The position numbers were made by a program, and so were the translations under genes. DNA of 64,000 nucleotides, taken from contig NZ_JABXKQ010000044.1 of NCBI RefSeq assembly GCF_017114945.1, forward strand, positions 186,001-250,000, written 5' to 3'. This DNA is from Nostoc sp. JL34 (lineage in GTDB: Bacteria; Cyanobacteriota; Cyanobacteriia; Cyanobacteriales; Nostocaceae). Of the stretch, positions 1-64,000 are shown piece by piece. The notes beneath the pieces are model-generated. The model ran no database searches and had not been told where the DNA came from. It worked only from the letters and a program-made list of their open reading frames with translations. Within the stretch, counting starts at the first letter, position 1, and every line of letters starts with the position of its first letter.

Positions 1-189
1 AATTGATTTTTGCAGCGTTGCACCCGTAGCAGTTTTCACCTCAATTTCTGCCACACCTCGATCTTGAGTCCAGTTGATTTTCCCTTCCCAAAGGGGCTGG
101 AGTGCTTGGGTGGGAAAAGCTTCATCTGCAATTTCATACAGACAACTCTTTTGGCTGCTCGATCCGGCATTCAGCACCAATATTTTCAT
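1..189 (-). CDS. ackA: Acetate kinase, N-terminal part (truncated by window edge)
   Basis: Reading the minus strand from an ATG at 189 gives 63 codons that run off the left edge. The protein opens with MKILVLNAGSSSQKSCLYEI, the first beta strand and the Asn-Ala-Gly-Ser-Ser-Ser phosphate-binding loop typical of acetate kinases of the ASKHA fold. The family interconverts acetyl phosphate and acetate with ADP/ATP in the cytoplasm, in fermentative and overflow metabolism. Only the start is visible, so the catalytic Arg, Asp and Glu residues cannot be checked. The neighbouring M48 gene is divergent. Butyrate kinase is the only serious alternative and its N-terminus differs. Confidence 0.9.
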   Translation of the reverse strand, partial: MKILVLNAGSSSQKSCLYEIADEAFPTQALQPLWEGKINWTQDRGVAEIEVKTATGATLQKSI

Positions 190-388
190 AGTGACAACAT
201 AAAAACATGATCTCCTTTGATCATGTCATTAAGTCTAGCCTCATGCTTAGTTTTCTCAACGATGGATAAAGGTTTTAAGAGTATCCAAGAAAGGAAACCC
301 CCTACTGAAATCGTTATACTAACTGTGGGAGGCTGTTTATCTATCCAGCCAGATTCCATAGTTGTGTTTTTTTATAGCTTGCTGCACT

Positions 389-1267
389 ATGTCCTTCTTC
401 AAAACCCCGCTGATTGGTTTAAAAGCTGACTCATTTCGTCATCCATTAGACCTGGAAGCTACCAGAGCGCTCAAGCAGATACCAGGCATAGATATGTTGG
501 TGCGAAATTGGCTTGGGCCAATGGCAGAGCAGGTTTTCTATGTGGAAAATATTGCCTCCAGTGTTCTGGTGAGTGAAAAGCAACTGCCTGATTTATACAA
601 ATTGTTGTTAGATGCCTGTAAAATCCTGGATATAGATCCTCCCCAGTTGTACGTCCGGCAACATCCGGCTCCCAACGCCTATACTTTTGCTGTGCGGGGT
701 AAGCAGCCTTTTGTTGTGCTACACACTTCTCTGATTGATATGCTCACACCAGAGGAAATACAGGCAGTAATCGCCCACGAGTTGGGGCATCTCAAGTGTG
801 ACCATAGCGTTTACTTGACTCCTGTAAATTTATTAATATTAGCTGCGGCGATTGTGCCCAACGTCGGAACCTTCCTTGCCCAAGCCATACAGGCACAGCT
901 TTTAGAATGGGTACGCTGTGCTGAGTTTACCTGCGATCGCGCCGCATTACTAGCAACCCAAGACCCCAAAGTAGTCATGTCGGTGTTAATGAAGTTGGCA
1001 GGTGGTTCTCCCACCTTAGCGCCCCAACTGAATCTTGATGCCTTTGTTGCTCAAGCCCGCGATTACGATGATATTAGCAAGACAGAACTGGGTGAAATGG
1101 TCAAAGCTGCCCGTACAGCCCAATTAACCCATCCAGTACCAGTGCTGCGGGCGCGAGAAATTGACCGCTGGGCAAGCAGCACAGAATATCAAACTCTGTT
1201 GCAAAGTCATGGACTAAAGTCTACTAATAATGAAGTTGCACGCAAAGGCGGGTGGCGCAATTGGTAG
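389..1267 (+). CDS. M48 family metalloprotease (HtpX/Ste24-like)
   Basis: A 292-residue protein with the zinc-peptidase motif HELGH at residues 130-134. A likely third zinc ligand is Glu179 in the segment AEFTCDRAALL, the usual M48 arrangement. A hydrophobic stretch between these motifs (about residues 140-165) may sit in or on the membrane. M48 peptidases degrade misfolded or membrane proteins; the substrate here is unknown. I start at the ATG at 389 (MSFFKTPLIGLK) rather than an upstream in-frame TTG, because related cyanobacterial proteins begin with a similar MSFFK-type segment as I remember them. The gene stands alone and is followed by a strong hairpin. Confidence 0.85.
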   Translation: MSFFKTPLIGLKADSFRHPLDLEATRALKQIPGIDMLVRNWLGPMAEQVFYVENIASSVLVSEKQLPDLYKLLLDACKILDIDPPQLYVRQHPAPNAYTFAVRGKQPFVVLHTSLIDMLTPEEIQAVIAHELGHLKCDHSVYLTPVNLLILAAAIVPNVGTFLAQAIQAQLLEWVRCAEFTCDRAALLATQDPKVVMSVLMKLAGGSPTLAPQLNLDAFVAQARDYDDISKTELGEMVKAARTAQLTHPVPVLRAREIDRWASSTEYQTLLQSHGLKSTNNEVARKGGWRNW

Positions 1268-1321
1268 AGCTACTATTCACTAGACATCTGGTGAAATTAA
1301 ATATGCGTTATCCAGAATCCT

Positions 1322-1352
1322 TGTAGAGACTTAGCAGTGCTACGTCTCTACA
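1322..1352. terminator. Palindromic hairpin with T tract after the M48 gene
   Basis: A near-perfect inverted repeat (TGTAGAGAC...GTCTCTACA, about 13 bp per arm with one mismatch) is followed by TTCTTTTT. It can act as a Rho-independent terminator for the plus-strand M48 gene. The GTAGAGACGTAGC-type palindrome also resembles an element dispersed in many Nostoc genomes, so it may be a repeat recruited as a terminator. The rest of 1268-1543 shows no gene. Confidence 0.6.
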
Positions 1353-1543
1353 TTCTTTTTTACCAGAGAGCAAATGCAGAATATTCGTAAAGTTTTACCA
1401 GTAGCTTGATGCATAGATTAGTGATTTTGTCAATATTATAAATGTGATGTCTGTCCACAAGCCGCTTCTCGTAGCTTGCTACGACCTAGTAGTATGCGTC
1501 TACGTACTTATGTAAAATATTGGTACAGCCAAAAAATCAGCTA

Positions 1544-2468
1544 ATGACCAGGTTTCCCTACGACCAGTTCGCAAAAGACTATCTTAAAGAATTATTACAA
1601 CCATTGGGAGAAGTTGAAACAAGTCGGAAAGTTCCGGCGGAAATCCGAGAGGTTGATGTTTATTTTGTCCCTTCACTCGAATCGGCAAGCGATACAATAG
1701 ATTTAGGACTGTTAGGAAAATTTGCGGCTGAACCTGCATTAATTGAACCATTTAGAAATGCGGCTACAATTGCGGAAATTCGTAGTTGTATGAATAAGCT
1801 ATTTGATATTTTCGCTGAAGCAAAGCGTCAGAGTAAAAGTGATAAAAACCGGATTAGCGAATCAGATTTACCAAGGCTATGGATCTTTTCACCTACAGCT
1901 TCTGAATCTATATTGGATGGTTTTAGAAGTAACCTAGATGAAGAAAGTTGGGGAATAGGAGTACATTTTTTAGGTGATTATTTGAGAACAGCAATTGATT
2001 GTGGCAATTCACCAATTACCGTGTACAGAAGAAACACTATGGTTGAGAATTTTAGGTAAGGGAAGAGTCCAACAACAAGCCATAGATGAACTAGAAGCCC
2101 TTCCACAAAATAATCCCTTACGTTCCAAAGCAATTGATTTATTATTGAATTTAAAGACTACCTTAGAATTCAATCAAAATATAGATGAGGAAGACAGAGA
2201 TTTAATTATGCGCTTATCACCCATTTACGAGCAAAAATTAGCAGAAGTTAAACAAGAAGGAATTCAAGAAGGAATTCAAGAAGGAATCCAAGAAGGAATT
2301 CAAGCAGAACGTCGTAATGTTATAGAGAATTTATTGCGAGTTCGCTTTGGTTCTTTAGATACAGAACTAAGAGTAATTATTGAACCTTTATTGGTATTAT
2401 CTCCAGAGGAATTTACTCCTTTATTACTGCAACTATCCAGAGAAGAATTATTAAATAGGTTCCTTTAG
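1544..2468 (+). pseudogene. PD-(D/E)XK/Rpn-type nuclease-family gene with DUF4351-like tail, frameshifted
   Basis: Two overlapping reading frames together make one protein of about 305 residues. The first (1544-2059) starts MTRFPYDQFAKDYLKELL, typical of the large cyanobacterial family related to Rpn recombination-promoting nucleases. The second (to 2468) begins around VAIHQLPCTEETLWLRILG and ends in a DUF4351-like helical tail (LLRVRFGSLDTEL, LLLQLSREELLNRF). The frame breaks at 1994-2001, where ATTG occurs twice in tandem. Removing one copy restores the family-like reading RTAIVAIHQLP, so a 4-bp duplication probably caused the break. Four 12-bp units at 2253-2300 encode a (QEGI)n stretch. 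The gene is probably inactive unless frameshifting occurs. The family's biological role is poorly known. Confidence 0.75.
2253..2300 (+). repeat. Four tandem 12-bp units encoding QEGI
   Basis: CAAGAAGGAATT is repeated four times (one copy ends in C), lying in frame in the second half of the broken nuclease-family gene. It encodes a charged QEGI coiled segment. Length variation here would keep the frame. Confidence 0.85.
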
Positions 2469-2713
2469 AATAATTTAGCCAGAGATACTAGGTTCTCCAC
2501 CTTTACTAATAAATCGATGATTATTTAAGCTTTGTCGATGGACAATCGGATTAAAAAATATTTCATTGGTTAACTCATAGCCACTACTATGACAGTTGTA
2601 AGTAGAAGGGCTTGATTAAATCAAAGCCCGTAGGAAGCGGCTCTAGCCATTTAAAATCTTATGGAGAGCGATAAATGGCTCACTACGAACAAAAGTTCTA
2701 CTTACATTTTATT

Positions 2714-3838
2714 ATGTCTACCTACTTATCCAACGACGATCGCTTTCAACCCATCAACCTTTTTGAGTACGAAAAATTAGCAAAAGAGCGGCTGTCTCAA
2801 ACTACACTTGATTACTATAGCAGTGGCGCTTGGGACGAAATTACATTGCGAGATAATCGTGCTGCCTTTGAGCGAGTCAAGCTGCGACCTCGGATATTGG
2901 TCGATGTGAGCGATCGCAATCTAACCACCTCTATTTTAGGACAACCCCTGCAACTACCTTTGTTAATCGCGCCGATGGCTTTTCAATGTCTAGCTCATCC
3001 AGACGGAGAAGTTGCCACGGCCCTAGCTGCCGCATCATCTGGTGTAGGTATGGTGTTAAGCACAATGGCAACAAAGAGCATTGAAGAAGTGGCGACTGCA
3101 TGTAATCAGTTTCCAGATTCTCTGCGATGGTTCCAGCTTTACATCCATAAAGACCGGGGATTGACTCGTGCTTTGGTAGAAAAAGCCTATAAAGCAGGCT
3201 ATAAAGCACTTTGTCTAACTGTAGATGCACCCGTTCTTGGACAACGCGAGAGAGATAAACGTAATGAGTTTGCCTTACCCCAAGACTTACATCTGGCTAA
3301 TCTTGCCACCATCTCAGGACTAGATATTTCCCATGAAAAGGGTGAATCTGGGTTATTTACCTATTTTGCCCAACAGCTAAATCCAGCAGTCACTTGGCAC
3401 GATTTGGAATGGTTGCAGTCTTTATCTCCGTTACCTTTAGTCATCAAAGGAGTTTTACGGGGAGATGATGCTGTGCGGGCTGTAGAATATGGAGCCAAAG
3501 CAATTGTTGTTTCCAATCATGGTGGCAGACAACTTGATGGTGCGATCGCTTCTTTAAATGCCCTAGCTGAAATAGTAGCAGCAGTGGATGGTCAAGTAGA
3601 AGTGCTGTTGGATGGAGGTATTCGTAGGGGCACAGACATTCTCAAAGCCCTGGCATTAGGAGCAAAAGCAGTACTAATCGGACGACCTATTTTGTGGGGA
3701 CTAGCGGTAGCAGGACAAATCGGCGTATCTCATGTCATCTCACTCCTACAAGATGAATTAAATGTAGGAATGGCACTTAGTGGCTGTGCCAAACTACAGG
3801 ATATTGACTCTAGTTTATTGACCCTGCCACGCCTTTAA
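2714..3838 (+). CDS. FMN-dependent 2-hydroxyacid oxidase (lactate/glycolate oxidase-like)
   Basis: A 374-residue protein that covers the whole FMN-dependent alpha-hydroxyacid oxidase fold. Visible marks are LPLLIAPMAFQCLAHPDGE near the N-terminus, the LTVDAPVLGQRERDKRNEF segment, the active-site SNHGGRQLDG with catalytic His269, and the FMN-phosphate loop region LLDGGIRRGTDILKALALGA. It closely resembles, from memory, the Nostoc enzyme described as a lactate oxidase. The family oxidises (S)-2-hydroxyacids to 2-oxoacids, passing electrons to oxygen. I prefer the ATG at 2714 (MSTYLSNDD) over the one at 2675 because the homologous part starts soon after it. A tRNA-Leu gene follows. Lactate versus glycolate preference cannot be decided by eye. 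Confidence 0.88.
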   Translation: MSTYLSNDDRFQPINLFEYEKLAKERLSQTTLDYYSSGAWDEITLRDNRAAFERVKLRPRILVDVSDRNLTTSILGQPLQLPLLIAPMAFQCLAHPDGEVATALAAASSGVGMVLSTMATKSIEEVATACNQFPDSLRWFQLYIHKDRGLTRALVEKAYKAGYKALCLTVDAPVLGQRERDKRNEFALPQDLHLANLATISGLDISHEKGESGLFTYFAQQLNPAVTWHDLEWLQSLSPLPLVIKGVLRGDDAVRAVEYGAKAIVVSNHGGRQLDGAIASLNALAEIVAAVDGQVEVLLDGGIRRGTDILKALALGAKAVLIGRPILWGLAVAGQIGVSHVISLLQDELNVGMALSGCAKLQDIDSSLLTLPRL

Positions 3839-3944
3839 GCCGGAGAATTCTTAGAGCTATTATTCCAGCAAAACGTTGAGAAATTATTTTCAGACTTGTT
3901 ACAAAGTCACTTAATTAGTGTATAGTAGTTAAGGTTAGATATAA

Positions 3945-4028
3945 GGGCGGGTGGCGGAATTGGTAGACGCACCACACTCAAAATGTGGCGGCCTTACGGT
4001 CATAGGAGTTCGATTCTCCTCCTGCCCA
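3945..4028 (+). tRNA. trnL-CAA: tRNA-Leu (anticodon CAA)
   Basis: An 84-nt cloverleaf. The acceptor arms GGGCGGG/CCTGCCC pair with one G-U, the D-arm reads GGCGGAATTGGTAGACGC, and the anticodon loop CTCAAAA holds CAA. A long variable arm (class II) and the T-loop GTTCGATTC follow. The 3' CCA is not encoded. Confidence 0.97.
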
Positions 4029-4061
4029 TTACCAAACAAGTGCAAAAGAGGTTAAAAACTT

Positions 4062-4307
4062 ATGCGCCTGAAAAGATGGGAATCTCCCCGTAAAGAAGGC
4101 AGGAATGACAAAGGTAGAGGCGGCTCTGCTAGGAAACGTCAACTCAAAAAGCAAAGGCAAATGTTACGCCAAAGACTCAAGGAAAGTAACAAACTAGACA
4201 ATAACAAAAACGAAAGAGCGGGGGAAGATAAGTTTATCTTCCCCTTATTTTTTGGGCTTTTATTTCAGAAAAAAATTAGGTACTTTTCGATACATAACTT
4301 AGACTGA
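4062..4307 (+). CDS. Short basic ORF after tRNA-Leu, doubtful
   Basis: An 81-codon frame whose first 45 residues are rich in Arg, Lys and Gln (MRLKRWESPRKEGRNDKGRG...). It starts 33 bases after the tRNA. A strong terminator-like hairpin lies inside the frame at 4221-4250, so the second half is probably not translated as part of a real protein. I do not recognise it. It could be a short basic protein cut short, or the processed trailer of the tRNA transcript. Confidence 0.25.
   Translation: MRLKRWESPRKEGRNDKGRGGSARKRQLKKQRQMLRQRLKESNKLDNNKNERAGEDKFIFPLFFGLLFQKKIRYFSIHNLD
4221..4250 (+). terminator. Rho-independent terminator after tRNA-Leu
   Basis: An 11-bp perfect inverted repeat (GGGGAAGATAA / TTATCTTCCCC) is followed by TTATTTTTT. 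It most likely ends the tRNA-Leu transcript and the short ORF behind it. Confidence 0.8.
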
Positions 4308-4804
4308 ATTAAATCTGTAATAAATTTGAAAAATCATAAGAAAAAATTATTGATCATTCTTTAAAATATACTAATTTAAGTTAAACCTCTTAAGCGCATA
4401 CTTACGTATCAAAATCGGCAGACTGAGTGTCTGGTATTTCACTTTACTGAGTAAATTATATGTAGTAGATATTACTTCTGTTAGTATATATCTTTAGCAA
4501 TTTCTCGCAATTGTAATGCTTGCATGAACAAATCAAAAATTAATTATGAAGGAAGTATGAATTTTGTCAAACAGGGTCTGAAATCCTTAGCTTAAAACAG
4601 TAAGCTAGGACACAACAGTAAAATAGTTTTAGTATTACCGATTAAAGCAAAAGTATATTAAGAAGACAATTGCACCTCCATGTGTTAACTTCCAACGATG
4701 ACACAAGCCTACAAAAAGTCAGGAGTAATCCAACCCGAGTTATTTAATATTGGGAATGGTCTAGGTAATCTATGGATTTTTTTTCTTGGACACAGGAGTT
4801 ATTG
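4308..4804. other. AT-rich non-coding stretch before the glycosyltransferase
   Basis: About 500 bases, strongly AT-rich, with no plausible gene on either strand. It must hold the promoter of the downstream glycosyltransferase. I see no clear operator or riboswitch. Confidence 0.5.
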
Positions 4805-5602
4805 ATGGTGGCAAGAGTGCTTCTACCTACTAAAAAAGTGCTTGATTTTCCTATTACTGCTTTACGTTTTGACGACCAGATAAAAACAATACTTAAGTGG
4901 GCAAATAGGCGCGAGAGTAAAACTGTATATGTAGCCAATGTACATATGCTCATTGAAGCTCATTGGAATCCAGAGTTTGCCACCGTACTACGAAATGCAG
5001 ATATAGTTACTCCTGATGGTATGCCTCTGGTATGGATGATGCGAAAAATGGGAGCCCTTTACCAAGACCGTGTGGCAGGGATGGATATTTTTTTAGCATT
5101 ATGTCAGCTAACTCAAACACAAAATCTTAGTATTTTCTTTGTAGGTTCCCAAACAGAAATACTTTCTAGAATGCGAAAAAGGTTAGAGCAGGAATTTCCG
5201 CAGATGAAGATTGCGGCGATGGAACCTTTACCCTTTCGTCCCCTGACTGAAACTGAAGACGAAGCTTTGGTTAAAAAGATTAACTCTAGTGGTGCCAGTG
5301 CCGTCTTAGTGTCTCTGGGATGTCCCAAACAAGAAAATTGGATAGCTCAACATAAGGGCAAGATACAAGCTGTAATGATTGGACTGGGTGGAGTTTTCCC
5401 AGTTTATGCAGGAATTCACAAGCGGGCACCCCGCATAGTTCGAGACTTCGGACTGGAATGGCTATATCGATGGATTCAAGAACCGCGCCGACTTTGCGGC
5501 CGCTATGCTAAGACTATTCCACTCTTTATATGGCTGGCTACTAAGCAATTACTATCATCAAGTCGGATTGCAGCGGTCTTCCTTCACGAGACTGGGGATT
5601 AA
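4805..5602 (+). CDS. WecG/TagA/CpsF family glycosyltransferase (GT26)
   Basis: A 265-residue protein matching the WecG/TagA family: the N-terminal FPITALRFDDQI, the acceptor-site motif VYVANVHMLIEA, NADIVTPDGMPLVW, and the central VLVSLGCPKQENWIAQH. The C-terminal GLGGVFPVYAGIHKRAP...GLEWLYRW motif is also diagnostic. Members transfer a sugar such as N-acetylmannosamine or glucosyl residues to a lipid-linked carrier in cell-surface polysaccharide synthesis, at the cytoplasmic face of the membrane. The ATG at 4805 is chosen over 4772 because an AGGAG sits at an ideal distance before it. It is not in an obvious operon. Confidence 0.88.
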   Translation: MVARVLLPTKKVLDFPITALRFDDQIKTILKWANRRESKTVYVANVHMLIEAHWNPEFATVLRNADIVTPDGMPLVWMMRKMGALYQDRVAGMDIFLALCQLTQTQNLSIFFVGSQTEILSRMRKRLEQEFPQMKIAAMEPLPFRPLTETEDEALVKKINSSGASAVLVSLGCPKQENWIAQHKGKIQAVMIGLGGVFPVYAGIHKRAPRIVRDFGLEWLYRWIQEPRRLCGRYAKTIPLFIWLATKQLLSSSRIAAVFLHETGD

Positions 5603-5902
5603 GGAAAAGTAAATAGGGTGATCAACAAAAATAAATAGTGTGTCCCTAGTCAGGAGAAACAGACCCTAAGACGTTCATCATCCAGTGAAGCAGATTTTAG
5701 ATACAGAAGAATCGCGATCGCAAAATTTAGTGCCTTAACCACAAAAATTCAATGCGTTCACCCCAAAATGATGAAAAAGGTCTAAGTGCAAGGATTCTGA
5801 CCAATTAATGTCCAGTGTTAAAAACCTATTATCTGAAATCAACTATTAAAGTACTTGACATTAACCTAGGACTAACTGCTATATTAACTAGAGTAAAGTT
5901 GT

Positions 5903-5974
5903 TGGGGCGTAGCCAAGTGGTAAGGCAGCGGGTTTTGGTCCCGCCATCCCTAGGTTCGAATCCTAGCGCCCCAG
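5903..5974 (+). tRNA. trnQ-UUG: tRNA-Gln (anticodon UUG)
   Basis: A 72-nt cloverleaf with acceptor arms TGGGGCG/CGCCCCA, discriminator G, anticodon arm GCGGG-TTTTGGT-CCCGC containing TTG, and T-arm CTAGGTTCGAATCCTAG. CCA is not encoded. The 300 bases upstream hold no gene that I can see. Confidence 0.97.
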
Positions 5975-5979
5975 TAAAT

Positions 5980-6011
5980 CTAAAAGACAGGCTGTGATGC
6001 CTGTCTTTTAG
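5980..6011. terminator. Hairpin after tRNA-Gln
   Basis: A perfect 13-bp inverted repeat (CTAAAAGACAGGC / GCCTGTCTTTTAG) with a 6-base loop, 5 bases after the tRNA. Its outer A-T pairs supply short T runs on both strands. It may serve as a bidirectional terminator for the tRNA and the convergent gene at 6066-6545. Confidence 0.7.
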
Positions 6012-6065
6012 AGTATTTAATTGCATTTTTAAGATGTGTCTCAATGCATTTAATTCTGTAAATTA

Positions 6066-6545
6066 TTACTTGTCAGGCGATTTGAGAGCCTGATCCAGAG
6101 TTTGCCGAGCCTGTTCTGCTTTAGATCGCGCTTCCTGGTAACGCACATTAGCTTGGGCAAAATTTTTGAGAACTTTAAAACCTTCCTTGAGTCGAGTAAT
6201 TTCCTCTTCTGTCACCGACTCATCGGTAAACAGAACATCAACAGCTTTGCGAATTTCCAACGCTTCGGCTCGTGACTCTTGAACTTTCAGTTTGAGCGTC
6301 GCCAGGTTACTCAGAATCTGAACAGCTTGTGTGATAGTATCCTCACCGCTAGCAGTATCAACAGTTGACTCTTTAACCTCAATCAATTGTTGAGGGCCAA
6401 ATCCTTCTTCCAGTTCTGTGGGTAGCTTACCTGCATCCATCAGTTCCATAAGCTGATCCATTGCTTTATCACGGGCTTTGGCTGAATCTTTTCCAGAAAC
6501 AGTAAGGATAATTTCTGGGCTTTGAGCGAGAGTGTACTGAACCAT
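6066..6545 (-). CDS. Conserved cyanobacterial hypothetical protein, helical
   Basis: A 159-residue acidic, largely helical protein that I recognise only as a cyanobacterial conserved hypothetical. It starts MVQYTLAQSPEIILTVSGKDSAKARDKAMDQLMEL, with a short beta segment, then long helices rich in Ala, Glu, Lys and Gln (about residues 75-155) that could form a coiled coil. There is no signal peptide or membrane segment. The ATG at 6545 is the first ATG; the frame upstream opens only with TTG. It converges on tRNA-Gln. No function is assigned. Confidence 0.75.
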   Translation of the reverse strand: MVQYTLAQSPEIILTVSGKDSAKARDKAMDQLMELMDAGKLPTELEEGFGPQQLIEVKESTVDTASGEDTITQAVQILSNLATLKLKVQESRAEALEIRKAVDVLFTDESVTEEEITRLKEGFKVLKNFAQANVRYQEARSKAEQARQTLDQALKSPDK

Positions 6546-6734
6546 ATTTGAGCAGAAAATTTCCTGGTTAACCAAGCTGAAGCAAATAATTATAGCATGT
6601 TGAGTGTCATGTCATTTATTGCTTTATCGATTTTAGTGGCGGGTAGCCAAATTCATGTGATTTGTATACTTGTAACAAGAGAGGCACAAGGATACTACCC
6701 TGGAGCCTTCTGCGGCAGTTTAATTCCCCCACCA

Positions 6735-6773
6735 AAATCTCCGATTTGGTGGCTTGGAATTAGATGGGGTTGA
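6735..6773. repeat. Dispersed repeat, copy 1 (39-bp core)
   Basis: This core is identical to 26203-26241. Around it lies a CCACCAAAATC/GATTTGGTGG palindrome (6730-6752), and flanking similarity extends roughly over 6671-6810 (for example AACAAGAGAGGCA and CTCCTTCC). It lies in the 358-base gap before the membrane protein gene and probably is a non-autonomous repeat. Confidence 0.7.
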
Positions 6774-6903
6774 GAGAAAGAGATAAATTTCAACCTCCTG
6801 CCTCCTTCCCTGATTTCATCTTTATTCCTACCTCTGTTAAGTCGCTCAAAATAAAACTTTATACTTAAGAAAAGGAAAAAAGTTTCAATAGGAGGGGAGA
6901 GCA

Positions 6904-8202
6904 ATGGCTCCTAGTCCCACCATCATGCAAGCTGTGGAACATCTGGGCTACCGCGTCACCGTTGGTGATGTGGCAACTCAGGCAGGATTGAACGTCGCTG
7001 AAGCTAATCAAAGCTTGTTAGCCCTGGCATCTGATGCTGGGGGACATTTACAAGTAGCGGATTCAGGTGATATAGTTTACCTTTTTCCACAAAATTTTCG
7101 AGCAATTTTGCGTAATAAATACCTCCGGTTACGATTGCAGGAATGGTGGAAAAAAGTCTGGAGTGTTCTGTTTTACCTGATTCGCATTTCTTTTGGAATT
7201 TTCTTAACTGTTTCTATCGCTCTGATAACTATTACTATCTTCATTATCATTACTGCTGCCAATTCAGACCGTGACGGCAACAATCGGGGCAGTAATTCCG
7301 ATGGTGGGGGGTTCTTCTATTTTCCAAATTTATTTTGGTATCTTAGCCCAAATTATGACACCCACTACCAGGAACGGCGACGTGAAAGGCAGGAAGAAAG
7401 CAATCTGAATTTCTTTGAAGCCGTGTTTTCATTTTTGTTTGGTGATGGTAATCCTAACGCCAACTTAGAAGAACGTCGCTGGCAAGAAATTGCTACGGTG
7501 ATTCGGAGTAACCGTGGTGCAGTGGTAGCAGAACAAATTGCCCCATATTTAGATGAGATTGGCGAGGGATACACAAGAGAGTACGAAGATTATATGCTGC
7601 CCGTTCTGACGCGATTTAATGGGCAACCATCAGTAAGTCCAGAAGGGCAAATTGTTTATTACTTCCCAGAGTTGCAGGTGAGTGCAGTTAAAAAGCGCCG
7701 TTATGCAATATCAGATCACTTGGAGGAATTTCCCTGGCGTTTTAGCGCCGCAAGTTCCGGGCAAATTATGCTGAGTGCTGGGTTGGGGGTACTAAATTTT
7801 GTTGGTGCTTTAGTATTGGGAAGTTTGTTGAGAGATGGCACTGTTGCCATCCAATTAGGTGGACTGGTAGCTTTTGTGCAAGGAATTTATTGGCTGCTAT
7901 TGGCTTACGGAGCAGGTTTCTTAGGGATACCGTTATTACGTTATTTCTGGATTCGGTGGCGTAATCGCAAAATAGGCGATCGCAACCGCGATCGCCTTTC
8001 CAGAGCAAGGGTATTGGCAAGTCCTGAAGCACCTTTGCAACGAAAAATCAACTATGCCCAACAATTTGCAACAGAAAAAGTCATTGGCAACGAAGATTTA
8101 GTGTATTCTAGCGAAACTGATTTACTCGACCAGGAAGTTGAACGTTCTGCACAAATTGACGCTGAATGGCAACGGCGCTTAGAACGTGGGAGTGGGGAAT
8201 AG
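6904..8202 (+). CDS. Conserved cyanobacterial membrane protein of unknown function
   Basis: A 432-residue protein preceded by an excellent ribosome-binding site (AGGAGGGGAG, 4 bases before ATG). Residues 1-60 look like a winged-helix-type domain (IMQAVEHLGYRVTVGDVATQAGLNVAEANQSLLAL). A membrane segment follows at about 95-118 (FGIFLTVSIALITITIFIII), then a soluble region with a second similar helical unit (about 195-260, ending in an IVYYFPEL element like the IVYLFP of the first unit). There are two more membrane segments at about 290-350 and an acidic tail. The repeated helix-plus-YxFP element suggests an internal duplication. I do not know a function. HIP1 sites are frequent near its end. 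Confidence 0.8.
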   Translation: MAPSPTIMQAVEHLGYRVTVGDVATQAGLNVAEANQSLLALASDAGGHLQVADSGDIVYLFPQNFRAILRNKYLRLRLQEWWKKVWSVLFYLIRISFGIFLTVSIALITITIFIIITAANSDRDGNNRGSNSDGGGFFYFPNLFWYLSPNYDTHYQERRRERQEESNLNFFEAVFSFLFGDGNPNANLEERRWQEIATVIRSNRGAVVAEQIAPYLDEIGEGYTREYEDYMLPVLTRFNGQPSVSPEGQIVYYFPELQVSAVKKRRYAISDHLEEFPWRFSAASSGQIMLSAGLGVLNFVGALVLGSLLRDGTVAIQLGGLVAFVQGIYWLLLAYGAGFLGIPLLRYFWIRWRNRKIGDRNRDRLSRARVLASPEAPLQRKINYAQQFATEKVIGNEDLVYSSETDLLDQEVERSAQIDAEWQRRLERGSGE

Positions 8203-8303
8203 GAAGCAGAGGGGCAAGAGAGTAGAGGAGTAGGGGAGTAGGGGACAAGGAGATAACAAAACTCAGCATTCCTTTGCCCTACGCCTCAAAGCCCAATGCC
8301 CAA

Positions 8304-9458
8304 TTACTTCGCCTGAATTGGTGTTAGGGCTACACCTTGATAATAATGTCCCAAAATTTGCAGGTGGTTCACTCCTTGCCGAGCCAGATTGTACGCCCCC
8401 CACTGACTCATGCCTAAAGCATGACCGTAGCCAAGCCCTTGCAGTACAAAACTACCATCGGCTCCCTTGGTGACAGTAAAGCGAGTACTTTTTAACTTAA
8501 GGGCTGTTCGCACATCCTCGCCCTGTAGCACCTTCGTACCCTTGTTGCCGACAATTTTCAAGACTTTAACACTGCGGAAAGGTGAGTATGTCTCTGGAAT
8601 CATATCCTTGACATTACCTACCTCAGGAAATTTAGCGCTAATTTCACTGGGCAAGAAGGTTTTCACCCAATTACACTCGCGGATGTTTTGATCGTAGTCT
8701 TGAACAGCACGGAGGTAAGGCTCCTTGCTTCCCCAAACATCTTCCACGTTTTCGGTGTGTCCCCCAGAACAAGCGTGGAAGACTGAGAGAATAATCCGGT
8801 TTTTGTAAGTTAGTACCTGCCCTAGAGTGGAATCCACTGCGGCGTAAGTAGCAGGAGATTCACTGATGACACCTTTATAAATTTGCCAACGATCTGGGGT
8901 ATTGCCTAAATCGTAAACGGGATTATTCCGTTGTCTTTCTCGTTCGTAGAGGGCATAAGTACGGGCTGCGATCGCTTGGGCTTTTAAAGCTTCTTGGGGC
9001 CAGCTAGAATCCATTTCGCCACCGAGAACGCTGTAGAGATACTCTTGGTCATCAACCCAGTTAACAGCGGTTAAGCCTTTGTCTGTGGGGACAACCAGAG
9101 TTCTGCCCCGATACCAGCGATCGCCAATATAAACGAATCCTTTACCCGTTGGCTCAATCCAAAACAAACCAGACTGCCACTTATCTAAAGCAACTCCACC
9201 AGGAACAGCTTGGGCATAATATGCACTCATCGCTGGCAACTGTCCGAGAGTCCGGCCAGTACTATCCTTGACGACCCCAGTGGTAGAACTGCCCACTTTT
9301 ACCTGATTAACGCCCCTCTCAATTGCCACGCGCAGGATTACAGACGCTTGGGCTGGGGCAACCAAAGCTATCCACAAAAGGATACTTACCCACCAATAAC
9401 GGACTTTAATCTGGGAAAATAAAGAGCCTAAGTAAAGTTGGAATTTCATGCTGATCAT
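8304..9458 (-). CDS. SpoIID/LytB-domain secreted protein
   Basis: A 384-residue protein. A positively charged start is followed by a hydrophobic segment and a possible signal-peptidase site (about residues 25-40, ending APAQAS). An N-terminal beta-rich region leads into the SpoIID core: VNWVDDQEYLYSVLGGEMDSSWPQEALKAQAIAARTYAL, then VFHACSGGHTENVEDVWG and GYGHALGMSQWGAYNLARQG. The family includes the lytic transglycosylase SpoIID, which cuts peptidoglycan glycan strands stripped of peptides. In cyanobacteria the role is unclear, presumably in the periplasm. The ATG at 9449 is an equally good start. It is separated from the polysaccharide gene behind it by 200 bases with a small AGGAGGT/ACCTCCT hairpin at 9534-9551. 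Confidence 0.85.
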   Translation of the reverse strand: MISMKFQLYLGSLFSQIKVRYWWVSILLWIALVAPAQASVILRVAIERGVNQVKVGSSTTGVVKDSTGRTLGQLPAMSAYYAQAVPGGVALDKWQSGLFWIEPTGKGFVYIGDRWYRGRTLVVPTDKGLTAVNWVDDQEYLYSVLGGEMDSSWPQEALKAQAIAARTYALYERERQRNNPVYDLGNTPDRWQIYKGVISESPATYAAVDSTLGQVLTYKNRIILSVFHACSGGHTENVEDVWGSKEPYLRAVQDYDQNIRECNWVKTFLPSEISAKFPEVGNVKDMIPETYSPFRSVKVLKIVGNKGTKVLQGEDVRTALKLKSTRFTVTKGADGSFVLQGLGYGHALGMSQWGAYNLARQGVNHLQILGHYYQGVALTPIQAK

Positions 9459-9662
9459 CTAATCACACTAGTATCTAATTGACGCTCTGAACTATGGCGT
9501 CTACTACTTTAAGATGAGACAGTTCTCCAACGCAGGAGGTTGCCACCTCCTACTAATTATGCATTTTGCTTTAGCTATCAGGTAGAAATCAGATGAAGGG
9601 GAAGGAGGCAGGGGAAGAATTCCTTTCCTCTTGCTCTTTCCAATGCCCAATGCTTCTTCAAT

Positions 9663-11882
9663 CTACGATGCCAATACCTTTTGAGAATTGCTCACTTCAT
9701 TAGCGATAATTCCAATTAAATTCAACTTACTCAAAATTTCTGTTGCTTGAGTCAGTTCAGTTCGAGTTACTTTACCCATACGCTCTACCATCACAATCCC
9801 ATTGCAAAAAGATGCCACAATTCTGGCATCAACCGTACCTAAAATAGGTGGAGCATCTATTAGTACTAGGTCATAACTTTGTTCAAACAACTCTATTAGT
9901 TCTTTCATCCGTTGAGAACTGAGCAACTTCACTGTGTCTTCTGGTTCTGGCCCAGCAGTCAAAATATCAATAGAGGGGTGAATGGGTTGGATGTAATCTT
10001 GAAAATGAGTAGTTGTCTCATCAACTAATAACAGAGATAGCCCCCAGTCATTGGATAGTTCCAGGATTTTATGCAGGCTAGGATTATGTAGGTTAGCATC
10101 AATCACTAATACCCGTCGATGCATCCGGGTAGCACTAGCTACAAGCCCTAATACTAAGGTTGTCTTCCCTTCCCCTGGTAGTGCTGAAGTAAACATCAGT
10201 GACTTGAAGGGTAAGGGATATTTTAATATTTGAATATTTTGGTAGATCATGTCCAAAGTTTCATGGACGGGCAATTTCATACTGGCTTCTATTACAGAAG
10301 AATCTGAGCTTCGCCGTCTATTCCAAGGCAGGCCCAGCCGCCGATTTTTAACACTACGCGGCGGTAGTTTTGGTACTGACCCCAGTACACGTAGATTCGT
10401 CAGTTTCTTTAAATCTCCAGCACAATAAATAGCGTCATTAAATTTTTCTAAAATCAGGGCTGCTAAGATACCTAAAATCGGCCCAATTACTGCTCCTCCA
10501 ACCAAAAGTAATAATCTGTTGTTACCCATATAAGTACCCGGAGAAGGTTCTGCCAAAACTTGCCAGTTATATCCTTCCTGAGCAATTTTCAGTCCCAATG
10601 ACTGTTGCACTTGGAGTAATTGCTCAAGGTTTTTGCGACTAGTTTCTACCTTTGGCAGCAGACGGTTATACTCTGCTATTAAACTTGGGTATTTGTTTAT
10701 CTCAGAGCGGAGTCGCTGTTCTGACTCGGCTAGATTCTTTTCATTAGCAGTTAGTCCTAAAACAGTTGTCTGTACCAAAATAAACTCATCTACTAGTGTT
10801 GGATCAACCCCTACCATTTGCCCTTTGAATAGCGGTTCTCCCTTACTGCTAGTAGTAATAGCTTTCACCTCTTGTCGTAATAACGACAGTTGACTTTGGC
10901 GTTGCTGTTTGAGTTTTTGTACCGATGGGTAATCGTCTGTATAACGCAGCCGCTCTTTAGCCAAAGCTAGTTCAGTCTTTTGAATTTCACTCAATAGTGC
11001 TTGGTAGCGGCTTGACTGATTTAAACGAGAAGAAATTAGTGTATTCTGCTGAGATGAAGACGCTATTTGTTGCTCTAGGTTATCGTAGCGAGCGTTTACA
11101 TCTTGAAGGTTAGCACGAGCGGTTTGTAGCTGTTGTTGAATATCTGCTAGAGATTCTAGCAGAATTTTACTTTGGACTTCGGGATCGAGTAATTTATGTT
11201 TTTTGCGAAACTGTTCCAAATTTTTTTCAGCTTTACTCACTTCTTTTTTGATCTCAGGTAGGCGAGTGTTTACAAAAGCCAATCCCTGATTCAGACGTTC
11301 TTTTTGTTGCTGTTTATTATAATTTTGATAGACTTTGTGTAGGGCTTGAAGTACTCTTTGTGCTTTTACTGGATCGTCATCATTGAAAGAAACTTCAAAT
11401 ACTTGATTAAAAACTTTATTAGCTCCGATGTCTCCTGCTTCTGGAGTCACTTCTAGAGGTGCTTTTCTGTTATGTTCTTTTTCACCATTGATATCTTGTA
11501 AGGTAATATCAGGATAATCAGAATGAAGCAAATCTACAGCTTTCTGAAGCAACTTAGAACTCAGCATGAGCTTCATCTGAGTAGTGGAATCAATAACTTG
11601 AGAATTGGAATCAGTAACCTGAGTATCTGCTGCAACTGGAATATTATTTGATTGTGCCCCTTCGGATAAATTGGAACTCACCAATATCTGCATATTGCTT
11701 TGGTAAGTCGGTTTAGCAATGACAGCCAAGAGGCTAGCAGCTGACATAACGACACAAGAAACCCCCAAGATCAGAAAGCGTCGGCGAAGCAAAATAGTAG
11801 ATAGTTGTCTGATGTCAACTGCGCTTTGTGCTGAAGTAGTAACCTGTTGCTCTTGATTCAGACTAGTCTTAGCCACTATCAA
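9663..11882 (-). CDS. Wzz/GumC-type exopolysaccharide protein with C-terminal P-loop (BY-kinase-like) domain
   Basis: A 739-residue protein. An N-terminal Wzz domain with a membrane segment lies at about residues 33-55, a long periplasmic coiled coil at about 190-430, and a second membrane segment at about 452-482. The cytoplasmic P-loop domain has Walker A PGEGKTT near residue 570, the A' motif RVLVIDANLHNP (Asn where bacterial tyrosine kinases usually have Asp, and LH instead of LR), and Walker B LVLIDAPP. There is no C-terminal tyrosine cluster, so autophosphorylation may be absent. Such proteins control chain length and export of surface polysaccharide. The gene is isolated, with a 566-base AT-rich upstream region. 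Confidence 0.85.
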   Translation of the reverse strand: MIVAKTSLNQEQQVTTSAQSAVDIRQLSTILLRRRFLILGVSCVVMSAASLLAVIAKPTYQSNMQILVSSNLSEGAQSNNIPVAADTQVTDSNSQVIDSTTQMKLMLSSKLLQKAVDLLHSDYPDITLQDINGEKEHNRKAPLEVTPEAGDIGANKVFNQVFEVSFNDDDPVKAQRVLQALHKVYQNYNKQQQKERLNQGLAFVNTRLPEIKKEVSKAEKNLEQFRKKHKLLDPEVQSKILLESLADIQQQLQTARANLQDVNARYDNLEQQIASSSQQNTLISSRLNQSSRYQALLSEIQKTELALAKERLRYTDDYPSVQKLKQQRQSQLSLLRQEVKAITTSSKGEPLFKGQMVGVDPTLVDEFILVQTTVLGLTANEKNLAESEQRLRSEINKYPSLIAEYNRLLPKVETSRKNLEQLLQVQQSLGLKIAQEGYNWQVLAEPSPGTYMGNNRLLLLVGGAVIGPILGILAALILEKFNDAIYCAGDLKKLTNLRVLGSVPKLPPRSVKNRRLGLPWNRRRSSDSSVIEASMKLPVHETLDMIYQNIQILKYPLPFKSLMFTSALPGEGKTTLVLGLVASATRMHRRVLVIDANLHNPSLHKILELSNDWGLSLLLVDETTTHFQDYIQPIHPSIDILTAGPEPEDTVKLLSSQRMKELIELFEQSYDLVLIDAPPILGTVDARIVASFCNGIVMVERMGKVTRTELTQATEILSKLNLIGIIANEVSNSQKVLAS

Positions 11883-12448
11883 ACTCCTCTAATATCGAAA
11901 CACTATATTTATTTGGAAGATTTATGAAAAATGTGAAATGATTTTTTTACACCTAATAGCCACGATCGCATACTTAATTTTTCTTCCAACGATGACAAGC
12001 TCACTTGGCACAATATTATGCCAACTGGCGCTTTCATGTTCATCAATTCATGCATATAAATTCTTAATCAGTGTCGGAAAAATAAATTTTTAATAAATAT
12101 TTTATTTAAGAAAGAAAAATCTTGACGAAAAATTAATTATTTTTCCTAAGTATTAAAGTAGAAAATTCTCTGATTTACGAAATTACTACATATTAAAGTT
12201 ATTTTGATAACTTATAATCTAAAAAAAACATTGAGGAAGATATTTAAACCATACTATTTGTATGTTATTGATACACTTAGTTATCCGTAAGTTGTTGGTT
12301 AACTAGTTGACTTACTCACAAAACTAAACTGCTGTCTATTTGCTGGACGTTATGATTGGGACTATTAAACTCCAAGATAGAGCCTGGTTAATTTTAGATT
12401 TTAGATTAGAAGGGTTCAATAGGAAATCTAAAATCTAAAATCCAAAAT
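11883..12448. other. Intergenic region with 17-bp inverted repeat
   Basis: An AT-rich spacer between rnz (upstream on the minus strand) and the GumC-type gene. Arms ATTTTAGATTTTAGATT at 12391-12407 and AATCTAAAATCTAAAAT at 12425-12441 form a perfect 17-bp hairpin just after the rnz stop, made of TTTTAGA heptamer repeats. It may terminate rnz. The remainder (11883-12390) must contain the promoter of the polysaccharide gene but shows no gene. Confidence 0.6.
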
Positions 12449-13408
12449 TTAAACGCCTACCTTGGTTAACTCTACTTCCCGTCGTCTGGGTACTTCATGA
12501 ATCATAAAATCGTAAGCCATATCAGTACGGGGAAAAATAGCACGAGCTTCCTTAAGGAGATCCTTCAACTCCAAGGTATTTCCGGGAGCATAGCGGGGAC
12601 TAAAATGACTCATAATTAGCCGATGTGCCCCAGCAGCTAAAGCTGTTTGTGCTGCCATTGTGGTTGTGGAATGCAATCGCTGAAAAGCCATATCTGCATC
12701 TTGATGGGCAAAGGTTGCTTCGTGAATTAATACATCTGCATCATGAGCTAATTCCACTGCACCATCACAATAAATTGTGTCTGTACAATAGGCAATTTTT
12801 CGACCAATTTCTGTGGGGCCACACAATTGAGTGCCATCAATCACCCGTCCATCAGCAAGGGTAACTGTTTCACCACGCTTGAGTTGACCATAAACCCGAC
12901 CAGGAGGAATTTGCAACGCCTTGGCTTTTTCCACATCAAAGCGTCCGGCTCGGTCTTTTTCGGCTATGCGGTAGCCGAAAGCTGGAATGCGATGATGCAA
13001 ATTACCGCAACTAACAGTGAAGTCCTCGTCTTCATAAATTACCCCTGGACGGATGGCGTGAACTTTGATCGGGTAAGAAAAGTGCGTGTGGGAGTAACGT
13101 GAGGCGGATTGAATGTAATCATTTAATCCAGGTGGGCCATAGATATCAATTCGTTCTACATTGCCAGCCAAGCCGCAAGTAGCAAGAAGTCCCATCAAGC
13201 CAAAGATGTGGTCGCCGTGCATGTGGGTGATAAAAATTCGGGAGAGTTGACTGATTTTCAGTTCACTCCGCATAATTTGATGCTGGGTGCCTTCGCCACA
13301 GTCGAATAACCACAGTTCTGCCCTTTGGGGTAATCTCAGAGCGACACTGGAAACATTGCGCGATCGCGTGGGTACACCGGAACTCGTCCCTAAGAATGTT
13401 ATCTGCAC
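12449..13408 (-). CDS. rnz: Ribonuclease Z
   Basis: A 319-residue metallo-beta-lactamase-fold protein. It begins MQITFLGTSSGVPTRSRNVSS, the usual RNase Z opening, with the zinc motif HMHGDH at residues 62-67. Later ligand motifs are visible as SCGNLHHRIPAFGYR, IAYCTDT, LIHEATF and LIMSHFSPRY. It cuts the 3' trailer from tRNA precursors, which matters here because neither tRNA in the window encodes CCA. The length is normal for the bacterial short form. It is cytoplasmic and apparently monocistronic. Confidence 0.95.
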   Translation of the reverse strand: MQITFLGTSSGVPTRSRNVSSVALRLPQRAELWLFDCGEGTQHQIMRSELKISQLSRIFITHMHGDHIFGLMGLLATCGLAGNVERIDIYGPPGLNDYIQSASRYSHTHFSYPIKVHAIRPGVIYEDEDFTVSCGNLHHRIPAFGYRIAEKDRAGRFDVEKAKALQIPPGRVYGQLKRGETVTLADGRVIDGTQLCGPTEIGRKIAYCTDTIYCDGAVELAHDADVLIHEATFAHQDADMAFQRLHSTTTMAAQTALAAGAHRLIMSHFSPRYAPGNTLELKDLLKEARAIFPRTDMAYDFMIHEVPRRREVELTKVGV

Positions 13409-13671
13409 AGTGTTCTTTAGTCTTCCTATTGCTCAATTTGCAGCTCTATTTTCTATAGTGGCACGGTTAATGAGCAAAATACTTAGGACTTAGGCAGGTC
13501 AATGAAAAAGTAGGGGGTTGGGAATTGGGCATGGGGAAGAGATAAGGGAGACAAGTTTCTTCTTTGTCCCCTTCATTTCACCCTGCCTCTTTACCAATGT
13601 CCTCTAGGCACAAAGGCATCATTGTCTGTGTTATTACTAACTTTTATAGCAGCATAAGTATACTAAAAAGC

Positions 13672-14061
13672 CTAAGTAAGTAGTTGATTCTCCCAAAAAG
13701 CCAGTTGGGTTTGAAGGGTGTTGATATGGATAGTATGGCGTTCAACTAAAGTTTTTAGTTGTCGTGCCCTTGCAGTATAAATTTGTTTATATGCTAATGC
13801 CTGACGAACCCGATCTTCGCTGGAGTTGCTCAAGGCAATTTGCATTTTTTGTTCCCAAGCGATCGCAAGAGCTTGGACTTTTTCGTAATCTTTTTGAGCA
13901 ATTTGCTTGGCTGTATTTGACTCAGCAATAGCTTCATGTAAAGTTTTAAGGTAATGACTCCAGGTGTCTACTAGCGCTTCGGCGTTTTTATCATCTGGTT
14001 GAGAAGTTTTTAAATCTGAACGTGGTTCAAATTGGGTAAACAAGTAATTTGCTTCCACCAT
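13672..14061 (-). CDS. Small coiled-coil protein, possibly PspA/IM30-related
   Basis: A 129-residue, mostly helical protein with continuous heptad-like segments (about residues 30-125). The part from EDRVRQALAYKQIYTARARQLKTLVE resembles the helical hairpin of PspA/IM30 proteins, but the protein is much shorter than that family (about 220-260 residues) and lacks the N-terminal amphipathic helix. It has no signal or membrane segment. The PspA link is an inference from pattern only. It stands alone, upstream on the minus strand of a 240-base spacer. Confidence 0.65.
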   Translation of the reverse strand: MVEANYLFTQFEPRSDLKTSQPDDKNAEALVDTWSHYLKTLHEAIAESNTAKQIAQKDYEKVQALAIAWEQKMQIALSNSSEDRVRQALAYKQIYTARARQLKTLVERHTIHINTLQTQLAFWENQLLT

Positions 14062-14177
14062 ATTTTACCCCTATGAATATTAAGTTAATTTGCTGCTGAT
14101 TTGGCTAATATTCCCAAAGAATCTAATATTTTGGAAATTATATTATTCAATATATAAAAAGCTAGCTGACAAATTCA

Positions 14178-14393
14178 TTAGTTCTTTATGACATAATAAT
14201 TACGTGGCTGAGAATAAAGTTTTAGAGGTTTATGAAGCCAGTAACTTCTGAAAAATACATATATGAGATACAAGTATTTAGCAATAAATAGATAGCAGAT
14301 TCCTTTCTCAATATGCCTGTTTATTTTCACTTTATTGGTGTATTTTTCAAGTAAAAAAGTATATTGCTTTCTGAATTCTAGATTATCGTTCAA
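14178..14393 (-). CDS. Small ORF overlapping the CHASE2 kinase stop, doubtful
   Basis: A 71-codon frame whose ATG overlaps the TGA/TAA end of the CHASE2 kinase gene by 4 bases, an arrangement usual in real operons. It is rich in Tyr, Lys, Leu and Ile with one hydrophobic stretch (about residues 31-52). Base composition is very AT-rich and I recognise no family. It may be chance in an AT-rich trailer. Confidence 0.25.
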   Translation of the reverse strand: MNDNLEFRKQYTFLLEKYTNKVKINRHIEKGICYLFIAKYLYLIYVFFRSYWLHKPLKLYSQPRNYYVIKN

Positions 14394-16279
14394 TTATTAC
14401 CAAACCTAAATTTGACTACTGGCCAAGACAATTCACAAATAGTCCCTCTAGAAGAAAGAGGTACTCGTTGAAATTTACCTTTGAGTTGCCTTGCTAAGTT
14501 TCTAAACTGTTGCGTGCCACGACCTTCTCTAGATGAGTTGATACCCAACCCATCATCTATAATGCTCAAAGTGTACCAACCTTCAGATGAAAAACAAGTG
14601 ACCTCAAGGCGGGTTACTCCTGTGGCATGTTTGCCAACATTGCACAAAGCTTCTTCTAAAAATCGGCAAAGTCCTTGCTTTTGTTCAATGCTTAAGCATC
14701 GCTCATCTATTGGCTCAAAAGTACGAATTTTAACTTTAATGGTTCTAAAGCAGGGAAAGTCTCGTGCTAGGGTATAGCTGTAAACTTGATAAAGAATTTC
14801 GTGAAGAGGGTCTTGCAAATTTAATACTAGAGTATTTCCTAAATAAAGACTACTATCTTGAGTTGGTGGTTCTCGTTGTAAAAATTCATAAATTCCCCGG
14901 AGTTCATGGTTTAATTTTTCAAGTTCTTTTTCCAGTTCTGGGAGCAATTCTTTCACTGGCAATTCGTGGCATCGAACCAGTTTCAAAACTTTAGCCAGAC
15001 TTTGTAGTGGCCCATTGTGAATTGTTTCAAATGTACGTTCGATAACATCTTGTCTAGCTTTTAGTCCCGATCGCAAAACTTTGTCACATTGATATAAAGC
15101 AGTAAGTTCTATACCATTGACAGCTAAGACAAGAATTGTTGGAATTACTGGAACCCACCAACCCCAAGTTAAGAGTAAATAAGTAGTGACTACTAAAGTA
15201 GCACTAGTAATACCAACAATTATCAGATTTGCTAAAGGAGATTTAGTCAATCGAGCGATCGCAATTCCTAAAAAACCCCAGGCAAAAATCCATAAATATT
15301 CCCATTCATCTTCCCAAGTATCTAAAAGTGGTCGCTCATCAAGCACTGCACTAACAATTTGGCTAACAGCATGTGCTTGAATTTCTCCTCCATAAATTCG
15401 CCCTTTTACAAGTTGGTTAGATGTAGTTATGAAGTCTTTACGACTAGGGTCAGTTACGCCGATAATGACAATGCGATCACGTATCCAGTCTGAATTAAAT
15501 TTGTTGCTTTTAATCTCATTCAAAGATATGGTTCTAAATCTTTCTCGTCCACTACGAAAATTGAGCAGTATTTGAACTCCGGTTGCATCGGTTCGTACAT
15601 AGCCCCCAGAGTTAGGGAAAAATCGTGGTAATACAGTATTGCCTAGCTTTATGGGAGTGCGATCGTCAATACTATTTTTTAAGCTAATTTCTTCATGAAC
15701 TAAATAAGCTTCTGCTAAACGTAGAGATAAAGATAACTTGTATCCTTGAGTTGTTGGTATTGCCAATAAGCTTCGCCTTAGTTTACCATCACCATCCGTG
15801 ATTTGATCCGCAAAACCAATTTGTTCAGAGGATAAACCTCGTGGTGCAGCAATTTGCTTAGGCAATACTTTTTCAATAGCAATTAAATTTTTGATATTTT
15901 TAAAAGCTGCAACTAGTTCCCCATTACCAGGATTAACTGCTAAATCACGATAAATATCAAGACCGATAACTCTAGGTTTACACACGTGTATTTTCCACAA
16001 CAGTGCTGCCAAATCTCTATCTGATATTGAAGAATCTATTAGATAATCTTTATGATAGTTAATATCATCTTCATCAATTTTCACAAGCACGATGCGTTCA
16101 TCTATAGGTTCTTCAGGACGCAGACGGAGAAGAGTATCAAAAGCTAGCCACTCTAAGGATTGCATTGAACCACTAAAATGAGCAATTATTACCAATCCAA
16201 TAACTACAATTCCTGGTAATGCACCTACACGCCAAATGCTAATTTCTTTTTTGATTATTTTCCAAAGTCCAGGCTGCAT
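14390..16279 (-). CDS. CHASE2-domain sensor histidine kinase
   Basis: A 629-residue protein. Residues 15-40 form a membrane anchor, and about 45-310 form an extracytoplasmic CHASE2 sensor (LEWLAFDTLLRLRPEEPIDERIVLVKIDEDD...RVIGLDIYRDL...). A cluster of membrane helices follows at about 325-400. A cytoplasmic transmitter has a His-containing dimerisation helix (VIERTFETIHNGPLQSLAKVL, about 415-435), as in the NarX/DesK-like group, and an ATPase domain with an N box (EEALCNVGKHATG) and G box (IDDGLGINSSREGRGTQQF). The response regulator gene lies 113 bases upstream on the same strand, so the two probably form a signalling pair. The ligand is unknown. Confidence 0.88.
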   Translation of the reverse strand: MQPGLWKIIKKEISIWRVGALPGIVVIGLVIIAHFSGSMQSLEWLAFDTLLRLRPEEPIDERIVLVKIDEDDINYHKDYLIDSSISDRDLAALLWKIHVCKPRVIGLDIYRDLAVNPGNGELVAAFKNIKNLIAIEKVLPKQIAAPRGLSSEQIGFADQITDGDGKLRRSLLAIPTTQGYKLSLSLRLAEAYLVHEEISLKNSIDDRTPIKLGNTVLPRFFPNSGGYVRTDATGVQILLNFRSGRERFRTISLNEIKSNKFNSDWIRDRIVIIGVTDPSRKDFITTSNQLVKGRIYGGEIQAHAVSQIVSAVLDERPLLDTWEDEWEYLWIFAWGFLGIAIARLTKSPLANLIIVGITSATLVVTTYLLLTWGWWVPVIPTILVLAVNGIELTALYQCDKVLRSGLKARQDVIERTFETIHNGPLQSLAKVLKLVRCHELPVKELLPELEKELEKLNHELRGIYEFLQREPPTQDSSLYLGNTLVLNLQDPLHEILYQVYSYTLARDFPCFRTIKVKIRTFEPIDERCLSIEQKQGLCRFLEEALCNVGKHATGVTRLEVTCFSSEGWYTLSIIDDGLGINSSREGRGTQQFRNLARQLKGKFQRVPLSSRGTICELSWPVVKFRFGNN

Positions 16280-16392
16280 AAGCTTTTCTCCTAGCCTTTA
16301 GCTATAAGTAATGAGTTAATTACGTTTAATAAATAAAAAATTAAATTCTTCTAACCAATAGTGACAGATGACCCTAAAATATTGATGATTAA

Positions 16393-17070
16393 CTAATCAA
16401 TTAAACCTTCTTCTCTAGCTCGTATTTCAGTTTGAATACGGATATTTTTACCCTCATTAGGATAAACATCTAAAGCGTCTTGTAGTTTACTCCAGTAATG
16501 ACGAACCATTCGTTCAGATATACACATTCGTTCGGCAATAGTTTTATCTTGTAATCCTTCCTCAAATGCGAGAGTTAACACTCTCAGCCATTCTGGTTTA
16601 AACTCCAATCCTGAATAAATTCCTTTGATATCTTTCGTATGCGTTAATCCCTGTAATGCCCAATCAACTCTGGTCAACATTTCTTGGGTAGAAATACTTT
16701 TATCAGCAACTGTAAAACCTCCTTTATGACTATCAATATCAGGTCTAATTCTCACTAGTGTTCTGACATGAGCCGTTTGGACAATAATATTTAAGTTGGG
16801 ATGATGTTTCATCAGAGTTCTGAGAAGTTGAACACCTGTATCAGGTCGAGCCGTCATCCCATAATCTTCCGGAATAGAAAGATCCATAACCACAAGGTCT
16901 AGCCCAAGATTAGTAACTTGATTGAGAGCATTATTAGCATTTATAGCGGTGACAATTTCAGCCCCAGGATAATGTTTTTTCAAGATGTCTACCGTTCCGC
17001 CTAAAACTGATTCATGGTCATCAATTACCAAAATATTAACCAATACATGCTCAGATATTTCTTGTTTCAT
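16393..17070 (-). CDS. NarL/LuxR-type response regulator
   Basis: A 225-residue protein. A receiver domain has acidic pocket Asp17/Asp18, phospho-acceptor Asp63 (VVMDLSIP), Thr99 and Lys124 (VADKS). A C-terminal helix-turn-helix (LQDKTIAERMCISERMVRHYWSKLQDAL, about residues 170-200) is NarL-like but divergent: the usual V-K-x-H is replaced by V-R-H-Y. It probably activates or represses a promoter when phosphorylated by the CHASE2 kinase. It lies between that kinase and a degenerate kinase-like gene, all on one strand and downstream of the peptide export genes. Confidence 0.88.
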   Translation of the reverse strand: MKQEISEHVLVNILVIDDHESVLGGTVDILKKHYPGAEIVTAINANNALNQVTNLGLDLVVMDLSIPEDYGMTARPDTGVQLLRTLMKHHPNLNIIVQTAHVRTLVRIRPDIDSHKGGFTVADKSISTQEMLTRVDWALQGLTHTKDIKGIYSGLEFKPEWLRVLTLAFEEGLQDKTIAERMCISERMVRHYWSKLQDALDVYPNEGKNIRIQTEIRAREEGLID

Positions 17071-17217
17071 AATTAGCAGCCTGCTGATTGAGTAGAAAAC
17101 TGTAAGCTTACTATTATTTATCTACAATAGCTAACTATTGGCTATCAATTTATATTAGTTCAATGATGACTATATAGAAAAATTATTAAATATATATAGA
17201 AGCAGCAAGAATAGTAA

Positions 17218-17877
17218 TTACCAATAAAAATGCCAAGAAACTTTTAGATTTCTAGTACGACTAAAGCATTTACCTGATGTTAAAAGCTTAAAACTTTCGC
17301 AAAGATAATTTAATTCTGGCAGGTTAGAATATAGAACAAAGGTAGATAAATTAGGATAAGTAATTTCTACAATTAATTGTCCTATATTTTTATGTTGTTT
17401 CAAATTGATATAAATTGATGTTGGTGCCAAAATTTCTGCTAAAGATATGGTCAACAACTCATTTAGAGCTGTTAAAACAATCAGACTGCGTTCAACTCGC
17501 TCATGTCGCCAATAGACTGGCATATCGATTTGAAAATATAACTGGTGATTGGATGTTACCCAAGGTTCTAATAAACACTCAATAGCTAGTGGAAAGCTAT
17601 CTTGAAGGGATGCTGGAAATAAGCGATCGCTTAATTGTACTAGAGAGTGATGAAAATTATCAATGTGCTTTAAGCATTCCTGAATTCTATTCCCTGATAA
17701 ATTTAGATTATCTACTGACAACAAATCTAAGTTGCGACGGATTGTAAAAGAGTCTTGTAATAAATCATCCCGAATTTTCTCTGCTTCTAAAAACAGCTTT
17801 GTTGACTGCCTAGAAGACCACCACTGCAATGCTTGTTGAATACTATGATAAGATGTCAGAAACCTAACAAGGGACAT
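17218..17877 (-). CDS. Degenerate histidine-kinase-like protein
   Basis: A 219-residue soluble protein. The first half (about residues 30-100) has a two-helix pattern like a kinase dimerisation domain (EKIRDDLLQDSFTIRRNLDLL and HIDNFHHSLVQLSDRLFPASL). The second half (about 110-215) looks like an eroded GHKL ATPase, with an N-box-like ALNELLTISLAE but no visible G boxes. No clear phospho-acceptor His in an H-box context stands out. It could be a pseudo-kinase that modulates the neighbouring two-component pair. I have seen similar genes beside such operons in Nostoc but cannot name the family. Confidence 0.6.
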   Translation of the reverse strand: MSLVRFLTSYHSIQQALQWWSSRQSTKLFLEAEKIRDDLLQDSFTIRRNLDLLSVDNLNLSGNRIQECLKHIDNFHHSLVQLSDRLFPASLQDSFPLAIECLLEPWVTSNHQLYFQIDMPVYWRHERVERSLIVLTALNELLTISLAEILAPTSIYINLKQHKNIGQLIVEITYPNLSTFVLYSNLPELNYLCESFKLLTSGKCFSRTRNLKVSWHFYW

Positions 17878-18198
17878 AACGTAGACAATTCAAAGTATAA
17901 TTTACGTACATAATTCCAGGATCACATAATCTTGTTATGTCAGCTATTTTAATAGCATCAGAAAAAAGTTATATGCAACCCACGATATATTTATGCCAAA
18001 AAAACTGCCAACGTTTATAAAATAAGTGACAAAAAGTGCCATGATGATTTCCGAAAACTTCACAGTGAATCATTAACGCATTTCATGTGAGATTTTTCGC
18101 CATTGCTAAATATAAAAAGGACAAAATTCTCTTACCTATCTATACCAGTAAAAAATGAGTTGTAGCGGGTAAACACTAGACATTACATTCATCTCTGC
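17878..18198. other. AT-rich gap between export genes and signalling genes
   Basis: 321 bases with no gene on either strand. It separates the HlyD gene from the kinase-like gene, so the signalling operon probably has its own promoter here. No clear hairpin with a T run was found. Confidence 0.4.
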
Positions 18199-19602
18199 TT
18201 ATAGATCAGTGGTAAGTCTGGCCTTTCTTAGCATAAATTGCAGCGCTGTCTCTTCTTGGGAGATAATATTAGCCTTGGCATCCATCCCTGATTGGATATG
18301 ACACTGATGAGTGCTACTCCCAAATGTCAGCATTTCTGGTTGAATCGTTGCTTCAAAATAGCCAGTAGCAGGACTGGATGTAGGTGCATTAATATTGTTA
18401 CTTTGAGGTGTAATTACATCTGGAGAAATGGCACTAACAACAGCTTTGAGAGTACCATAATCAGGATATGGACAGGCATCGACTCGTAATTGCACTTTTT
18501 GACCAACTGCAACTTTCTTAATCTCTGCGGTTGGAATCATTGCTTTAATCACCAAAGAAGCATTCTGAGGAACAATCTCAGCAATAGATTCGCTAGCACG
18601 CACCACTTGACCAGGGTTTCGTAAATTGAGCTTGAGAATGATACCGTCACTGGTAGCCCGAATAATGCTATTTTGCAGTTGAGTTTCAATTTGCTGAAGT
18701 TCTTTTTGATATTGCTTGAGTTGGGTTTGCATTTCAACTTGTCGCTGCATCAAAGCTTGTTTTTGTTGGTTTAAAGTAGCGATAGTTGCTTCACCTCTAG
18801 CGATTTCTTGGGCAATACGTTCTTGAGCGATCGCAATTATTGCCATACTGGGATTGACCACAACTTTAGCTGATTGCAATTTAGCTTGAGCAATTTGAAT
18901 AGATATTTTTTCTGCTTCAAGTATTAATTTACTCTGCTCAACAACTAGTTTCTTCTGCTCAAATTCGCGCCGACCAATTGCGCCAACTTGTGCTAGTTGC
19001 TCATAGCGATCGCTATCCATCTTGGCAAAGTCTAAATCAGCTTGGGCTTTTTGTAAATTTGCCCTAGCTTTTTGCAAACTTGCTTTGGAAACTAGAAATT
19101 CACTGTCAGTAGTGACTTGTCGTTCTTGATACTCTCGTTGGTTACGTGCTAACTCTGCTTTTGCAGAAGAAACACTCCGCTCGATAAATCTTTTTTCAGC
19201 CAGGATCTGGGTATCTAAAGTGCCTGTTTGGGCATCAATTTGAATTAGTTGCAATCTAGCCTGTTCGATATTGCCTTGCAGTTGGCTTTTTTTGATTTGC
19301 AGTTGCTCCGTATCGAGACGAGCGATCACTTCTCCCTTTTTGACAATTTGATTTTCTTTCACAAAAATACTTTCAACAGTTCCCTCAATGGATGGTTGCA
19401 CTAGCTTGGTGTCGCCTATCGGACGAACAGTCGCAGCAGTTTCCACCATGACATTGTATTTAACCCATGAAGAAAGAGCGATCGCTGAACCAATAGTTCC
19501 GACAAGAAATATTCCAGCTAATGATGTCCAAGCACTAATAGGAGGAAGAAACTCATCTTTTTGAAGTGATGGTAGAAATTTTTGATTATGGGTGTAAAGC
19601 AT
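18199..19602 (-). CDS. HlyD-family membrane fusion protein (peptide exporter adaptor)
   Basis: A 467-residue protein with a membrane segment at about residues 26-47 (TSLAGIFLVGTIGSAIALSSWV) and a lipoyl-like half motif (VQPSIEGTVESIFVKENQIVKKGEVIARLD). A long alpha-hairpin coiled coil spans about residues 105-330. The second lipoyl half (IIRATSDGIILKLNLRNPGQVVRASESIAEIV) and a beta-barrel domain follow. HlyD adaptors link an inner-membrane ABC exporter to an outer-membrane channel. The gene lies 24 bases after the C39 ABC transporter on the same strand, so they are co-transcribed. No TolC-like gene is in the window; a shared one is expected elsewhere. Confidence 0.92.
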   Translation of the reverse strand: MLYTHNQKFLPSLQKDEFLPPISAWTSLAGIFLVGTIGSAIALSSWVKYNVMVETAATVRPIGDTKLVQPSIEGTVESIFVKENQIVKKGEVIARLDTEQLQIKKSQLQGNIEQARLQLIQIDAQTGTLDTQILAEKRFIERSVSSAKAELARNQREYQERQVTTDSEFLVSKASLQKARANLQKAQADLDFAKMDSDRYEQLAQVGAIGRREFEQKKLVVEQSKLILEAEKISIQIAQAKLQSAKVVVNPSMAIIAIAQERIAQEIARGEATIATLNQQKQALMQRQVEMQTQLKQYQKELQQIETQLQNSIIRATSDGIILKLNLRNPGQVVRASESIAEIVPQNASLVIKAMIPTAEIKKVAVGQKVQLRVDACPYPDYGTLKAVVSAISPDVITPQSNNINAPTSSPATGYFEATIQPEMLTFGSSTHQCHIQSGMDAKANIISQEETALQFMLRKARLTTDL

Positions 19603-19626
19603 GTTTCTCCGAATAATTGGAAATAT

Positions 19627-21777
19627 TTAAGGAATTAAAAAGTCTATATGATCTCCGGGTTTGGTTCGCAATTCTTCCAAAGAACCTTGAAGTTTCAATT
19701 TGCCTTTATCTAGCAATACGATCCAATCAGCGCGATTCACTACCTTCGGGCGGTGAGTAATTAAAATCGTGGTTTTACCCCAGCGATGCTTAAATAATTT
19801 ATCCAAAACTTGTGCTTCACTTACTGGATCAAGTCCACCAGTAGATTCATCCAAAATGAGAACTGATGGATCTGTAACAATGGCTCTTGCTATTGCTAAT
19901 CTTTGACGTTGCCCACCAGAAAGATTTGCGCCAAATTCACCTAAAACAGTTTGATATTTGTCGGGTAAATTACTAATAAATTCATCAGCTTCTGCCACTT
20001 GGCAAGCTCTCACAATCTGCCCAAAGGTAACTTGAGGTGCGCCTAAGCGAAAGTTTTCTACAATAGAACGACTCCAGAAATGAGGCTCCTGAGGAACAAG
20101 AACTACTTGTTGACGTAGACAATCAAGAGAAAGGTCTTGGAGATTATAAAGTCCAATCCGAAGATTGCCAGAGTGTAGTGGATATAACCCAGCAATTAAT
20201 TTAGCAAGAGTACTTTTACCACAACCTGATTTGCCGATAATAGCAACAACTTTTCCACCAGGAATAGTTAAAGAAAAGTCATCGATTAAATCCAGGCGAC
20301 CAGCATAGTGAAAGTTAATATTTGTACAAACAATATCAGCATCAGCAGTAATTTCCACAAAAGGCTTTATTTCATCGCCCTCATTTTCGGAAGTGGCATC
20401 TATAACTTCTGTGAGGCGTTGTGTAGCTGTTTTGGCACGAGTAAATTCTTCAACAAAACTGATTAAAGTTGCCATTAAACCCAGAAAATTACCATTCATT
20501 GAGTTAAAAGCAAGCAATTGCCCAATACTCAGGTGTTCTGCTGGGTTAATTACTAAATTACCACCGAACCAAAGTAAAATAACGCCACCAATACTGGCAA
20601 CAAAGCCAGAGAAAGTATTATTGATAATTCCGATTTGAATCGTGCTAAATGTCACATTAGCAAGACGAGCAAATCGGCTTTGAAATTCATCCCAAAATTG
20701 CGGTCTAGATGTAGTAGTTTTGAGAGTTAAAGCACCTTTAAATGTCTCTACTAATACCCCTTGTGTTTCGGCTTCTTGAACTAAAAGCTCACGGGTTTTT
20801 TGGCGCAAAGTAGGCTGGAATACTACCGTAGATATGCTCATCACCACAGCAATGAATACAGCCACTACTGTAAGTTTCCAACTATAAAAAGCCATGAAGC
20901 TAAAAGAAATCAGTGCAATAAAAAATTGGCTGGGTAGACTAATAATTAAATGAGCAACTAACTGATTAATTTGGTCAATATCTCGCAGGCGGCTAACGAT
21001 TTCACCGCTGCGACGTGCTTCGTAATAAGAGAGAGGTAATCGCAGAATTTGCCGTCCAAATTCCAGAACTAGCCCTAATTGCAGACGTTGTGCGAAGTGA
21101 GCAATTAAGTTAGATTGTACAAACGACAGACTACGAGAAACAACATTCATCACTACTACTGCGATCGCTACAGTCGTGAGTAATTTTGTATCACCTCGAA
21201 CCAACACATCATCAGTCAAAATTTGCAGCAGAAAAGGGGAAGCTAAAGACAGCAAACCCAACATTAGGTTAAGAGGTAAAACTTGAGCTAAAATAGCGCG
21301 ATAAATCCAAACACGCTTGAAGAAACGCCAAAATCCGCCAACTTTCTCATCCTTTTGGGCAAAAAAGCGGATTGGATCAGGTTCCAATAAAAGTATCAAC
21401 CAATCTGTCCAACCTTCTGCTATCTCTTGTTGAGAAAGATAGCGGACGCCTACAGCCGGATCTACAACTAAACATTTTTTGCCTTTCTTACCATATAAAA
21501 CAACCCAATGATTCCCTTTCCAGTGAATAATTGCTGGTAGAGGCGCTTCATTCATTCGGTTGAGAAGTTCTGGGGAAGTTTTCACTGGACGAGCATTAAA
21601 ACCAAGTGTTTCTGCTCCCCGCTTCAGTCCTAATAAAGTAGTTCCAAATTGCCCAGTACCTACAGCTTCACGAATACGGCTGAGAGTAAAAGTACGTCCA
21701 TAATATTTGGCAATAGCAGCAAGACAAGCAGCTCCGCAGTCTTCTTCACTATGCTGTTTAACAAACTGGTATTTCAT
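19627..21777 (-). CDS. C39-peptidase ABC transporter (bacteriocin-type processing exporter)
   Basis: A 716-residue PCAT-type exporter. An N-terminal C39 cysteine protease has catalytic Cys14 (EEDCGAACL), His in GNHWVVLY and Asp in VVDPAVG. Six membrane helices lie at about residues 160-440. A nucleotide-binding domain has Walker A GKSGCGKST near residue 514, the signature LSGGQRQR and Walker B VLILDEST. The peptidase removes leaders after a double-glycine motif while the transporter exports the core peptide. The array of GG-leader peptides directly upstream makes them the obvious substrates. An HlyD partner follows. Confidence 0.95.
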   Translation of the reverse strand: MKYQFVKQHSEEDCGAACLAAIAKYYGRTFTLSRIREAVGTGQFGTTLLGLKRGAETLGFNARPVKTSPELLNRMNEAPLPAIIHWKGNHWVVLYGKKGKKCLVVDPAVGVRYLSQQEIAEGWTDWLILLLEPDPIRFFAQKDEKVGGFWRFFKRVWIYRAILAQVLPLNLMLGLLSLASPFLLQILTDDVLVRGDTKLLTTVAIAVVVMNVVSRSLSFVQSNLIAHFAQRLQLGLVLEFGRQILRLPLSYYEARRSGEIVSRLRDIDQINQLVAHLIISLPSQFFIALISFSFMAFYSWKLTVVAVFIAVVMSISTVVFQPTLRQKTRELLVQEAETQGVLVETFKGALTLKTTTSRPQFWDEFQSRFARLANVTFSTIQIGIINNTFSGFVASIGGVILLWFGGNLVINPAEHLSIGQLLAFNSMNGNFLGLMATLISFVEEFTRAKTATQRLTEVIDATSENEGDEIKPFVEITADADIVCTNINFHYAGRLDLIDDFSLTIPGGKVVAIIGKSGCGKSTLAKLIAGLYPLHSGNLRIGLYNLQDLSLDCLRQQVVLVPQEPHFWSRSIVENFRLGAPQVTFGQIVRACQVAEADEFISNLPDKYQTVLGEFGANLSGGQRQRLAIARAIVTDPSVLILDESTGGLDPVSEAQVLDKLFKHRWGKTTILITHRPKVVNRADWIVLLDKGKLKLQGSLEELRTKPGDHIDFLIP

Positions 21778-21897
21778 CGGTAAATTACCTTACATAATGA
21801 CAACTATTACCCTAAAAATTTGTCAATTTGCCGCGATGTTTTGAATTACTAAATACTGTTAACTTCAGATCTTCTCAAGCAAGTTAATTTATAGTTT

Positions 21898-22215
21898 TCA
21901 CCATAATAAAAATATCAGAAATAATTTATCACAGAAACTTAAGCTACTTCGTCTCCCACCTTGTCCACTATTTCCGCTAAATCCAATTGTGGTTTGTGAA
22001 AGCGCATATCCGGTTTCTTGCTTGGTAGAAAAACTATAATTACCGTCAGAAATATTGCTTTCATTCGTTGCGAAAGTTTCTATATTTGTCCTTTGGACGA
22101 AAAAGCCATCAGAATTAAGTGAAGAAAATAAACTTCCAGCAGACACAATCTCTTGGTCTTCTTCAGACAAATCAATGAATAATTCAGTGTTTTGGTGTTT
22201 GATATTGTTAGACAT
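21898..22215 (-). CDS. Divergent double-glycine-type precursor peptide
   Basis: A 105-residue protein. Residues 10-27 (TELFIDLSEEDQEIVSAG) match the leader of the five peptides upstream, with Ala-Gly in place of Gly-Gly. The remainder is unrelated to their cores: rich in Ser, Asn, Thr and Gly, with SGNSGQGGRRSS and a hydrophobic tail FCDKLFLIFLLW holding the only Cys. It sits 120 bases before the C39 exporter, on the same strand. It may be a second substrate with a different activity, or a protein that anchors or regulates. The function is unknown. Confidence 0.7.
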   Translation of the reverse strand: MSNNIKHQNTELFIDLSEEDQEIVSAGSLFSSLNSDGFFVQRTNIETFATNESNISDGNYSFSTKQETGYALSQTTIGFSGNSGQGGRRSSLSFCDKLFLIFLLW

Positions 22216-22384
22216 AGTATTAGCTCTATACTTTGGGAGTCTAAATATTTTGCAACAGCATGAGCAGCAAAGTAATCAAGTATTTTGACCTAGTAATTTT
22301 GTCAGTATCCAAAAATAATTAACCTTGAATACCACAAAATATAAAAGTACAACAGTGAAGTTTCAGGTATGGCTTGGGAATAAA

Positions 22385-22420
22385 AGATGACCCATGTAAT
22401 CGTATTATTATGGGTCATCT
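22385..22420 (-). terminator. Terminator after the precursor peptide array
   Basis: A perfect 11-bp inverted repeat (AGATGACCCAT / ATGGGTCATCT, 14-base loop), followed on the minus strand by TTTTATT. It lies between the last of the five similar peptides and the divergent peptide, and so could decouple abundant precursor mRNA from exporter mRNA. Confidence 0.75.
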
Positions 22421-22527
22421 GTGGAATCTTTAGTACCAAGTTTTTTCAACTGTGCCGCTAATGTTCCCAATGCTGACGTTTCAAACAACGCCTCTGGTGG
22501 ATTATTTTTTAGTGGTAGTCTAAAAGG
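22408..22527 (-). pseudogene. Short open frame without start, possible gene remnant
   Basis: In a frame different from the neighbouring peptide, 39 codons read without a stop and contain an amphipathic helix-like stretch (PPEALFETSALGTLAAQLKKLG), ending in TAA inside the terminator hairpin. There is no ATG. It may be the 3' remnant of a lost gene or of another precursor. I recognise no family, and chance is possible. Confidence 0.3.
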
Positions 22528-22754
22528 TCAGGAATGTGATTAACATCTAAGCCTAAGAAAGCTAGTCCAGCAGTCCTAATATCTGTAGACCTCCCATTAG
22601 AATTAGCAGTGCTGCCATGTGGACCTGAATAACTACTACCATTTAGAATATTTTCGCTAGCTTTGTAAAAAGTAGCATCTATTTGAAAATCGACACCACC
22701 GGCTACAACTTCTTGTTGTTCCTTCGATAAATCTGTAAACAATTCCTGAAACAT
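22509..22754 (-). CDS. Double-glycine precursor peptide, copy 5 (most diverged of array)
   Basis: An 81-residue peptide. The leader MFQELFTDLSKEQQEVVAGG is followed by a 61-residue core VDFQIDATFYKASENILNG..., with the family block TAGLAFLGL near the end. No cysteine. The core differs from the other copies at many sites (FYKASENI for FFAAKENV, SGPHGSTANSNGRST). These proteins fit what I recall as the cyanobacterial CTB-family bacteriocin group; activity is not established by the sequence. Substrate of the adjacent C39 exporter by context. Confidence 0.82.
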   Translation of the reverse strand: MFQELFTDLSKEQQEVVAGGVDFQIDATFYKASENILNGSSYSGPHGSTANSNGRSTDIRTAGLAFLGLDVNHIPDLLDYH

Positions 22755-22921
22755 AGTTGCAAACTTCCTAGTTTTGATTTGATGAACCTTTAGTATTAGC
22801 TACATGAGTTCGCGACTGAGGGTTAAAAAGTTGATTTTATGACCCTATCTAATTTTTTCCTTGATAGACTATTTTCAGCAAACTCATGTATTAGTTGATT
22901 ACCGTTTTTTAGCTCCTCAAC

Positions 22922-23173
22922 TTAATATCTGTATCCTTTTGAAGTATCGGGTAGGTCATTAGCACCCAAGCCTAAAAAAGCTACTCCAGCAGTCTTAATA
23001 TCTGTAGATTTACCGTTAGACCAAGCGTTGCTACCACTGGGATCAGAACTGCTATCGCCATTGAGAACATTTTCCTGTGCTGCAAAAAAAGTTGCATCTA
23101 GTTGAAAATCAGCACCACCAGCTACAAGTTCTTGTTGCTCGTTGGATAAATCTGTAAACAATTCATCAGACAT
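22922..23173 (-). CDS. Double-glycine precursor peptide, copy 4
   Basis: An 83-residue peptide. The leader MSDELFTDLSNEQQELVAGG is followed by core ADFQLDATFFAAQENVLNGDSSSDPSGSN... and TAGVAFLGLGANDLP. No cysteine. Intermediate in divergence between copies 1-3 and copy 5. Its stop codon lies in the recurring AGTTGA...TCAACT spacer element. The upstream AGGTTTGTAATT before the ATG matches the other copies. Confidence 0.85.
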   Translation of the reverse strand: MSDELFTDLSNEQQELVAGGADFQLDATFFAAQENVLNGDSSSDPSGSNAWSNGKSTDIKTAGVAFLGLGANDLPDTSKGYRY

Positions 23174-23364
23174 AATTACAAACCTCGTAATTTGGATTTA
23201 ATAAACCTTTAGGATGAGTTACATGAGTTAATGATGGAGGCTCAGAAGGTTAATTTTTTGTAATAATCTAGAGTATTTATCTCTAAATTATTACTTACTA
23301 AACTCTTTTCATTGAACTTATGTATTAGTTGATTGCCCTTTTTTGGCTGCTCAACTTAATGGCT

Positions 23365-23607
23365 CTATTCTTTTGAAATCTTAGGAACATCAGTAGCTCC
23401 CAAGCCTAAAAAAGCTAGTCCAGCAGTTGCAATCTCTGTAGACTTACCATTGGAGTTAGCATTGCTGCCATTAGGATCAGAGCTAGTACCGCCATTGAGA
23501 ACATTTTCTTTTGCTGCAAAAAAAGTTGCATCTAGTTGAAAATCAACACCGCCAGCTACAACTTCTTGTTGCTCGTTGGATAATTCAGTAAACAATTCAT
23601 CAGACAT
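23365..23607 (-). CDS. Double-glycine precursor peptide, copy 3
   Basis: An 80-residue peptide nearly identical to copies 1 and 2 through residue 74. It starts MSDELFTEL instead of MSHVLFTEL and ends ...GATDVPKISKE, lacking the GYSH tail because of an early TAG. The leader ends VVAGG and the core begins VDFQLDATFF. No cysteine. The last codons and the extra bases up to the spacer element suggest that a stop arose in a formerly longer copy. Confidence 0.85.
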   Translation of the reverse strand: MSDELFTELSNEQQEVVAGGVDFQLDATFFAAKENVLNGGTSSDPNGSNANSNGKSTEIATAGLAFLGLGATDVPKISKE

Positions 23608-23775
23608 AGTTGCAAACCTCAGATTTTTGAGTTGACGAACCTTGAGTATTTAGATACGTGAGTTGGTGACGGAGGGTTAGAAGGTTAATTTTGTCATCCT
23701 ACCTAATTCCTTCGTTAGCAAATTGTTTTTATCCAACTCACGTATTAGTTGATTGCTCTTTTTTAGCTGCTCAAC

Positions 23776-24027
23776 TTAATGGCTATAGCCTTTTGAAATA
23801 TCAGGAATATCAGTAGCTCCCAAGCCTAAAAAAGCTAGTCCAGCAGTTGCAATCTCTGTAGATTTACCATTGGAGTCAGCATTACTGCCATTAGGATCAG
23901 AGCTAGTACCGCCATTGAGAACATTTTCTTTTGCTGCAAAAAAAGTTGCATCTAGTTGAAAATCAACACCGCCAGCTACAACTTCTTGTTGCTCGTTGGA
24001 TAATTCGGTAAACAATACGTGAGACAT
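23776..24027 (-). CDS. Double-glycine precursor peptide, copy 2
   Basis: An 83-residue peptide differing from copy 1 at only two residues (Asp for Asn in SNADSN, Ile for Val in ATDIPD). Leader MSHVLFTELSNEQQEVVAGG; core of 63 residues, acidic and Gly/Asn/Ser-rich, without cysteine. The gene plus spacer repeats with a 419-base period relative to copy 1, showing recent tandem duplication. Confidence 0.87.
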   Translation of the reverse strand: MSHVLFTELSNEQQEVVAGGVDFQLDATFFAAKENVLNGGTSSDPNGSNADSNGKSTEIATAGLAFLGLGATDIPDISKGYSH

Positions 24028-24194
24028 AGTTACAAACCTCGTAATTTTGAGTTGATGATCTTTTAAGATTAGTCACGTGAGTTCATAATGAAGGGTTAGA
24101 AGGTTAATTTTGTCATTCCATCTAATTCCTCTATTAGCAAATTATTTTCATCCCACTCACGTATTAGTTGATTGCTCTTTTTTAGCTGCTCAAC

Positions 24195-24446
24195 TTAATG
24201 GCTGTAGCCTTTTGAAATATCAGGAACATCAGTAGCTCCCAAGCCTAAAAAAGCTAGTCCAGCAGTTGCAATCTCTGTAGACTTACCATTGGAGTTAGCA
24301 TTGCTGCCATTAGGATCAGAGCTAGTACCGCCATTGAGAACATTTTCTTTTGCTGCAAAAAAAGTTGCATCTAGTTGAAAATCAACACCGCCAGCTACAA
24401 CTTCTTGTTGCTCGTTGGATAATTCGGTAAACAATACGTGAGACAT
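24195..24446 (-). CDS. Double-glycine precursor peptide, copy 1 (first of array)
   Basis: An 83-residue peptide. The leader MSHVLFTELSNEQQEVVAGG carries an acidic helix and the GG cleavage site. The predicted core VDFQLDATFFAAKENVLNGG... ends GLGATDVPDISKGYSH. It contains no Cys, so lanthionine or disulfide cross-links are excluded, and no modifying enzyme lies nearby. A ribosome-binding site (ACGAGG) stands 9 bases before the ATG. As first gene of the array it should follow the promoter in the 593-base region at 24447-25039. Known relatives are called bacteriocins on the basis of leader and exporter, and the role could equally be signalling. Confidence 0.87.
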   Translation of the reverse strand: MSHVLFTELSNEQQEVVAGGVDFQLDATFFAAKENVLNGGTSSDPNGSNANSNGKSTEIATAGLAFLGLGATDVPDISKGYSH

Positions 24447-25039
24447 AGTTACAAACCTCGTAATTTTAATTGGCTTTTTAGCTATTAGTTGATTGCTTCA
24501 TTTGCGCCTCAACTCGTTGCTTGTTAATACAATAGAGGTAAGCACTTGAGAGAGTCATTTACTTTTTATGCAAACTTATTTACCATGTTTAGAAAAACTT
24601 ATTGCCCAATTAAGCCAGTAGTCTGTCCGAAAAATACGTATGGATAAAACTCTGCTTTTCTACTCTGTCTTGAGGATGATCAATCACAAAAGGCTTTTAA
24701 TAAAAAGGTAAAAAAATAAACTTTCGCCCAATTATCCGCAGGAAAATATATAGCGCTTTTTGTTTATATGCAATATACAATTACCTCTCTGCTAAAAGGA
24801 GAGAGTCTTGGAACCTTACTCCTCTTTCCTTGCAGAAAATAGGCTGGGAGTTAGGTCTGTATCGGATTCAGGTGAAAAGCACTATAACTATGCTCAATTG
24901 CGTAGAATACAGACCTAACTGTGTACCCGTAACACTGACATACAAAAATCCTGTAGTAGGACTAAAAGCCATTACAGGAGAAATTAAAATAATCAAATAA
25001 TTAGAAAAAACTTATCAGATTCACAACTTGGTTGTTTGT
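24447..25039. other. Upstream region of the peptide array with long inverted repeat
   Basis: 593 bases without a gene. A perfect 13-bp inverted repeat (GTTAGGTCTGTAT at 24850-24862, ATACAGACCTAAC at 24907-24919) frames a 44-base loop, and a CTCTC...GAGAG hairpin lies near 24786-24807. The promoter of the peptide array should be in the left third. No operator could be identified. Confidence 0.5.
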
Positions 25040-25459
25040 TTATGCAATATTATCTACAAGCCGATCGCGAATTGTTTTGAGTTGGTCTTGAGTCTTAATT
25101 GGCTCTCGCGGTGCTGGCAATTCAGTATTTGGCCAGTTAGGTAAATCATTGCAGGGGCATAACAACGCGGGCATTCCAACATTTCGCGCGGCTACTGGCA
25201 TATTGCAACGACCACAAGGCAGCATATCCCATGCTGGTGTCAACAGTTCAGCAATGGTTTCATGTGTACCCTCTAGGTAACAGTCACTCGATTCCGGTGA
25301 GATAATTTTCTGCCAGCACTCTTCAAATTCTGCACTATAGCGATCGCCATTTAGCACGGATTGGGGCAAAAAGGTTGCCTTACCGTTGCCCGTAATCACT
25401 TTCTTACCCAACTGAAACCAGTAGGCCAGGTATCTTCTAACTTCTTGTTTGGTTGCCAT
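25040..25459 (-). CDS. Conserved cyanobacterial protein with Cys pairs, putative zinc site
   Basis: A 139-residue protein beginning MATKQEVRRYLAYWFQLGKKV. In its second half four cysteines form two pairs, LPCGRCNMP and LLCPCNDLPNWP, a likely zinc or metal site. There is no membrane or signal segment. I recall similar hypothetical proteins across cyanobacteria but know no function. It lies 53 bases downstream of cobU on the same strand, so co-transcription is possible, although a TTTTAGA heptamer repeat sits in the gap. Confidence 0.7.
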   Translation of the reverse strand: MATKQEVRRYLAYWFQLGKKVITGNGKATFLPQSVLNGDRYSAEFEECWQKIISPESSDCYLEGTHETIAELLTPAWDMLPCGRCNMPVAARNVGMPALLCPCNDLPNWPNTELPAPREPIKTQDQLKTIRDRLVDNIA

Positions 25460-25466
25460 ATTACAA

Positions 25467-25494
25467 TTTTAGATTTTAGATTTTAGATTTTGGA
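25467..25494. repeat. Short tandem heptamer repeat (TTTTAGA)
   Basis: Three perfect TTTTAGA units and one TTTTGGA in tandem. This is the short tandemly repeated sequence type known from Nostoc/Anabaena. Related runs occur at 12391-12441 and near 27400-27440. Confidence 0.85.
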
Positions 25495-25511
25495 TTAATT
25501 TGAATCAAGAG

Positions 25512-26087
25512 TTAAGAATCTTGACTCCTGAATGTTCCAGCATCCTCTCTATTTGGCAATGGCGAACCAAGGACGCTGAGATTGAGAACATGACCACCAG
25601 TAACTAAATAAACAGTTTCGCTGAGTACACTTAGCTGGCGGACTAGAGAACCCAGGCGATCGCGGAACGTCCTTCCCAGGGGATAAGCTGGTATCACACC
25701 CCAACCCACCTCTTCTGCTACAAACACTATATCAGCAGCAAGTAAATCCACCGTTTCTAACAACTCTGCAAGGATGTTTTCCCAACTAAATTCGTCCTGT
25801 TCCAGGAGATTAGCAACCCAAGTTCCTAAAGAATCTACTAAAAGGCAGGTATAGGGTTTCGCATCAGCGAGGGTAGCAGAGAGTTCGACAGGTACAGATA
25901 AAGTTACCCAGTCTTCGGGACGACGTTGTTGATGTTCTAAAATGCGTTGATGCCATTCTTGATCATCTGGATTATCGGTGGCTGTCGCTACGTAAACAAC
26001 TGCTTTTCCTGACTGCATGGCCAGAGTTTCCGCCCATTCACTTTTACCAGATCGTGCTGGCCCTGTTACTAAGATGATTTTACCCAA
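25512..26087 (-). CDS. cobU: Adenosylcobinamide kinase / guanylyltransferase
   Basis: A 191-residue protein with P-loop GPARSGKS (residues 9-16), the family's VYVATA strand, WHQRILEHQQRRPEDW with the guanylylated His region, LLVDSLGTWVANLL, and VAEEVGWGVIPAYPLGRTFRDRLG. It phosphorylates adenosylcobinamide and then transfers GMP to give adenosylcobinamide-GDP in cobamide nucleotide-loop assembly. The start is a TTG: a stop codon lies three codons upstream in frame and the P-loop is too close for any later ATG. No other cobalamin genes are adjacent. Confidence 0.95.
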   Translation of the reverse strand: MGKIILVTGPARSGKSEWAETLAMQSGKAVVYVATATDNPDDQEWHQRILEHQQRRPEDWVTLSVPVELSATLADAKPYTCLLVDSLGTWVANLLEQDEFSWENILAELLETVDLLAADIVFVAEEVGWGVIPAYPLGRTFRDRLGSLVRQLSVLSETVYLVTGGHVLNLSVLGSPLPNREDAGTFRSQDS

Positions 26088-26202
26088 AGTTGTTTACTGA
26101 GTATTTTAACAAGAGAGGCAGGAGGAGGAGGCAGATAGAATATTGTCATCGCCTCCTGCGGCTATGATCGTAACTGAGCTTGCGGTTTAAGTTCCACACC
26201 AT

Positions 26203-26241
26203 AAATCTCCGATTTGGTGGCTTGGAATTAGATGGGGTTGA
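26203..26241. repeat. Dispersed repeat, copy 2 (39-bp core)
   Basis: The core is identical to 6735-6773, and flanks from about 26107 to 26285 are similar. It fills most of the 396-base gap between cobU and the next gene, where I see no gene. Both copies lie upstream of plus-strand genes in the same orientation. Confidence 0.7.
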
Positions 26242-26483
26242 AAGCAACAGATAAATTCCAACCTCTTACCTCCTTCCTGCCTCCTTCATCAATATGCCTA
26301 CGGTTGAAATTTATCACCGCAGTTTTTTCCTTCATCGGTGAGATTTTTGGTTTCAAATAACTTTTAAGGGATAAAATTAGCACCAGCATCATTGATGCCA
26401 CAACTGGCAAAAGCCAAAAATCCCAACAACCCCATTCTCAATTATTTAATACCACTGGGGACAGCAAACTTTAGGATGTCTTT

Positions 26484-27311
26484 ATGAACGCAGGCTTAAA
26501 ACGCATTGAAGCAACTCTACACGATTTAGGGAATCGCGGCACTGCCTCTGCCGCCGAAACAGGTGATTCGACCACAAAACGGCCTTTCTCTTTTAGAATT
26601 AGCGTCGGAGCCAATGAACCCACAGAAAGTACACAAACTCCATCCTCTCAGAATGGGGAACTAAATACACAAGAACAAACAGTTGACTTGAGCGCAGATA
26701 CTGAGAGTGATTATCCTCACGAGCAAAATTTCTTTCCTCACCACGACTCTGTGCAGACCTTTCAAGCACAAGATAATGGTGGTAAAACACCCAGCTTACC
26801 CAAGTTGAAAACTCCCAGCTTTAGTAGCCATCGCCACGGTGCTAATCCAGCATTGGCGATGAATCTATTACAAGAAATTCAGGAAACTGTCGCCGATTGG
26901 CAAACAGAATTGCAAAATATTTTGAAACAGATTCAAGATATTTACTTAGAAGGCCCGATTGTCAATGGCTGGTTAGAATCCAATCCCACCGAACCAGAAC
27001 CGGGAGGAACCGCAACACTGCGCCATGCAGAAGTTGACCGCTTGATGAACTACGTAGAAGAAATTTGCGCGAGTGGTGGGAAAGTATCTTATCAATCATC
27101 TATTACTGGCTACCGTCTCTGTGGTGTGGATGATGCTGGTAAAGTCTGGTCGCGTCCATGTCCAGCAGATCAGGTTCCCAATGTTAGTATGGCGATCGCG
27201 CGTTACCAAAAGTTACGTCAACTGTTAGGGCGCAAGCAATCCTTGGAAACCCGCCTGAGTCAACTAGCCCAAACTCTTGTAGTTTTACACAGTCATATTC
27301 AACAAACGTGA
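26484..27311 (+). CDS. Conserved cyanobacterial hypothetical protein
   Basis: A 275-residue soluble protein. The first 120 residues are low-complexity, rich in Ser, Thr, Pro and Gln, and probably disordered. The conserved part (about residues 125-270) holds ALAMNLLQEIQETVADWQTEL, GPIVNGWLES, LMNYVEEICASGGKVSYQSSITGYRLCGVDDAGKVWSRPCP and a final coiled-coil-like helix. I recognise it as a cyanobacteria-type hypothetical without known role. It precedes the polysaccharide glycosyltransferase genes by 134 bases, which contain heptamer-type repeats. Confidence 0.72.
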   Translation: MNAGLKRIEATLHDLGNRGTASAAETGDSTTKRPFSFRISVGANEPTESTQTPSSQNGELNTQEQTVDLSADTESDYPHEQNFFPHHDSVQTFQAQDNGGKTPSLPKLKTPSFSSHRHGANPALAMNLLQEIQETVADWQTELQNILKQIQDIYLEGPIVNGWLESNPTEPEPGGTATLRHAEVDRLMNYVEEICASGGKVSYQSSITGYRLCGVDDAGKVWSRPCPADQVPNVSMAIARYQKLRQLLGRKQSLETRLSQLAQTLVVLHSHIQQT

Positions 27312-27445
27312 AGTTTTAAAGATTATTTCCGAAGAAACTCGGTTGGTGGGTCGGTAACTTTTGGTTTAGATTAACTCTCAGCAGTTGTGCGTTGGATTTA
27401 AGATTTTAATCTAAAATCCCAAATCTCAAATCCAAAATTAAATCT

Positions 27446-28381
27446 ATGCCAGACACCCAAATCTCTGCTATTATCTGTACCCACAATCGAGATACCTATT
27501 TAGGGGCTGCAATTGATAGTCTTTTAGCGCAGGATTTTGCTGCTGATTTTGAAATTGTGGTAGTCGATAATGGGTCTAGCGATCGCACTCGTGAAGTTGT
27601 AGAAGAAAGGGCCCACAATCCGCGCCTGAAGTATGTTTTTGAACCCACCATTGGTTTATCTGTTGCCCGCAACACGGGTGCAAAAGTAGCCAGTGGTGAT
27701 ATTCTTGCTTATTTGGATGACGATGCTGTAGCCAGCCCTCGCTGGCTACAAGTTTTATATTTTGCCTATTACAATAATTCTAAACTAGCGATCGCAGGAG
27801 GCAAAGTTACTCTCATCTGGCCCCCAGGAATCCAACAACCACAGTGGCTATCTCCAGGACTAGCTGCAAATCTGGGTGCATACGACTTGGGTGACAGTAA
27901 CATCTACATCGAGCAACCTGGCTCAACACCCAGAGGCTTAAATTACTCTATCCGCCGCAGTTTCTTAGAAGAAATTGGCGGTTTTGATCCTCACCTCGGT
28001 CGAGTAGGGAAAAATCTCTTATCTAATGAAGAACTGCAAATGACCGAATTTGCCCTACAGCGTGGTTGGCAAGTCGCTTATCTTCCCGAAGCACTAGTCG
28101 CTCACAATGTCGCCCCAGAGCGCCTCCAACGCTCCTGGTTTTTAAACCGAGGCTGGTGGCAGGGTATTAGTGAATGCTATCGAGAACAACTCGCTGGTAA
28201 AGCTGGGATCGCTCAATTACAGCGAGGTAGCGAACGGTTTGTGCGTGGCTTGTATAAAGCATTGCAATATTTTTCTGATCCAGCAGAACGGTTTGACAAG
28301 CTTGTTTATGCTTACGGTCAGATTGGTTACTTAAATGCTGCTATTCAAGGTCTTTTATCTACATCATCAAATAAGAAATAA
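27446..28381 (+). CDS. Family 2 glycosyltransferase
   Basis: A 311-residue GT-A fold protein. Visible are the nucleotide-binding start ISAIICTHNRDTYLGAAIDSLLAQDF, VVVDNGSSDRT, the metal-binding AYLDDDAVASPRWL, NYSIRRSFLEEIGGFDPHLGR and an EELQMTEFALQRGW catalytic-base region. It transfers a sugar from a nucleotide donor; sugar and acceptor are unknown. It lies 24 bases before a second family 2 enzyme and near an HpsU-like acyltransferase, so a role in hormogonium or other exopolysaccharide synthesis is likely but inferred. Confidence 0.88.
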   Translation: MPDTQISAIICTHNRDTYLGAAIDSLLAQDFAADFEIVVVDNGSSDRTREVVEERAHNPRLKYVFEPTIGLSVARNTGAKVASGDILAYLDDDAVASPRWLQVLYFAYYNNSKLAIAGGKVTLIWPPGIQQPQWLSPGLAANLGAYDLGDSNIYIEQPGSTPRGLNYSIRRSFLEEIGGFDPHLGRVGKNLLSNEELQMTEFALQRGWQVAYLPEALVAHNVAPERLQRSWFLNRGWWQGISECYREQLAGKAGIAQLQRGSERFVRGLYKALQYFSDPAERFDKLVYAYGQIGYLNAAIQGLLSTSSNKK

Positions 28382-28405
28382 CCAATAACATAATTTATAC
28401 TCAAT

Positions 28406-29362
28406 ATGTCATCTAAAATACCAGTTTCAGTACTAATTCCAGCTAAAAACGAACAAGTAAACTTGCCTGCGTGCCTTGCTAGCTTGAGCAGAGCAGATGA
28501 AATATTTGTAGTAGATTCTCAAAGTACCGACAACAGCGTTGAAATTGCTAAAAGTCACGGTGTAAATGTCGTACAATTCAACTTCAATGGACGCTGGCCT
28601 AAAAAGAAAAATTGGTCTTTGGATAATCTACCTTTTCGTAACGAATGGGTACTAATTGTAGATTGTGATGAGCGCATCACCCCCGAACTTTGGGAAGAAA
28701 TTGACCAAGCAATTCAAAACAAAGAATATACAGGTTATTATCTCAATCGCCGCGTATTTTTCTTAGGGAAATGGATTCGCTATGGTGGTAAATATCCCGA
28801 TTGGAATCTACGTTTATTTCAGCATCAAAAAGGTCGCTACGAAAATCTAAATACAGAAGATATTCCCAATACTGGTGATAACGAAGTTCACGAACATGTG
28901 ATTTTGCAGGGGAAAGTTGGGTATCTCAAAAATGATATGCTCCACGAAGACTTCCGCGACCTTTATCACTGGTTAGAACGACACAACCGCTATTCCAACT
29001 GGGAAGCCAGCGTTTATTTTAATATTCTCACAGGTAAAGATGATAGCGGTACTATCGGCGCTAATCTATTTGGTGATGCCGTGCAACGTAAACGATTTTT
29101 GAAAAAAGTCTGGGTACACCTGCCATTTAAACCCATTTTGCGGTTTATTTTGTTTTATATAATTCAACGCGGTTTTTTGGATGGCAAAGCAGGATATATC
29201 TATGCATGTTTGCTGAGTCAATATGAATATCAAATTGGCGTTAAACTTTACGAATTACGTAGCTGTGGTGGTCACTTAAATACTGCAACTACCCCGAAGG
29301 AAGGAGCAGGGGAGCAAGGGAGCAGGGGAGCAGAAGGAAAGCTATTGACCATTGACTCCTGA
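28406..29362 (+). CDS. Family 2 glycosyltransferase (WaaE/KdtX-like)
   Basis: A 318-residue protein. It shows VSVLIPAKNEQVNLPACLASL, FVVDSQSTDNSVEIA, WVLIVDCDERITPEL (DxD-type metal motif) and the WaaE-like GKWIRYGGKYPDWNLRLFQ, then HEDFRDLYHWLERHNRYS. Two hydrophobic helices occur near residues 235-275. The last 30 codons include a GGGGAGCA-type octamer repeat giving GAGEQGSRGAEG, so the natural C-terminus was probably extended by repeat insertion. It follows the previous glycosyltransferase closely in an apparent operon with the acyltransferase. Confidence 0.88.
   Translation: MSSKIPVSVLIPAKNEQVNLPACLASLSRADEIFVVDSQSTDNSVEIAKSHGVNVVQFNFNGRWPKKKNWSLDNLPFRNEWVLIVDCDERITPELWEEIDQAIQNKEYTGYYLNRRVFFLGKWIRYGGKYPDWNLRLFQHQKGRYENLNTEDIPNTGDNEVHEHVILQGKVGYLKNDMLHEDFRDLYHWLERHNRYSNWEASVYFNILTGKDDSGTIGANLFGDAVQRKRFLKKVWVHLPFKPILRFILFYIIQRGFLDGKAGYIYACLLSQYEYQIGVKLYELRSCGGHLNTATTPKEGAGEQGSRGAEGKLLTIDS
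29305..29336 (+). repeat. GGGGAGCA octamer repeat inside glycosyltransferase 3' end
   Basis: A run of GGAGCAGG/GGAGCAAG units encodes GAGEQGSRGA at the C-terminus. The same octamer, in opposite orientation, occurs inside the PKS gene at 58094-58125, and similar purine-rich runs lie in the intergenic DNA at 8203-8255. Confidence 0.75.
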
Positions 29363-29369
29363 CAATAAC

Positions 29370-29418
29370 TAATGACCAATGACTAATGACCAATAACCAA
29401 TGACTAATGACCAATGAC
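29370..29418. repeat. Short tandem heptamer repeat (C/TAATGAC), contains a start codon
   Basis: Seven tandem heptamers (TAATGAC and CAATGAC, one CAATAAC). The start codon of the HpsU-like gene (29407) lies within the sixth unit. Similar degenerate units continue to the left to about 29350. Confidence 0.85.
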
Positions 29419-29988
29419 CAACCTTTCGTAGATTTACGCAAATATGACCAATCTTGGTTTGATCGGGGGCGTCCAAGTTGGTATGTTTTATTATGGTGGT
29501 TTGTACAAGCGATCGCCTTTCCCCTCACTCCTCAACCGTTAAATATTCTGCGTTCTGCTCTGCTACGAGTGTTTGGCGCTCGTATCGGTAAAGGCGTATT
29601 AATTCGACCCACCGCCCGGTTCACCTACCCTTGGAAAGTCACCGTTGGCAACTACAGTTGGATTGGAGATAACGTAGTTTTATACAGCCTCGATCAAATC
29701 CACATCGGTGAACACTGCGTAATTTCCCAAAAAAGTTACCTGTGTACTGGTAGTCATGATCTCCAAGACCCTGCTTTTGGGTTGAAAACAGCGAGTATCA
29801 CCATTGATAATGGTGCATGGATAGCAGCAGATTGTTTTGTTGGGCCGGGAGTGCAAATCGGGGCTAATGCTGTGATTGGCGCTCGTAGTAGTGTTTTTAC
29901 TAATATGCCCTCTGGGCAAGTTTGTTGGGGAAGTCCCTGTCGTCCTCAGACGGTTCGGATAAAATTTGATCCTCCCACAAACCCGTGA
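29407..29988 (+). CDS. hpsU: Left-handed beta-helix acyltransferase, HpsU-like (WcaF family)
   Basis: A 193-residue hexapeptide-repeat protein. The N-terminus PFVDLRKYDQSWFDRGRPSW and PLTPQPLNILRSALLRVFGA resembles WcaF/NodL-type acetyltransferases and, from memory, the cyanobacterial family named HpsU. Hexapeptide coils follow from about residue 60 (IGKGVLIRPTARFTYPWKVTVGNYSWIGDNV), with catalytic His in TGSHDLQDP. It probably acetylates a hormogonium or exopolysaccharide sugar. The ATG lies inside a heptamer repeat and has no clear ribosome-binding site. The symbol is a family-level call. Confidence 0.72.
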   Translation: MTNDQPFVDLRKYDQSWFDRGRPSWYVLLWWFVQAIAFPLTPQPLNILRSALLRVFGARIGKGVLIRPTARFTYPWKVTVGNYSWIGDNVVLYSLDQIHIGEHCVISQKSYLCTGSHDLQDPAFGLKTASITIDNGAWIAADCFVGPGVQIGANAVIGARSSVFTNMPSGQVCWGSPCRPQTVRIKFDPPTNP

Positions 29989-30003
29989 TTTTATCGGGTT
30001 TGT
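29977..30003. terminator. Hairpin over the stop of the acyltransferase gene
   Basis: A perfect 9-bp inverted repeat (ACAAACCCG / CGGGTTTGT, loop 9) spans the TGA stop. It lacks a T run, so it may be a weak terminator or mRNA-stabilising hairpin between convergent genes. The following DNA (30004-30090) resembles a dispersed Nostoc repeat and contains no gene. Confidence 0.45.
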
Positions 30004-30144
30004 AGTCAGAGGTGGAGTAGCTTGCTTCCCCTTTCGTGGAGCGATTCCGTAGGAAACGGGTACGCTAACGCCAATTGAATGAGCGTGCAACGTGATAGGT
30101 AAAACTCTAAGTCAAGGATGACGTAATTAGTTGAAAATATGGTG

Positions 30145-32172
30145 CTAAAGTCTTACCCATTTCAATATCTTTGGGTTTTTGTTATAGCGGTAGGTTAAGC
30201 CCTCCTTAGTAGTAATAGATTGGCCTTTGCTTGCCTTACTTCTAATGGTACCAATTGAATAATTTGTTAACATCTGCATTTCTTGATGAGAAAGCCCTTC
30301 GATTGTGTCTATTTCTACTGCTCTTTCTGGTTGGATTTGGGATTCTTTGTTGGATAAATCATCTATTTTGATTTCAGATTTTTGGGTAGGAGTGATGACA
30401 ATTTTTTTTGCTTTTTGAAGCCGATAATCCTGCACGGTTAAAAGTTGCCAACTGGAATCTTGTGAAAGCTCTAAAACCCATTGATGATAATCAAACAGGC
30501 TTTCCCGATGCCCAACACTGATAAAAGTTGTTTGAGTTGATTGTAACTGTTGATATAAACTTCCTTCATTATTCAAATCTAAGGCACTGGTTGCTTCATC
30601 TAATATAGTGAAGCTAGGATGAGTAACTAACAGTCGTGCGAATGCAAGGCGTTGTTGTTCTCCCAACGATAATATATTCTCCCAAGGAACTTCTGTATCA
30701 AAGCCATCGACTCGACTTAGCAAGTTTTGCAAGTTGACTTGTTGCAAAACTTCTTTGAGTTCTCGATCGGTCATTTGACGATTTGTATTAGGATAGAGTA
30801 ATTGTTCGCGTAAAGTTCCCAAAATTATGTAAGGACGTTGCGGCAAAAATAAGACTTCTTCTAGGGGAGGTCGCATCAAACGACCAGTCCCCGCATTCCA
30901 CAAACCAGCGATCGCTCTCAACAAAGAACTTTTGCCTCGACCACTGGGCCCAACAATCAATAAACCTTCTCCACGTTGAACAGAAAGTGACAAATCTTCG
31001 ACGATCACCTGCTCATAGTTTGGTGTTTGTAAGGTGACATTATCAAAAGCAAAATAGTTTTCTTCTACTGTTTTAATAGTACTCACATTTTCGGGTTGTT
31101 TGGTCACTTCTTCTAACGCATCTGAAAACTCAGTTAAACGCTCAACGTAACTCGAAAAACTTCCAGAAGTGCCAAATTCAGCTATTAATTCTCCTAGAGC
31201 AGTAGCAAACAGATAGCTAGCTAAAGTAGCTTGTCCAACTTGTCCAAAATCAATTTCATTACTAATATATAAAGGTGCAAGTAATAACAACGTAAAAAAT
31301 TCGATAGCAGATTGATATCCTCTGTTAAAAATTTCGTTATTTCTCTCCCAATTAATTTTGCGTATCGCACTTTTTAGGATATTATGAAATCTTCGCTGAA
31401 TTATATTTAATTCTTGATTTTCTCCTCGAAAAAAAGCTATCGATTCGGCATGATTCCGAACATGAGTTAGTGCATAATTGTAGTCTGCTTTAGATTCAAG
31501 TTCCTCTTGATTAATTTTAATTAATTCTTGATTTAAGTAAACAGCAATCAAATTGCCTATAATCGTATAAACCAGCAAAGCAATAGCGACCTTTGGGAAA
31601 ATTGACCAAAGAATTATTAAAAAAGTCGCCATTTGCAGTACTTTTTCTAGGAAAGTAGCTGAAAAACTGAGGGCATTACTAGGAAGAGGTTCAATTTCTT
31701 GAGATAAACGTTGATCTGGGTTATCAATATCAGCTTTAAAATTAATTTTATAATAAGCACGATTAGTCAAATATTTATCTAAAATATGATTATTGAGCCA
31801 TTGGTACCAATCAAGAGCGATTTTTTTTCTCAGAAATTTAGAAAATCCAACTAAGAGGCTTACGCAGACAAGCCCAACAGCATAAAGCCACACTATGTTA
31901 ATGAACTTAGAATAATCTTTTTCTTGAATAATTATATCGATCAAATAACGATTAACGAAACTATTAAAAGCAGTTACACCTACAAGTGCGATTATTAATA
32001 ATATCAGCAGAATAAGCATTCCCCATCCACGAATCACATCTGAGAATGCTCTTTCCCCTGGTTTTGTTGGATACCAGTAAGGTGCTGCGATCGCTCTGAC
32101 ATTTTTCCAGAATTGGATAAAATCTGAAAAAGGATTTGTTCCGGGTTGATTTTGAAGAACTTGGGTTGACAT
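30145..32172 (-). CDS. ABC transporter, SbmA/BacA-YddA type (fused permease-ATPase), NosG-like
   Basis: A 675-residue protein. Membrane helices lie at about residues 50-80, 100-120, 190-225 and 290-325, with the SbmA/BacA-type motif (WYQWLNNHILDKYLTNRAYYKINF, DNPDQRLSQEI). The ATPase has Walker A GPSGRGKSS near residue 410, signature LSLGEQQR and Walker B FTILDEATSALD. About 100 extra residues after the ATPase end in a helical block (GLSHQEMQMLTNYSIGTIRSKA). As last gene of the cluster, it probably exports the peptide, in the position of nosG of the nostopeptolide cluster. I start at the ATG (32172), since the frame upstream begins only with TTG. Confidence 0.86.
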   Translation of the reverse strand: MSTQVLQNQPGTNPFSDFIQFWKNVRAIAAPYWYPTKPGERAFSDVIRGWGMLILLILLIIALVGVTAFNSFVNRYLIDIIIQEKDYSKFINIVWLYAVGLVCVSLLVGFSKFLRKKIALDWYQWLNNHILDKYLTNRAYYKINFKADIDNPDQRLSQEIEPLPSNALSFSATFLEKVLQMATFLIILWSIFPKVAIALLVYTIIGNLIAVYLNQELIKINQEELESKADYNYALTHVRNHAESIAFFRGENQELNIIQRRFHNILKSAIRKINWERNNEIFNRGYQSAIEFFTLLLLAPLYISNEIDFGQVGQATLASYLFATALGELIAEFGTSGSFSSYVERLTEFSDALEEVTKQPENVSTIKTVEENYFAFDNVTLQTPNYEQVIVEDLSLSVQRGEGLLIVGPSGRGKSSLLRAIAGLWNAGTGRLMRPPLEEVLFLPQRPYIILGTLREQLLYPNTNRQMTDRELKEVLQQVNLQNLLSRVDGFDTEVPWENILSLGEQQRLAFARLLVTHPSFTILDEATSALDLNNEGSLYQQLQSTQTTFISVGHRESLFDYHQWVLELSQDSSWQLLTVQDYRLQKAKKIVITPTQKSEIKIDDLSNKESQIQPERAVEIDTIEGLSHQEMQMLTNYSIGTIRSKASKGQSITTKEGLTYRYNKNPKILKWVRL

Positions 32173-32300
32173 ATTATGCAATTAAATTAAAATATTTGAT
32201 CAAAATTACTACTTTTTAGTACCAGATAATCAGTCATAAATAGGGAATAAGAAACCTGCACTCAGCACTTGAAACTATCTTTGCGCTCAAGCATGTTTTT

Positions 32301-33122
32301 TCAACTGATATTACCCAATTTTTCAGTGCGACTCAAAGCAGCAAGCACTGCATTAGAAATGGCAGTTCGCATCCCACCTTTTTCTAATTCGTAAATACCA
32401 GCAGCAGTCACTCCCCCAGGACTAGTTACCTTGTTTCGCAAGACTGTTGGATGTTCATGAGTCTGAAACATAAGTTCTACACTACCAGCAATCGTATGCA
32501 ATGTTAATTCTTGGGCTTGTGTCCGGGTTAAACCTATCTGAACCCCAGCATCAATCATCGCTTCGATGTACAGAAACACAAATCCAGTCCCGGCGCTACT
32601 CAACGCCGTTGCCATATCAAGGTAATGTTCACTTTGGGTAGCAAATTCCTTGCCTAAGGCTTGTAAAATGACTTGAGTATGCGATCGCTGCATCTCTGTC
32701 ACACTTGATGATGCACTCCACACCGTAGTTCCATGACCAACCTCTACTGCAAGATTTGGCATGGTACGCACAACAGTAGGATGATTCAACCCTTGGCACA
32801 GAGATGGAATACTTGCTCCTGCCACAATACTAATTACTAAAGCATCAGGTGAAACTTTATCCTTAATCATAGCCATAACAGAGGCCAAAACCTGTGGCTT
32901 TACCGCCAGTATCACAATGGATGCGCCTTGCACCGCTTCTAAATTGCAGATTGTAGTACGTACTCCATACTCCCTTTCTAAATGAAGACATCGCGCAGAA
33001 AGTGGTTCACTAACAATAATTAGTTCAGGCTTTTGAACAGTTTTTGTCGATAACAATCTATTAATTATAATTTCGCCCATCGTGCCACCGCCGATAAAGG
33101 CAATTTGTAAATTTTCTAGCAT
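32301..33122 (-). CDS. nosF: NosF-like pyrroline-5-carboxylate reductase (4-methylproline pathway)
   Basis: A 273-residue ProC-family protein. It has an NAD(P)-binding loop FIGGGTMGE (residues 9-17), the VVRTMPNLAVEVGHG segment and the C-terminal signature KVTSPGGVTAAGIYELEKGGMRTAISNAV. ProC reduces 1-pyrroline-5-carboxylate to proline. Here, 41 bases after the NosE-like dehydrogenase and in an NRPS cluster, it most likely reduces 4-methyl-1-pyrroline-5-carboxylate to 4-methylproline, as shown for NosF of Nostoc. Housekeeping ProC is the alternative, but the context argues against it. Confidence 0.88.
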   Translation of the reverse strand: MLENLQIAFIGGGTMGEIIINRLLSTKTVQKPELIIVSEPLSARCLHLEREYGVRTTICNLEAVQGASIVILAVKPQVLASVMAMIKDKVSPDALVISIVAGASIPSLCQGLNHPTVVRTMPNLAVEVGHGTTVWSASSSVTEMQRSHTQVILQALGKEFATQSEHYLDMATALSSAGTGFVFLYIEAMIDAGVQIGLTRTQAQELTLHTIAGSVELMFQTHEHPTVLRNKVTSPGGVTAAGIYELEKGGMRTAISNAVLAALSRTEKLGNIS

Positions 33123-33163
33123 ATCTTCTCTTTCTTACTTAAGTCGTTGATATATTGTTCGCA

Positions 33164-34270
33164 TTAAGATAGATTAGGCTGAATCACAGCTTTTAATACA
33201 GATCCTTGTTCTACATCTGTCAGTGCTTGATTAATTTCTTCTAGTGTGTATGAACGAGTAATGATGCTTGACCAAGCAATGTTCTTGCTGGAATCACTGT
33301 GGCGTTTTAGTAATTCAATCATTCTGTAAAAATGGCTGAAATCAATTCCCCAAGTCCCGCGAATATCAATATGTTTTAGATTAATTTCTAAGTGGGGATT
33401 GATGAGAATTTCACCCGTGTTTGTGTAATGCCCGACAATAACATAGCGACCTCCACTTCTGGTCATATTCAAGCCTTCTTTGACAGCAACGGGAATGCCT
33501 GTGGCTTCAATCGTGACATCAGCACCGTGTCCGTGCGTCAATTCTAAAACCCGCTCAATATGTTGTCGTGGATCGTCAGCCTTAATTACTAAGGTTTCAT
33601 CGACACCGAAGGATTTAGCAACTACTAATCGACTCTCAAATTTATCAATGACAATCACTTTGCCTGCACCTGAGAGCAAAGCTAGAATTGCCACACTCAA
33701 ACCCACAGGCCCGCAACCCTGAACCACCACAACATCACCAATTTGAATCTGCGCTCGGTCGATAGCGTGTAGTGCAGTTGGTAAAGCACACCCTCCAGCA
33801 ATGAATTGCTTTGGTGAAACTTCTTCAGGTAAAGTGAGAACTTTCACCCCTGGTTTGAGGTAAATCAGTTCAGACCAACCGCCCAGTAACCCATCTTTCG
33901 CTGAGTAGGTAACACCATAAACTTTGCGTTGAGGACAACGAGTGGATGCTTTGGCGACTAGACAATACCAGCAGTTGTAACAAGTTTCGTGGACATCCAA
34001 AAAAGTGGCGATCGCTCCAGGCTGAATTAATTTACCATTGACATCATGAACCGATCCACCTGTTTCTACCACACGACCAACTGAGAAGTGTCCAGGGATG
34101 ATAGGATACGGTACTCCCTCTAAACGCCCATGTAGTAAATGTACATCAGTTCCACAAACCTCTGAATATAAGGTTTCGAGAATGATTCCACCCTTCTCCA
34201 GAATCGGGTCTGGTAATTGTTGCACTTTAACTGGCTGATTAGGTGCAATCATCACAGCGGCCAAGGGCAT
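33164..34270 (-). CDS. nosE: NosE-like zinc-dependent alcohol dehydrogenase (4-methylproline pathway)
   Basis: A 368-residue medium-chain dehydrogenase. Catalytic-zinc ligands are Cys39 (SEVCGTDVH) and His61 (PGHFSVG). The usual Glu after that His is Phe62, a deviation from the common GHE motif. Structural-zinc cysteines are 97, 100, 103 and 112. The nucleotide loop is QGCGPVGLS. NosE is known to oxidise (2S,4S)-5-hydroxyleucine to the semialdehyde that cyclises to methyl-pyrroline carboxylate. It stands directly before the NosF-like gene in one transcription direction. Confidence 0.88.
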   Translation of the reverse strand: MPLAAVMIAPNQPVKVQQLPDPILEKGGIILETLYSEVCGTDVHLLHGRLEGVPYPIIPGHFSVGRVVETGGSVHDVNGKLIQPGAIATFLDVHETCYNCWYCLVAKASTRCPQRKVYGVTYSAKDGLLGGWSELIYLKPGVKVLTLPEEVSPKQFIAGGCALPTALHAIDRAQIQIGDVVVVQGCGPVGLSVAILALLSGAGKVIVIDKFESRLVVAKSFGVDETLVIKADDPRQHIERVLELTHGHGADVTIEATGIPVAVKEGLNMTRSGGRYVIVGHYTNTGEILINPHLEINLKHIDIRGTWGIDFSHFYRMIELLKRHSDSSKNIAWSSIITRSYTLEEINQALTDVEQGSVLKAVIQPNLS

Positions 34271-34450
34271 AAATTACTTCCTCACTATATTTACCAAATC
34301 GCCAATTGTTTATTGAGCTATGAGAATCCTATTTGATTGTGTAAAAAACCAAGCTGGCTAAAAGCTTACCCTATAGAGGTTTATTTTTTAGTTAAAGTTA
34401 ACAAGATTCAACTAGGATTGCTATAGTATTTTACCTCCTACTTATCAGCT

Positions 34451-35245
34451 TCAAGACCACAAAATAATTTCACCATTAGGAAGTAATCCAATCGCCGAAG
34501 TAAATGTCACACGTTGTCCATCCATCGGCTCAACAATGTGAAAATTGCGTGTATTGAAAATGAATATATCTCCCACATAAGGTTGAAAGCCGATCGCGTC
34601 TGCATCTGCAATTACTGTATCACTATATCCGTAGGAATCGAGTTTATACCGTTCATTTCCTGGTTGCCACTGGCGATCGTAAATGCGTGTTTGACCATGA
34701 TTATTAGGAGAAAATTTCAAGTACAAATTCCAAGAAAGTTGAGAAATAACTGTACCAACTTCCCATTCAGATTGTTCTAGAGGAGCATAATCAATATGAA
34801 GTTGAGTACCCTGCTCTATTTTTCTGATCAGTCCTGCATAATAACTACTGTAGAATGGTTCCGATGCAATTCGCACGGTCGCGCCTGTACACTCTCGGAT
34901 TTGCATCATTAAGCGTTCTAATGGATTGAAAGAAGCTGCCATAATGCAGTCTCTTAATTTAGTTGCACGTTGTACTGCTTGGAAATAAGCTGCTTTACTA
35001 ATGCGATTATATTCAAACACCGTGATACCAATTCGCTCAATCTTGGGATTCACATCTTGATAGCAGTCAAAGTTGAACAATTGAGCTTGTTCAACTAACA
35101 TCTCACACTCTTGGTTTGTGGAAAATTCTTTTAACCGAATTAAAGGAATTCGGTTTTCCAACAGCATTCTTAAAGACTCTGTAGTTAAGGGATACTCTTG
35201 CTTGTTGTCCCAAACCTTGCATTTAATCTGGTTAGAAGTAGCCAT
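34451..35245 (-). CDS. 2OG-Fe(II) dioxygenase, candidate amino-acid hydroxylase
   Basis: A 264-residue protein with a complete jelly-roll iron site: His150-x-Asp152 (QLHIDYAP), His236 (TRNFHIVEP) and 2-oxoglutarate-binding Arg245 (DGQRVTF). These enzymes hydroxylate substrates using oxygen and 2-oxoglutarate. Its place in an NRPS cluster suggests it hydroxylates a free amino acid (proline, leucine or another) or a peptidyl residue. It resembles none of the named proline hydroxylases closely enough for me to assign. A hairpin at 35406-35453 separates it from the PhyH-type gene. Confidence 0.78.
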   Translation of the reverse strand: MATSNQIKCKVWDNKQEYPLTTESLRMLLENRIPLIRLKEFSTNQECEMLVEQAQLFNFDCYQDVNPKIERIGITVFEYNRISKAAYFQAVQRATKLRDCIMAASFNPLERLMMQIRECTGATVRIASEPFYSSYYAGLIRKIEQGTQLHIDYAPLEQSEWEVGTVISQLSWNLYLKFSPNNHGQTRIYDRQWQPGNERYKLDSYGYSDTVIADADAIGFQPYVGDIFIFNTRNFHIVEPMDGQRVTFTSAIGLLPNGEIILWS

Positions 35246-35405
35246 AATCCAACTCCTAAAATTTAAATCTCAACTCAAATTCAACCTATCTAATTTTGCC
35301 AAAGTTAGCTGATATTAATTGGATAGTAATATCTAGCGATCGCTTTTACATCTGTCTGAAAATAAGTAAAACTTGAAGAAGCTTTGCACTGTTGCAGGCT
35401 CAGTT

Positions 35406-35453
35406 CGGAGATATATTGATAAGTGCATTTAGCCTTCCCACTTAATATCTCCG
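35406..35453. terminator. Bulged hairpin between the two dioxygenase genes
   Basis: CGGAGATAT-(5)-TAAGTG pairs with CACTTA-ATATCTCCG: 15 bp with a 5-base bulge and a 13-base loop. It begins 10 bases after the stop of the PhyH-type gene. It has no T run. It could attenuate transcription from the NRPS genes into the tailoring genes, or protect a processed mRNA end. Confidence 0.5.
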
Positions 35454-35462
35454 AGATGTGGG

Positions 35463-36278
35463 TTAAATCAGAGCTTTGTTAAGTAGAGGCTGTAGTGGTG
35501 TATGGTCGCGGCTCACTAAGAATTCTGGTCTGGGTTGCCCCTTGAAGCTCGGTATATTGTTGATGCTGTTATAAGTGATGATGAGGAGCCTGCGATCGTA
35601 GGGAGAAATGTTGGGTGCCGATCCGTGTACTAAATTACAGTGAAAGAAAAGGACAGAGCCTAAAGGGCCTTTTGGTGCAACGATACCTTTTTCAGTAGCT
35701 AGTTTAGCGATCGTTTCTTTACCGAGGGAGTACTTAAGAGCAGCACTAACATTAGACTTCCAGTCATTTTTTTGGTGATTAACTTCAGATGACTCTATTT
35801 GTCCTAAGTGAACAAGGCTCTTTTTGTGAGAACCTGGAATAAAATACATAGGGCCGTTAAACTCATTACATTCATCCAAGAAAACAGCAACATTCAATGC
35901 TTTAGGGGATGGCATACCATCTTCTCGATCCCAAAATACAAAGTCTTGATGCCACGGCCATATATCTCCTCCAAAAGCTGCTTTAAAGTTGATTTTAAAT
36001 TGGTAGACATATACATCGCTATTGAGAATTTCACAGGCAGATGTTAGGAGGCTAGGGTGTCGAGTCAAGGAATCTAAAATTTCCGTGGTGGCGTGGCATC
36101 CATGAAGAGCGCGCACTGTTTTATTATCCTTTTCTAAAATCTGTCCTGGTATATCTCTTACTATCAAATATTCAACAGTAGCGTGCATTGCCTCAACTTC
36201 TTTTGTTGAGAAAAGCTCTGGGATAAATAGTAGCCCATTTTCTCTATAATCTTCTATTTGCTCTTTGTTTAATTTCAT
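35463..36278 (-). CDS. PhyH/EctD-type Fe(II)/2OG dioxygenase, candidate leucine 5-hydroxylase
   Basis: A 271-residue phytanoyl-CoA-dioxygenase-family protein. Iron ligands are His110-x-Asp112 (WPWHQDFVFW) and His218 (NLVHGSAPN), with Arg229 or Arg230 for 2-oxoglutarate; the layout resembles ectoine hydroxylase. The 4-methylproline pathway needs 5-hydroxyleucine, and a Nostoc punctiforme dioxygenase (LdoA) is known to make it from leucine. This gene or the neighbouring dioxygenase is the natural candidate for that step; I favour this one. A clear GGAGAA ribosome-binding site precedes the ATG. It lies 160 bases after the terminal NRPS gene. Confidence 0.82.
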   Translation of the reverse strand: MKLNKEQIEDYRENGLLFIPELFSTKEVEAMHATVEYLIVRDIPGQILEKDNKTVRALHGCHATTEILDSLTRHPSLLTSACEILNSDVYVYQFKINFKAAFGGDIWPWHQDFVFWDREDGMPSPKALNVAVFLDECNEFNGPMYFIPGSHKKSLVHLGQIESSEVNHQKNDWKSNVSAALKYSLGKETIAKLATEKGIVAPKGPLGSVLFFHCNLVHGSAPNISPYDRRLLIITYNSINNIPSFKGQPRPEFLVSRDHTPLQPLLNKALI

Positions 36279-36438
36279 GGTTTTCTCCTTCTGATTGCTA
36301 TAGGATATAACTATTGTTTTGATGTTTAAAATTAACTAATCACTAATATAAACTTGTGTTGATTAACACTGAGTCAGGCGATCGCTCTTTCATAAAAAAA
36401 TGTTCCTTATCAGCAGAATCTGATTATCAAAACAAGGT

Positions 36439-39400
36439 TCATACCCCGTCACCCGTAGTTTCCTGTGCTTCTTCAATACAAGCTTTCAACCGTTCGGCTA
36501 AGACCTGAACATGTGGTTGATTCATCATCGTGACATGGTTGCCTGGGACAAAATGGATATCCACTGGCTCGGTAGAAAACTTGCTCCAGCCCCAAGTCGA
36601 ATCCTTCAAAATCTCAGAAATTACTTCACTATGAGACTCTTCAACTGCGGAAGTTTCGCTGGCCCGCAAGAAGGTAATTCGGATTGGAGAAACCTGTTGT
36701 GGCACATAATTAACTAGAGAGTTAGCTTTGAGCAATTGCACCATATTATTAAGCTGCGTAATTTCATCATCAGGAGGCAAGATATCAACATTTTTTAATT
36801 TTTCTAGAACGTATTTCAGTTGATCTTCCCAAACCAAACATTCAAGAGCATCGTCAGAAATATCTAGGTTCTTTGCGTAAACAATTTCGATTGCGCCTGC
36901 CAATTGAGCTAGCCATTTAACATTATCCCAATCAAAACCTTCGGGCTTTTCCTGATAAAAAGGTGCTGTAGTATCAAGAATGGCAACTAAAGAAACCTTA
37001 TGTCCTTTGCGAAGTAACTGCTGCGCCATTTCAAAAGCTAATTTACCGCCAAAAGAATGGCCTGCTAAAAAATACGGCCCCTGCGGTTGAACAACTAAGA
37101 GTGCTTGAATGTACTGGGCGGCTACATCCTCAACTGGAGTAATTGATTCCCATCCTCCAGAAAAAGCATTTGCTTGGAAACTGTAAAATGGTTGGTCTGA
37201 ACCCAGACAACGCGCTAAGTCATACAAGTAGAAAGGAGTACCAGCAGCTCCTGGAAGGCAAAACAAAGGTGGTTTGGAACCGTTCGGCTGAATTGCTACT
37301 AAGGGAGACCAAATTGAGGAATCCGAATCCGCTTGCACAATAGTTGCCAACTGTTCAATAGTTGGATTTTGGTAAAGGCTGGCTATAGGAATATCTTTAC
37401 CAAACTGCTGTTTAATTTGAGCCATTAAGTAAGGAGTTAAAAGGGAATGACCACCGAGGTCAAAGAAGTTATCTTGTACTCCCACCTTGTCAACTTTCAA
37501 AATTCTTGACCAGATTTGTGCTAATTGCAGTTCTAATTGGTTACGTGGTGCAACAAATTTGTCTGAGTCACCGCTATGTAAATCAAGTATTCTCAATGCG
37601 CGGCGGTCTACTTTGCCGCTAGGAGTTAGGGGCAAGGACTCCAACATCACAAAACCATTGGGTATCATGTACTCTGGCAGCTTTGCTTTGAGGAAATGGC
37701 GCAGTTCGCTAATTGTCGGTGTACAGTGCTGATGCGGCACTATGTAGGCAACTAGGCGCTGATCGCCGGGAGTGTCTTTGTGGGCGATGACACAACATGC
37801 CTCCACATCGCCATGTTGGCTCAGTACTGCCTCTACTTCTCCCAATTCGATCCGGAAGCCTCGCACCTTAACCTGATTGTCGATGCGTCCTAAGTATTCA
37901 ATGTTTCCATCCGGTAAATAGCGTGCTAAATCTCCAGTTTTATACAGGCGGGAGTAGGTGTCAGTGCTAAAGGGATTGGGGATAAATCTCTCAAGTGTTA
38001 ATTCAGGTCGGTTGAGGTAGCCTCGCGCTAAAGGGATACCAGCAATGTATAATTCTCCTGCTACACCGATAGGTATAGGCTGTAGATATTTATCTAAAAT
38101 GTATATCTGTGTATTGGCAATTGGTCGTCCAATGGGAGGAAGTAGCGGCCAAGTCTCCACTGAATTAGTCAGAGTAAAAGTGGTGACTACATGGCTTTCC
38201 GATGGCCCATAATGATTGTGCAAAGTACAATCATCAGTTAATTTGCTTAACCAATGAGAAATGGCAGGAGTAATTTGCAACTGTTCCCCAGCAGTAATGA
38301 TTTCCCGCAAATTACTAGTAAATAATTCACCGCCAACAGCGACTTCAGCTAGTTGTTGTAAGCCAACAAAGGGAATAAACAATCTCTCAACCGCTTTGTT
38401 TTCTATGAAAGCTAACAAAGCCACTGGATCTCGGCGCAATTCCTCCGTAATCAAGATCAATGTACCTCCAGAATACCAAGTAGAGAACATTTCTTGGAAG
38501 GAGGCATCAAAGCTGATTGGAGAAAATTGCAGAGTTTTTGCTCCACGAGAAATTTTCATATTTTCCAGTTGCCACAGGATCAAATTGCAAAGAGCAAGCT
38601 GACTCATGGCTACACCTTTAGGTTTACCTGTAGAACCAGAGGTGTAAATCACATAACCTAAGTTAGTTGCTTGCACATTAGAGATGAAATTGTCCTGACT
38701 AAACTGGGAAATTAATTGCCAGTTAGTATCCAAACAGACAAGTTTTGCTTGATGCTCAGGTAGTTTCTCAATGAGTCGCTGTTGAGTCAACAATATCGAA
38801 ACAGCCGCATCTTCTAACATGAAACTAAGGCGTTCTTGAGGATAGTTTGTGTCAAGTGGCACGTAAGCCCCACCCACCTTAAGAATCCCCAGTAGTCCTA
38901 CGATCATCTCCAGCGATCGCTCCACACAAATACCCACCAACACATCGGCTCCTACGCCCAAAGAGCGCAAGTAGTGCGCCAACTGATTTGCTTTGGCATT
39001 CAACTGGTTGTAAGTCAGTTGTTGATTTTCAAACACAACTGCGATCGCATCTGGAGTACGCTCTACTTGCTCCTCAAACAACTGATGGATACACTTATAC
39101 TTATTTTGAAGATAATCAACTTGAGTGTTGTTCCACTCGACTAATAACTGCTGTTCCTCAGTTGCTGTCAGCAGAGGCAATTGCAAAATTCGCTGCTGTG
39201 GATTAGTAACAATTCCCTCAAGCAATGTTTGAAAATGTCCTAACATTCGAGCGATCGCACCATCATCAAATCGGCTGGTATCATAGTTAATCTTCACCAA
39301 CAATTGCTTACCAGGAGCAGCAATTACAGTTAGCGGATAATTAGTTTGTTCAATGCTGTGAATACTTTCTATAGAGAAACTGTGATTAGGCGATTTTACT

Positions 39401-42400
39401 GCCTCATCCACAGGATAATTCTCAAAGACAACAATGCTCTCAAATAAAGGCGTTCCTCTAGAAACTTCACTCCAGCCTTGAATATCTACCAATGAGTTAT
39501 ATGAGTATTGCTCAGACTCCACTTGTTGTGTTTGTAAATCCTTCAACAAAGCCAAGACTTGGGTATCATCTGTAACTTGCATTCGTACTGGCAAGGTGTT
39601 GATAAATATTCCCACCATCGACTCAATACCGACAAGAGAGGGCGGACGACCTGACACAGTAGCACCAAAAACTACATCTTTTTCTTGGTTGTAACGACTC
39701 AGTAGTAATGCCCAAGTCGCTTGCACCAAATTATTTATCGTTAGTTGATGCTGCCGTACAAAAGTCTGTAGGGTAGCTGTTGCTTGCTCTGTCAGTTGGA
39801 TTTGTTGTTCGCTGTAACTAGAATTTAATCGCTGTCGTTTTGATGATGGTTTATCAACTATCAAAGAAGTGGGTGAGGTAAAACCTTGGAGTTTTTCTCT
39901 CCAGAATTGTTCAGCTTGGGTTAAGTCTTGTTTCTGTAGCCAAGCAATATAGTTGCGATAGTTTTGGGCTGGTTGAACGGCTACAGTTTCACCTTGAGAA
40001 ATTGCTTGATAAAAATATAATAAGTCTTTGAAAATCAAAGGCGTTGACCAGCCATCAAGCAATAAATGATGACAACTCCAAATGAATTGATAACTACCCG
40101 CACTCAATTGAATCAGGCTGAGGCTCATCAGTGGTGCTTGATTCAGTTGGAAACCCTCTTTTCGCTGTGACTGTAAGAAAAGCTCTAATTGCTGTTGCTG
40201 TTCTTGTACAGATAGCTGTTGCCAATCATATCTGTTGAGATTAATATCTAGCTGCCGAGACACGATTTGAAGTGGCTGGGTTAATTGTTCCCAAACAAAA
40301 GCAGTCCGCAAGATTGAATGCCGTGCTACCACTTGCTGCCAAGCTTGCTCAAAAGCTGCTACGTTCAACTCACCTTTTAAAGTAAAACTTAACTGCTCAA
40401 AATATACTCCTGAATCTGGAGCATACAAACTTTCAAACAGCATCCCCTGCTGCATGGGAGAAAGTGGATAAATATCTTCAATATTCTTGGAGTTAGTTTT
40501 GCCTAAACTTGCCAACAGTTGGTCTAGTTCTAGCTGGTTTAGCTTCACCAAAGAGAAATCTGAAGGTGTATAACCTCCACTCTCTGGTGATGAACAATGA
40601 GCAATCAACCCTTGCAATGTTTTAACAAAATCTTGCGCCAGAGTTGCGATCGTGGCTTGCTGGTGGACATTAGTGCTGTAAATCCACTCTATTTGCAACC
40701 GTTCTCCAGTAATAACGCTATTAATATCTAATAAATGAGCGCGGTTGTTCTGCAAACTTTGGCTGTGTCCCGCAGACTCACAAGCTGGCTGCATCCAAGA
40801 AGATGTATTGAGAAGTTGATCGAATTGACCCAAATAATTAAAACTGATTTCTACTTGCCCACATGCTTGGAGTTGAGCAGCAATTTCTGCATCCTGACTC
40901 AGATAGCGCAATAAGCCGTAGCCAATTCCTTTGTTGGGAATAGCGCGCAGTTGTTCTTTGACAGATTTTAAGGCATCTGCTGGATTTTCTGTTGCTCCCA
41001 GTTCCACAAGTACAGGGAAAATGGTCGTAAACCAACCAATAGTGCGTGACAAATCCACACCATCAACAATATCTTCTCGCCCATGACCTTCTAAATTGAA
41101 CAGCACAGAGCTTGAGTTAGTCCATTTTGCCAAAACCAGCACCAAAGCAGTCAGTAGCACATCATTAATCTGAGTGTTGTAAGCCTTTGGCACATCTTGC
41201 AGTAAGGCACGAGTTTCGATCTCATTTAATGACACTGATACTGTACTGGCAGACGTAACAGTATTCGCCCCTTGTGTATAGTCAATTGGGATGAGAGGAA
41301 CTGCGGCGCGAGATTCATTCAGCCAATAAGCCACTTCAGATTTGAGGGCTTGTGATTGTGCATAAGCTGTTAATTTTTCAGACCAATCTTTGAAAGAAGT
41401 TGTTTTGGCAGTCAGGGCAATGGCTTTACCTTGAGCAAGTTGCTGATAAGCTGTTTGTAAATCCTCTAATAAAATCCGCCAAGAAACACCATCAACTACC
41501 AAGTGATGGATGACTATTAGTAATCGCGCCCTTTTGTCAATACCCAGATGGAAAAAGGCAACCTGCACTAGATTTTCTGACAGATTCAAACTCGCCTGAA
41601 AGGAAGCCGCTTTAGTTTCAACAGCAGTTTGTTGCTCACTTTCTGGAAGTGCCGATAAGTCTATATGAGAGAAGGCAACGCTATTAGTAACAGCAGATTC
41701 ACTTTGCTGCCAAGTGGACTCAGATTGTGTAAAACGTAGGCGCAGAGCATCGTGATGTACTAGCAATTGCTGCAATACTTGCTTTAATAGTTCTGGCTTG
41801 AGGTCAGATGGTACTGAGAGCAGAAATGATTGATTAAAGTGGTGCGGCTGTTGTAAATTTTGCTCAAAGAAATAGTGTTGAATTGGTGTTAGAGGTAATG
41901 TCCCTGTGACTAATCCTTGTTCTATGTGGATAACACTTGCTATGTTTTCCACTGTCGCTAATTCTGCGATCGTTTGATGTGCAAATAATTGCTTGAGAGT
42001 CAAATGCAATCCTGTTTGCTTGGCTCTGCTGATGATTTGAATACTGAGAATAGAATCTCCGCCAAGTTCAAAGAAGTTATCATGAATGCCCACTTGCTCT
42101 AGTCTGAGAACTTCTGCCCAAATCTGCGCTAGCATTTCTTCAGTTTGATTGCGTGGGCCTACAAAACTGACTTCCAGTTCTCCACGAAAGTCTGGTGCAG
42201 GCAATGCGCGGCGGTCTACCTTGCCGTTGGGAGTAAGAGGCAACGACTCCAGCATCACAAAAGCATGAGGCATCATGTACTGTGGCAGTTGACCAGAGAG
42301 GAAAGAGCGTAACTGGCTGACTGTAGGAGTTTGTCCTAAATGCGGCACTACGTAGGCGACTAAGCGTTTATCTCCAGTCGTGTCTTCACGAGCAATGACA

Positions 42401-45174
42401 CAACACGTTTGTACATCCTCATATTGGCTCAACCGTGCTTCAATTTCTCCCAACTCGATACGGAAACCACGTATTTTTACTTGGTTGTCAATACGCCCCA
42501 GGTATTCAATTGTGCCATCCGGTAAGTAACGTGCTAAATCACCAGTTTTATAAAGGCGGGAATATAGTTCATTGCTAAAAGGGTTAAGAATGAATTTTTC
42601 TTTTGTCAACTCTGGACGGTTGAGGTAGCCTCTTGCTATCCCTGCACCACCAATGTGCAATTCTCCTGGTACACCCACGGGTACTGGTTGCAGATACTCA
42701 TCTAAGATGTAGATTTGTGTGTTGGCGATCGCGCGACCGATGGGGACAACTTGTCGTTCAATTCCTGCTTTGCAAGTCCAGAAGGTTGCATCAATACAAG
42801 CTTCTGTCGGCCCGTAGAGATTGTGCAAGTTCACATTGAGATTACTTAACACGTTCTCTTCCAGAGCAACTGGTAAGGCTTCACCTCCACAAAAGATTTG
42901 TTTAAGGGAGTGACAAGTTTCGAGTCCTCCTTGTTCTATAAGTATTTGTAACAAAGATGGTACAAATTGAACAGTTGTTACCTGCTGTTGGGCAATTAAC
43001 TTTAACAGGTAAGCAGTATCAGCATGACCTCCGGGTTGAGCTAATAGCAACTGTCCACCTACTAACAAAGGAGCGTAGAATTCCCAAACCGAGGCATCAA
43101 AGCTAAAGGGAGTTTTCTGTAGCACTTTGTCTTTTTCAGTCAGGGGGAATGTTGCTTGCATCCAGGACATGTGGTTGCAAAGGTTGCGGTGAGAAAGCAT
43201 TACTCCCTTAGGCTTTCCGGTAGAACCAGAGGTATAAATCACATAGGCCAAGTTAGCTGCTTGCACAGTAGTGAGGCAGTTCGAGTCTTGGCGGTTTCCG
43301 TCGAGTCGAAACTGCCGAACCCGAAGGGTGATTAGATTGTCTGGATTTGACTGAGAAATAAACTGCCAGTCAGTATCTAAACATATAATCTGCGCTTGAT
43401 GCTGAGGCAACTTCTCTTGGAGTTGTTGTTGGGTCAGTAGGACTGAAACTTGAGCATCTTCTAGCATAAAGCTCAAGCGTTCTTGAGGATAATCTGGGTC
43501 AAGTGGCAAGTATGCCCCACCCGCCTTAAGAATACCTAGTAGTCCCACGACCATTAAGAGCGATCGCTCTACACAAATACCCACCAACGTATCTGGTTTT
43601 ACACCCAAAGACTGCAAGTAATGCGCCAACTGGTTAGCGCGACAATTCAATTGCTGGTAAGTCAGTTGTTGATTTTCAAAGACAACTGCTATAGCATCCG
43701 GAGTACACTCAACCTGCTCCTCAAACAACTCATGGATACACTTATCAAAAGGATATTCTGCTTGAGTCGAGTTCCATTCAACTAATAACTGATGCTGTTC
43801 AACTTGTGTAAGCATTGGCAATTGTGAAATCCGCTCCTTTGGATTAGCAACAATTCCTTCCAACAAAGTCACAAAATGCCCAGTCATCCGCTCAATTGTG
43901 CTGCTATCAAATAAGTCAGTGCTATACTCCCATACACCCACTAATCCAGCACCTGTACTGAGCGTAGTCGTTGGCGAAGCCTCAGCAAAATTAGCAGAGT
44001 TGTGCATTGATAAACTCAAATCAAACTTAGCAGTTGCCCTTTCTGCTGGTAAAGAACTGATAGTTAAGCCAGCAAGCTCTACTTGAGACATAGGCGCATT
44101 CTGGAGTGCAAACATCACTTGGAAAAGTGGCGTATGGCTCAGATTCCGTTCTGGATGCAATGTTTCCACCAGCATTTCAAAAGGCAATTCCTGATGAACA
44201 TAGGCTCCTAGAGCTATTTCCCGAACGTGAGAGAGTAATTGGCTAAAAGAGGGGTTGCCTGATAAGTCAGCACGCATGACTAAGGTATTAACAAAGAAGC
44301 CAATTAATCCCTCAATTTCACTGTGATCGCGGTTGGCAATTGGTGTCCCCACCAAAATATCTGCCACACCTGTGTAGCGGTAAAGTAGGGTATGATAAGC
44401 TGCCAAAAGCGTCATAAAGAGGGTACAGCCTCGCTCCTGGCTCAGTTTTGTCAGTCTATTAGTCAACTCAACTGAGAGTTTAAATTCTTGAGTTGCGCCA
44501 GCGAAAGTCTGTACAGCAGGTCTTGGTCGGTCTGTGGGTAACGACAACAAGGCTGGTGCATCTTTTAATTGTTGTTGCCAGTAACTTAATTGAGTTTGCA
44601 GTACATCTCCTTGCAACCACTCCCTTTGCCAAATGGCAAAATCTGCATATTGAATGGGTAGTGGTGCTAAAGGTGACGGCTCACCTTGAGAATAAGCCTT
44701 GTACAGTGCTGCTAATTCTTGGATAAACACACCCATCGACCAACCATCAGAGACAATGTGGTGCATACACACTAACAAAATGTGTTCTGTCTGGGACAGC
44801 AGTACTAATGTCGCCCTGATTAATGCTTCATTTGCCAGGTCAAACGGAAGAAGTGCTTGTTCTTGCGCTAATTGCTGTGTAGCGATTTCTTGTTCGGCTG
44901 GTGAGAGATGTTGCCATTCAAAAACTGATACTGTCCAATTCGTTTCTGTGTGAATAATTTGAGAAGGTTTTCCATCAACGGTGATGAAGTTGGTGCGTAA
45001 TGCTTCATGGCGATGAATAATTTCTTGCAAGCTTTGTTCTAAGGCTACTTGATTGAGATTGCCTACTAGACGCAAAGCTATAGGTATGTTATAGAAAGCA
45101 CTGTTCGGCTCTAACTGGTCTAAAAACCACAAACGCTGTTGAGCATAAGATAGGGGTAATTCTTCAGTCATCAT
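36439..45174 (-). CDS. NRPS, two modules with epimerase and thioesterase: C-A(Gln)-PCP-E-C-A(Pro-type)-PCP-TE
   Basis: A 2911-residue terminal synthetase. C domain at about residues 1-440 (HHIVSDGWS). First A domain at about 460-960, whose eye-read specificity residues D-A-W-Q-F-G-L-I-D match the glutamine code. PCP with GGDS near 1038. Epimerase at about 1090-1530 (HHLVVDGVSW, EGHGRED, FNYLGQFD), so D-Gln is expected. A DCL-like C domain at about 1550-1990 (HHLLLDGWS). Second A domain at about 2005-2500, code D-A-Q-F-I-A-H-V-V, proline-type. PCP with GGHS near 2573, and a type I thioesterase with GHSFGG near 2708 and the His of GNHVTMM. It releases or cyclises the peptide. Its ATG overlaps the previous gene's stop, and it has no N-terminal docking domain. 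Confidence 0.92.
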   Translation of the reverse strand: MMTEELPLSYAQQRLWFLDQLEPNSAFYNIPIALRLVGNLNQVALEQSLQEIIHRHEALRTNFITVDGKPSQIIHTETNWTVSVFEWQHLSPAEQEIATQQLAQEQALLPFDLANEALIRATLVLLSQTEHILLVCMHHIVSDGWSMGVFIQELAALYKAYSQGEPSPLAPLPIQYADFAIWQREWLQGDVLQTQLSYWQQQLKDAPALLSLPTDRPRPAVQTFAGATQEFKLSVELTNRLTKLSQERGCTLFMTLLAAYHTLLYRYTGVADILVGTPIANRDHSEIEGLIGFFVNTLVMRADLSGNPSFSQLLSHVREIALGAYVHQELPFEMLVETLHPERNLSHTPLFQVMFALQNAPMSQVELAGLTISSLPAERATAKFDLSLSMHNSANFAEASPTTTLSTGAGLVGVWEYSTDLFDSSTIERMTGHFVTLLEGIVANPKERISQLPMLTQVEQHQLLVEWNSTQAEYPFDKCIHELFEEQVECTPDAIAVVFENQQLTYQQLNCRANQLAHYLQSLGVKPDTLVGICVERSLLMVVGLLGILKAGGAYLPLDPDYPQERLSFMLEDAQVSVLLTQQQLQEKLPQHQAQIICLDTDWQFISQSNPDNLITLRVRQFRLDGNRQDSNCLTTVQAANLAYVIYTSGSTGKPKGVMLSHRNLCNHMSWMQATFPLTEKDKVLQKTPFSFDASVWEFYAPLLVGGQLLLAQPGGHADTAYLLKLIAQQQVTTVQFVPSLLQILIEQGGLETCHSLKQIFCGGEALPVALEENVLSNLNVNLHNLYGPTEACIDATFWTCKAGIERQVVPIGRAIANTQIYILDEYLQPVPVGVPGELHIGGAGIARGYLNRPELTKEKFILNPFSNELYSRLYKTGDLARYLPDGTIEYLGRIDNQVKIRGFRIELGEIEARLSQYEDVQTCCVIAREDTTGDKRLVAYVVPHLGQTPTVSQLRSFLSGQLPQYMMPHAFVMLESLPLTPNGKVDRRALPAPDFRGELEVSFVGPRNQTEEMLAQIWAEVLRLEQVGIHDNFFELGGDSILSIQIISRAKQTGLHLTLKQLFAHQTIAELATVENIASVIHIEQGLVTGTLPLTPIQHYFFEQNLQQPHHFNQSFLLSVPSDLKPELLKQVLQQLLVHHDALRLRFTQSESTWQQSESAVTNSVAFSHIDLSALPESEQQTAVETKAASFQASLNLSENLVQVAFFHLGIDKRARLLIVIHHLVVDGVSWRILLEDLQTAYQQLAQGKAIALTAKTTSFKDWSEKLTAYAQSQALKSEVAYWLNESRAAVPLIPIDYTQGANTVTSASTVSVSLNEIETRALLQDVPKAYNTQINDVLLTALVLVLAKWTNSSSVLFNLEGHGREDIVDGVDLSRTIGWFTTIFPVLVELGATENPADALKSVKEQLRAIPNKGIGYGLLRYLSQDAEIAAQLQACGQVEISFNYLGQFDQLLNTSSWMQPACESAGHSQSLQNNRAHLLDINSVITGERLQIEWIYSTNVHQQATIATLAQDFVKTLQGLIAHCSSPESGGYTPSDFSLVKLNQLELDQLLASLGKTNSKNIEDIYPLSPMQQGMLFESLYAPDSGVYFEQLSFTLKGELNVAAFEQAWQQVVARHSILRTAFVWEQLTQPLQIVSRQLDINLNRYDWQQLSVQEQQQQLELFLQSQRKEGFQLNQAPLMSLSLIQLSAGSYQFIWSCHHLLLDGWSTPLIFKDLLYFYQAISQGETVAVQPAQNYRNYIAWLQKQDLTQAEQFWREKLQGFTSPTSLIVDKPSSKRQRLNSSYSEQQIQLTEQATATLQTFVRQHQLTINNLVQATWALLLSRYNQEKDVVFGATVSGRPPSLVGIESMVGIFINTLPVRMQVTDDTQVLALLKDLQTQQVESEQYSYNSLVDIQGWSEVSRGTPLFESIVVFENYPVDEAVKSPNHSFSIESIHSIEQTNYPLTVIAAPGKQLLVKINYDTSRFDDGAIARMLGHFQTLLEGIVTNPQQRILQLPLLTATEEQQLLVEWNNTQVDYLQNKYKCIHQLFEEQVERTPDAIAVVFENQQLTYNQLNAKANQLAHYLRSLGVGADVLVGICVERSLEMIVGLLGILKVGGAYVPLDTNYPQERLSFMLEDAAVSILLTQQRLIEKLPEHQAKLVCLDTNWQLISQFSQDNFISNVQATNLGYVIYTSGSTGKPKGVAMSQLALCNLILWQLENMKISRGAKTLQFSPISFDASFQEMFSTWYSGGTLILITEELRRDPVALLAFIENKAVERLFIPFVGLQQLAEVAVGGELFTSNLREIITAGEQLQITPAISHWLSKLTDDCTLHNHYGPSESHVVTTFTLTNSVETWPLLPPIGRPIANTQIYILDKYLQPIPIGVAGELYIAGIPLARGYLNRPELTLERFIPNPFSTDTYSRLYKTGDLARYLPDGNIEYLGRIDNQVKVRGFRIELGEVEAVLSQHGDVEACCVIAHKDTPGDQRLVAYIVPHQHCTPTISELRHFLKAKLPEYMIPNGFVMLESLPLTPSGKVDRRALRILDLHSGDSDKFVAPRNQLELQLAQIWSRILKVDKVGVQDNFFDLGGHSLLTPYLMAQIKQQFGKDIPIASLYQNPTIEQLATIVQADSDSSIWSPLVAIQPNGSKPPLFCLPGAAGTPFYLYDLARCLGSDQPFYSFQANAFSGGWESITPVEDVAAQYIQALLVVQPQGPYFLAGHSFGGKLAFEMAQQLLRKGHKVSLVAILDTTAPFYQEKPEGFDWDNVKWLAQLAGAIEIVYAKNLDISDDALECLVWEDQLKYVLEKLKNVDILPPDDEITQLNNMVQLLKANSLVNYVPQQVSPIRITFLRASETSAVEESHSEVISEILKDSTWGWSKFSTEPVDIHFVPGNHVTMMNQPHVQVLAERLKACIEEAQETTGDGV
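43275..43316. repeat. Palindromic element inserted in frame in the Gln A domain
   Basis: Imperfect arms GGCAGTTCGAGTC and GAGTCGAAACTGCC flank a short GC-rich loop. The reading adds roughly LRVRQFRLDGNRQDSNCL between the A2-A3 motifs, where sister A domains have nothing. It looks like an insertion of a dispersed palindromic repeat tolerated in a surface loop. Confidence 0.65.
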
Positions 45175-48100
45175 CTTTTGCTCCTTGGTAGAATGCGTGG
45201 AACAGTTAGGTCTAAGTTTTGTTGCTGTAACTTCCCGATAGATTGCGCTAGTTCAGCTATTGTTGCAGCCTTGAAAAATTCTGGTAAAGGGAGTTGGACT
45301 TTGAAGCGATCGCGGATGCGTGAAACTACTTGTGTTGCCAGTAGCGAGTGTCCGCCTAGTTCAAAGAAGTTATCATGAATTCCTACTTGCTTTAATCCCA
45401 GCATTTGTGACCACATCTGTGCCAGTGTTTCTTCGACTGGTGTACGCGGGGCTATATATTTGTCTGAAATTTCGCTGTATAAATCCGGTGCGGGCAAAGC
45501 ACGCCGGTCTACTTTCCCGTTATGAGTTAGCGGCAACGACTCCAATATCACAAAAGCATTTGGCACCATGTAGTCTGGGAGTTTTGCTTTCAGGTATTGC
45601 CGCAGTTTGCTGATTGTGGGTGTACAGTCTTGATGTGGGACTACATAAGCAACTAAGCGTTTATCACCAGGGGTATCTTCGCGGGGGATGACGCAAGATA
45701 CCTGCACATCACCATGTTGGCTCAGGATTGCTTCAATTTCGCCTAGCTCAATCCGAAAACCGCGTATTTTAACTTGGTTGTCAATACGTCCCAAGTATTC
45801 AATATTACCATTTGTTAAATAATGTGCTTTATCACCAGTTTTGTAGAGGCGCGAATGCTCGTCAGAACTAAAGGGGTTGGGAATAAATTTTTGTTGTGTT
45901 AACTCTGGTCGGTTAAAGTACTCCCTTGCTAGACCATCTCCCCCAATGTATAGTTCTCCAGGTAGACCAACGCCCACTGGCTGTAGTTGAGAATCTAACA
46001 CATAGATTTGCGTGTTGGAAATTGGCTGCCCGATGGGAATAGTCGTAGCGTCTTCACTTACTTCCTGCACCAAGTACCAGGAAGTAAATGTTGTATTCTC
46101 TGTTGGCCCATAAACGTGCAGTAATCGCTGTGGCGCACCATTTTTCAATACTTCTTTGACCCATTTAGGATCGACCGCTTCTCCTCCAAATAGAAGATGG
46201 CGCACTGTATTAAAAGCAGAGGGGGCTTCTTGAGCAATTTGATTGAACAAAGCAGTTGTCAAGAATAACACACTGATACTTTGCGATCGCATAAAGGCTG
46301 CAAAGTCTTGTGGCGAAAGTGCCAAATCTTTGCTCACCCCTACTAACCGCGCTCCGTTCAGTAGCGCACCCCAAATTTCAAAGGTTGCAGCGTCAAAAGC
46401 ATAATTTGAGGCTTGTGCAATCACATCTTGAGCAGAAATGCTCACATAGTTGTTTTCTTTGACTAATCGAACTACACCTTGATGGACAATGCTAACGCCT
46501 TTGGGTTGACCTGTAGAACCAGAGGTGTACATTACATAAGCTAAGTTATCAGCTTTGATGCTAGTAGTTGGGTTGTGTTGTGCTTGTTGGCTGATGATAT
46601 CCCAGTTTGAGTCCAAGGAAATTACACAAGTTTCGCGTTCGGTAAAGCCGCGCCGGAGGCGATCGCCTAGTTTGTTAACTAGTTTTTCTTGAGTCAATAT
46701 GACTGATAGCTGAGTGTCTTCGAGCATGAAGCTTAAGCGCTCTTGGGGATATTCTGGATCGAGAGGTACATAAGCTCCACCCGCCTTGAGAATTCCCAAC
46801 ATTCCCACTATCATTTCTAATGAACGTTCCACACACAACCCAACCAGTACTTCTGGTTTGATCCCAAGGGTTTGTAGATAATGGGCGAGTTGATTTGCTC
46901 TGGCGTTTAACTCGGTATATGTAAGGTGTTGATCCCCAAATATCACCGCCGTTGCATTGGGTGTTTGTTCTACTTGCGCTTCAAACAACTGGTGAATGCA
47001 TTTATCTTTGGGATATTCTACTGCTGTCTGGTTCCACTCCACTAGAAGTTGATGACGCTCCTCTAAAGAAACAAGAGAGTGCAACTCATAACGTCCTTGT
47101 GGCTGGTTCGCCATTGCAGCAAGAACTCTGAGGTAATAATCACTAATCCTGTTGATTTGTTCGGAGCATAACTCACAGGGATCGTATTTCAAATTCAGTG
47201 CTACCTCAGAGGAACTGGGACTGACGCTGAATTGAGCAAGAAAAGTAAAGTTTGTTTGTTCAAAAAACTTTCCACCTAGCAGCTGCAAATTATCAAGTCC
47301 CAGCACCTGTTCGTAGATATGGAAATGGGTGAAATTAAACGCCGTCTCAAACAGAGGAGATTCACCACCCAAACTCCTCTGTATTTCTGCCAAAGGATAG
47401 CGGCGGTGTGGCAACATTTCTCGTTCTGCTGCAAACACTTGTTGCACCAGGTCTGTCCAAGTGCCTCCAGCAAATTGCAGGCGGAATGGCAATGTATTGA
47501 GGAATAGTCCCAGGACTCGTTCACCATCACTTTGCTCAGGTCGTCCGTTAGCTGCTACACCCGTTACTACATCTAACTCACCAGTGAGGAAATTTAATAC
47601 TCGCAGATGGGCAGCCAACAACACACTCTTGAGTGTAACTTCTGCGGACTGAGCCAGTTGTTTTAAGCCTGCAAAAATTTCAGGGGATAAAGTTATCTCT
47701 TGCACACCAACTTCTCGAACATTGGTATTTGTTTGCACAAAAGACCAGCGAGGTAATTTGGTAAAAGTGCTGTCGTTTAACCTTTCACTCCAGTATCGCC
47801 CAGTTGACGATGAGGCGATCGCTTGTTGCTCTAAAGCCACAAAATCCCGGAACGCAAGACTAAATTGTGGTGATACATAATCGACTCCTTCGCCTAAAAG
47901 CGACAAGTAACGCTTAAAAAACTCACTCATCATTGAGGCAACACTCCATCCATCGAGAATAGCGTGGTGGAAACTCACAGTCAGATTAAATGCCTCTTGT
48001 GTGCGGCGATGAACAAAGAAACGCACTAAGGGAGGATGAGTCCAATCAAAATGCCGTTTCTTTTCAACTTCAAACCAAGCAGCTAAGGCTTCTTTTTGCT

Positions 48101-51100
48101 GGGAATGATGTAAATGACACCAATCTTCCACCTGCAAGGGAATCTCAACTTGTTGATGAACCAGTTGCAACGGAATACTGAAACTACTAAGCTCAAATGA
48201 AGTTCGCAGTACAGCGTGATAATTGACTAAATCTTGAATAGCAACCTGTAAAAGTTGAACATCAAAAGGGGTTTTGAGGTGGAAACTGAAAATATCGTGA
48301 TAGACTGCACTATCTTGGCTGTACTCACTGTGGTAAATCATTCCCATTTGCAGCATAGCAAGGGGATAGGCATCCTCTAGACCATCAGGTAACTGCTGTT
48401 TGTCTGCTTGAGAAATCAGACTGAATGGTTGAGTTAATTCTAATTCTGTGATGTCATTCTTTTGTGTTTTGTGTGTTTTCAGTTCTTGGACTAGCTCGTG
48501 AATCGTCTGATATTTGAATAGCTGTTGGACAGAGAAACTCAAACCTTGTTCTTTAGCTTGAGACAGCACTTGAATACTACGGATAGAATCCCCACCTAAA
48601 GCAAAGAAGTTATCATTAATACCTACTTGTTCTACGCCGAGAACCTTAGTCCAAATGGCGGCTAATATTTTCTCTTCTGGAGTGTTAGGCGCGACAAAAA
48701 CATCTTCTAATTCTGGTCTTGCGGTGTCAGGTACAGGCAAAGCGCGACGATCTACCTTACCATTTGCTGTCAATGGTAGAGCTTCTAACTGCACAAAAGC
48801 ATTTGGTATCATGTACTCTGGCAGCTTTTGTTTGAGGAAGCGACGTAGTTCTGCGGCTGTGGGAGATTGTTCTGTCTTTGACACTACGTAAGCCACTAAA
48901 CGTTTGTCGCCCGGTTCATCCTCCCGAACCAGCACCGCGCTTTCCCAGATGGCTGGGTGTTGCGCTAGTAATGCCTCAATTTCTCCCAACTCAATGCGGA
49001 AGCCGCGAATTTTCACTTGTTGATCGATGCGCCCTAAATACTCCAACTCGCCATTCGGCAAATAACGTGCTAAGTCGCCGGATTTATATAGTCGTGCTTT
49101 TGGGTTATTGCTAAAGGGATTAGAGATAAACCTCTGTGCTGTGAGTTCAGGGCGATTAAGATAGCCACGCGCTACCCCAGCACCACCAACGGACATCTCG
49201 CCAGGAACCCCAATCGGTACTGGCTTTTGATGTTCATCTAGCACATACACCTGTAAATCCCGAATCGGACGACCAATTACACTTGCCGTGCCATTCAAAT
49301 CGGCTTTGCTCAATGGACGGTAGGTGACGTGTACAGTAGTTTCTGTAATCCCATACATATTTACTAACTGTGGCAATTGGTCGCCGTGGCGTTCAAACCA
49401 AGGCTGTAAACTCTTTAGTTCTAAGGCTTCTCCACCGAAAATTACCAAGCGTAAGTTCAAATCGCCAGTAGTTGCTATTGACTGTTCGGCTTGAATCAAC
49501 TGGCGGAAAGCTGAAGGTGTTTGATTGAGAATTGTAACTTTCTCTTGACATAACAATTCATAGAAAGAGTCAGGCGATCGCGTCACCATGTAGGGCACTA
49601 TTACCAGTCGTCCACCATAAAGCAAAGCACCCCAAATTTCCCAAACAGAGAAATCGAAAGCGTAAGAGTGGAATAGTGTCCAGACATCATCTTGGTTGAA
49701 GTGGTACCAAGAATTTGTCGCTGCAAATAGACGAACTACATTTGAATGGTTGACTAAGGTGCCTTTCGGTTGACCTGTAGATCCTGATGTGTAAATGACA
49801 TAAGCTAAGTTATCAGTTGTAGAGTCACTAACAGGATTGTCTTTACTTTCGGTAGATATGTCTTCCCAGTCTTTATCTAAGCAGACTACACGCGCTCCAT
49901 GTTCTGGTAAGCTAGTGAGCAATTTCTCTTGAGTCAACAGAACTGATAAGAGTGAATCATTCAGCATATATGCCAAACGGTCTTGAGGATAGTCTGGGTC
50001 AAGTGGCACATAAGCTCCACCCGCTTTGAGAATGCCCAGTAGCCCTACCAGCATCTCTAGCGATCGCTCAACACACAAGCCAACCAGCACATCCGCTCCC
50101 ACGCCCAAAGACTTCAGGTAATGCGCTAACTGATTGGCACGGCAGTTTAATTCAAAGTAAGTCAGTTGTTGATTTTCAAACACCACAGCTACAGCATCTG
50201 GTGTACGCTCCACCTGTTCCTCAAACAATTGATGGATACACTTATGCTGGAGATAATCCGCTTGAGTATTATTCCACTCAATTAATAACTGCTGTTGCTC
50301 AACTTCTGTCAGCAGAGGTAACTGTAAAATCTTCTGCTGTGGGTTAGCAACAATACCTTCAAGCAACGTCACAAAATGCCCAGTCATCCGCTCGATTGTG
50401 CTGGCATCAAACAAATTAGTGCTATATTCCCATACACCCACTAGTCCAGCAGCAGTGGTCTGCATTAACAAAGACAAATCAAACTTGGAAGTTGCACCTG
50501 CTGCTGGTAAAGAACTGATAGTTAAGCCAGTAAGCTCTACTTCAGATATGGGGGCATTCTGAAGTGCAAACATCACTTGGAACAGTGGTGTATGACTGAG
50601 ATCCCGTTGGGGCTGCAATGCTTCCACTAGCATTTCAAAAGGCAAACTCTGATGAGCATAAGCATCCATTGCCATTTCTCGAACACGATTGAGCAATTCG
50701 CTAAAACTGGGGTTGCCTGCCAAGTTGGTACGCATCACTAAGGTATTGACAAAAAAGCCAATTAACCCTTCAATTTCACTGCGATCGCGATTTGCGATCG
50801 GTGAACCAACCAAAATGTCATCAGATCCTGTATAACGATAAAGCAAGGTATCATAAGCTGCTAACAGAGTCATAAAGAGAGTACAACCTTGCTCTTGGCT
50901 TAGTTTTACCAATCTATTAGTTAACTCAACTGATAGTACAAACTCTTGATGTGTGCCAGCGAAAGTCTGCACAGCAGGTCTGGGTCGGTCTGTGGATAAC
51001 GACAATAAAGCTGGTGCATCTTTGAGTTGCTGTTGCCAGTAACTCAGATGGCTTTGCAGCACATTTCCTTGTAACCAGTTTCGCTGCCAGATGGCAAAAT

Positions 51101-54100
51101 CTGCATACTGAATCGCTAATGGTGTTAAAGGTGATGGTCGACCTTGAGAATAAGCATTGTAAAGTGCTGCTAGTTCTTGCACAAACACACCTATTGACCA
51201 AGCATCAGAGACTACATGGTGCATACACATTAACAAGATGTGTTCTGTCTCATTAAGAACTACTAATGTAGCCCTAATTAATGCTTCACTAGCCAGATCA
51301 AATGGTTGAATAGCTTGTTTTTGTGCTAATTGCTGTACGGCTATTTCTTGTTCGGTTGTGGATAAATGCTGACACTCAACAGCTGAGACTGTCCAATTTG
51401 GTTGTGTTTGGATGATTTGAGTTGGTTGTCCGTTAACGGCGACGAAATTGGTACGTAAGGCTTCGTGGCGATAAATAATTTCTTGTAAGCTTTGCTCTAA
51501 AGCAACTTGATTGATATTTCCGACTAGACGTAAAGCTATGGATAAATTGTATAAGGCACTGTTCGACTCTAATTTGTCTAAAAACCACAAACGCTGTTGA
51601 GCAAAAGACAGTGGTAAGTCTGCATTTTTTGGTCTTGGTAAGATAGGCAGTGCAGACATATCTAAGTCCTGTTGCTGCAACTGCTCAATTGCTTGTGCTA
51701 ATTCCGCTACTGTCGCTTTGGCAAACAACTCACGCAATGGTAGTTCCACTTTGAAAATGTTGCGGATGCGTGAAACCAGTTGCGTTGCTAGTAGCGAGTG
51801 TCCTCCAAGTTCAAAGAAGTTATCATTAATGCCCACTTGCTCTACTTTCAGCACTTGCGCCCAAATTTGTGCCAGCATTTCTTCAACGGGGGTGCGCGGG
51901 GCTATATATTTGTCTTTAAGTTCGCTGTGTAAATCTGGTGCGGGTAGGATGCGGCGGTCTACTTTACCGCTAGGAGTTAGTGGCAGGGACTCCAACATCA
52001 CAAAACCATTTGGCACCATGTACTCTGGCAGTTTTGCTTTTAGGGATTGGCGCAGTTCACTGATTGTGAGCGTACAATGCTGATGCGGCACTATGTAGGC
52101 GACTAAGTGTTTATCACCTGGAGTATCTTCGCGGGCGATGACACAACATGCCTGCACATCACCATGTTGACTCAGTACTGCTTCAACCTCGCCTAACTCA
52201 ATGCGGAAACCGCGTATTTTTACTTGGTTATCAATTCGCCCCAAGTATTCGATGTTGCCATCAGACAAATAACGAGCTAAGTCCCCAGTTTTGTAAAGGC
52301 GTGAGTACTTCGTACACTCTTCGTGAACGGAATTAGAGGATTGGTTCTCTGTTTCCCCCCTGCCCCCTGCTCCCTGCCCCCTGCCTCTTTGAAAGGGATT
52401 GGGTATAAATTTTTCTTGTGTTAAGTCAGCTTGGTTGAGGTAGCCACGCGCTAAAGGGACACCACCAATGTATAATTTTCCTGCTACACCGATAGGTACA
52501 GGCTGTAGATACTTATCCAGGATATACATTTGTGTATTAGCGATGGGACGACCAATCGGAGGAAGTAGCGGCCAAGTGTCCACGGAATTAGTCAGAGTAA
52601 AAGTGGTGACTGCATGGCTCTCCGATGGCCCATAATGATTGTGCAAAGTACAATCACTTAGTTTGCTTAACCAATGAGAAATGGCGGGAGTAATCTGCAA
52701 CTGTTCGCCAGCAGTAATGATTTCTCGGAGATTACTAGTAACTGATTCACTACCAACAGCTACTTCAGCTAGTTGCTGTAAGGCAACAAAGGGAACAAAC
52801 AGTCTCTCAACAGCTTTTTCTTGGAGAAAAGCTAACAAAGCCAAAGCATCGCGGCGCAATTCGTCCCCAATTAAGAGCAATGTGCCTCCAGAACACCAAG
52901 TAGAAAATATTTCTTGGAAGGAGACATCAAAGCTGATTGGAGCAAATTGCAGGGTTTTTGCTCCACTAGAAATTGTCAAATTTTCCAGATGCCACAGGAT
53001 CAAATTGCAAAGAGCAAGCTGATTCATGGCTACACCTTTAGGTTTACCTGTAGAACCAGAGGTGTAAATCACATAACCTAAGTTACCAGGTTGTATACCA
53101 GTGATGGCATTATGCTGACTTGAGTTAGAAATTGCCTGCCAGTCAGTATCTAAGCAAACAAGATGTGCTTGATGCTCAGGCAGTCTCTCAAGGAGTCGCT
53201 GCTGGGTTAGTAGCACTGAAACTTGAGCATCTTCAAGCATGAAACTCAGGCGCTCGCTGGGATATTCTGGGTCAAGTGGCACATAAGCCCCACCTGCCTT
53301 GAGAATTCCCAACAATGCCACTACCATTTCTAATGAACGCTCCACACATAAACCGACCAGCACATCGGCTTTCACACCCAAAGACTGCAAGTAATGTGCC
53401 AACTGGTTAGCGCGACAGTTCAATTGCTGGTAAGTCAGTTGTTGATTTTCAAACACCACTGCTACAGCATCTGGTGTACGCTCCACCTGCTCCTCAAACA
53501 ACTGATGGATACACTTATCAAGGGGATAGTCAGTTTGAGTATCGTTCCACTCGACAAGTAACTTTCGTTGTTCCGCTTTTGTCAGCAGGGGCAATTGCGA
53601 AATTTGCTCTTTGGGATTAGCAACAATGCCTTCTAGCAAAGTTACAAAATGACCCGCCATCCGCTCGATAGTACCTGGATCAAACAAGTCGGTGTTGTAC
53701 TCCCACGTACTCACTAGTCCAGTGCTAGTGTTTTCCATGAATAAAGTCAAATCAAACTTGGCAGTTGTCCTTTCTGTCACTAATGGACTGACAGTTAACC
53801 CAGTTAGATCCACTTGAGATATGGAAGCATTTTGGAGGAGAAACATCACCTGAAACAACGGTGTATGGCTGAGATCCCGTTCTGGCTGCAATGCTTTTAC
53901 TAACTCCTCAAAGGGCAGGTCTGAATGAGCGTAAGCTTGCGACATCAGTTGACGCACTCGACTCAGCAACTGCTTAAAACTGGGATTACCTGACAAATCA
54001 GTACGTAGCACTAAGGTATTGACAAAAAAGCCAATCAAGTCTTCAGTTTCCAAGCGATCGCGGTTAGCAATGGGCGTACCCACTAAAATGTCATCAGAGC

Positions 54101-55133
54101 CTGTATAGCGATAAAGTAAGGTAACATAAGCTGTGAACAGCGTCGTGAACAGGGTGGCTTTTTCTTGCTTACTAAAATTGGCAAGTGCTTCACTCAGTTC
54201 AATTGAAAGTTTTATATGTTGACGCGCTCCTCGGAAAGTTTGAATGGCTGGTCTAGGTCTGTCTGTGGGTAATTCTAGTAAGCTAGGAGCGTTTTTGAGT
54301 AGTTGCTGCCAGTAGTTAAGCTGCCTTTGGAGTACCTCTGTTTGCAACCACTGCCGTTGCCAAATAGCAAAGTCGGCATACTGAATTTGTAGCTCAGGTA
54401 GCTCTGGGGAAAAGTTATTGCACAGAGCTGAGTAAATGGTTGCTAACTCCCGCATCAATACACCCACTGACCAAGCATCGAAGACAATGTGGTGTAATGT
54501 TAGTAACAAGACGTGTTCTACCTCTGTGAGTTGAAGCACAGAAGCTCGGATTAAACCAGAGTTAGCGAGGTCAAAGGGTCGAATAGCTTCTGCCGTGGCT
54601 AATTGCTGGCAAGCGATTTCTTTTTCACTTTCAGGTAGTTCTGTTAGGTCTACTACTGACAAATTTAAGGTTAAGCTTTCAGCAATTATCTGAATTGGCT
54701 GCTCGTTAAAGGTTCGGAAGTTGGTACGTAAGGCTTCGTGGCGAGCAATAATTTTGTTGAGGCTTTGCTCTAGTGCCACGACGTTTAGATTGCCACGAAG
54801 TCGTAGAGCTGCTTGCTCGTTGTAAAAGGGGTTATTTGGTTCTAACTGGTTCAATAACCAGATTTGTTCTTGGCCAAAAGACAAAGGTAAGTTCTGAGTG
54901 CGATCGGCTTTGATCGGGGGTAAATCAGTATCAGTGGCGATACCTCCGGTGAGCTTCGCTAACTCATTTTTCTGGTGCAGCCACAAAATAAGTTCTGTTT
55001 TATTCTGAACTAATAAGTCACGAGTTTCTGCTGTCAATACTCCCTTTGGAGCATTAGCACGCAACTGTTCACCATCAACCCACAATTTCACACCTTGCTG
55101 AGAAAGTTCAGCTACAAATTGCTTGATATTCAT
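45171..55133 (-). CDS. NRPS, three modules: docking-C-A(Pro-type)-PCP-C-A(Thr)-PCP-C-A(Ile)-PCP
   Basis: A 3320-residue synthetase. Residues 1-60 form a TubC-type N-terminal docking domain (MNIKQFVAELSQQGVKLWVDG). Module 1: C (HHIVFDAWS near 214), A (about 510-1030; code D-V-Q-F-I-A-H-A-V, proline-type and a candidate for 4-methylproline), PCP GGHS near 1108. Module 2: C about 1165-1600, A about 1610-2120 (D-F-W-N-I-G-M-V-H, threonine), PCP GGDS near 2181. Module 3: a different C type (HHAILDGWS) about 2250-2690, A about 2700-3200 (D-A-F-F-L-G-V-T-F, isoleucine), PCP GGHS near 3259. It should accept the chain from the PKS 64 bases upstream. Repeat insertions lie in A1 (52357-52388) and A3 (46628-46670). 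Confidence 0.92.
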   Translation of the reverse strand: MNIKQFVAELSQQGVKLWVDGEQLRANAPKGVLTAETRDLLVQNKTELILWLHQKNELAKLTGGIATDTDLPPIKADRTQNLPLSFGQEQIWLLNQLEPNNPFYNEQAALRLRGNLNVVALEQSLNKIIARHEALRTNFRTFNEQPIQIIAESLTLNLSVVDLTELPESEKEIACQQLATAEAIRPFDLANSGLIRASVLQLTEVEHVLLLTLHHIVFDAWSVGVLMRELATIYSALCNNFSPELPELQIQYADFAIWQRQWLQTEVLQRQLNYWQQLLKNAPSLLELPTDRPRPAIQTFRGARQHIKLSIELSEALANFSKQEKATLFTTLFTAYVTLLYRYTGSDDILVGTPIANRDRLETEDLIGFFVNTLVLRTDLSGNPSFKQLLSRVRQLMSQAYAHSDLPFEELVKALQPERDLSHTPLFQVMFLLQNASISQVDLTGLTVSPLVTERTTAKFDLTLFMENTSTGLVSTWEYNTDLFDPGTIERMAGHFVTLLEGIVANPKEQISQLPLLTKAEQRKLLVEWNDTQTDYPLDKCIHQLFEEQVERTPDAVAVVFENQQLTYQQLNCRANQLAHYLQSLGVKADVLVGLCVERSLEMVVALLGILKAGGAYVPLDPEYPSERLSFMLEDAQVSVLLTQQRLLERLPEHQAHLVCLDTDWQAISNSSQHNAITGIQPGNLGYVIYTSGSTGKPKGVAMNQLALCNLILWHLENLTISSGAKTLQFAPISFDVSFQEIFSTWCSGGTLLLIGDELRRDALALLAFLQEKAVERLFVPFVALQQLAEVAVGSESVTSNLREIITAGEQLQITPAISHWLSKLSDCTLHNHYGPSESHAVTTFTLTNSVDTWPLLPPIGRPIANTQMYILDKYLQPVPIGVAGKLYIGGVPLARGYLNQADLTQEKFIPNPFQRGRGQGAGGRGETENQSSNSVHEECTKYSRLYKTGDLARYLSDGNIEYLGRIDNQVKIRGFRIELGEVEAVLSQHGDVQACCVIAREDTPGDKHLVAYIVPHQHCTLTISELRQSLKAKLPEYMVPNGFVMLESLPLTPSGKVDRRILPAPDLHSELKDKYIAPRTPVEEMLAQIWAQVLKVEQVGINDNFFELGGHSLLATQLVSRIRNIFKVELPLRELFAKATVAELAQAIEQLQQQDLDMSALPILPRPKNADLPLSFAQQRLWFLDKLESNSALYNLSIALRLVGNINQVALEQSLQEIIYRHEALRTNFVAVNGQPTQIIQTQPNWTVSAVECQHLSTTEQEIAVQQLAQKQAIQPFDLASEALIRATLVVLNETEHILLMCMHHVVSDAWSIGVFVQELAALYNAYSQGRPSPLTPLAIQYADFAIWQRNWLQGNVLQSHLSYWQQQLKDAPALLSLSTDRPRPAVQTFAGTHQEFVLSVELTNRLVKLSQEQGCTLFMTLLAAYDTLLYRYTGSDDILVGSPIANRDRSEIEGLIGFFVNTLVMRTNLAGNPSFSELLNRVREMAMDAYAHQSLPFEMLVEALQPQRDLSHTPLFQVMFALQNAPISEVELTGLTISSLPAAGATSKFDLSLLMQTTAAGLVGVWEYSTNLFDASTIERMTGHFVTLLEGIVANPQQKILQLPLLTEVEQQQLLIEWNNTQADYLQHKCIHQLFEEQVERTPDAVAVVFENQQLTYFELNCRANQLAHYLKSLGVGADVLVGLCVERSLEMLVGLLGILKAGGAYVPLDPDYPQDRLAYMLNDSLLSVLLTQEKLLTSLPEHGARVVCLDKDWEDISTESKDNPVSDSTTDNLAYVIYTSGSTGQPKGTLVNHSNVVRLFAATNSWYHFNQDDVWTLFHSYAFDFSVWEIWGALLYGGRLVIVPYMVTRSPDSFYELLCQEKVTILNQTPSAFRQLIQAEQSIATTGDLNLRLVIFGGEALELKSLQPWFERHGDQLPQLVNMYGITETTVHVTYRPLSKADLNGTASVIGRPIRDLQVYVLDEHQKPVPIGVPGEMSVGGAGVARGYLNRPELTAQRFISNPFSNNPKARLYKSGDLARYLPNGELEYLGRIDQQVKIRGFRIELGEIEALLAQHPAIWESAVLVREDEPGDKRLVAYVVSKTEQSPTAAELRRFLKQKLPEYMIPNAFVQLEALPLTANGKVDRRALPVPDTARPELEDVFVAPNTPEEKILAAIWTKVLGVEQVGINDNFFALGGDSIRSIQVLSQAKEQGLSFSVQQLFKYQTIHELVQELKTHKTQKNDITELELTQPFSLISQADKQQLPDGLEDAYPLAMLQMGMIYHSEYSQDSAVYHDIFSFHLKTPFDVQLLQVAIQDLVNYHAVLRTSFELSSFSIPLQLVHQQVEIPLQVEDWCHLHHSQQKEALAAWFEVEKKRHFDWTHPPLVRFFVHRRTQEAFNLTVSFHHAILDGWSVASMMSEFFKRYLSLLGEGVDYVSPQFSLAFRDFVALEQQAIASSSTGRYWSERLNDSTFTKLPRWSFVQTNTNVREVGVQEITLSPEIFAGLKQLAQSAEVTLKSVLLAAHLRVLNFLTGELDVVTGVAANGRPEQSDGERVLGLFLNTLPFRLQFAGGTWTDLVQQVFAAEREMLPHRRYPLAEIQRSLGGESPLFETAFNFTHFHIYEQVLGLDNLQLLGGKFFEQTNFTFLAQFSVSPSSSEVALNLKYDPCELCSEQINRISDYYLRVLAAMANQPQGRYELHSLVSLEERHQLLVEWNQTAVEYPKDKCIHQLFEAQVEQTPNATAVIFGDQHLTYTELNARANQLAHYLQTLGIKPEVLVGLCVERSLEMIVGMLGILKAGGAYVPLDPEYPQERLSFMLEDTQLSVILTQEKLVNKLGDRLRRGFTERETCVISLDSNWDIISQQAQHNPTTSIKADNLAYVMYTSGSTGQPKGVSIVHQGVVRLVKENNYVSISAQDVIAQASNYAFDAATFEIWGALLNGARLVGVSKDLALSPQDFAAFMRSQSISVLFLTTALFNQIAQEAPSAFNTVRHLLFGGEAVDPKWVKEVLKNGAPQRLLHVYGPTENTTFTSWYLVQEVSEDATTIPIGQPISNTQIYVLDSQLQPVGVGLPGELYIGGDGLAREYFNRPELTQQKFIPNPFSSDEHSRLYKTGDKAHYLTNGNIEYLGRIDNQVKIRGFRIELGEIEAILSQHGDVQVSCVIPREDTPGDKRLVAYVVPHQDCTPTISKLRQYLKAKLPDYMVPNAFVILESLPLTHNGKVDRRALPAPDLYSEISDKYIAPRTPVEETLAQMWSQMLGLKQVGIHDNFFELGGHSLLATQVVSRIRDRFKVQLPLPEFFKAATIAELAQSIGKLQQQNLDLTVPRILPRSKR
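46628..46670. repeat. HIP1-containing repeat inserted in frame in the Ile A domain
   Basis: The segment with CGCGTTCGGTAAAGCCGCGCC and GGCGATCGCC encodes about GDRLRRGFTERET between KL and CVISLD, where the other A domains carry a short PEHQA-type link. The sequence resembles GC-rich HIP1-bearing repeats dispersed in Nostoc genomes and is much richer in G+C than its surroundings. Confidence 0.6.
52316..52390. repeat. CTGCCCC-type tandem repeat inserted in frame in the first Pro-type A domain
   Basis: Heptamers CTGCCCC/CTGCTCC/CTGCCTC run from about 52357 to 52388. The coded insert (QRGRGQGAGGRGE, then TENQSSNSVHEECTK) lies between IPNPF and YSRLYKTGDL. The paralogous Pro-type A domain at 38 kb has only about four residues there. 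The frame is kept. Confidence 0.8.
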
Positions 55134-55197
55134 ATAATTATTACCTTCATACCGTCAACTAATTCGTAATTCATAATTAATAGCTATTTGATGTCGA

Positions 55198-58100
55198 TCA
55201 TATTGCTATTTCTTCTCTATCAATTGCACCTAAGTTTATATCTGGTTCTGGATGTTGTTTCTCTAGCTTTAGTGCTATTTCAGCTATTGTGGGAGACTCA
55301 AACAAACTTGCGAGAGATAATTTGATATAAAAAATATTTCGTAATCGGGACAAAACCTGAACAGCTACTAAGGAATCTCCTCCCAATTCAAAAAAGTTGT
55401 CATTGATTCCCACTTGCTTGATACCCAAGAATTCTTGCCAGATATCAGCAATTTTTTGCTCAAGTTCATCGCGGGGAGCTATATATGAATTTGGCAAATC
55501 AGGTCTTGAATAGAGTGCAGATAAGTTTTCTGGCTGAAAATTATCCGACTTTCTTTGTAATGAAAGCTGTGATTTTTGGTCAGTCTCATTTTGTCCAAAC
55601 TTTGTGCTAAACGCGACTGGTATAGAAGCTTGAGCCATAATAATCTTATGCTCAAACGCTTCAGTTTCTGGAAAAGCAGCAACTTGGACAAAATCTTGAG
55701 CGCGTAATGCTTCAAACCACTCATTTTTGATAATAAAAGGCTGACCTGGGCTGCGTCTATTATCATCTAAAAGTTTCAACAGCAGACCCCAAGTGATATC
55801 AAAGTCTATTTTCGGCTGAGTAATTTCCCACACTAAGAGGAAACCGCCAGGAGCTAATAAAGAGCGCACATGGTGGAGTGTTTGATCTATGTTCCGAGTT
55901 GCGTGCAACACATTAGAGGCGATGATAATATCAAAGCTAGACTTTTCAAATCCTTGCTCAGTTGGCGACTTGTCTATATCTAGTAATCGATATTCAACAA
56001 ATGGATAGTCCTTAAATTTCTGTTGGGCTTTAGTCAGGAAGCCGCTACCAATATCAGTAAAAGTATAGTTGGTTTGTTTTGAAGGCAACACAGGTAGTAA
56101 TGCTTGCGTAGACATACCAGTTCCCCCGCCGATTTCCAGAACTCTCAGGTGAACTGATGATGGCAATGACCTGACAACTTGTTCCAGGCTTGAGCGCAAG
56201 ATAGAGTTGTAGTAATTTAGTAATCCCAATTCTGAATTTGAACCGTTGTTTTCTTCTTGATAAATCAGTTCATTGAAAAACTCTAAGGGTTCTTGTTCAC
56301 CAACAACAACGGCAGCTAAATTTTCACCACAACGCTGTACTAAATCTACTGTTAGAGATTTAGCAGCCATTCTCACTCTGACTTCTTCTAAAAGTTCATG
56401 AATCAAATCTTGCGAACATGGCACTAGTCCAGTAAATAACCCCTCCTGTTGCTGTAGTTGTCCTTGCACCACTAATATTTGCAACCATCTACACACTAAT
56501 TGTTGATAACGAGGAGTTATATGGCATTGCGTTAACAAATTCTCCAAAGAATACTTTTCTTCGGCATTCTTAAAAGCCCCTAATTGCTTGAATGCAAAGT
56601 TGATGTAGGCTGTACATAAACGATCCAAGCACTGTCTGTTCTCTTGATATGTTAACTCGTTGAGTTCTCCATCTCTAACACTTGCTTGATTCTGGCCTGC
56701 TTCTATGAGCGATGTCCACAATTGTGATGTTGTGGGTAAAGTTTGCAACTGCCCCCCAGTTGTTTTTTGTGGGGGGTCAATCCAATAACGTTGGCGCTCA
56801 AAGGGATAAGTCGGTAAGGGAAGACGATAATATTCCTCCTGACTATAGAATCCAAACCAATCTATATTGACTCCAGCCAGCCAGAGTTGACCTAATGTAT
56901 TGAATAAAACACGAGTATCGGATTGCTTTTCTTGAGGATGACGTACCGAAGTCAACACCGTTTGTGCGGCTGCTTTGTCTGGATGCCTTTTGGCTAATGT
57001 AGTGAGTGTGTGTCCTGGCCCCACTTCTAGTAAGACTTGCTCAGGTGTTGCCAATAATTTCTCTACACCTTGGGCAAACAGCACTGTGGAACGCAGATGT
57101 TGAGCGTAATACTCAGGATTTGTGGCTTGTGTGACTGTAATCCATGTACCAGTCAGGTTGGAAATATAAGGAATTTTTGGGGGATTTAAGGTAACTTTTT
57201 TGACTCGTTCTACAAATGCCTCTAAGATTGGTTCCATCATTTGCGAATGGAAAGCATGGGAAGTATGCAGACGGCGACATTCAACCCCTTGAGTAGCTAG
57301 CTGATTTTGTAGTGCCTCTATTGCTGCTATAGAACCGGAAACGACGCACTGCAAAGGTTGATTAATCGCTGCAACAGAAAGTTCCGATCCTAATAGGGAT
57401 TTTACCTTGTCTGCCGGCAGGGGAACAGAAAGCATTGCCCCACTAGGAAGTTGCTGCATTATCTGTCCGCGTGCTGCTACCAGAGATAAAGCATCTTCTA
57501 GGGAAAAAACTCCTGCTAGAGTTGCTGCTACATACTCGCCAATACTATGACCGATCGCAGCTACAGGATTCACTCCCCATGACTGCCATAATTTAGCTAG
57601 GGCGTATTCAATTACAAAAATAGCAGGTTGAGCGATCGCTGTTTGTTGAAGTTGCTGCGATGCCTCATCAATCTTTTCCTCACTGGGGTAAATAATATGA
57701 CGTAAATCTTGCTCTAGCAAGGGTTTAAGAACTTCCGAGCAATAATCAACTTGTTCTTTAAATACTGTCTCAGTTTCGTAAATTTCCCGCGCCATGTTGA
57801 CATACTGAGAACCTTGACCAGGAAACATAAAGACAATAGACCGTTCTGTAATCTCTGTATAATTGGTAAAAACTTGTTGAGCTGCTAAACTACTGAGATT
57901 TTTGACAGCATCTTCTAAGTCTTGACAAATTAACATCCGTCGATGATTAAAACCCCGGCGACCACTATTGAGCGTATAAGCTACATCGCCTAAGTTGAGT
58001 TCTGGATGCTCTTTTAAATGCGTGATTAAATTATTTGTCGCCTTCTCCAGTGCAGTTGCAGTCTTAGCAGAAAGTACCAAAAGTTGATAATTTCTCCCCT

Positions 58101-59460
58101 GCTCCCCTGCTCCCCTGCTCCCCTGCTCTAACAAAGGAGTTTCTTCCAAAATCACATGAGCATTCGTCCCCCCCATACCAAAAGAACTAACTCCAGCACG
58201 GCGAGGGGTGTTATTTGTTTTCCATTCAGTTAGGGTTGTATTGACGTAAAAAGGACTGTTGGCAAAATCAATTTTGGGATTAGGTGTCTCAAAGTGCAAA
58301 CTAGGAGGCAGCATTTGATGTTGCAGTGCTAATGCAGTCTTAATCAAACCTGCGACACCTGCTGCTGTATCCAAATGTCCAAAGTTGGTTTTTACCGAAC
58401 CAATAGCGCAGAAGCCTTTTTTATCAGTACTTTCAGTAAAAGCTTGAGTTAAAGCTGCGATTTCAATCGGATCTCCTAAAGGTGTAGCGGTGCCATGAGC
58501 TTCAATATAGGAAATTGTTTCGGCATCTACACCAGCTATAGCTTGAGCTTCGCTAATGACTGCTGCTTGACCACTGACACTGGGAGCAGTGTAGCCGACT
58601 TTCATTGCACCATCATTATTGATCGCTGAGCCTTTAATAATTGCATGAATGTGGTCGCGATCGCTTATTGCATCTTTTAATCTTTTCAATACCACAATAC
58701 CTGCACCGCTACCGGCAACAGTTCCTTGTGCTTGAGCATCAAAAACACGACAGTGTCCATCAGGAGAAAGAATCATTTCCTCTTGATACAAATAACCTCT
58801 TTTTTGGGGAATGCTGATAGAAACTCCACCAGCTAAAGCCATATCACATTCACCATTTAATAGACTTTGACAAGCTAAATGAACAGCAACTAAAGAAGTA
58901 GAACAGGCAGTTTGCACATTCACGGCTGGCCCTGTTAAGTTGAGTTTATAAGCAACTCGTGACGGCAAAAAATCTTTATCGTTGGAAATTCCCAATTGGA
59001 GAAGGCTAAATGTCTCTAATAATTGATGATGAGGATAGAGATTATTGAGCAAATAACTATTTATCCCCACACCACCATAAACCCCTATTAAACCGTTGTA
59101 AGTTTGTGGGTTATAACCAGCCTTTTCTACAGCTTCGCAAGCTAATTCTAAAAATAGGCGTTGTTGTGGATCTATTAACTCAGCTTCTTTAGCACTATAA
59201 GTAAAGAAATTTGCATCAAACAATTCAATCTCTGATAAAGCAGCACTAGCTTTCACATAATTAGAATTACTCAGCAAATCTGGAGAAACACCAGATTTTA
59301 TCAATTCTTCATCTGTCAACCAGGAGATAGACTCTACACCATCACGTAGATTTTGCCAAAAAGATTCAATATCTTTTGCCCCTGGAAAGCGCCCAGCAGT
59401 AGCAATTATTGCTATCTCAGAATTGTTTAAATCATTATTATTAACTGAATCTACTTTCAT
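55198..59460 (-). CDS. Type I polyketide synthase: KS-AT-C-methyltransferase-ACP
   Basis: A 1420-residue single PKS module. KS at about residues 14-440 with active Cys186 (VQTACSTS), His in EAHGTATPLGDP and NFGHLDTAAG. A GGGGAGCA-repeat linker lies near 445-455. AT at about 540-860 (GHSIGEYVAA; HAFHS, which usually means malonyl-CoA). A methyltransferase at about 1000-1290 (LRVLEIGGGTGMSTQ, ASNVLHAT). ACP GGDSLVAVQ near 1361, and a short acidic tail DREEIAI that could be the docking peptide for the TubC-like domain of the next protein. No ketoreductase, dehydratase or enoylreductase is present, so a methylated beta-keto unit is predicted. The ATG overlaps the previous gene by 4 bases (ATGA). 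Confidence 0.93.
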   Translation of the reverse strand: MKVDSVNNNDLNNSEIAIIATAGRFPGAKDIESFWQNLRDGVESISWLTDEELIKSGVSPDLLSNSNYVKASAALSEIELFDANFFTYSAKEAELIDPQQRLFLELACEAVEKAGYNPQTYNGLIGVYGGVGINSYLLNNLYPHHQLLETFSLLQLGISNDKDFLPSRVAYKLNLTGPAVNVQTACSTSLVAVHLACQSLLNGECDMALAGGVSISIPQKRGYLYQEEMILSPDGHCRVFDAQAQGTVAGSGAGIVVLKRLKDAISDRDHIHAIIKGSAINNDGAMKVGYTAPSVSGQAAVISEAQAIAGVDAETISYIEAHGTATPLGDPIEIAALTQAFTESTDKKGFCAIGSVKTNFGHLDTAAGVAGLIKTALALQHQMLPPSLHFETPNPKIDFANSPFYVNTTLTEWKTNNTPRRAGVSSFGMGGTNAHVILEETPLLEQGSRGAGEQGRNYQLLVLSAKTATALEKATNNLITHLKEHPELNLGDVAYTLNSGRRGFNHRRMLICQDLEDAVKNLSSLAAQQVFTNYTEITERSIVFMFPGQGSQYVNMAREIYETETVFKEQVDYCSEVLKPLLEQDLRHIIYPSEEKIDEASQQLQQTAIAQPAIFVIEYALAKLWQSWGVNPVAAIGHSIGEYVAATLAGVFSLEDALSLVAARGQIMQQLPSGAMLSVPLPADKVKSLLGSELSVAAINQPLQCVVSGSIAAIEALQNQLATQGVECRRLHTSHAFHSQMMEPILEAFVERVKKVTLNPPKIPYISNLTGTWITVTQATNPEYYAQHLRSTVLFAQGVEKLLATPEQVLLEVGPGHTLTTLAKRHPDKAAAQTVLTSVRHPQEKQSDTRVLFNTLGQLWLAGVNIDWFGFYSQEEYYRLPLPTYPFERQRYWIDPPQKTTGGQLQTLPTTSQLWTSLIEAGQNQASVRDGELNELTYQENRQCLDRLCTAYINFAFKQLGAFKNAEEKYSLENLLTQCHITPRYQQLVCRWLQILVVQGQLQQQEGLFTGLVPCSQDLIHELLEEVRVRMAAKSLTVDLVQRCGENLAAVVVGEQEPLEFFNELIYQEENNGSNSELGLLNYYNSILRSSLEQVVRSLPSSVHLRVLEIGGGTGMSTQALLPVLPSKQTNYTFTDIGSGFLTKAQQKFKDYPFVEYRLLDIDKSPTEQGFEKSSFDIIIASNVLHATRNIDQTLHHVRSLLAPGGFLLVWEITQPKIDFDITWGLLLKLLDDNRRSPGQPFIIKNEWFEALRAQDFVQVAAFPETEAFEHKIIMAQASIPVAFSTKFGQNETDQKSQLSLQRKSDNFQPENLSALYSRPDLPNSYIAPRDELEQKIADIWQEFLGIKQVGINDNFFELGGDSLVAVQVLSRLRNIFYIKLSLASLFESPTIAEIALKLEKQHPEPDINLGAIDREEIAI
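58094..58125. repeat. Four perfect CTCCCCTG octamers inside the PKS gene
   Basis: Tandem 8-bp units encode GSRGAGEQG-like residues in the KS-AT linker (LLEQGSRGAGEQGRNYQ). It is the same octamer family as in the glycosyltransferase gene at 29305-29336, on the opposite strand. Confidence 0.85.
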
Positions 59461-62400
59461 TTCTTACCTTTTTTTTGAGAACGATGCTGTTGTCTAAGTT
59501 GTAATTGTTGATTTCTTAAAGATTTACTATCACTATGAGGTTGAATACGAGAACTCTTTTCTGTAAACGTATCTTCTTGATTGAATTTAGTATTCAAATA
59601 TTGGCTTAAAGTATGTATAGTTGAGTAATTAAACATATCAACTATTGACAGTTGCAAACCAAATCTTTCTTGCAATTGCTGATTAATTTGTACTAGTAGT
59701 AACGAATGCCCTCCTAGTTCAAAGAAATTATTGTAAATTCCTACCTTTTCTAGTTCCAGCGCTTTTTGCCAAATGCCAGCAATGATTTTTTCTATTTCTG
59801 TATTTGGGATTACATAATCTGAGAGTTCCTGATGTAAATCTGGGTCAGGTAGAGCGCGACGGTCTACTTTGCCGTTAGGTGTCAGGGGTAAGGACTCCAG
59901 CATCACAAAAGCGGCTGGCACCATATACCCAGGCAGTTTATTAGAAAGGAACTGTCGTAGTTCGCTGGTTGTGGGTGTTGCCTGTGAATGCGCTACTACG
60001 TAGGCGACTAAGCGTTTATTACCTGGAATTTCTTCACGGGCTATGACACAACATGTCTGCACATCACCATGTTGGCTCAGTATTGCTTCAACCTCGCCTA
60101 ACTCAATGCGGAAACCGCGTATTTTTACTTGGTTATCAATTCGCCCCAAGTATTCGATGTTGCCGTTTGGTAGGTAACGCGCCAAATCTCCAGTTTTATA
60201 TAATTTACTCTTTCCTATCTCCTCAAACGGATTGGAGATGAATTTCTCTTGTGTCAACTCTGGACGGTTAAGGTAGCCTCTGGCTAACCCCACACCACCG
60301 ATGTGTAACTCTCCAAGCACACCAATCGGCACTGGTTGTAAATTTTCGTCTAAAATGTAGACTTGTGTATTGGCGATCGCTCTACCAATAGTTATTTTCT
60401 CGTCATCATTGCATTTTGCGTTGCCTGTGGCTAGCGTAGCTATCGTGGCACAGACAGTAGCTTCTGTTGGCCCGTAGGCGTTGAAGAAGTTTCTGCCAGC
60501 AGACCATTGCTTGATTAATTCAGCAGAACAGGCTTCTCCGGCTACAATTACTGTTTGCAGTGCCGGAAGTTCCGACTCAGGCATAACTGCTAACGCCGAT
60601 GGTGGTAGCGTGATATGCGTAATAGAATAATCACGTAATAGCTTAATTAACGGCTTTCCTGGCAATAGAGAGTCTTTTGTTCCCAGGTAAAGTGTTGCAC
60701 CTGACCCCAAAGCCATCACGACTTCCCAGATAGAAGCATCAAAACTGAAAGAGGCAAATTGAAGAATGTGACTATCCCAAGTCAAGCCAAAAGTTTGAAT
60801 CTGAGCTTGAGCTAAGTTGCATAATCCCTTATGCTCAACCATAACGCCTTTAGGTCTGCCTGTTGAACCGGAAGTATAAATCACATTAGCTAGATGAAAA
60901 GCTCTGGCTCCACTGACAGGATTACCTTGATTGTTTTGGGTAATTTGTGACCATACCTCATCTAAGCAGACAAGTTTCGCCCCAGAATTAGGCAATCTAT
61001 CAACGAGTCGCTGCTGAGTTAACAGTAACGAAACTTGAGCATCTTCTAGCATGAAGCTCAAACGCTCAGTTGGGTAATCGGGGTCAAGCGGTACATACGC
61101 TCCACCCGCCTTGAGAATCCCTAACAGGGATACCACCATTTCTACTGAACGTTCTATACAAATGCCAACCAACACATCTGGTTTTACACCCAGAGTTTGC
61201 AGGTAATGCGCCAATTGATTCGCACGACAATTTAATTCCCGATAGGTCAAATGCTCCTGCTCAAATACCACCGCTACTGCTTCGGGGATGCGCTCAACAA
61301 AGCTCTCAAACAACTGATGGATACACTTATCTTGGGGATAGTCTGCTTGAGTATTGTTCCATTCAACTAATAACTGCTGTTGCTCATATTCTGTAAGTAT
61401 TGGCAATTGGGAAATTTGTTGCTGTGGATTAGCCACAATACTTTCAAGCAAGGTCACAAAATGACCAGTCATTTGCTCAATGGTGCTGCCATCAAACAAA
61501 TCAGTGTTATATTCCCACCACCCCACCAGTCCAGTAGTAGTGTTCTCTATTAATAAACCCAAATCAAACTTAGCAGTTGTCCCTTGTACCACTAATGGAC
61601 TGACAGTCAACCCAGCAAGCTCTACTTGCTGCATGGGTGCATTCTGGAGGGAAAACGCCACTTGGAACAGTGGTGTGTGGCTAAGATCCCGTTCTGGCTG
61701 CAATGCTTCCACCAGCATTTCAAAAGGCAAGTCCTGATGAGAGTATGCATCCATTGCCATTTCTCGAACGCGACCAAGTAATTCGCTAAAGCTAGGATTG
61801 CCTGCCAAGTTGGTACGCATCACTAAAGTGTTGACAAAAAAGCCAATTAACCCTTCAATCTCACTGCGATCGCGGTTAGCAATTGGTGAACCAACCAAAA
61901 TGTCTGCTTGTCCTGTGTAGCGATAAAGTAGAGTATCAAATGCTGCCAACAGCGTCATAAAGAGGGTACAACCTTGCTCTTGGCTTAGTTTTACTAATTT
62001 ATCGGTTAACTCAACTGACAGTACAAACTCCTGATGTGCGCCAGCGAAAGTCTGCACAGCAGGTCTTGGTCGGTCTGTGGGAAATGACAATAAAGCTGGT
62101 GCATCTTTTAGTTGCTGTTGCCAGTAACTCAGTTGGCTTTGGAGTACATCTCCTTGCAACCAGTTTCTCTGCCAAATTGCAAAATCTGCGTATTGAATCG
62201 GCAGTGGCGCTAAAGGTGACAACTGGTCTTGAGAATAAGCATCGTACAGTGCTGCTAGTTCTTGGACAAACACATCCATTGACCAACCATCAGAGACAAT
62301 ATGGTGCATACATACACCCAAGACATATTCTGTCTCATTAAGCACTACTAATGTTGCTCTGATTAATGCTTCACTTGCCAAGTCAAAAGGTTGAATAGCT

Positions 62401-64000
62401 TGTTGTTGAGCTAATTGCTGTGCGGCTATTTCTTGTTCGCTTGTGGATAAATGCTTCCAGTCAACAACTGAGACTGTCCAATTCGTTTGTGTATGAATGA
62501 TTTGAGAAGGTTTTCCATCAACGGTGATAAAGTTGGTGCGTAACGCTTCGTGGCGATGAACAATTTCTTGTAAGCTTTGTTCTAAGGCAACTTGATTGAG
62601 AGTTCCGACTAGACTTAAAGTTAGGGGTATGTTGTAGAAGGCACTGTTCGGCTTTAACTGGTCTAAAAACCATAGCCGTGTTTGAGCAAATGACAGTGGT
62701 AATTGTGCATCCTTTTCCCTTGGTAAGATGGGTGGGGAAGTTAGTTCTAAGTCCTGTTGCTGTAACTGCCCAATCGATTGCGCCAATTCGGCTACTGTCG
62801 CTTTTGCAAACAACTCACGTAATGTTAGTTCTACTTTAAAGCTGGTGCGAATGCGTGAAAGTAGTTGGGTTGCTAGTAGCGAATGTCCCCCAAGTTCAAA
62901 GAAGTTATCATGTATGCCTACCTGCTCCAGTTTCAAGACTTGTGCCCAAATTTGTGCCAGCATTTCTTCAATTGGCGTACGCGGGGCAACAAATTTTTCT
63001 AGCAGTTTGCTGTCTAACTCTGGTTTTGGCAGTGCGCGGCGGTCTACTTTGCCGTTAGATGTCAGGGGCAAGGACTCCAGCAGTACAAAGGCTGATGGCA
63101 CCATGTATTCGGGTAGCTTCTTTTGCAGGAAACAGCGAACTTCACTGAGTAATAAACTCGAACTGCTCCAGGTTGGTTTTACACAATCGCTGACTAAAGT
63201 GCTACCAGACTCCTGTCGTTGGTACTGGTTTATGGATGGTCGTCTGGCATAGATATTGTAGAGTCCAGTATTTTCTAGTACAGCATCCTGCTCTATAGTT
63301 AGGTCGTATCCATGTTCTTTTAGCAGGTCTGCAATCTCCTCCAACCTACCGTTAATGTTATGAACCTCTACAACTATCTGCTGAATCTTTTGCCAATCTT
63401 TTTGTTGGATGCCAGAAAGCACATCCCGCTCACTTTTCTCCACGTCGATTTTTAGTAAATCGATCTTCTCAACGCCATGCTCACCCATCACCTCAGAAAT
63501 TGTTCTTAAGTGGCAAGTGAATTGCTGACTCTGCAATTTCTCTGCTAGCAGTTCATCAATTGTCTGACTAGATACTCCTGTGTCATTTTCTCCAATATTT
63601 TGTTGTTTGAACAAAAAGGATTTAAGTACCTCTCGCTCTTGATCGGTATCTGCAAAGCGCCCGGAAATGACGGAAACTTGAGGATAATATGTAAAAATGT
63701 CACTCTTTGTCTCGCTGGAAAGGCCAAGATTAAATAGCTTTACATTTAAGCCATAGCCCTCAGTATTTAGGCGTAACAGATCAAAAACAGGTGGAATTGG
63801 CTCAAATGCGTAAATAGAAACATCTTTACATCTTTGACCTACGAAGAGTGCGAACAGACCGATATTGGCACCCACATCAAAGATACAATCCCCTTCATTG
63901 ATGGTAATACCATGTTTTAAATAAGCTTGTTCCTCCCAAAGTTCTTTGTAAACGAATTCTGTTTCGTTTTTATTCAAATGGGCAATCACCGTGCCATTTG
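59457..64000 (-). CDS. NRPS (partial): ...A/FkbM methyltransferase/A-PCP-C-A(Phe)-PCP
   Basis: The frame is open to the window edge (codons continue beyond the GTG at 63989), so only the C-terminal 1514 or so residues are seen. About residues 1-250 form an FkbM-type methyltransferase (GDCIFDVGANIGLFALFVGQ, YAFEPIPPVFDLLRLN, IDLLKIDVEKSERDVLSGI). Right after it comes the end of an A domain (KKLPEYMVPSAFVLLESLPLTSNGKVDRRALP), so the methyltransferase interrupts the A domain C-terminal lobe. Then PCP GGHS near 367, C about 425-860 (HHIVSDGWS), A about 880-1385 with code D-A-W-T-I-A-A-V-C (phenylalanine), PCP GGHS near 1426 and a basic tail. It feeds the PKS, whose start overlaps its TGA. Confidence 0.9.
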   Translation of the reverse strand, partial: NGTVIAHLNKNETEFVYKELWEEQAYLKHGITINEGDCIFDVGANIGLFALFVGQRCKDVSIYAFEPIPPVFDLLRLNTEGYGLNVKLFNLGLSSETKSDIFTYYPQVSVISGRFADTDQEREVLKSFLFKQQNIGENDTGVSSQTIDELLAEKLQSQQFTCHLRTISEVMGEHGVEKIDLLKIDVEKSERDVLSGIQQKDWQKIQQIVVEVHNINGRLEEIADLLKEHGYDLTIEQDAVLENTGLYNIYARRPSINQYQRQESGSTLVSDCVKPTWSSSSLLLSEVRCFLQKKLPEYMVPSAFVLLESLPLTSNGKVDRRALPKPELDSKLLEKFVAPRTPIEEMLAQIWAQVLKLEQVGIHDNFFELGGHSLLATQLLSRIRTSFKVELTLRELFAKATVAELAQSIGQLQQQDLELTSPPILPREKDAQLPLSFAQTRLWFLDQLKPNSAFYNIPLTLSLVGTLNQVALEQSLQEIVHRHEALRTNFITVDGKPSQIIHTQTNWTVSVVDWKHLSTSEQEIAAQQLAQQQAIQPFDLASEALIRATLVVLNETEYVLGVCMHHIVSDGWSMDVFVQELAALYDAYSQDQLSPLAPLPIQYADFAIWQRNWLQGDVLQSQLSYWQQQLKDAPALLSFPTDRPRPAVQTFAGAHQEFVLSVELTDKLVKLSQEQGCTLFMTLLAAFDTLLYRYTGQADILVGSPIANRDRSEIEGLIGFFVNTLVMRTNLAGNPSFSELLGRVREMAMDAYSHQDLPFEMLVEALQPERDLSHTPLFQVAFSLQNAPMQQVELAGLTVSPLVVQGTTAKFDLGLLIENTTTGLVGWWEYNTDLFDGSTIEQMTGHFVTLLESIVANPQQQISQLPILTEYEQQQLLVEWNNTQADYPQDKCIHQLFESFVERIPEAVAVVFEQEHLTYRELNCRANQLAHYLQTLGVKPDVLVGICIERSVEMVVSLLGILKAGGAYVPLDPDYPTERLSFMLEDAQVSLLLTQQRLVDRLPNSGAKLVCLDEVWSQITQNNQGNPVSGARAFHLANVIYTSGSTGRPKGVMVEHKGLCNLAQAQIQTFGLTWDSHILQFASFSFDASIWEVVMALGSGATLYLGTKDSLLPGKPLIKLLRDYSITHITLPPSALAVMPESELPALQTVIVAGEACSAELIKQWSAGRNFFNAYGPTEATVCATIATLATGNAKCNDDEKITIGRAIANTQVYILDENLQPVPIGVLGELHIGGVGLARGYLNRPELTQEKFISNPFEEIGKSKLYKTGDLARYLPNGNIEYLGRIDNQVKIRGFRIELGEVEAILSQHGDVQTCCVIAREEIPGNKRLVAYVVAHSQATPTTSELRQFLSNKLPGYMVPAAFVMLESLPLTPNGKVDRRALPDPDLHQELSDYVIPNTEIEKIIAGIWQKALELEKVGIYNNFFELGGHSLLLVQINQQLQERFGLQLSIVDMFNYSTIHTLSQYLNTKFNQEDTFTEKSSRIQPHSDSKSLRNQQLQLRQQHRSQKKGKK

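What the first reader, a model, noticed from the sequence alone, without database searches (positions are those of the whole stretch)
36439..64000. Hybrid NRPS-PKS cluster with a predicted backbone that differs from nostopeptolide
Seen: five assembled modules plus a partial one in colinear order on one strand, with TE at the end. My reading of specificity residues gives ...X-Phe-[C-methylated beta-keto C2]-Pro*/MePro-Thr-Ile-D-Gln-Pro*. Known: the nostopeptolide cluster has the same gene-type order (NRPS-PKS-3 modules-2 modules+TE-nosE-nosF-ABC) but other residues (Leu-acetate, Leu, Gly, Asn, Tyr, Pro). Inference: a sister assembly line that makes an undescribed or rarely described 4-methylproline peptide.
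Basis: partly seen in the sequence, partly recalled or inferred. Interest (0 to 1): 0.85.

Follow-up and report, generated by a model that had tools for sequence, protein, structure and literature searches.

The report
Gene cluster for nostopeptolide L
This Nostoc gene cluster reads, building block by building block, as the assembly line for nostopeptolides L1-L4, peptides that have already been isolated, so the backbone is not new, although close relatives lack the methylproline genes and may make undescribed variants.

Summary
The assembly line continues 13 kb beyond the window: PKS1 (KS-AT-DH-cMT-KR-ACP), NRPS1, PKS2 (KS-AT-cMT-ACP), NRPS2, NRPS3-TE, then PhyH, a WelO5-like oxygenase, nosE, nosF and an ABC exporter.

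Read in order it gives 2-methyl-2-enoyl / Thr / O-Me-Ser / Phe + C-methylated keto C2 / Pro-type / Thr before a dehydrating-type C domain / Ile / Gln with E / Pro-type / TE. Published nostopeptolides L1-L4 are MHEA[Thr-OMeSer-PhePr-MePro or Pro-Dhb-Ile-Gln-Hyp or Pro] (PMC6835634). All nine positions agree, so the finding's own refutation criterion is met.

New detail: three Nostoc genomes (XA010, LEGE 12450, NMS4) carry PKS1 at 94-95%. The two with the whole line lack the methylproline cassette and have other A domains at modules 6 and 8, so they should make an undescribed congener. PhyH orthologues co-occur with an Ala236 variant of the Pro pocket, suggesting that PhyH supplies hydroxyproline. 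No product was observed.

The parts
59457..64000 (-). NRPS1 (NosA-like), 3' part inside the window; the whole gene is 59457-70427 (3656 aa). Modules 1-3: Thr (DFWNIGMVHK), Ser with embedded FkbM O-methyltransferase (DVWHISLIDK), Phe (DAWTIAAVCK). Module 3 is inside the window with its C domain at 61368-62705. Upstream and outside: PKS1 70424-77176 (KS-AT-DH-cMT-KR-ACP)
55198..59460 (-). PKS2 (NosB-like), KS-AT-cMT-ACP, no KR/DH/ER found by Pfam: C-methylated beta-keto C2 unit on Phe (PhePr/Amopa)
   Evidence: 94-97% identical in XA010, LEGE 12450, NMS4
45171..55133 (-). NRPS2, modules 4-6: Pro-type DVQFIAHAVK (MePro/Pro), Thr DFWNIGMVHK, Ile DAFFLGVTFK; TubC_N docking domain at the N-terminus
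47043..48377 (-). C6, condensation domain of the modified-amino-acid (dehydrating) type, proposed to turn the module-5 Thr into Dhb
   Evidence: best PDB match McyA 8jbr (500 bits), then AmbE 7r9x (217 bits); 23-26% identical to the other C domains of the cluster, 17% to E; of 30 C6-like loci, 25 had a readable upstream A code and 24 of these are Thr or Ser
36439..45174 (-). NRPS3, module 7 Gln DAWQFGLIDK with E domain (40555-41904), module 8 Pro-type DAQFIAHVVK (Hyp/Pro), TE
35463..36278 (-). PhyH-family 2OG dioxygenase, proposed L-proline hydroxylase supplying Hyp to module 8
   Evidence: Pfam PF05721; PDB matches include GriE 5nch and EctD 3emr; co-occurs with Ala236 Pro-type codes
34451..35245 (-). 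WelO5-like 2OG oxygenase, proposed LdoA (L-leucine 5-hydroxylase), first step to 4-MePro
   Evidence: PF22814; directly upstream of nosE in NMS8, NIES-2108, G140 and G025 and 2.7 kb upstream in Peltigera 210A, at 75-91%; no match in XA010, LEGE 12450 or NMS4
33164..34270 (-). nosE-like zinc dehydrogenase
   Evidence: 95-96% in NMS8, NIES-2108 and Peltigera 210A
32301..33122 (-). nosF-like pyrroline-5-carboxylate reductase
   Evidence: TIGR00112 above cut-off
30145..32181 (-). nosG-like ABC transporter
   Evidence: 95-96% in XA010 and LEGE 12450
32240..35420 (-). methylproline cassette (WelO5-like, nosE, nosF), present here and absent between PhyH and the ABC gene in XA010 and LEGE 12450
51900..53050 (-). 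divergent tract, module 4 A domain (72-88% to XA010 in a ~96% backbone)
43850..47350 (-). divergent tract, module 6 A domain into C7 (core 46-66%): Ile here, Tyr-type code in XA010 and LEGE 12450
37450..39150 (-). divergent tract, module 8 A domain (54-82%): DAQFIAHVVK here, DAHIITHVVK in XA010 and LEGE 12450

Best explanation
The cluster makes nostopeptolides of the L type. PKS1 extends a butyryl starter once, C-methylates, reduces and dehydrates it to 2-methylhex-2-enoyl. NRPS1 adds Thr, Ser (O-methylated by the embedded FkbM domain) and Phe. PKS2 adds a C-methylated keto C2. NRPS2 adds 4-methylproline or Pro, Thr (dehydrated to Dhb by C6) and Ile. NRPS3 adds Gln (epimerised) and Hyp or Pro, and the TE closes the lactone on the first Thr. 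The WelO5-like enzyme, NosE and NosF make 4-MePro from Leu; PhyH makes Hyp from Pro. Shown here: domain order, pocket codes, gene content and the match to the published structures. Inferred: every catalytic step, the butyryl starter, the ring position, the LdoA and proline hydroxylase roles, and that the strain produces the compound.
For: Nine of nine positions, starter included, match the published nostopeptolide L sequence. The published MePro/Pro and Hyp/Pro variation falls on exactly the two Pro-type modules. Unusual features match too: an FkbM methyltransferase inside the Ser A domain for O-MeSer; PKS1 with DH, cMT and KR and no ER for a 2-methyl-2-enoyl; C6 like McyA and AmbE C domains for Dhb. 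Masses computed from the published sequence are 1033.55-1063.56, inside the reviewed range of 1033-1080, with L4 at its lower end. Code calibration: NIES-2108 codes read Ser-MePro-Leu-PKS-Leu-Gly-Asn-Tyr-Pro, the nostopeptolide A1 order.
Against: No product was observed and the host strain is unnamed. The original paper (Liu 2014) was not readable, so the structure comes from a review. Module 4 (DVQFIAHAVK) lacks the Leu-Ala (or Val-Ala) ending seen at methylproline-type modules of the family, such as DVQFIAHLAK in NIES-2108, so MePro loading there is inferred. PKS1 has no loading domain, its DH motif has Asn for Gly and its KR has His at the usual Tyr position; whether both are active was not tested. 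The E domain implies D-Gln, which the review does not state.
Confidence: 0.9

Rival explanations
1. A sister assembly line making an undescribed 4-methylproline peptide.
For: Residues differ from nostopeptolide A; the listings and the passages I read show no paper assigning a gene cluster to nostopeptolide L.
Against: The residue set equals nostopeptolides L1-L4 at every position.
Confidence: 0.04
2. A close congener of nostopeptolide L, such as 4-MePro at both Pro-type sites, 3-hydroxy-4-methylproline at module 8, or a changed starter because DH or KR of PKS1 is inactive.
For: Both Pro-type pockets carry a Val-to-Ala change against the Pro consensus DVQFIAHVVK (A330 in M4, A236 in M8); PhyH and the MePro cassette are both present; the PKS1 DH and KR motifs depart from consensus.
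Against: Ala236 tracks with PhyH also in genomes where the cassette was not found (XA010, LEGE 12450, G150, G215), which fits Hyp rather than MePro at module 8; the published L1-L4 have MePro only at position 4 and the full MHEA starter.
Confidence: 0.12
3. A minutumamide or nostopeptolide KVJ3 type cluster.
For: Shared Phe + C-methylated ketide unit, nosE/nosF, and a starter PKS before the NosA-like gene as in minutumamides.
Against: Five NRPS modules after PKS2, against modules 4-7 on nosC in KVJ3 and fewer on minD; module 2 is Ser + O-methyltransferase; no CAL (AMP-binding) domain found in PKS1 by Pfam.
Confidence: 0.01

Closest known systems
Nostopeptolides L1-L4 (Nostoc sp. UK2aImI; Liu et al. 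2014, not read; structure from review PMC6835634, section 6 read in full)
   Same: Starter acid, all eight residues, O-methylation, methylated Phe-ketide, Dhb, MePro/Pro and Hyp/Pro variation
   Different: No gene cluster for it seen in the listings; production by this strain untested
Nostopeptolide A1 / nos cluster (Nostoc sp. GSV224, not held; NIES-2108 used as a stand-in)
   Same: NosA-, NosB-, NosC/D-, NosE-, NosF- and NosG-like genes (gene names from PMC12184294)
   Different: Extra starter PKS1, three modules in NRPS1, other residues, extra PhyH
Nostopeptolide KVJ3 and minutumamides (PMC12184294, parts 1-4 of 6 read)
   Same: Phe + C-methylated beta-keto unit, nos-type genes, evolution by module and A-core exchange
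   Different: Fewer modules after the PKS; Hmp; other starters
Nostoc sp. XA010 and LEGE 12450 clusters (L082-L087), with NMS4 in pieces
   Same: Same gene order from PKS1 to PhyH and ABC; PKS1 and NRPS1 94% at protein level, PKS2 to NRPS3 about 96% at DNA level outside the tracts
   Different: No WelO5L-nosE-nosF; Tyr-type module 6 (the NMS4 contig reads Gln there); DAHIITHVVK module 8; Pro code at module 4

Membership tests
Nostopeptolide L assembly line | Starter PKS with the domains for a 2-methyl-2-enoyl unit | tested here: met
   PKS1 KS-AT-DH-cMT-KR-ACP, no ER; DH and KR motifs depart from consensus, activity not tested
Nostopeptolide L assembly line | Thr, Ser with O-methyltransferase, Phe, then C-methylating PKS without reduction | tested here: met
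   codes; FkbM domain and PKS2 MT
Nostopeptolide L assembly line | Pro-type modules at positions 4 and 8 | tested here: met
Nostopeptolide L assembly line | Genes for 4-MePro (nosE, nosF homologues) | tested here: met
Nostopeptolide L assembly line | Gene for hydroxyproline | tested here: inconclusive
   PhyH is a candidate by co-occurrence; no activity test
Nostopeptolide L assembly line | Thr module followed by a dehydrating-type C domain at position 5 | tested here: met
   the dehydration itself not tested
Nostopeptolide L assembly line | Ile, Gln and terminal TE | tested here: met
Nostopeptolide L assembly line | Compound detected in the strain | not testable with these tools
   needs LC-MS/MS
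Nostopeptolide A | Ile/Val-Ser-MePro-Leu-acetate-Leu-Gly-Asn-Tyr-Pro | tested here: not met
   codes; NIES-2108 shows the A-type order instead
Nostopeptolide KVJ3 / minutumamide | Seven or fewer amino-acid modules | tested here: not met
   eight NRPS modules here
[quoted passage not shown]

The most novel reading that the evidence does not exclude
The nostopeptolide L line exists in two natural states: one with the three-gene methylproline cassette (this window), and one without it but otherwise about 96% identical (XA010, LEGE 12450). The two also differ in three A-domain tracts, so the second state makes an undescribed congener, MHEA[Thr-OMeSer-PhePr-Pro-Dhb-Tyr-Gln-Hyp] (predicted [M+H]+ 1100.53, or 1084.54 with Pro). 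PhyH plus an Ala236 Pro pocket is the hydroxyproline supply-and-loading pair in these peptides.
Probability: 0.6. Interest if true: 0.45.

Novelty: already known. Interest (0 to 1): 0.28.

Why it matters
It ties a complete gene cluster to a peptide family (nostopeptolides) reported to block uptake of microcystin and nodularin through OATP transporters (PMC6835634); the searches showed no cluster assigned to the L type. It gives a candidate gene for hydroxyproline, whose incorporation was called unclear in PMC7524897 in a sentence that follows nostopeptolides L1-L4 (passage); for the related heinamides an enzyme named LxaN has since been proposed (PMC8471579, passage). The sister clusters without the cassette give a clean pair for testing how precursor supply and A-domain choice change together.

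Tried and rejected
Rejected: that the window line simply gained methylproline by importing the cassette together with a new module 8 A domain. In the A8 core, residues about 2166-2465, the window is 73-93% identical to NIES-2108, G140 and G150, while XA010 is only 41-72% identical to them, so at module 8 the XA010/LEGE lineage looks like the changed one. Direction of the cassette change is unresolved.

Rejected: that PhyH is the leucine hydroxylase LdoA. It is close to GriE, whereas LdoA and GriE share only 14% (PMC5676206, passages), and PhyH is kept in XA010 and LEGE 12450, where nosE and nosF were not found. I had no LdoA sequence to compare with the WelO5-like protein.

Rejected: nostoweipeptin, nostopeptolide A, KVJ3 and minutumamide (see membership test). 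Led nowhere: paper searches for the PDB entries 7DZZ/7E01/7DT0/8H7T and for O-methylserine in cyanobacterial NRPS papers; NCBIfam gave no family for the WelO5-like protein. No clear donor was found for the module 6 or module 4 tracts (best 84% and 82% DNA over about 1.1-1.2 kb; shorter stretches reach 88%, among them the cluster's own module 8 for module 4, and the sister clusters for the first 640 bases of the module 6 query).

Results against my readings: genome G201 has a PhyH orthologue (86%) with no Ala236 code seen. NMS4, a fragmented MAG, has no PhyH at E <= 1e-50; its module 8 was not seen, and it is counted among the DVQ genomes without PhyH. Only one locus of each genome was read. 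The NMS4 contig reads a Gln code after C6 where XA010 and LEGE 12450 read a Tyr-type code; a misjoined contig cannot be excluded.

Full report
WHAT IS THERE. The window lies at positions 186001-250000 of a 300,950-base contig of a 7.8 Mb genome in 184 contigs. The four large ORFs named in the finding are open and colinear on the - strand. I fetched the DNA to the right. NRPS1 begins at 70427 in extended window coordinates and is preceded by a 2250-aa PKS gene (70424-77176). The order of transcription is PKS1 > NRPS1 > PKS2 > NRPS2 > NRPS3 > PhyH > WelO5-like > nosE-like > nosF-like > ABC exporter.

DOMAINS AND CODES. Pfam gives PKS1 KS-AT-DH-cMT-KR-ACP without ER; NRPS1 C-A-T, C-A(FkbM methyltransferase)-T, C-A-T with an N-terminal TubC docking domain; PKS2 KS-AT-cMT-ACP; NRPS2 three C-A-T modules with a TubC docking domain; NRPS3 C-A-T-E-C-A-T-TE. 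In PKS1 the DH motif has Asn for Gly and the KR has His at the usual Tyr position, judged by recalled patterns. Nine-position specificity codes (the tenth, Lys, assumed) are Thr DFWNIGMVHK, Ser DVWHISLIDK, Phe DAWTIAAVCK, Pro-type DVQFIAHAVK, Thr DFWNIGMVHK, Ile DAFFLGVTFK, Gln DAWQFGLIDK, Pro-type DAQFIAHVVK. The assignments of codes to amino acids are recalled. They are calibrated inside the family by the Nostoc punctiforme NIES-2108 cluster, whose codes read Ser, DVQFIAHLAK, Leu, PKS, Leu, DILQLGLIWK, DATKIGEVGK, DASTIAAVCK, DVQFIAHVIK. That is the order Ser-MePro-Leu-acetate-Leu-Gly-Asn-Tyr-Pro of nostopeptolide A1.

THE PRODUCT IS KNOWN. A review (PMC6835634, section on peptides exclusive to Nostoc read in full) gives nostopeptolides L1-L4 of Nostoc sp. 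UK2aImI as MHEA[Thr-O-MeSer-PhePr-MePro(L1,L2)/Pro(L3,L4)-Dhb-Ile-Gln-Hyp(L1,L3)/Pro(L2,L4)], MHEA being 2-methylhex-2-enoic acid. The cluster matches at all nine positions. PKS1 has the domains MHEA needs (one extension, C-methylation, KR, DH, no ER). The FkbM domain inside the Ser A domain fits O-MeSer. PKS2 with a C-methyltransferase and no reduction fits PhePr. The two Pro-type modules sit exactly where the published variants differ. Masses calculated from the published sequence are 1063.56, 1047.56, 1049.54 and 1033.55, within the reviewed range of 1033-1080. The original paper (Liu et al. 2014) was not available to me.

DEHYDROBUTYRINE. C6 (47043-48377) is only 23-26% identical to the other C domains of the cluster and 17% to the E domain. 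Its best solved relatives are McyA (8jbr, 500 bits) and AmbE (7r9x, 217 bits). PMC7524897 (passages) reports that the C domains at Dhb positions of laxaphycin, hassallidin and nodularin lines fall in the modified-amino-acid clade, to which microcystin C domains are assigned. Of 30 C6-like loci taken as the best of 70 matching genomes among 217, an upstream A code could be read in 25: 23 Thr, 1 Ser, 1 other. For comparison, 46 of 221 A codes in the loci are Thr or Ser (25 and 21). The loci include the window and its near relatives, so they are not independent.

SISTER CLUSTERS. PKS1 has orthologues at 94-95% in 3 of the other 216 genomes of the family (XA010, LEGE 12450, NMS4); the next best is 53% over the whole length (the list is cut but sorted by score). 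XA010 and LEGE 12450 carry the line complete, with PhyH and the ABC gene at 94-96%; WelO5-like, nosE and nosF were not found in the fetched stretches, and a DNA search of these two genomes with the cassette gave no match. In NMS4 one search found only weak short matches, the best listed over about 100 bases at the spacer discussed under noticed items. Over 30-60 kb of the window, the DNA is about 96% identical to XA010 except in three tracts (module 4 A, 51900-53050; module 6 A into C7, 43850-47350; module 8 A, 37450-39150), the cassette (32240-35420) and smaller dips: 86-88% at 49800-50100, 82% near 41550 (where XA010 and LEGE 12450 differ as much), 76% in the spacer at 36300. XA010 and LEGE 12450 are 85-100% identical to each other in the three tracts. 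Their codes are DVQFIAHVVK, DASTIAAVCK and DAHIITHVVK where the window has DVQFIAHAVK, DAFFLGVTFK and DAQFIAHVVK. The NMS4 contig reads DAWQFGLID after C6, so module 6 may differ three ways. Direction is unresolved. At module 8 the XA010 lineage looks changed, because the window agrees better with other clusters. The predicted XA010 product has no methylproline and Tyr in place of Ile.

METHYLPROLINE GENES. nosE- and nosF-like genes are 95-96% and 86-88% identical to those of NMS8, NIES-2108 and Peltigera 210A, and the WelO5-like gene is 75-91%. Of 22 genomes with a PKS2 relative, 14 have a match to the WelO5-like protein; XA010, LEGE 12450 and NMS4 are among the 8 without. Its place upstream of nosE makes it the likely LdoA; PMC5676206 (passages) states that LdoA starts the Nostoc pathway and shares 14% identity with GriE. 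I could not compare it with LdoA itself.

HYDROXYPROLINE. PhyH resembles GriE and ectoine hydroxylases. Orthologues at 70% or more were found in 9 of 217 genomes, own included. In 30 genomes for which one A8-like locus was read, 4 had the Ala236 codes DAQFIAHVV or DAHFIAHVV and all 4 have PhyH at 89% or more (own genome included). Of the 26 with DVQ codes, 24 lack PhyH at 70% or more (NMS4 among them), and the other 2 are XA010 and LEGE 12450, which have a separate DAHIITHVV module. G189 and G190 add two more DAHFIAHVV with PhyH at 81% and 74%. G215 has Gln-Thr-C6-like-DAHFIAHVV, the order Gln-Dhb-OHPro of scytocyclamide A; its PhyH lies about 14.5 kb from the start of that NRPS match and about 4 kb from another NRPS match. 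G201 has PhyH (86%) with no such code seen. PMC7524897 called the route to OHPro in these peptides unclear; PMC8471579 says LxaN may do this for heinamides (passage). Whether PhyH is LxaN was not tested.

VERDICT. A correct and careful observation of a real cluster, with a product that is already described. What is added here is the assignment of this cluster to nostopeptolide L, the sister line without methylproline, and a testable hydroxyproline pair.

Noticed in passing
window 27446-29988: Glycosyltransferase genes and an hpsU-type hormogonium polysaccharide acetyltransferase (29407-29988, NCBIfam NF038307 above its cut-off) lie next to the exporter; window 8001-30100 has no blastn match in the fetched stretches around the XA010, LEGE 12450 and NMS4 clusters.
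   Followed up: partly
window about 34317-34426, between the WelO5-like gene and nosE: A stretch of about 100 bases has many 72-81% matches scattered over family genomes, which looks like a dispersed intergenic repeat.
   Followed up: no
G215:C1:3704405-3705211 (L144) and 3719729-3730000 (L145): A laxaphycin-like order Gln-Thr-C6-like-DAHFIAHVV with a PhyH orthologue (90%) about 14.5 kb from the start of that NRPS match; the PhyH match contains one stop codon.
   Followed up: partly
L151 (NMS4, G163:C297): The A domain after the C6-like domain reads a Gln code, unlike the Tyr-type code of XA010 and LEGE 12450 and the Ile code of the window; short MAG contig of 7514 bases.
   Followed up: no
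L007, L008, L020, L044: Nos-type clusters with two Thr-type codes then Leu before the PKS and a long gap between modules 2 and 3, like the O-methyltransferase module here; products not identified.
   Followed up: no
G000:C119: A further large NRPS locus of the same genome (open frames 3757 and 4763 aa) holds a stretch 84% identical to the Ile-type module 6 tract and a Pro-type A core at 77%.
   Followed up: no
L139 (G025), positions 11331-16439: PhyH, a WelO5-like gene, nosE, nosF and a second WelO5-like gene (42%) lie together, more than 400 kb from the NRPS genes with A8-like domains.
   Followed up: no
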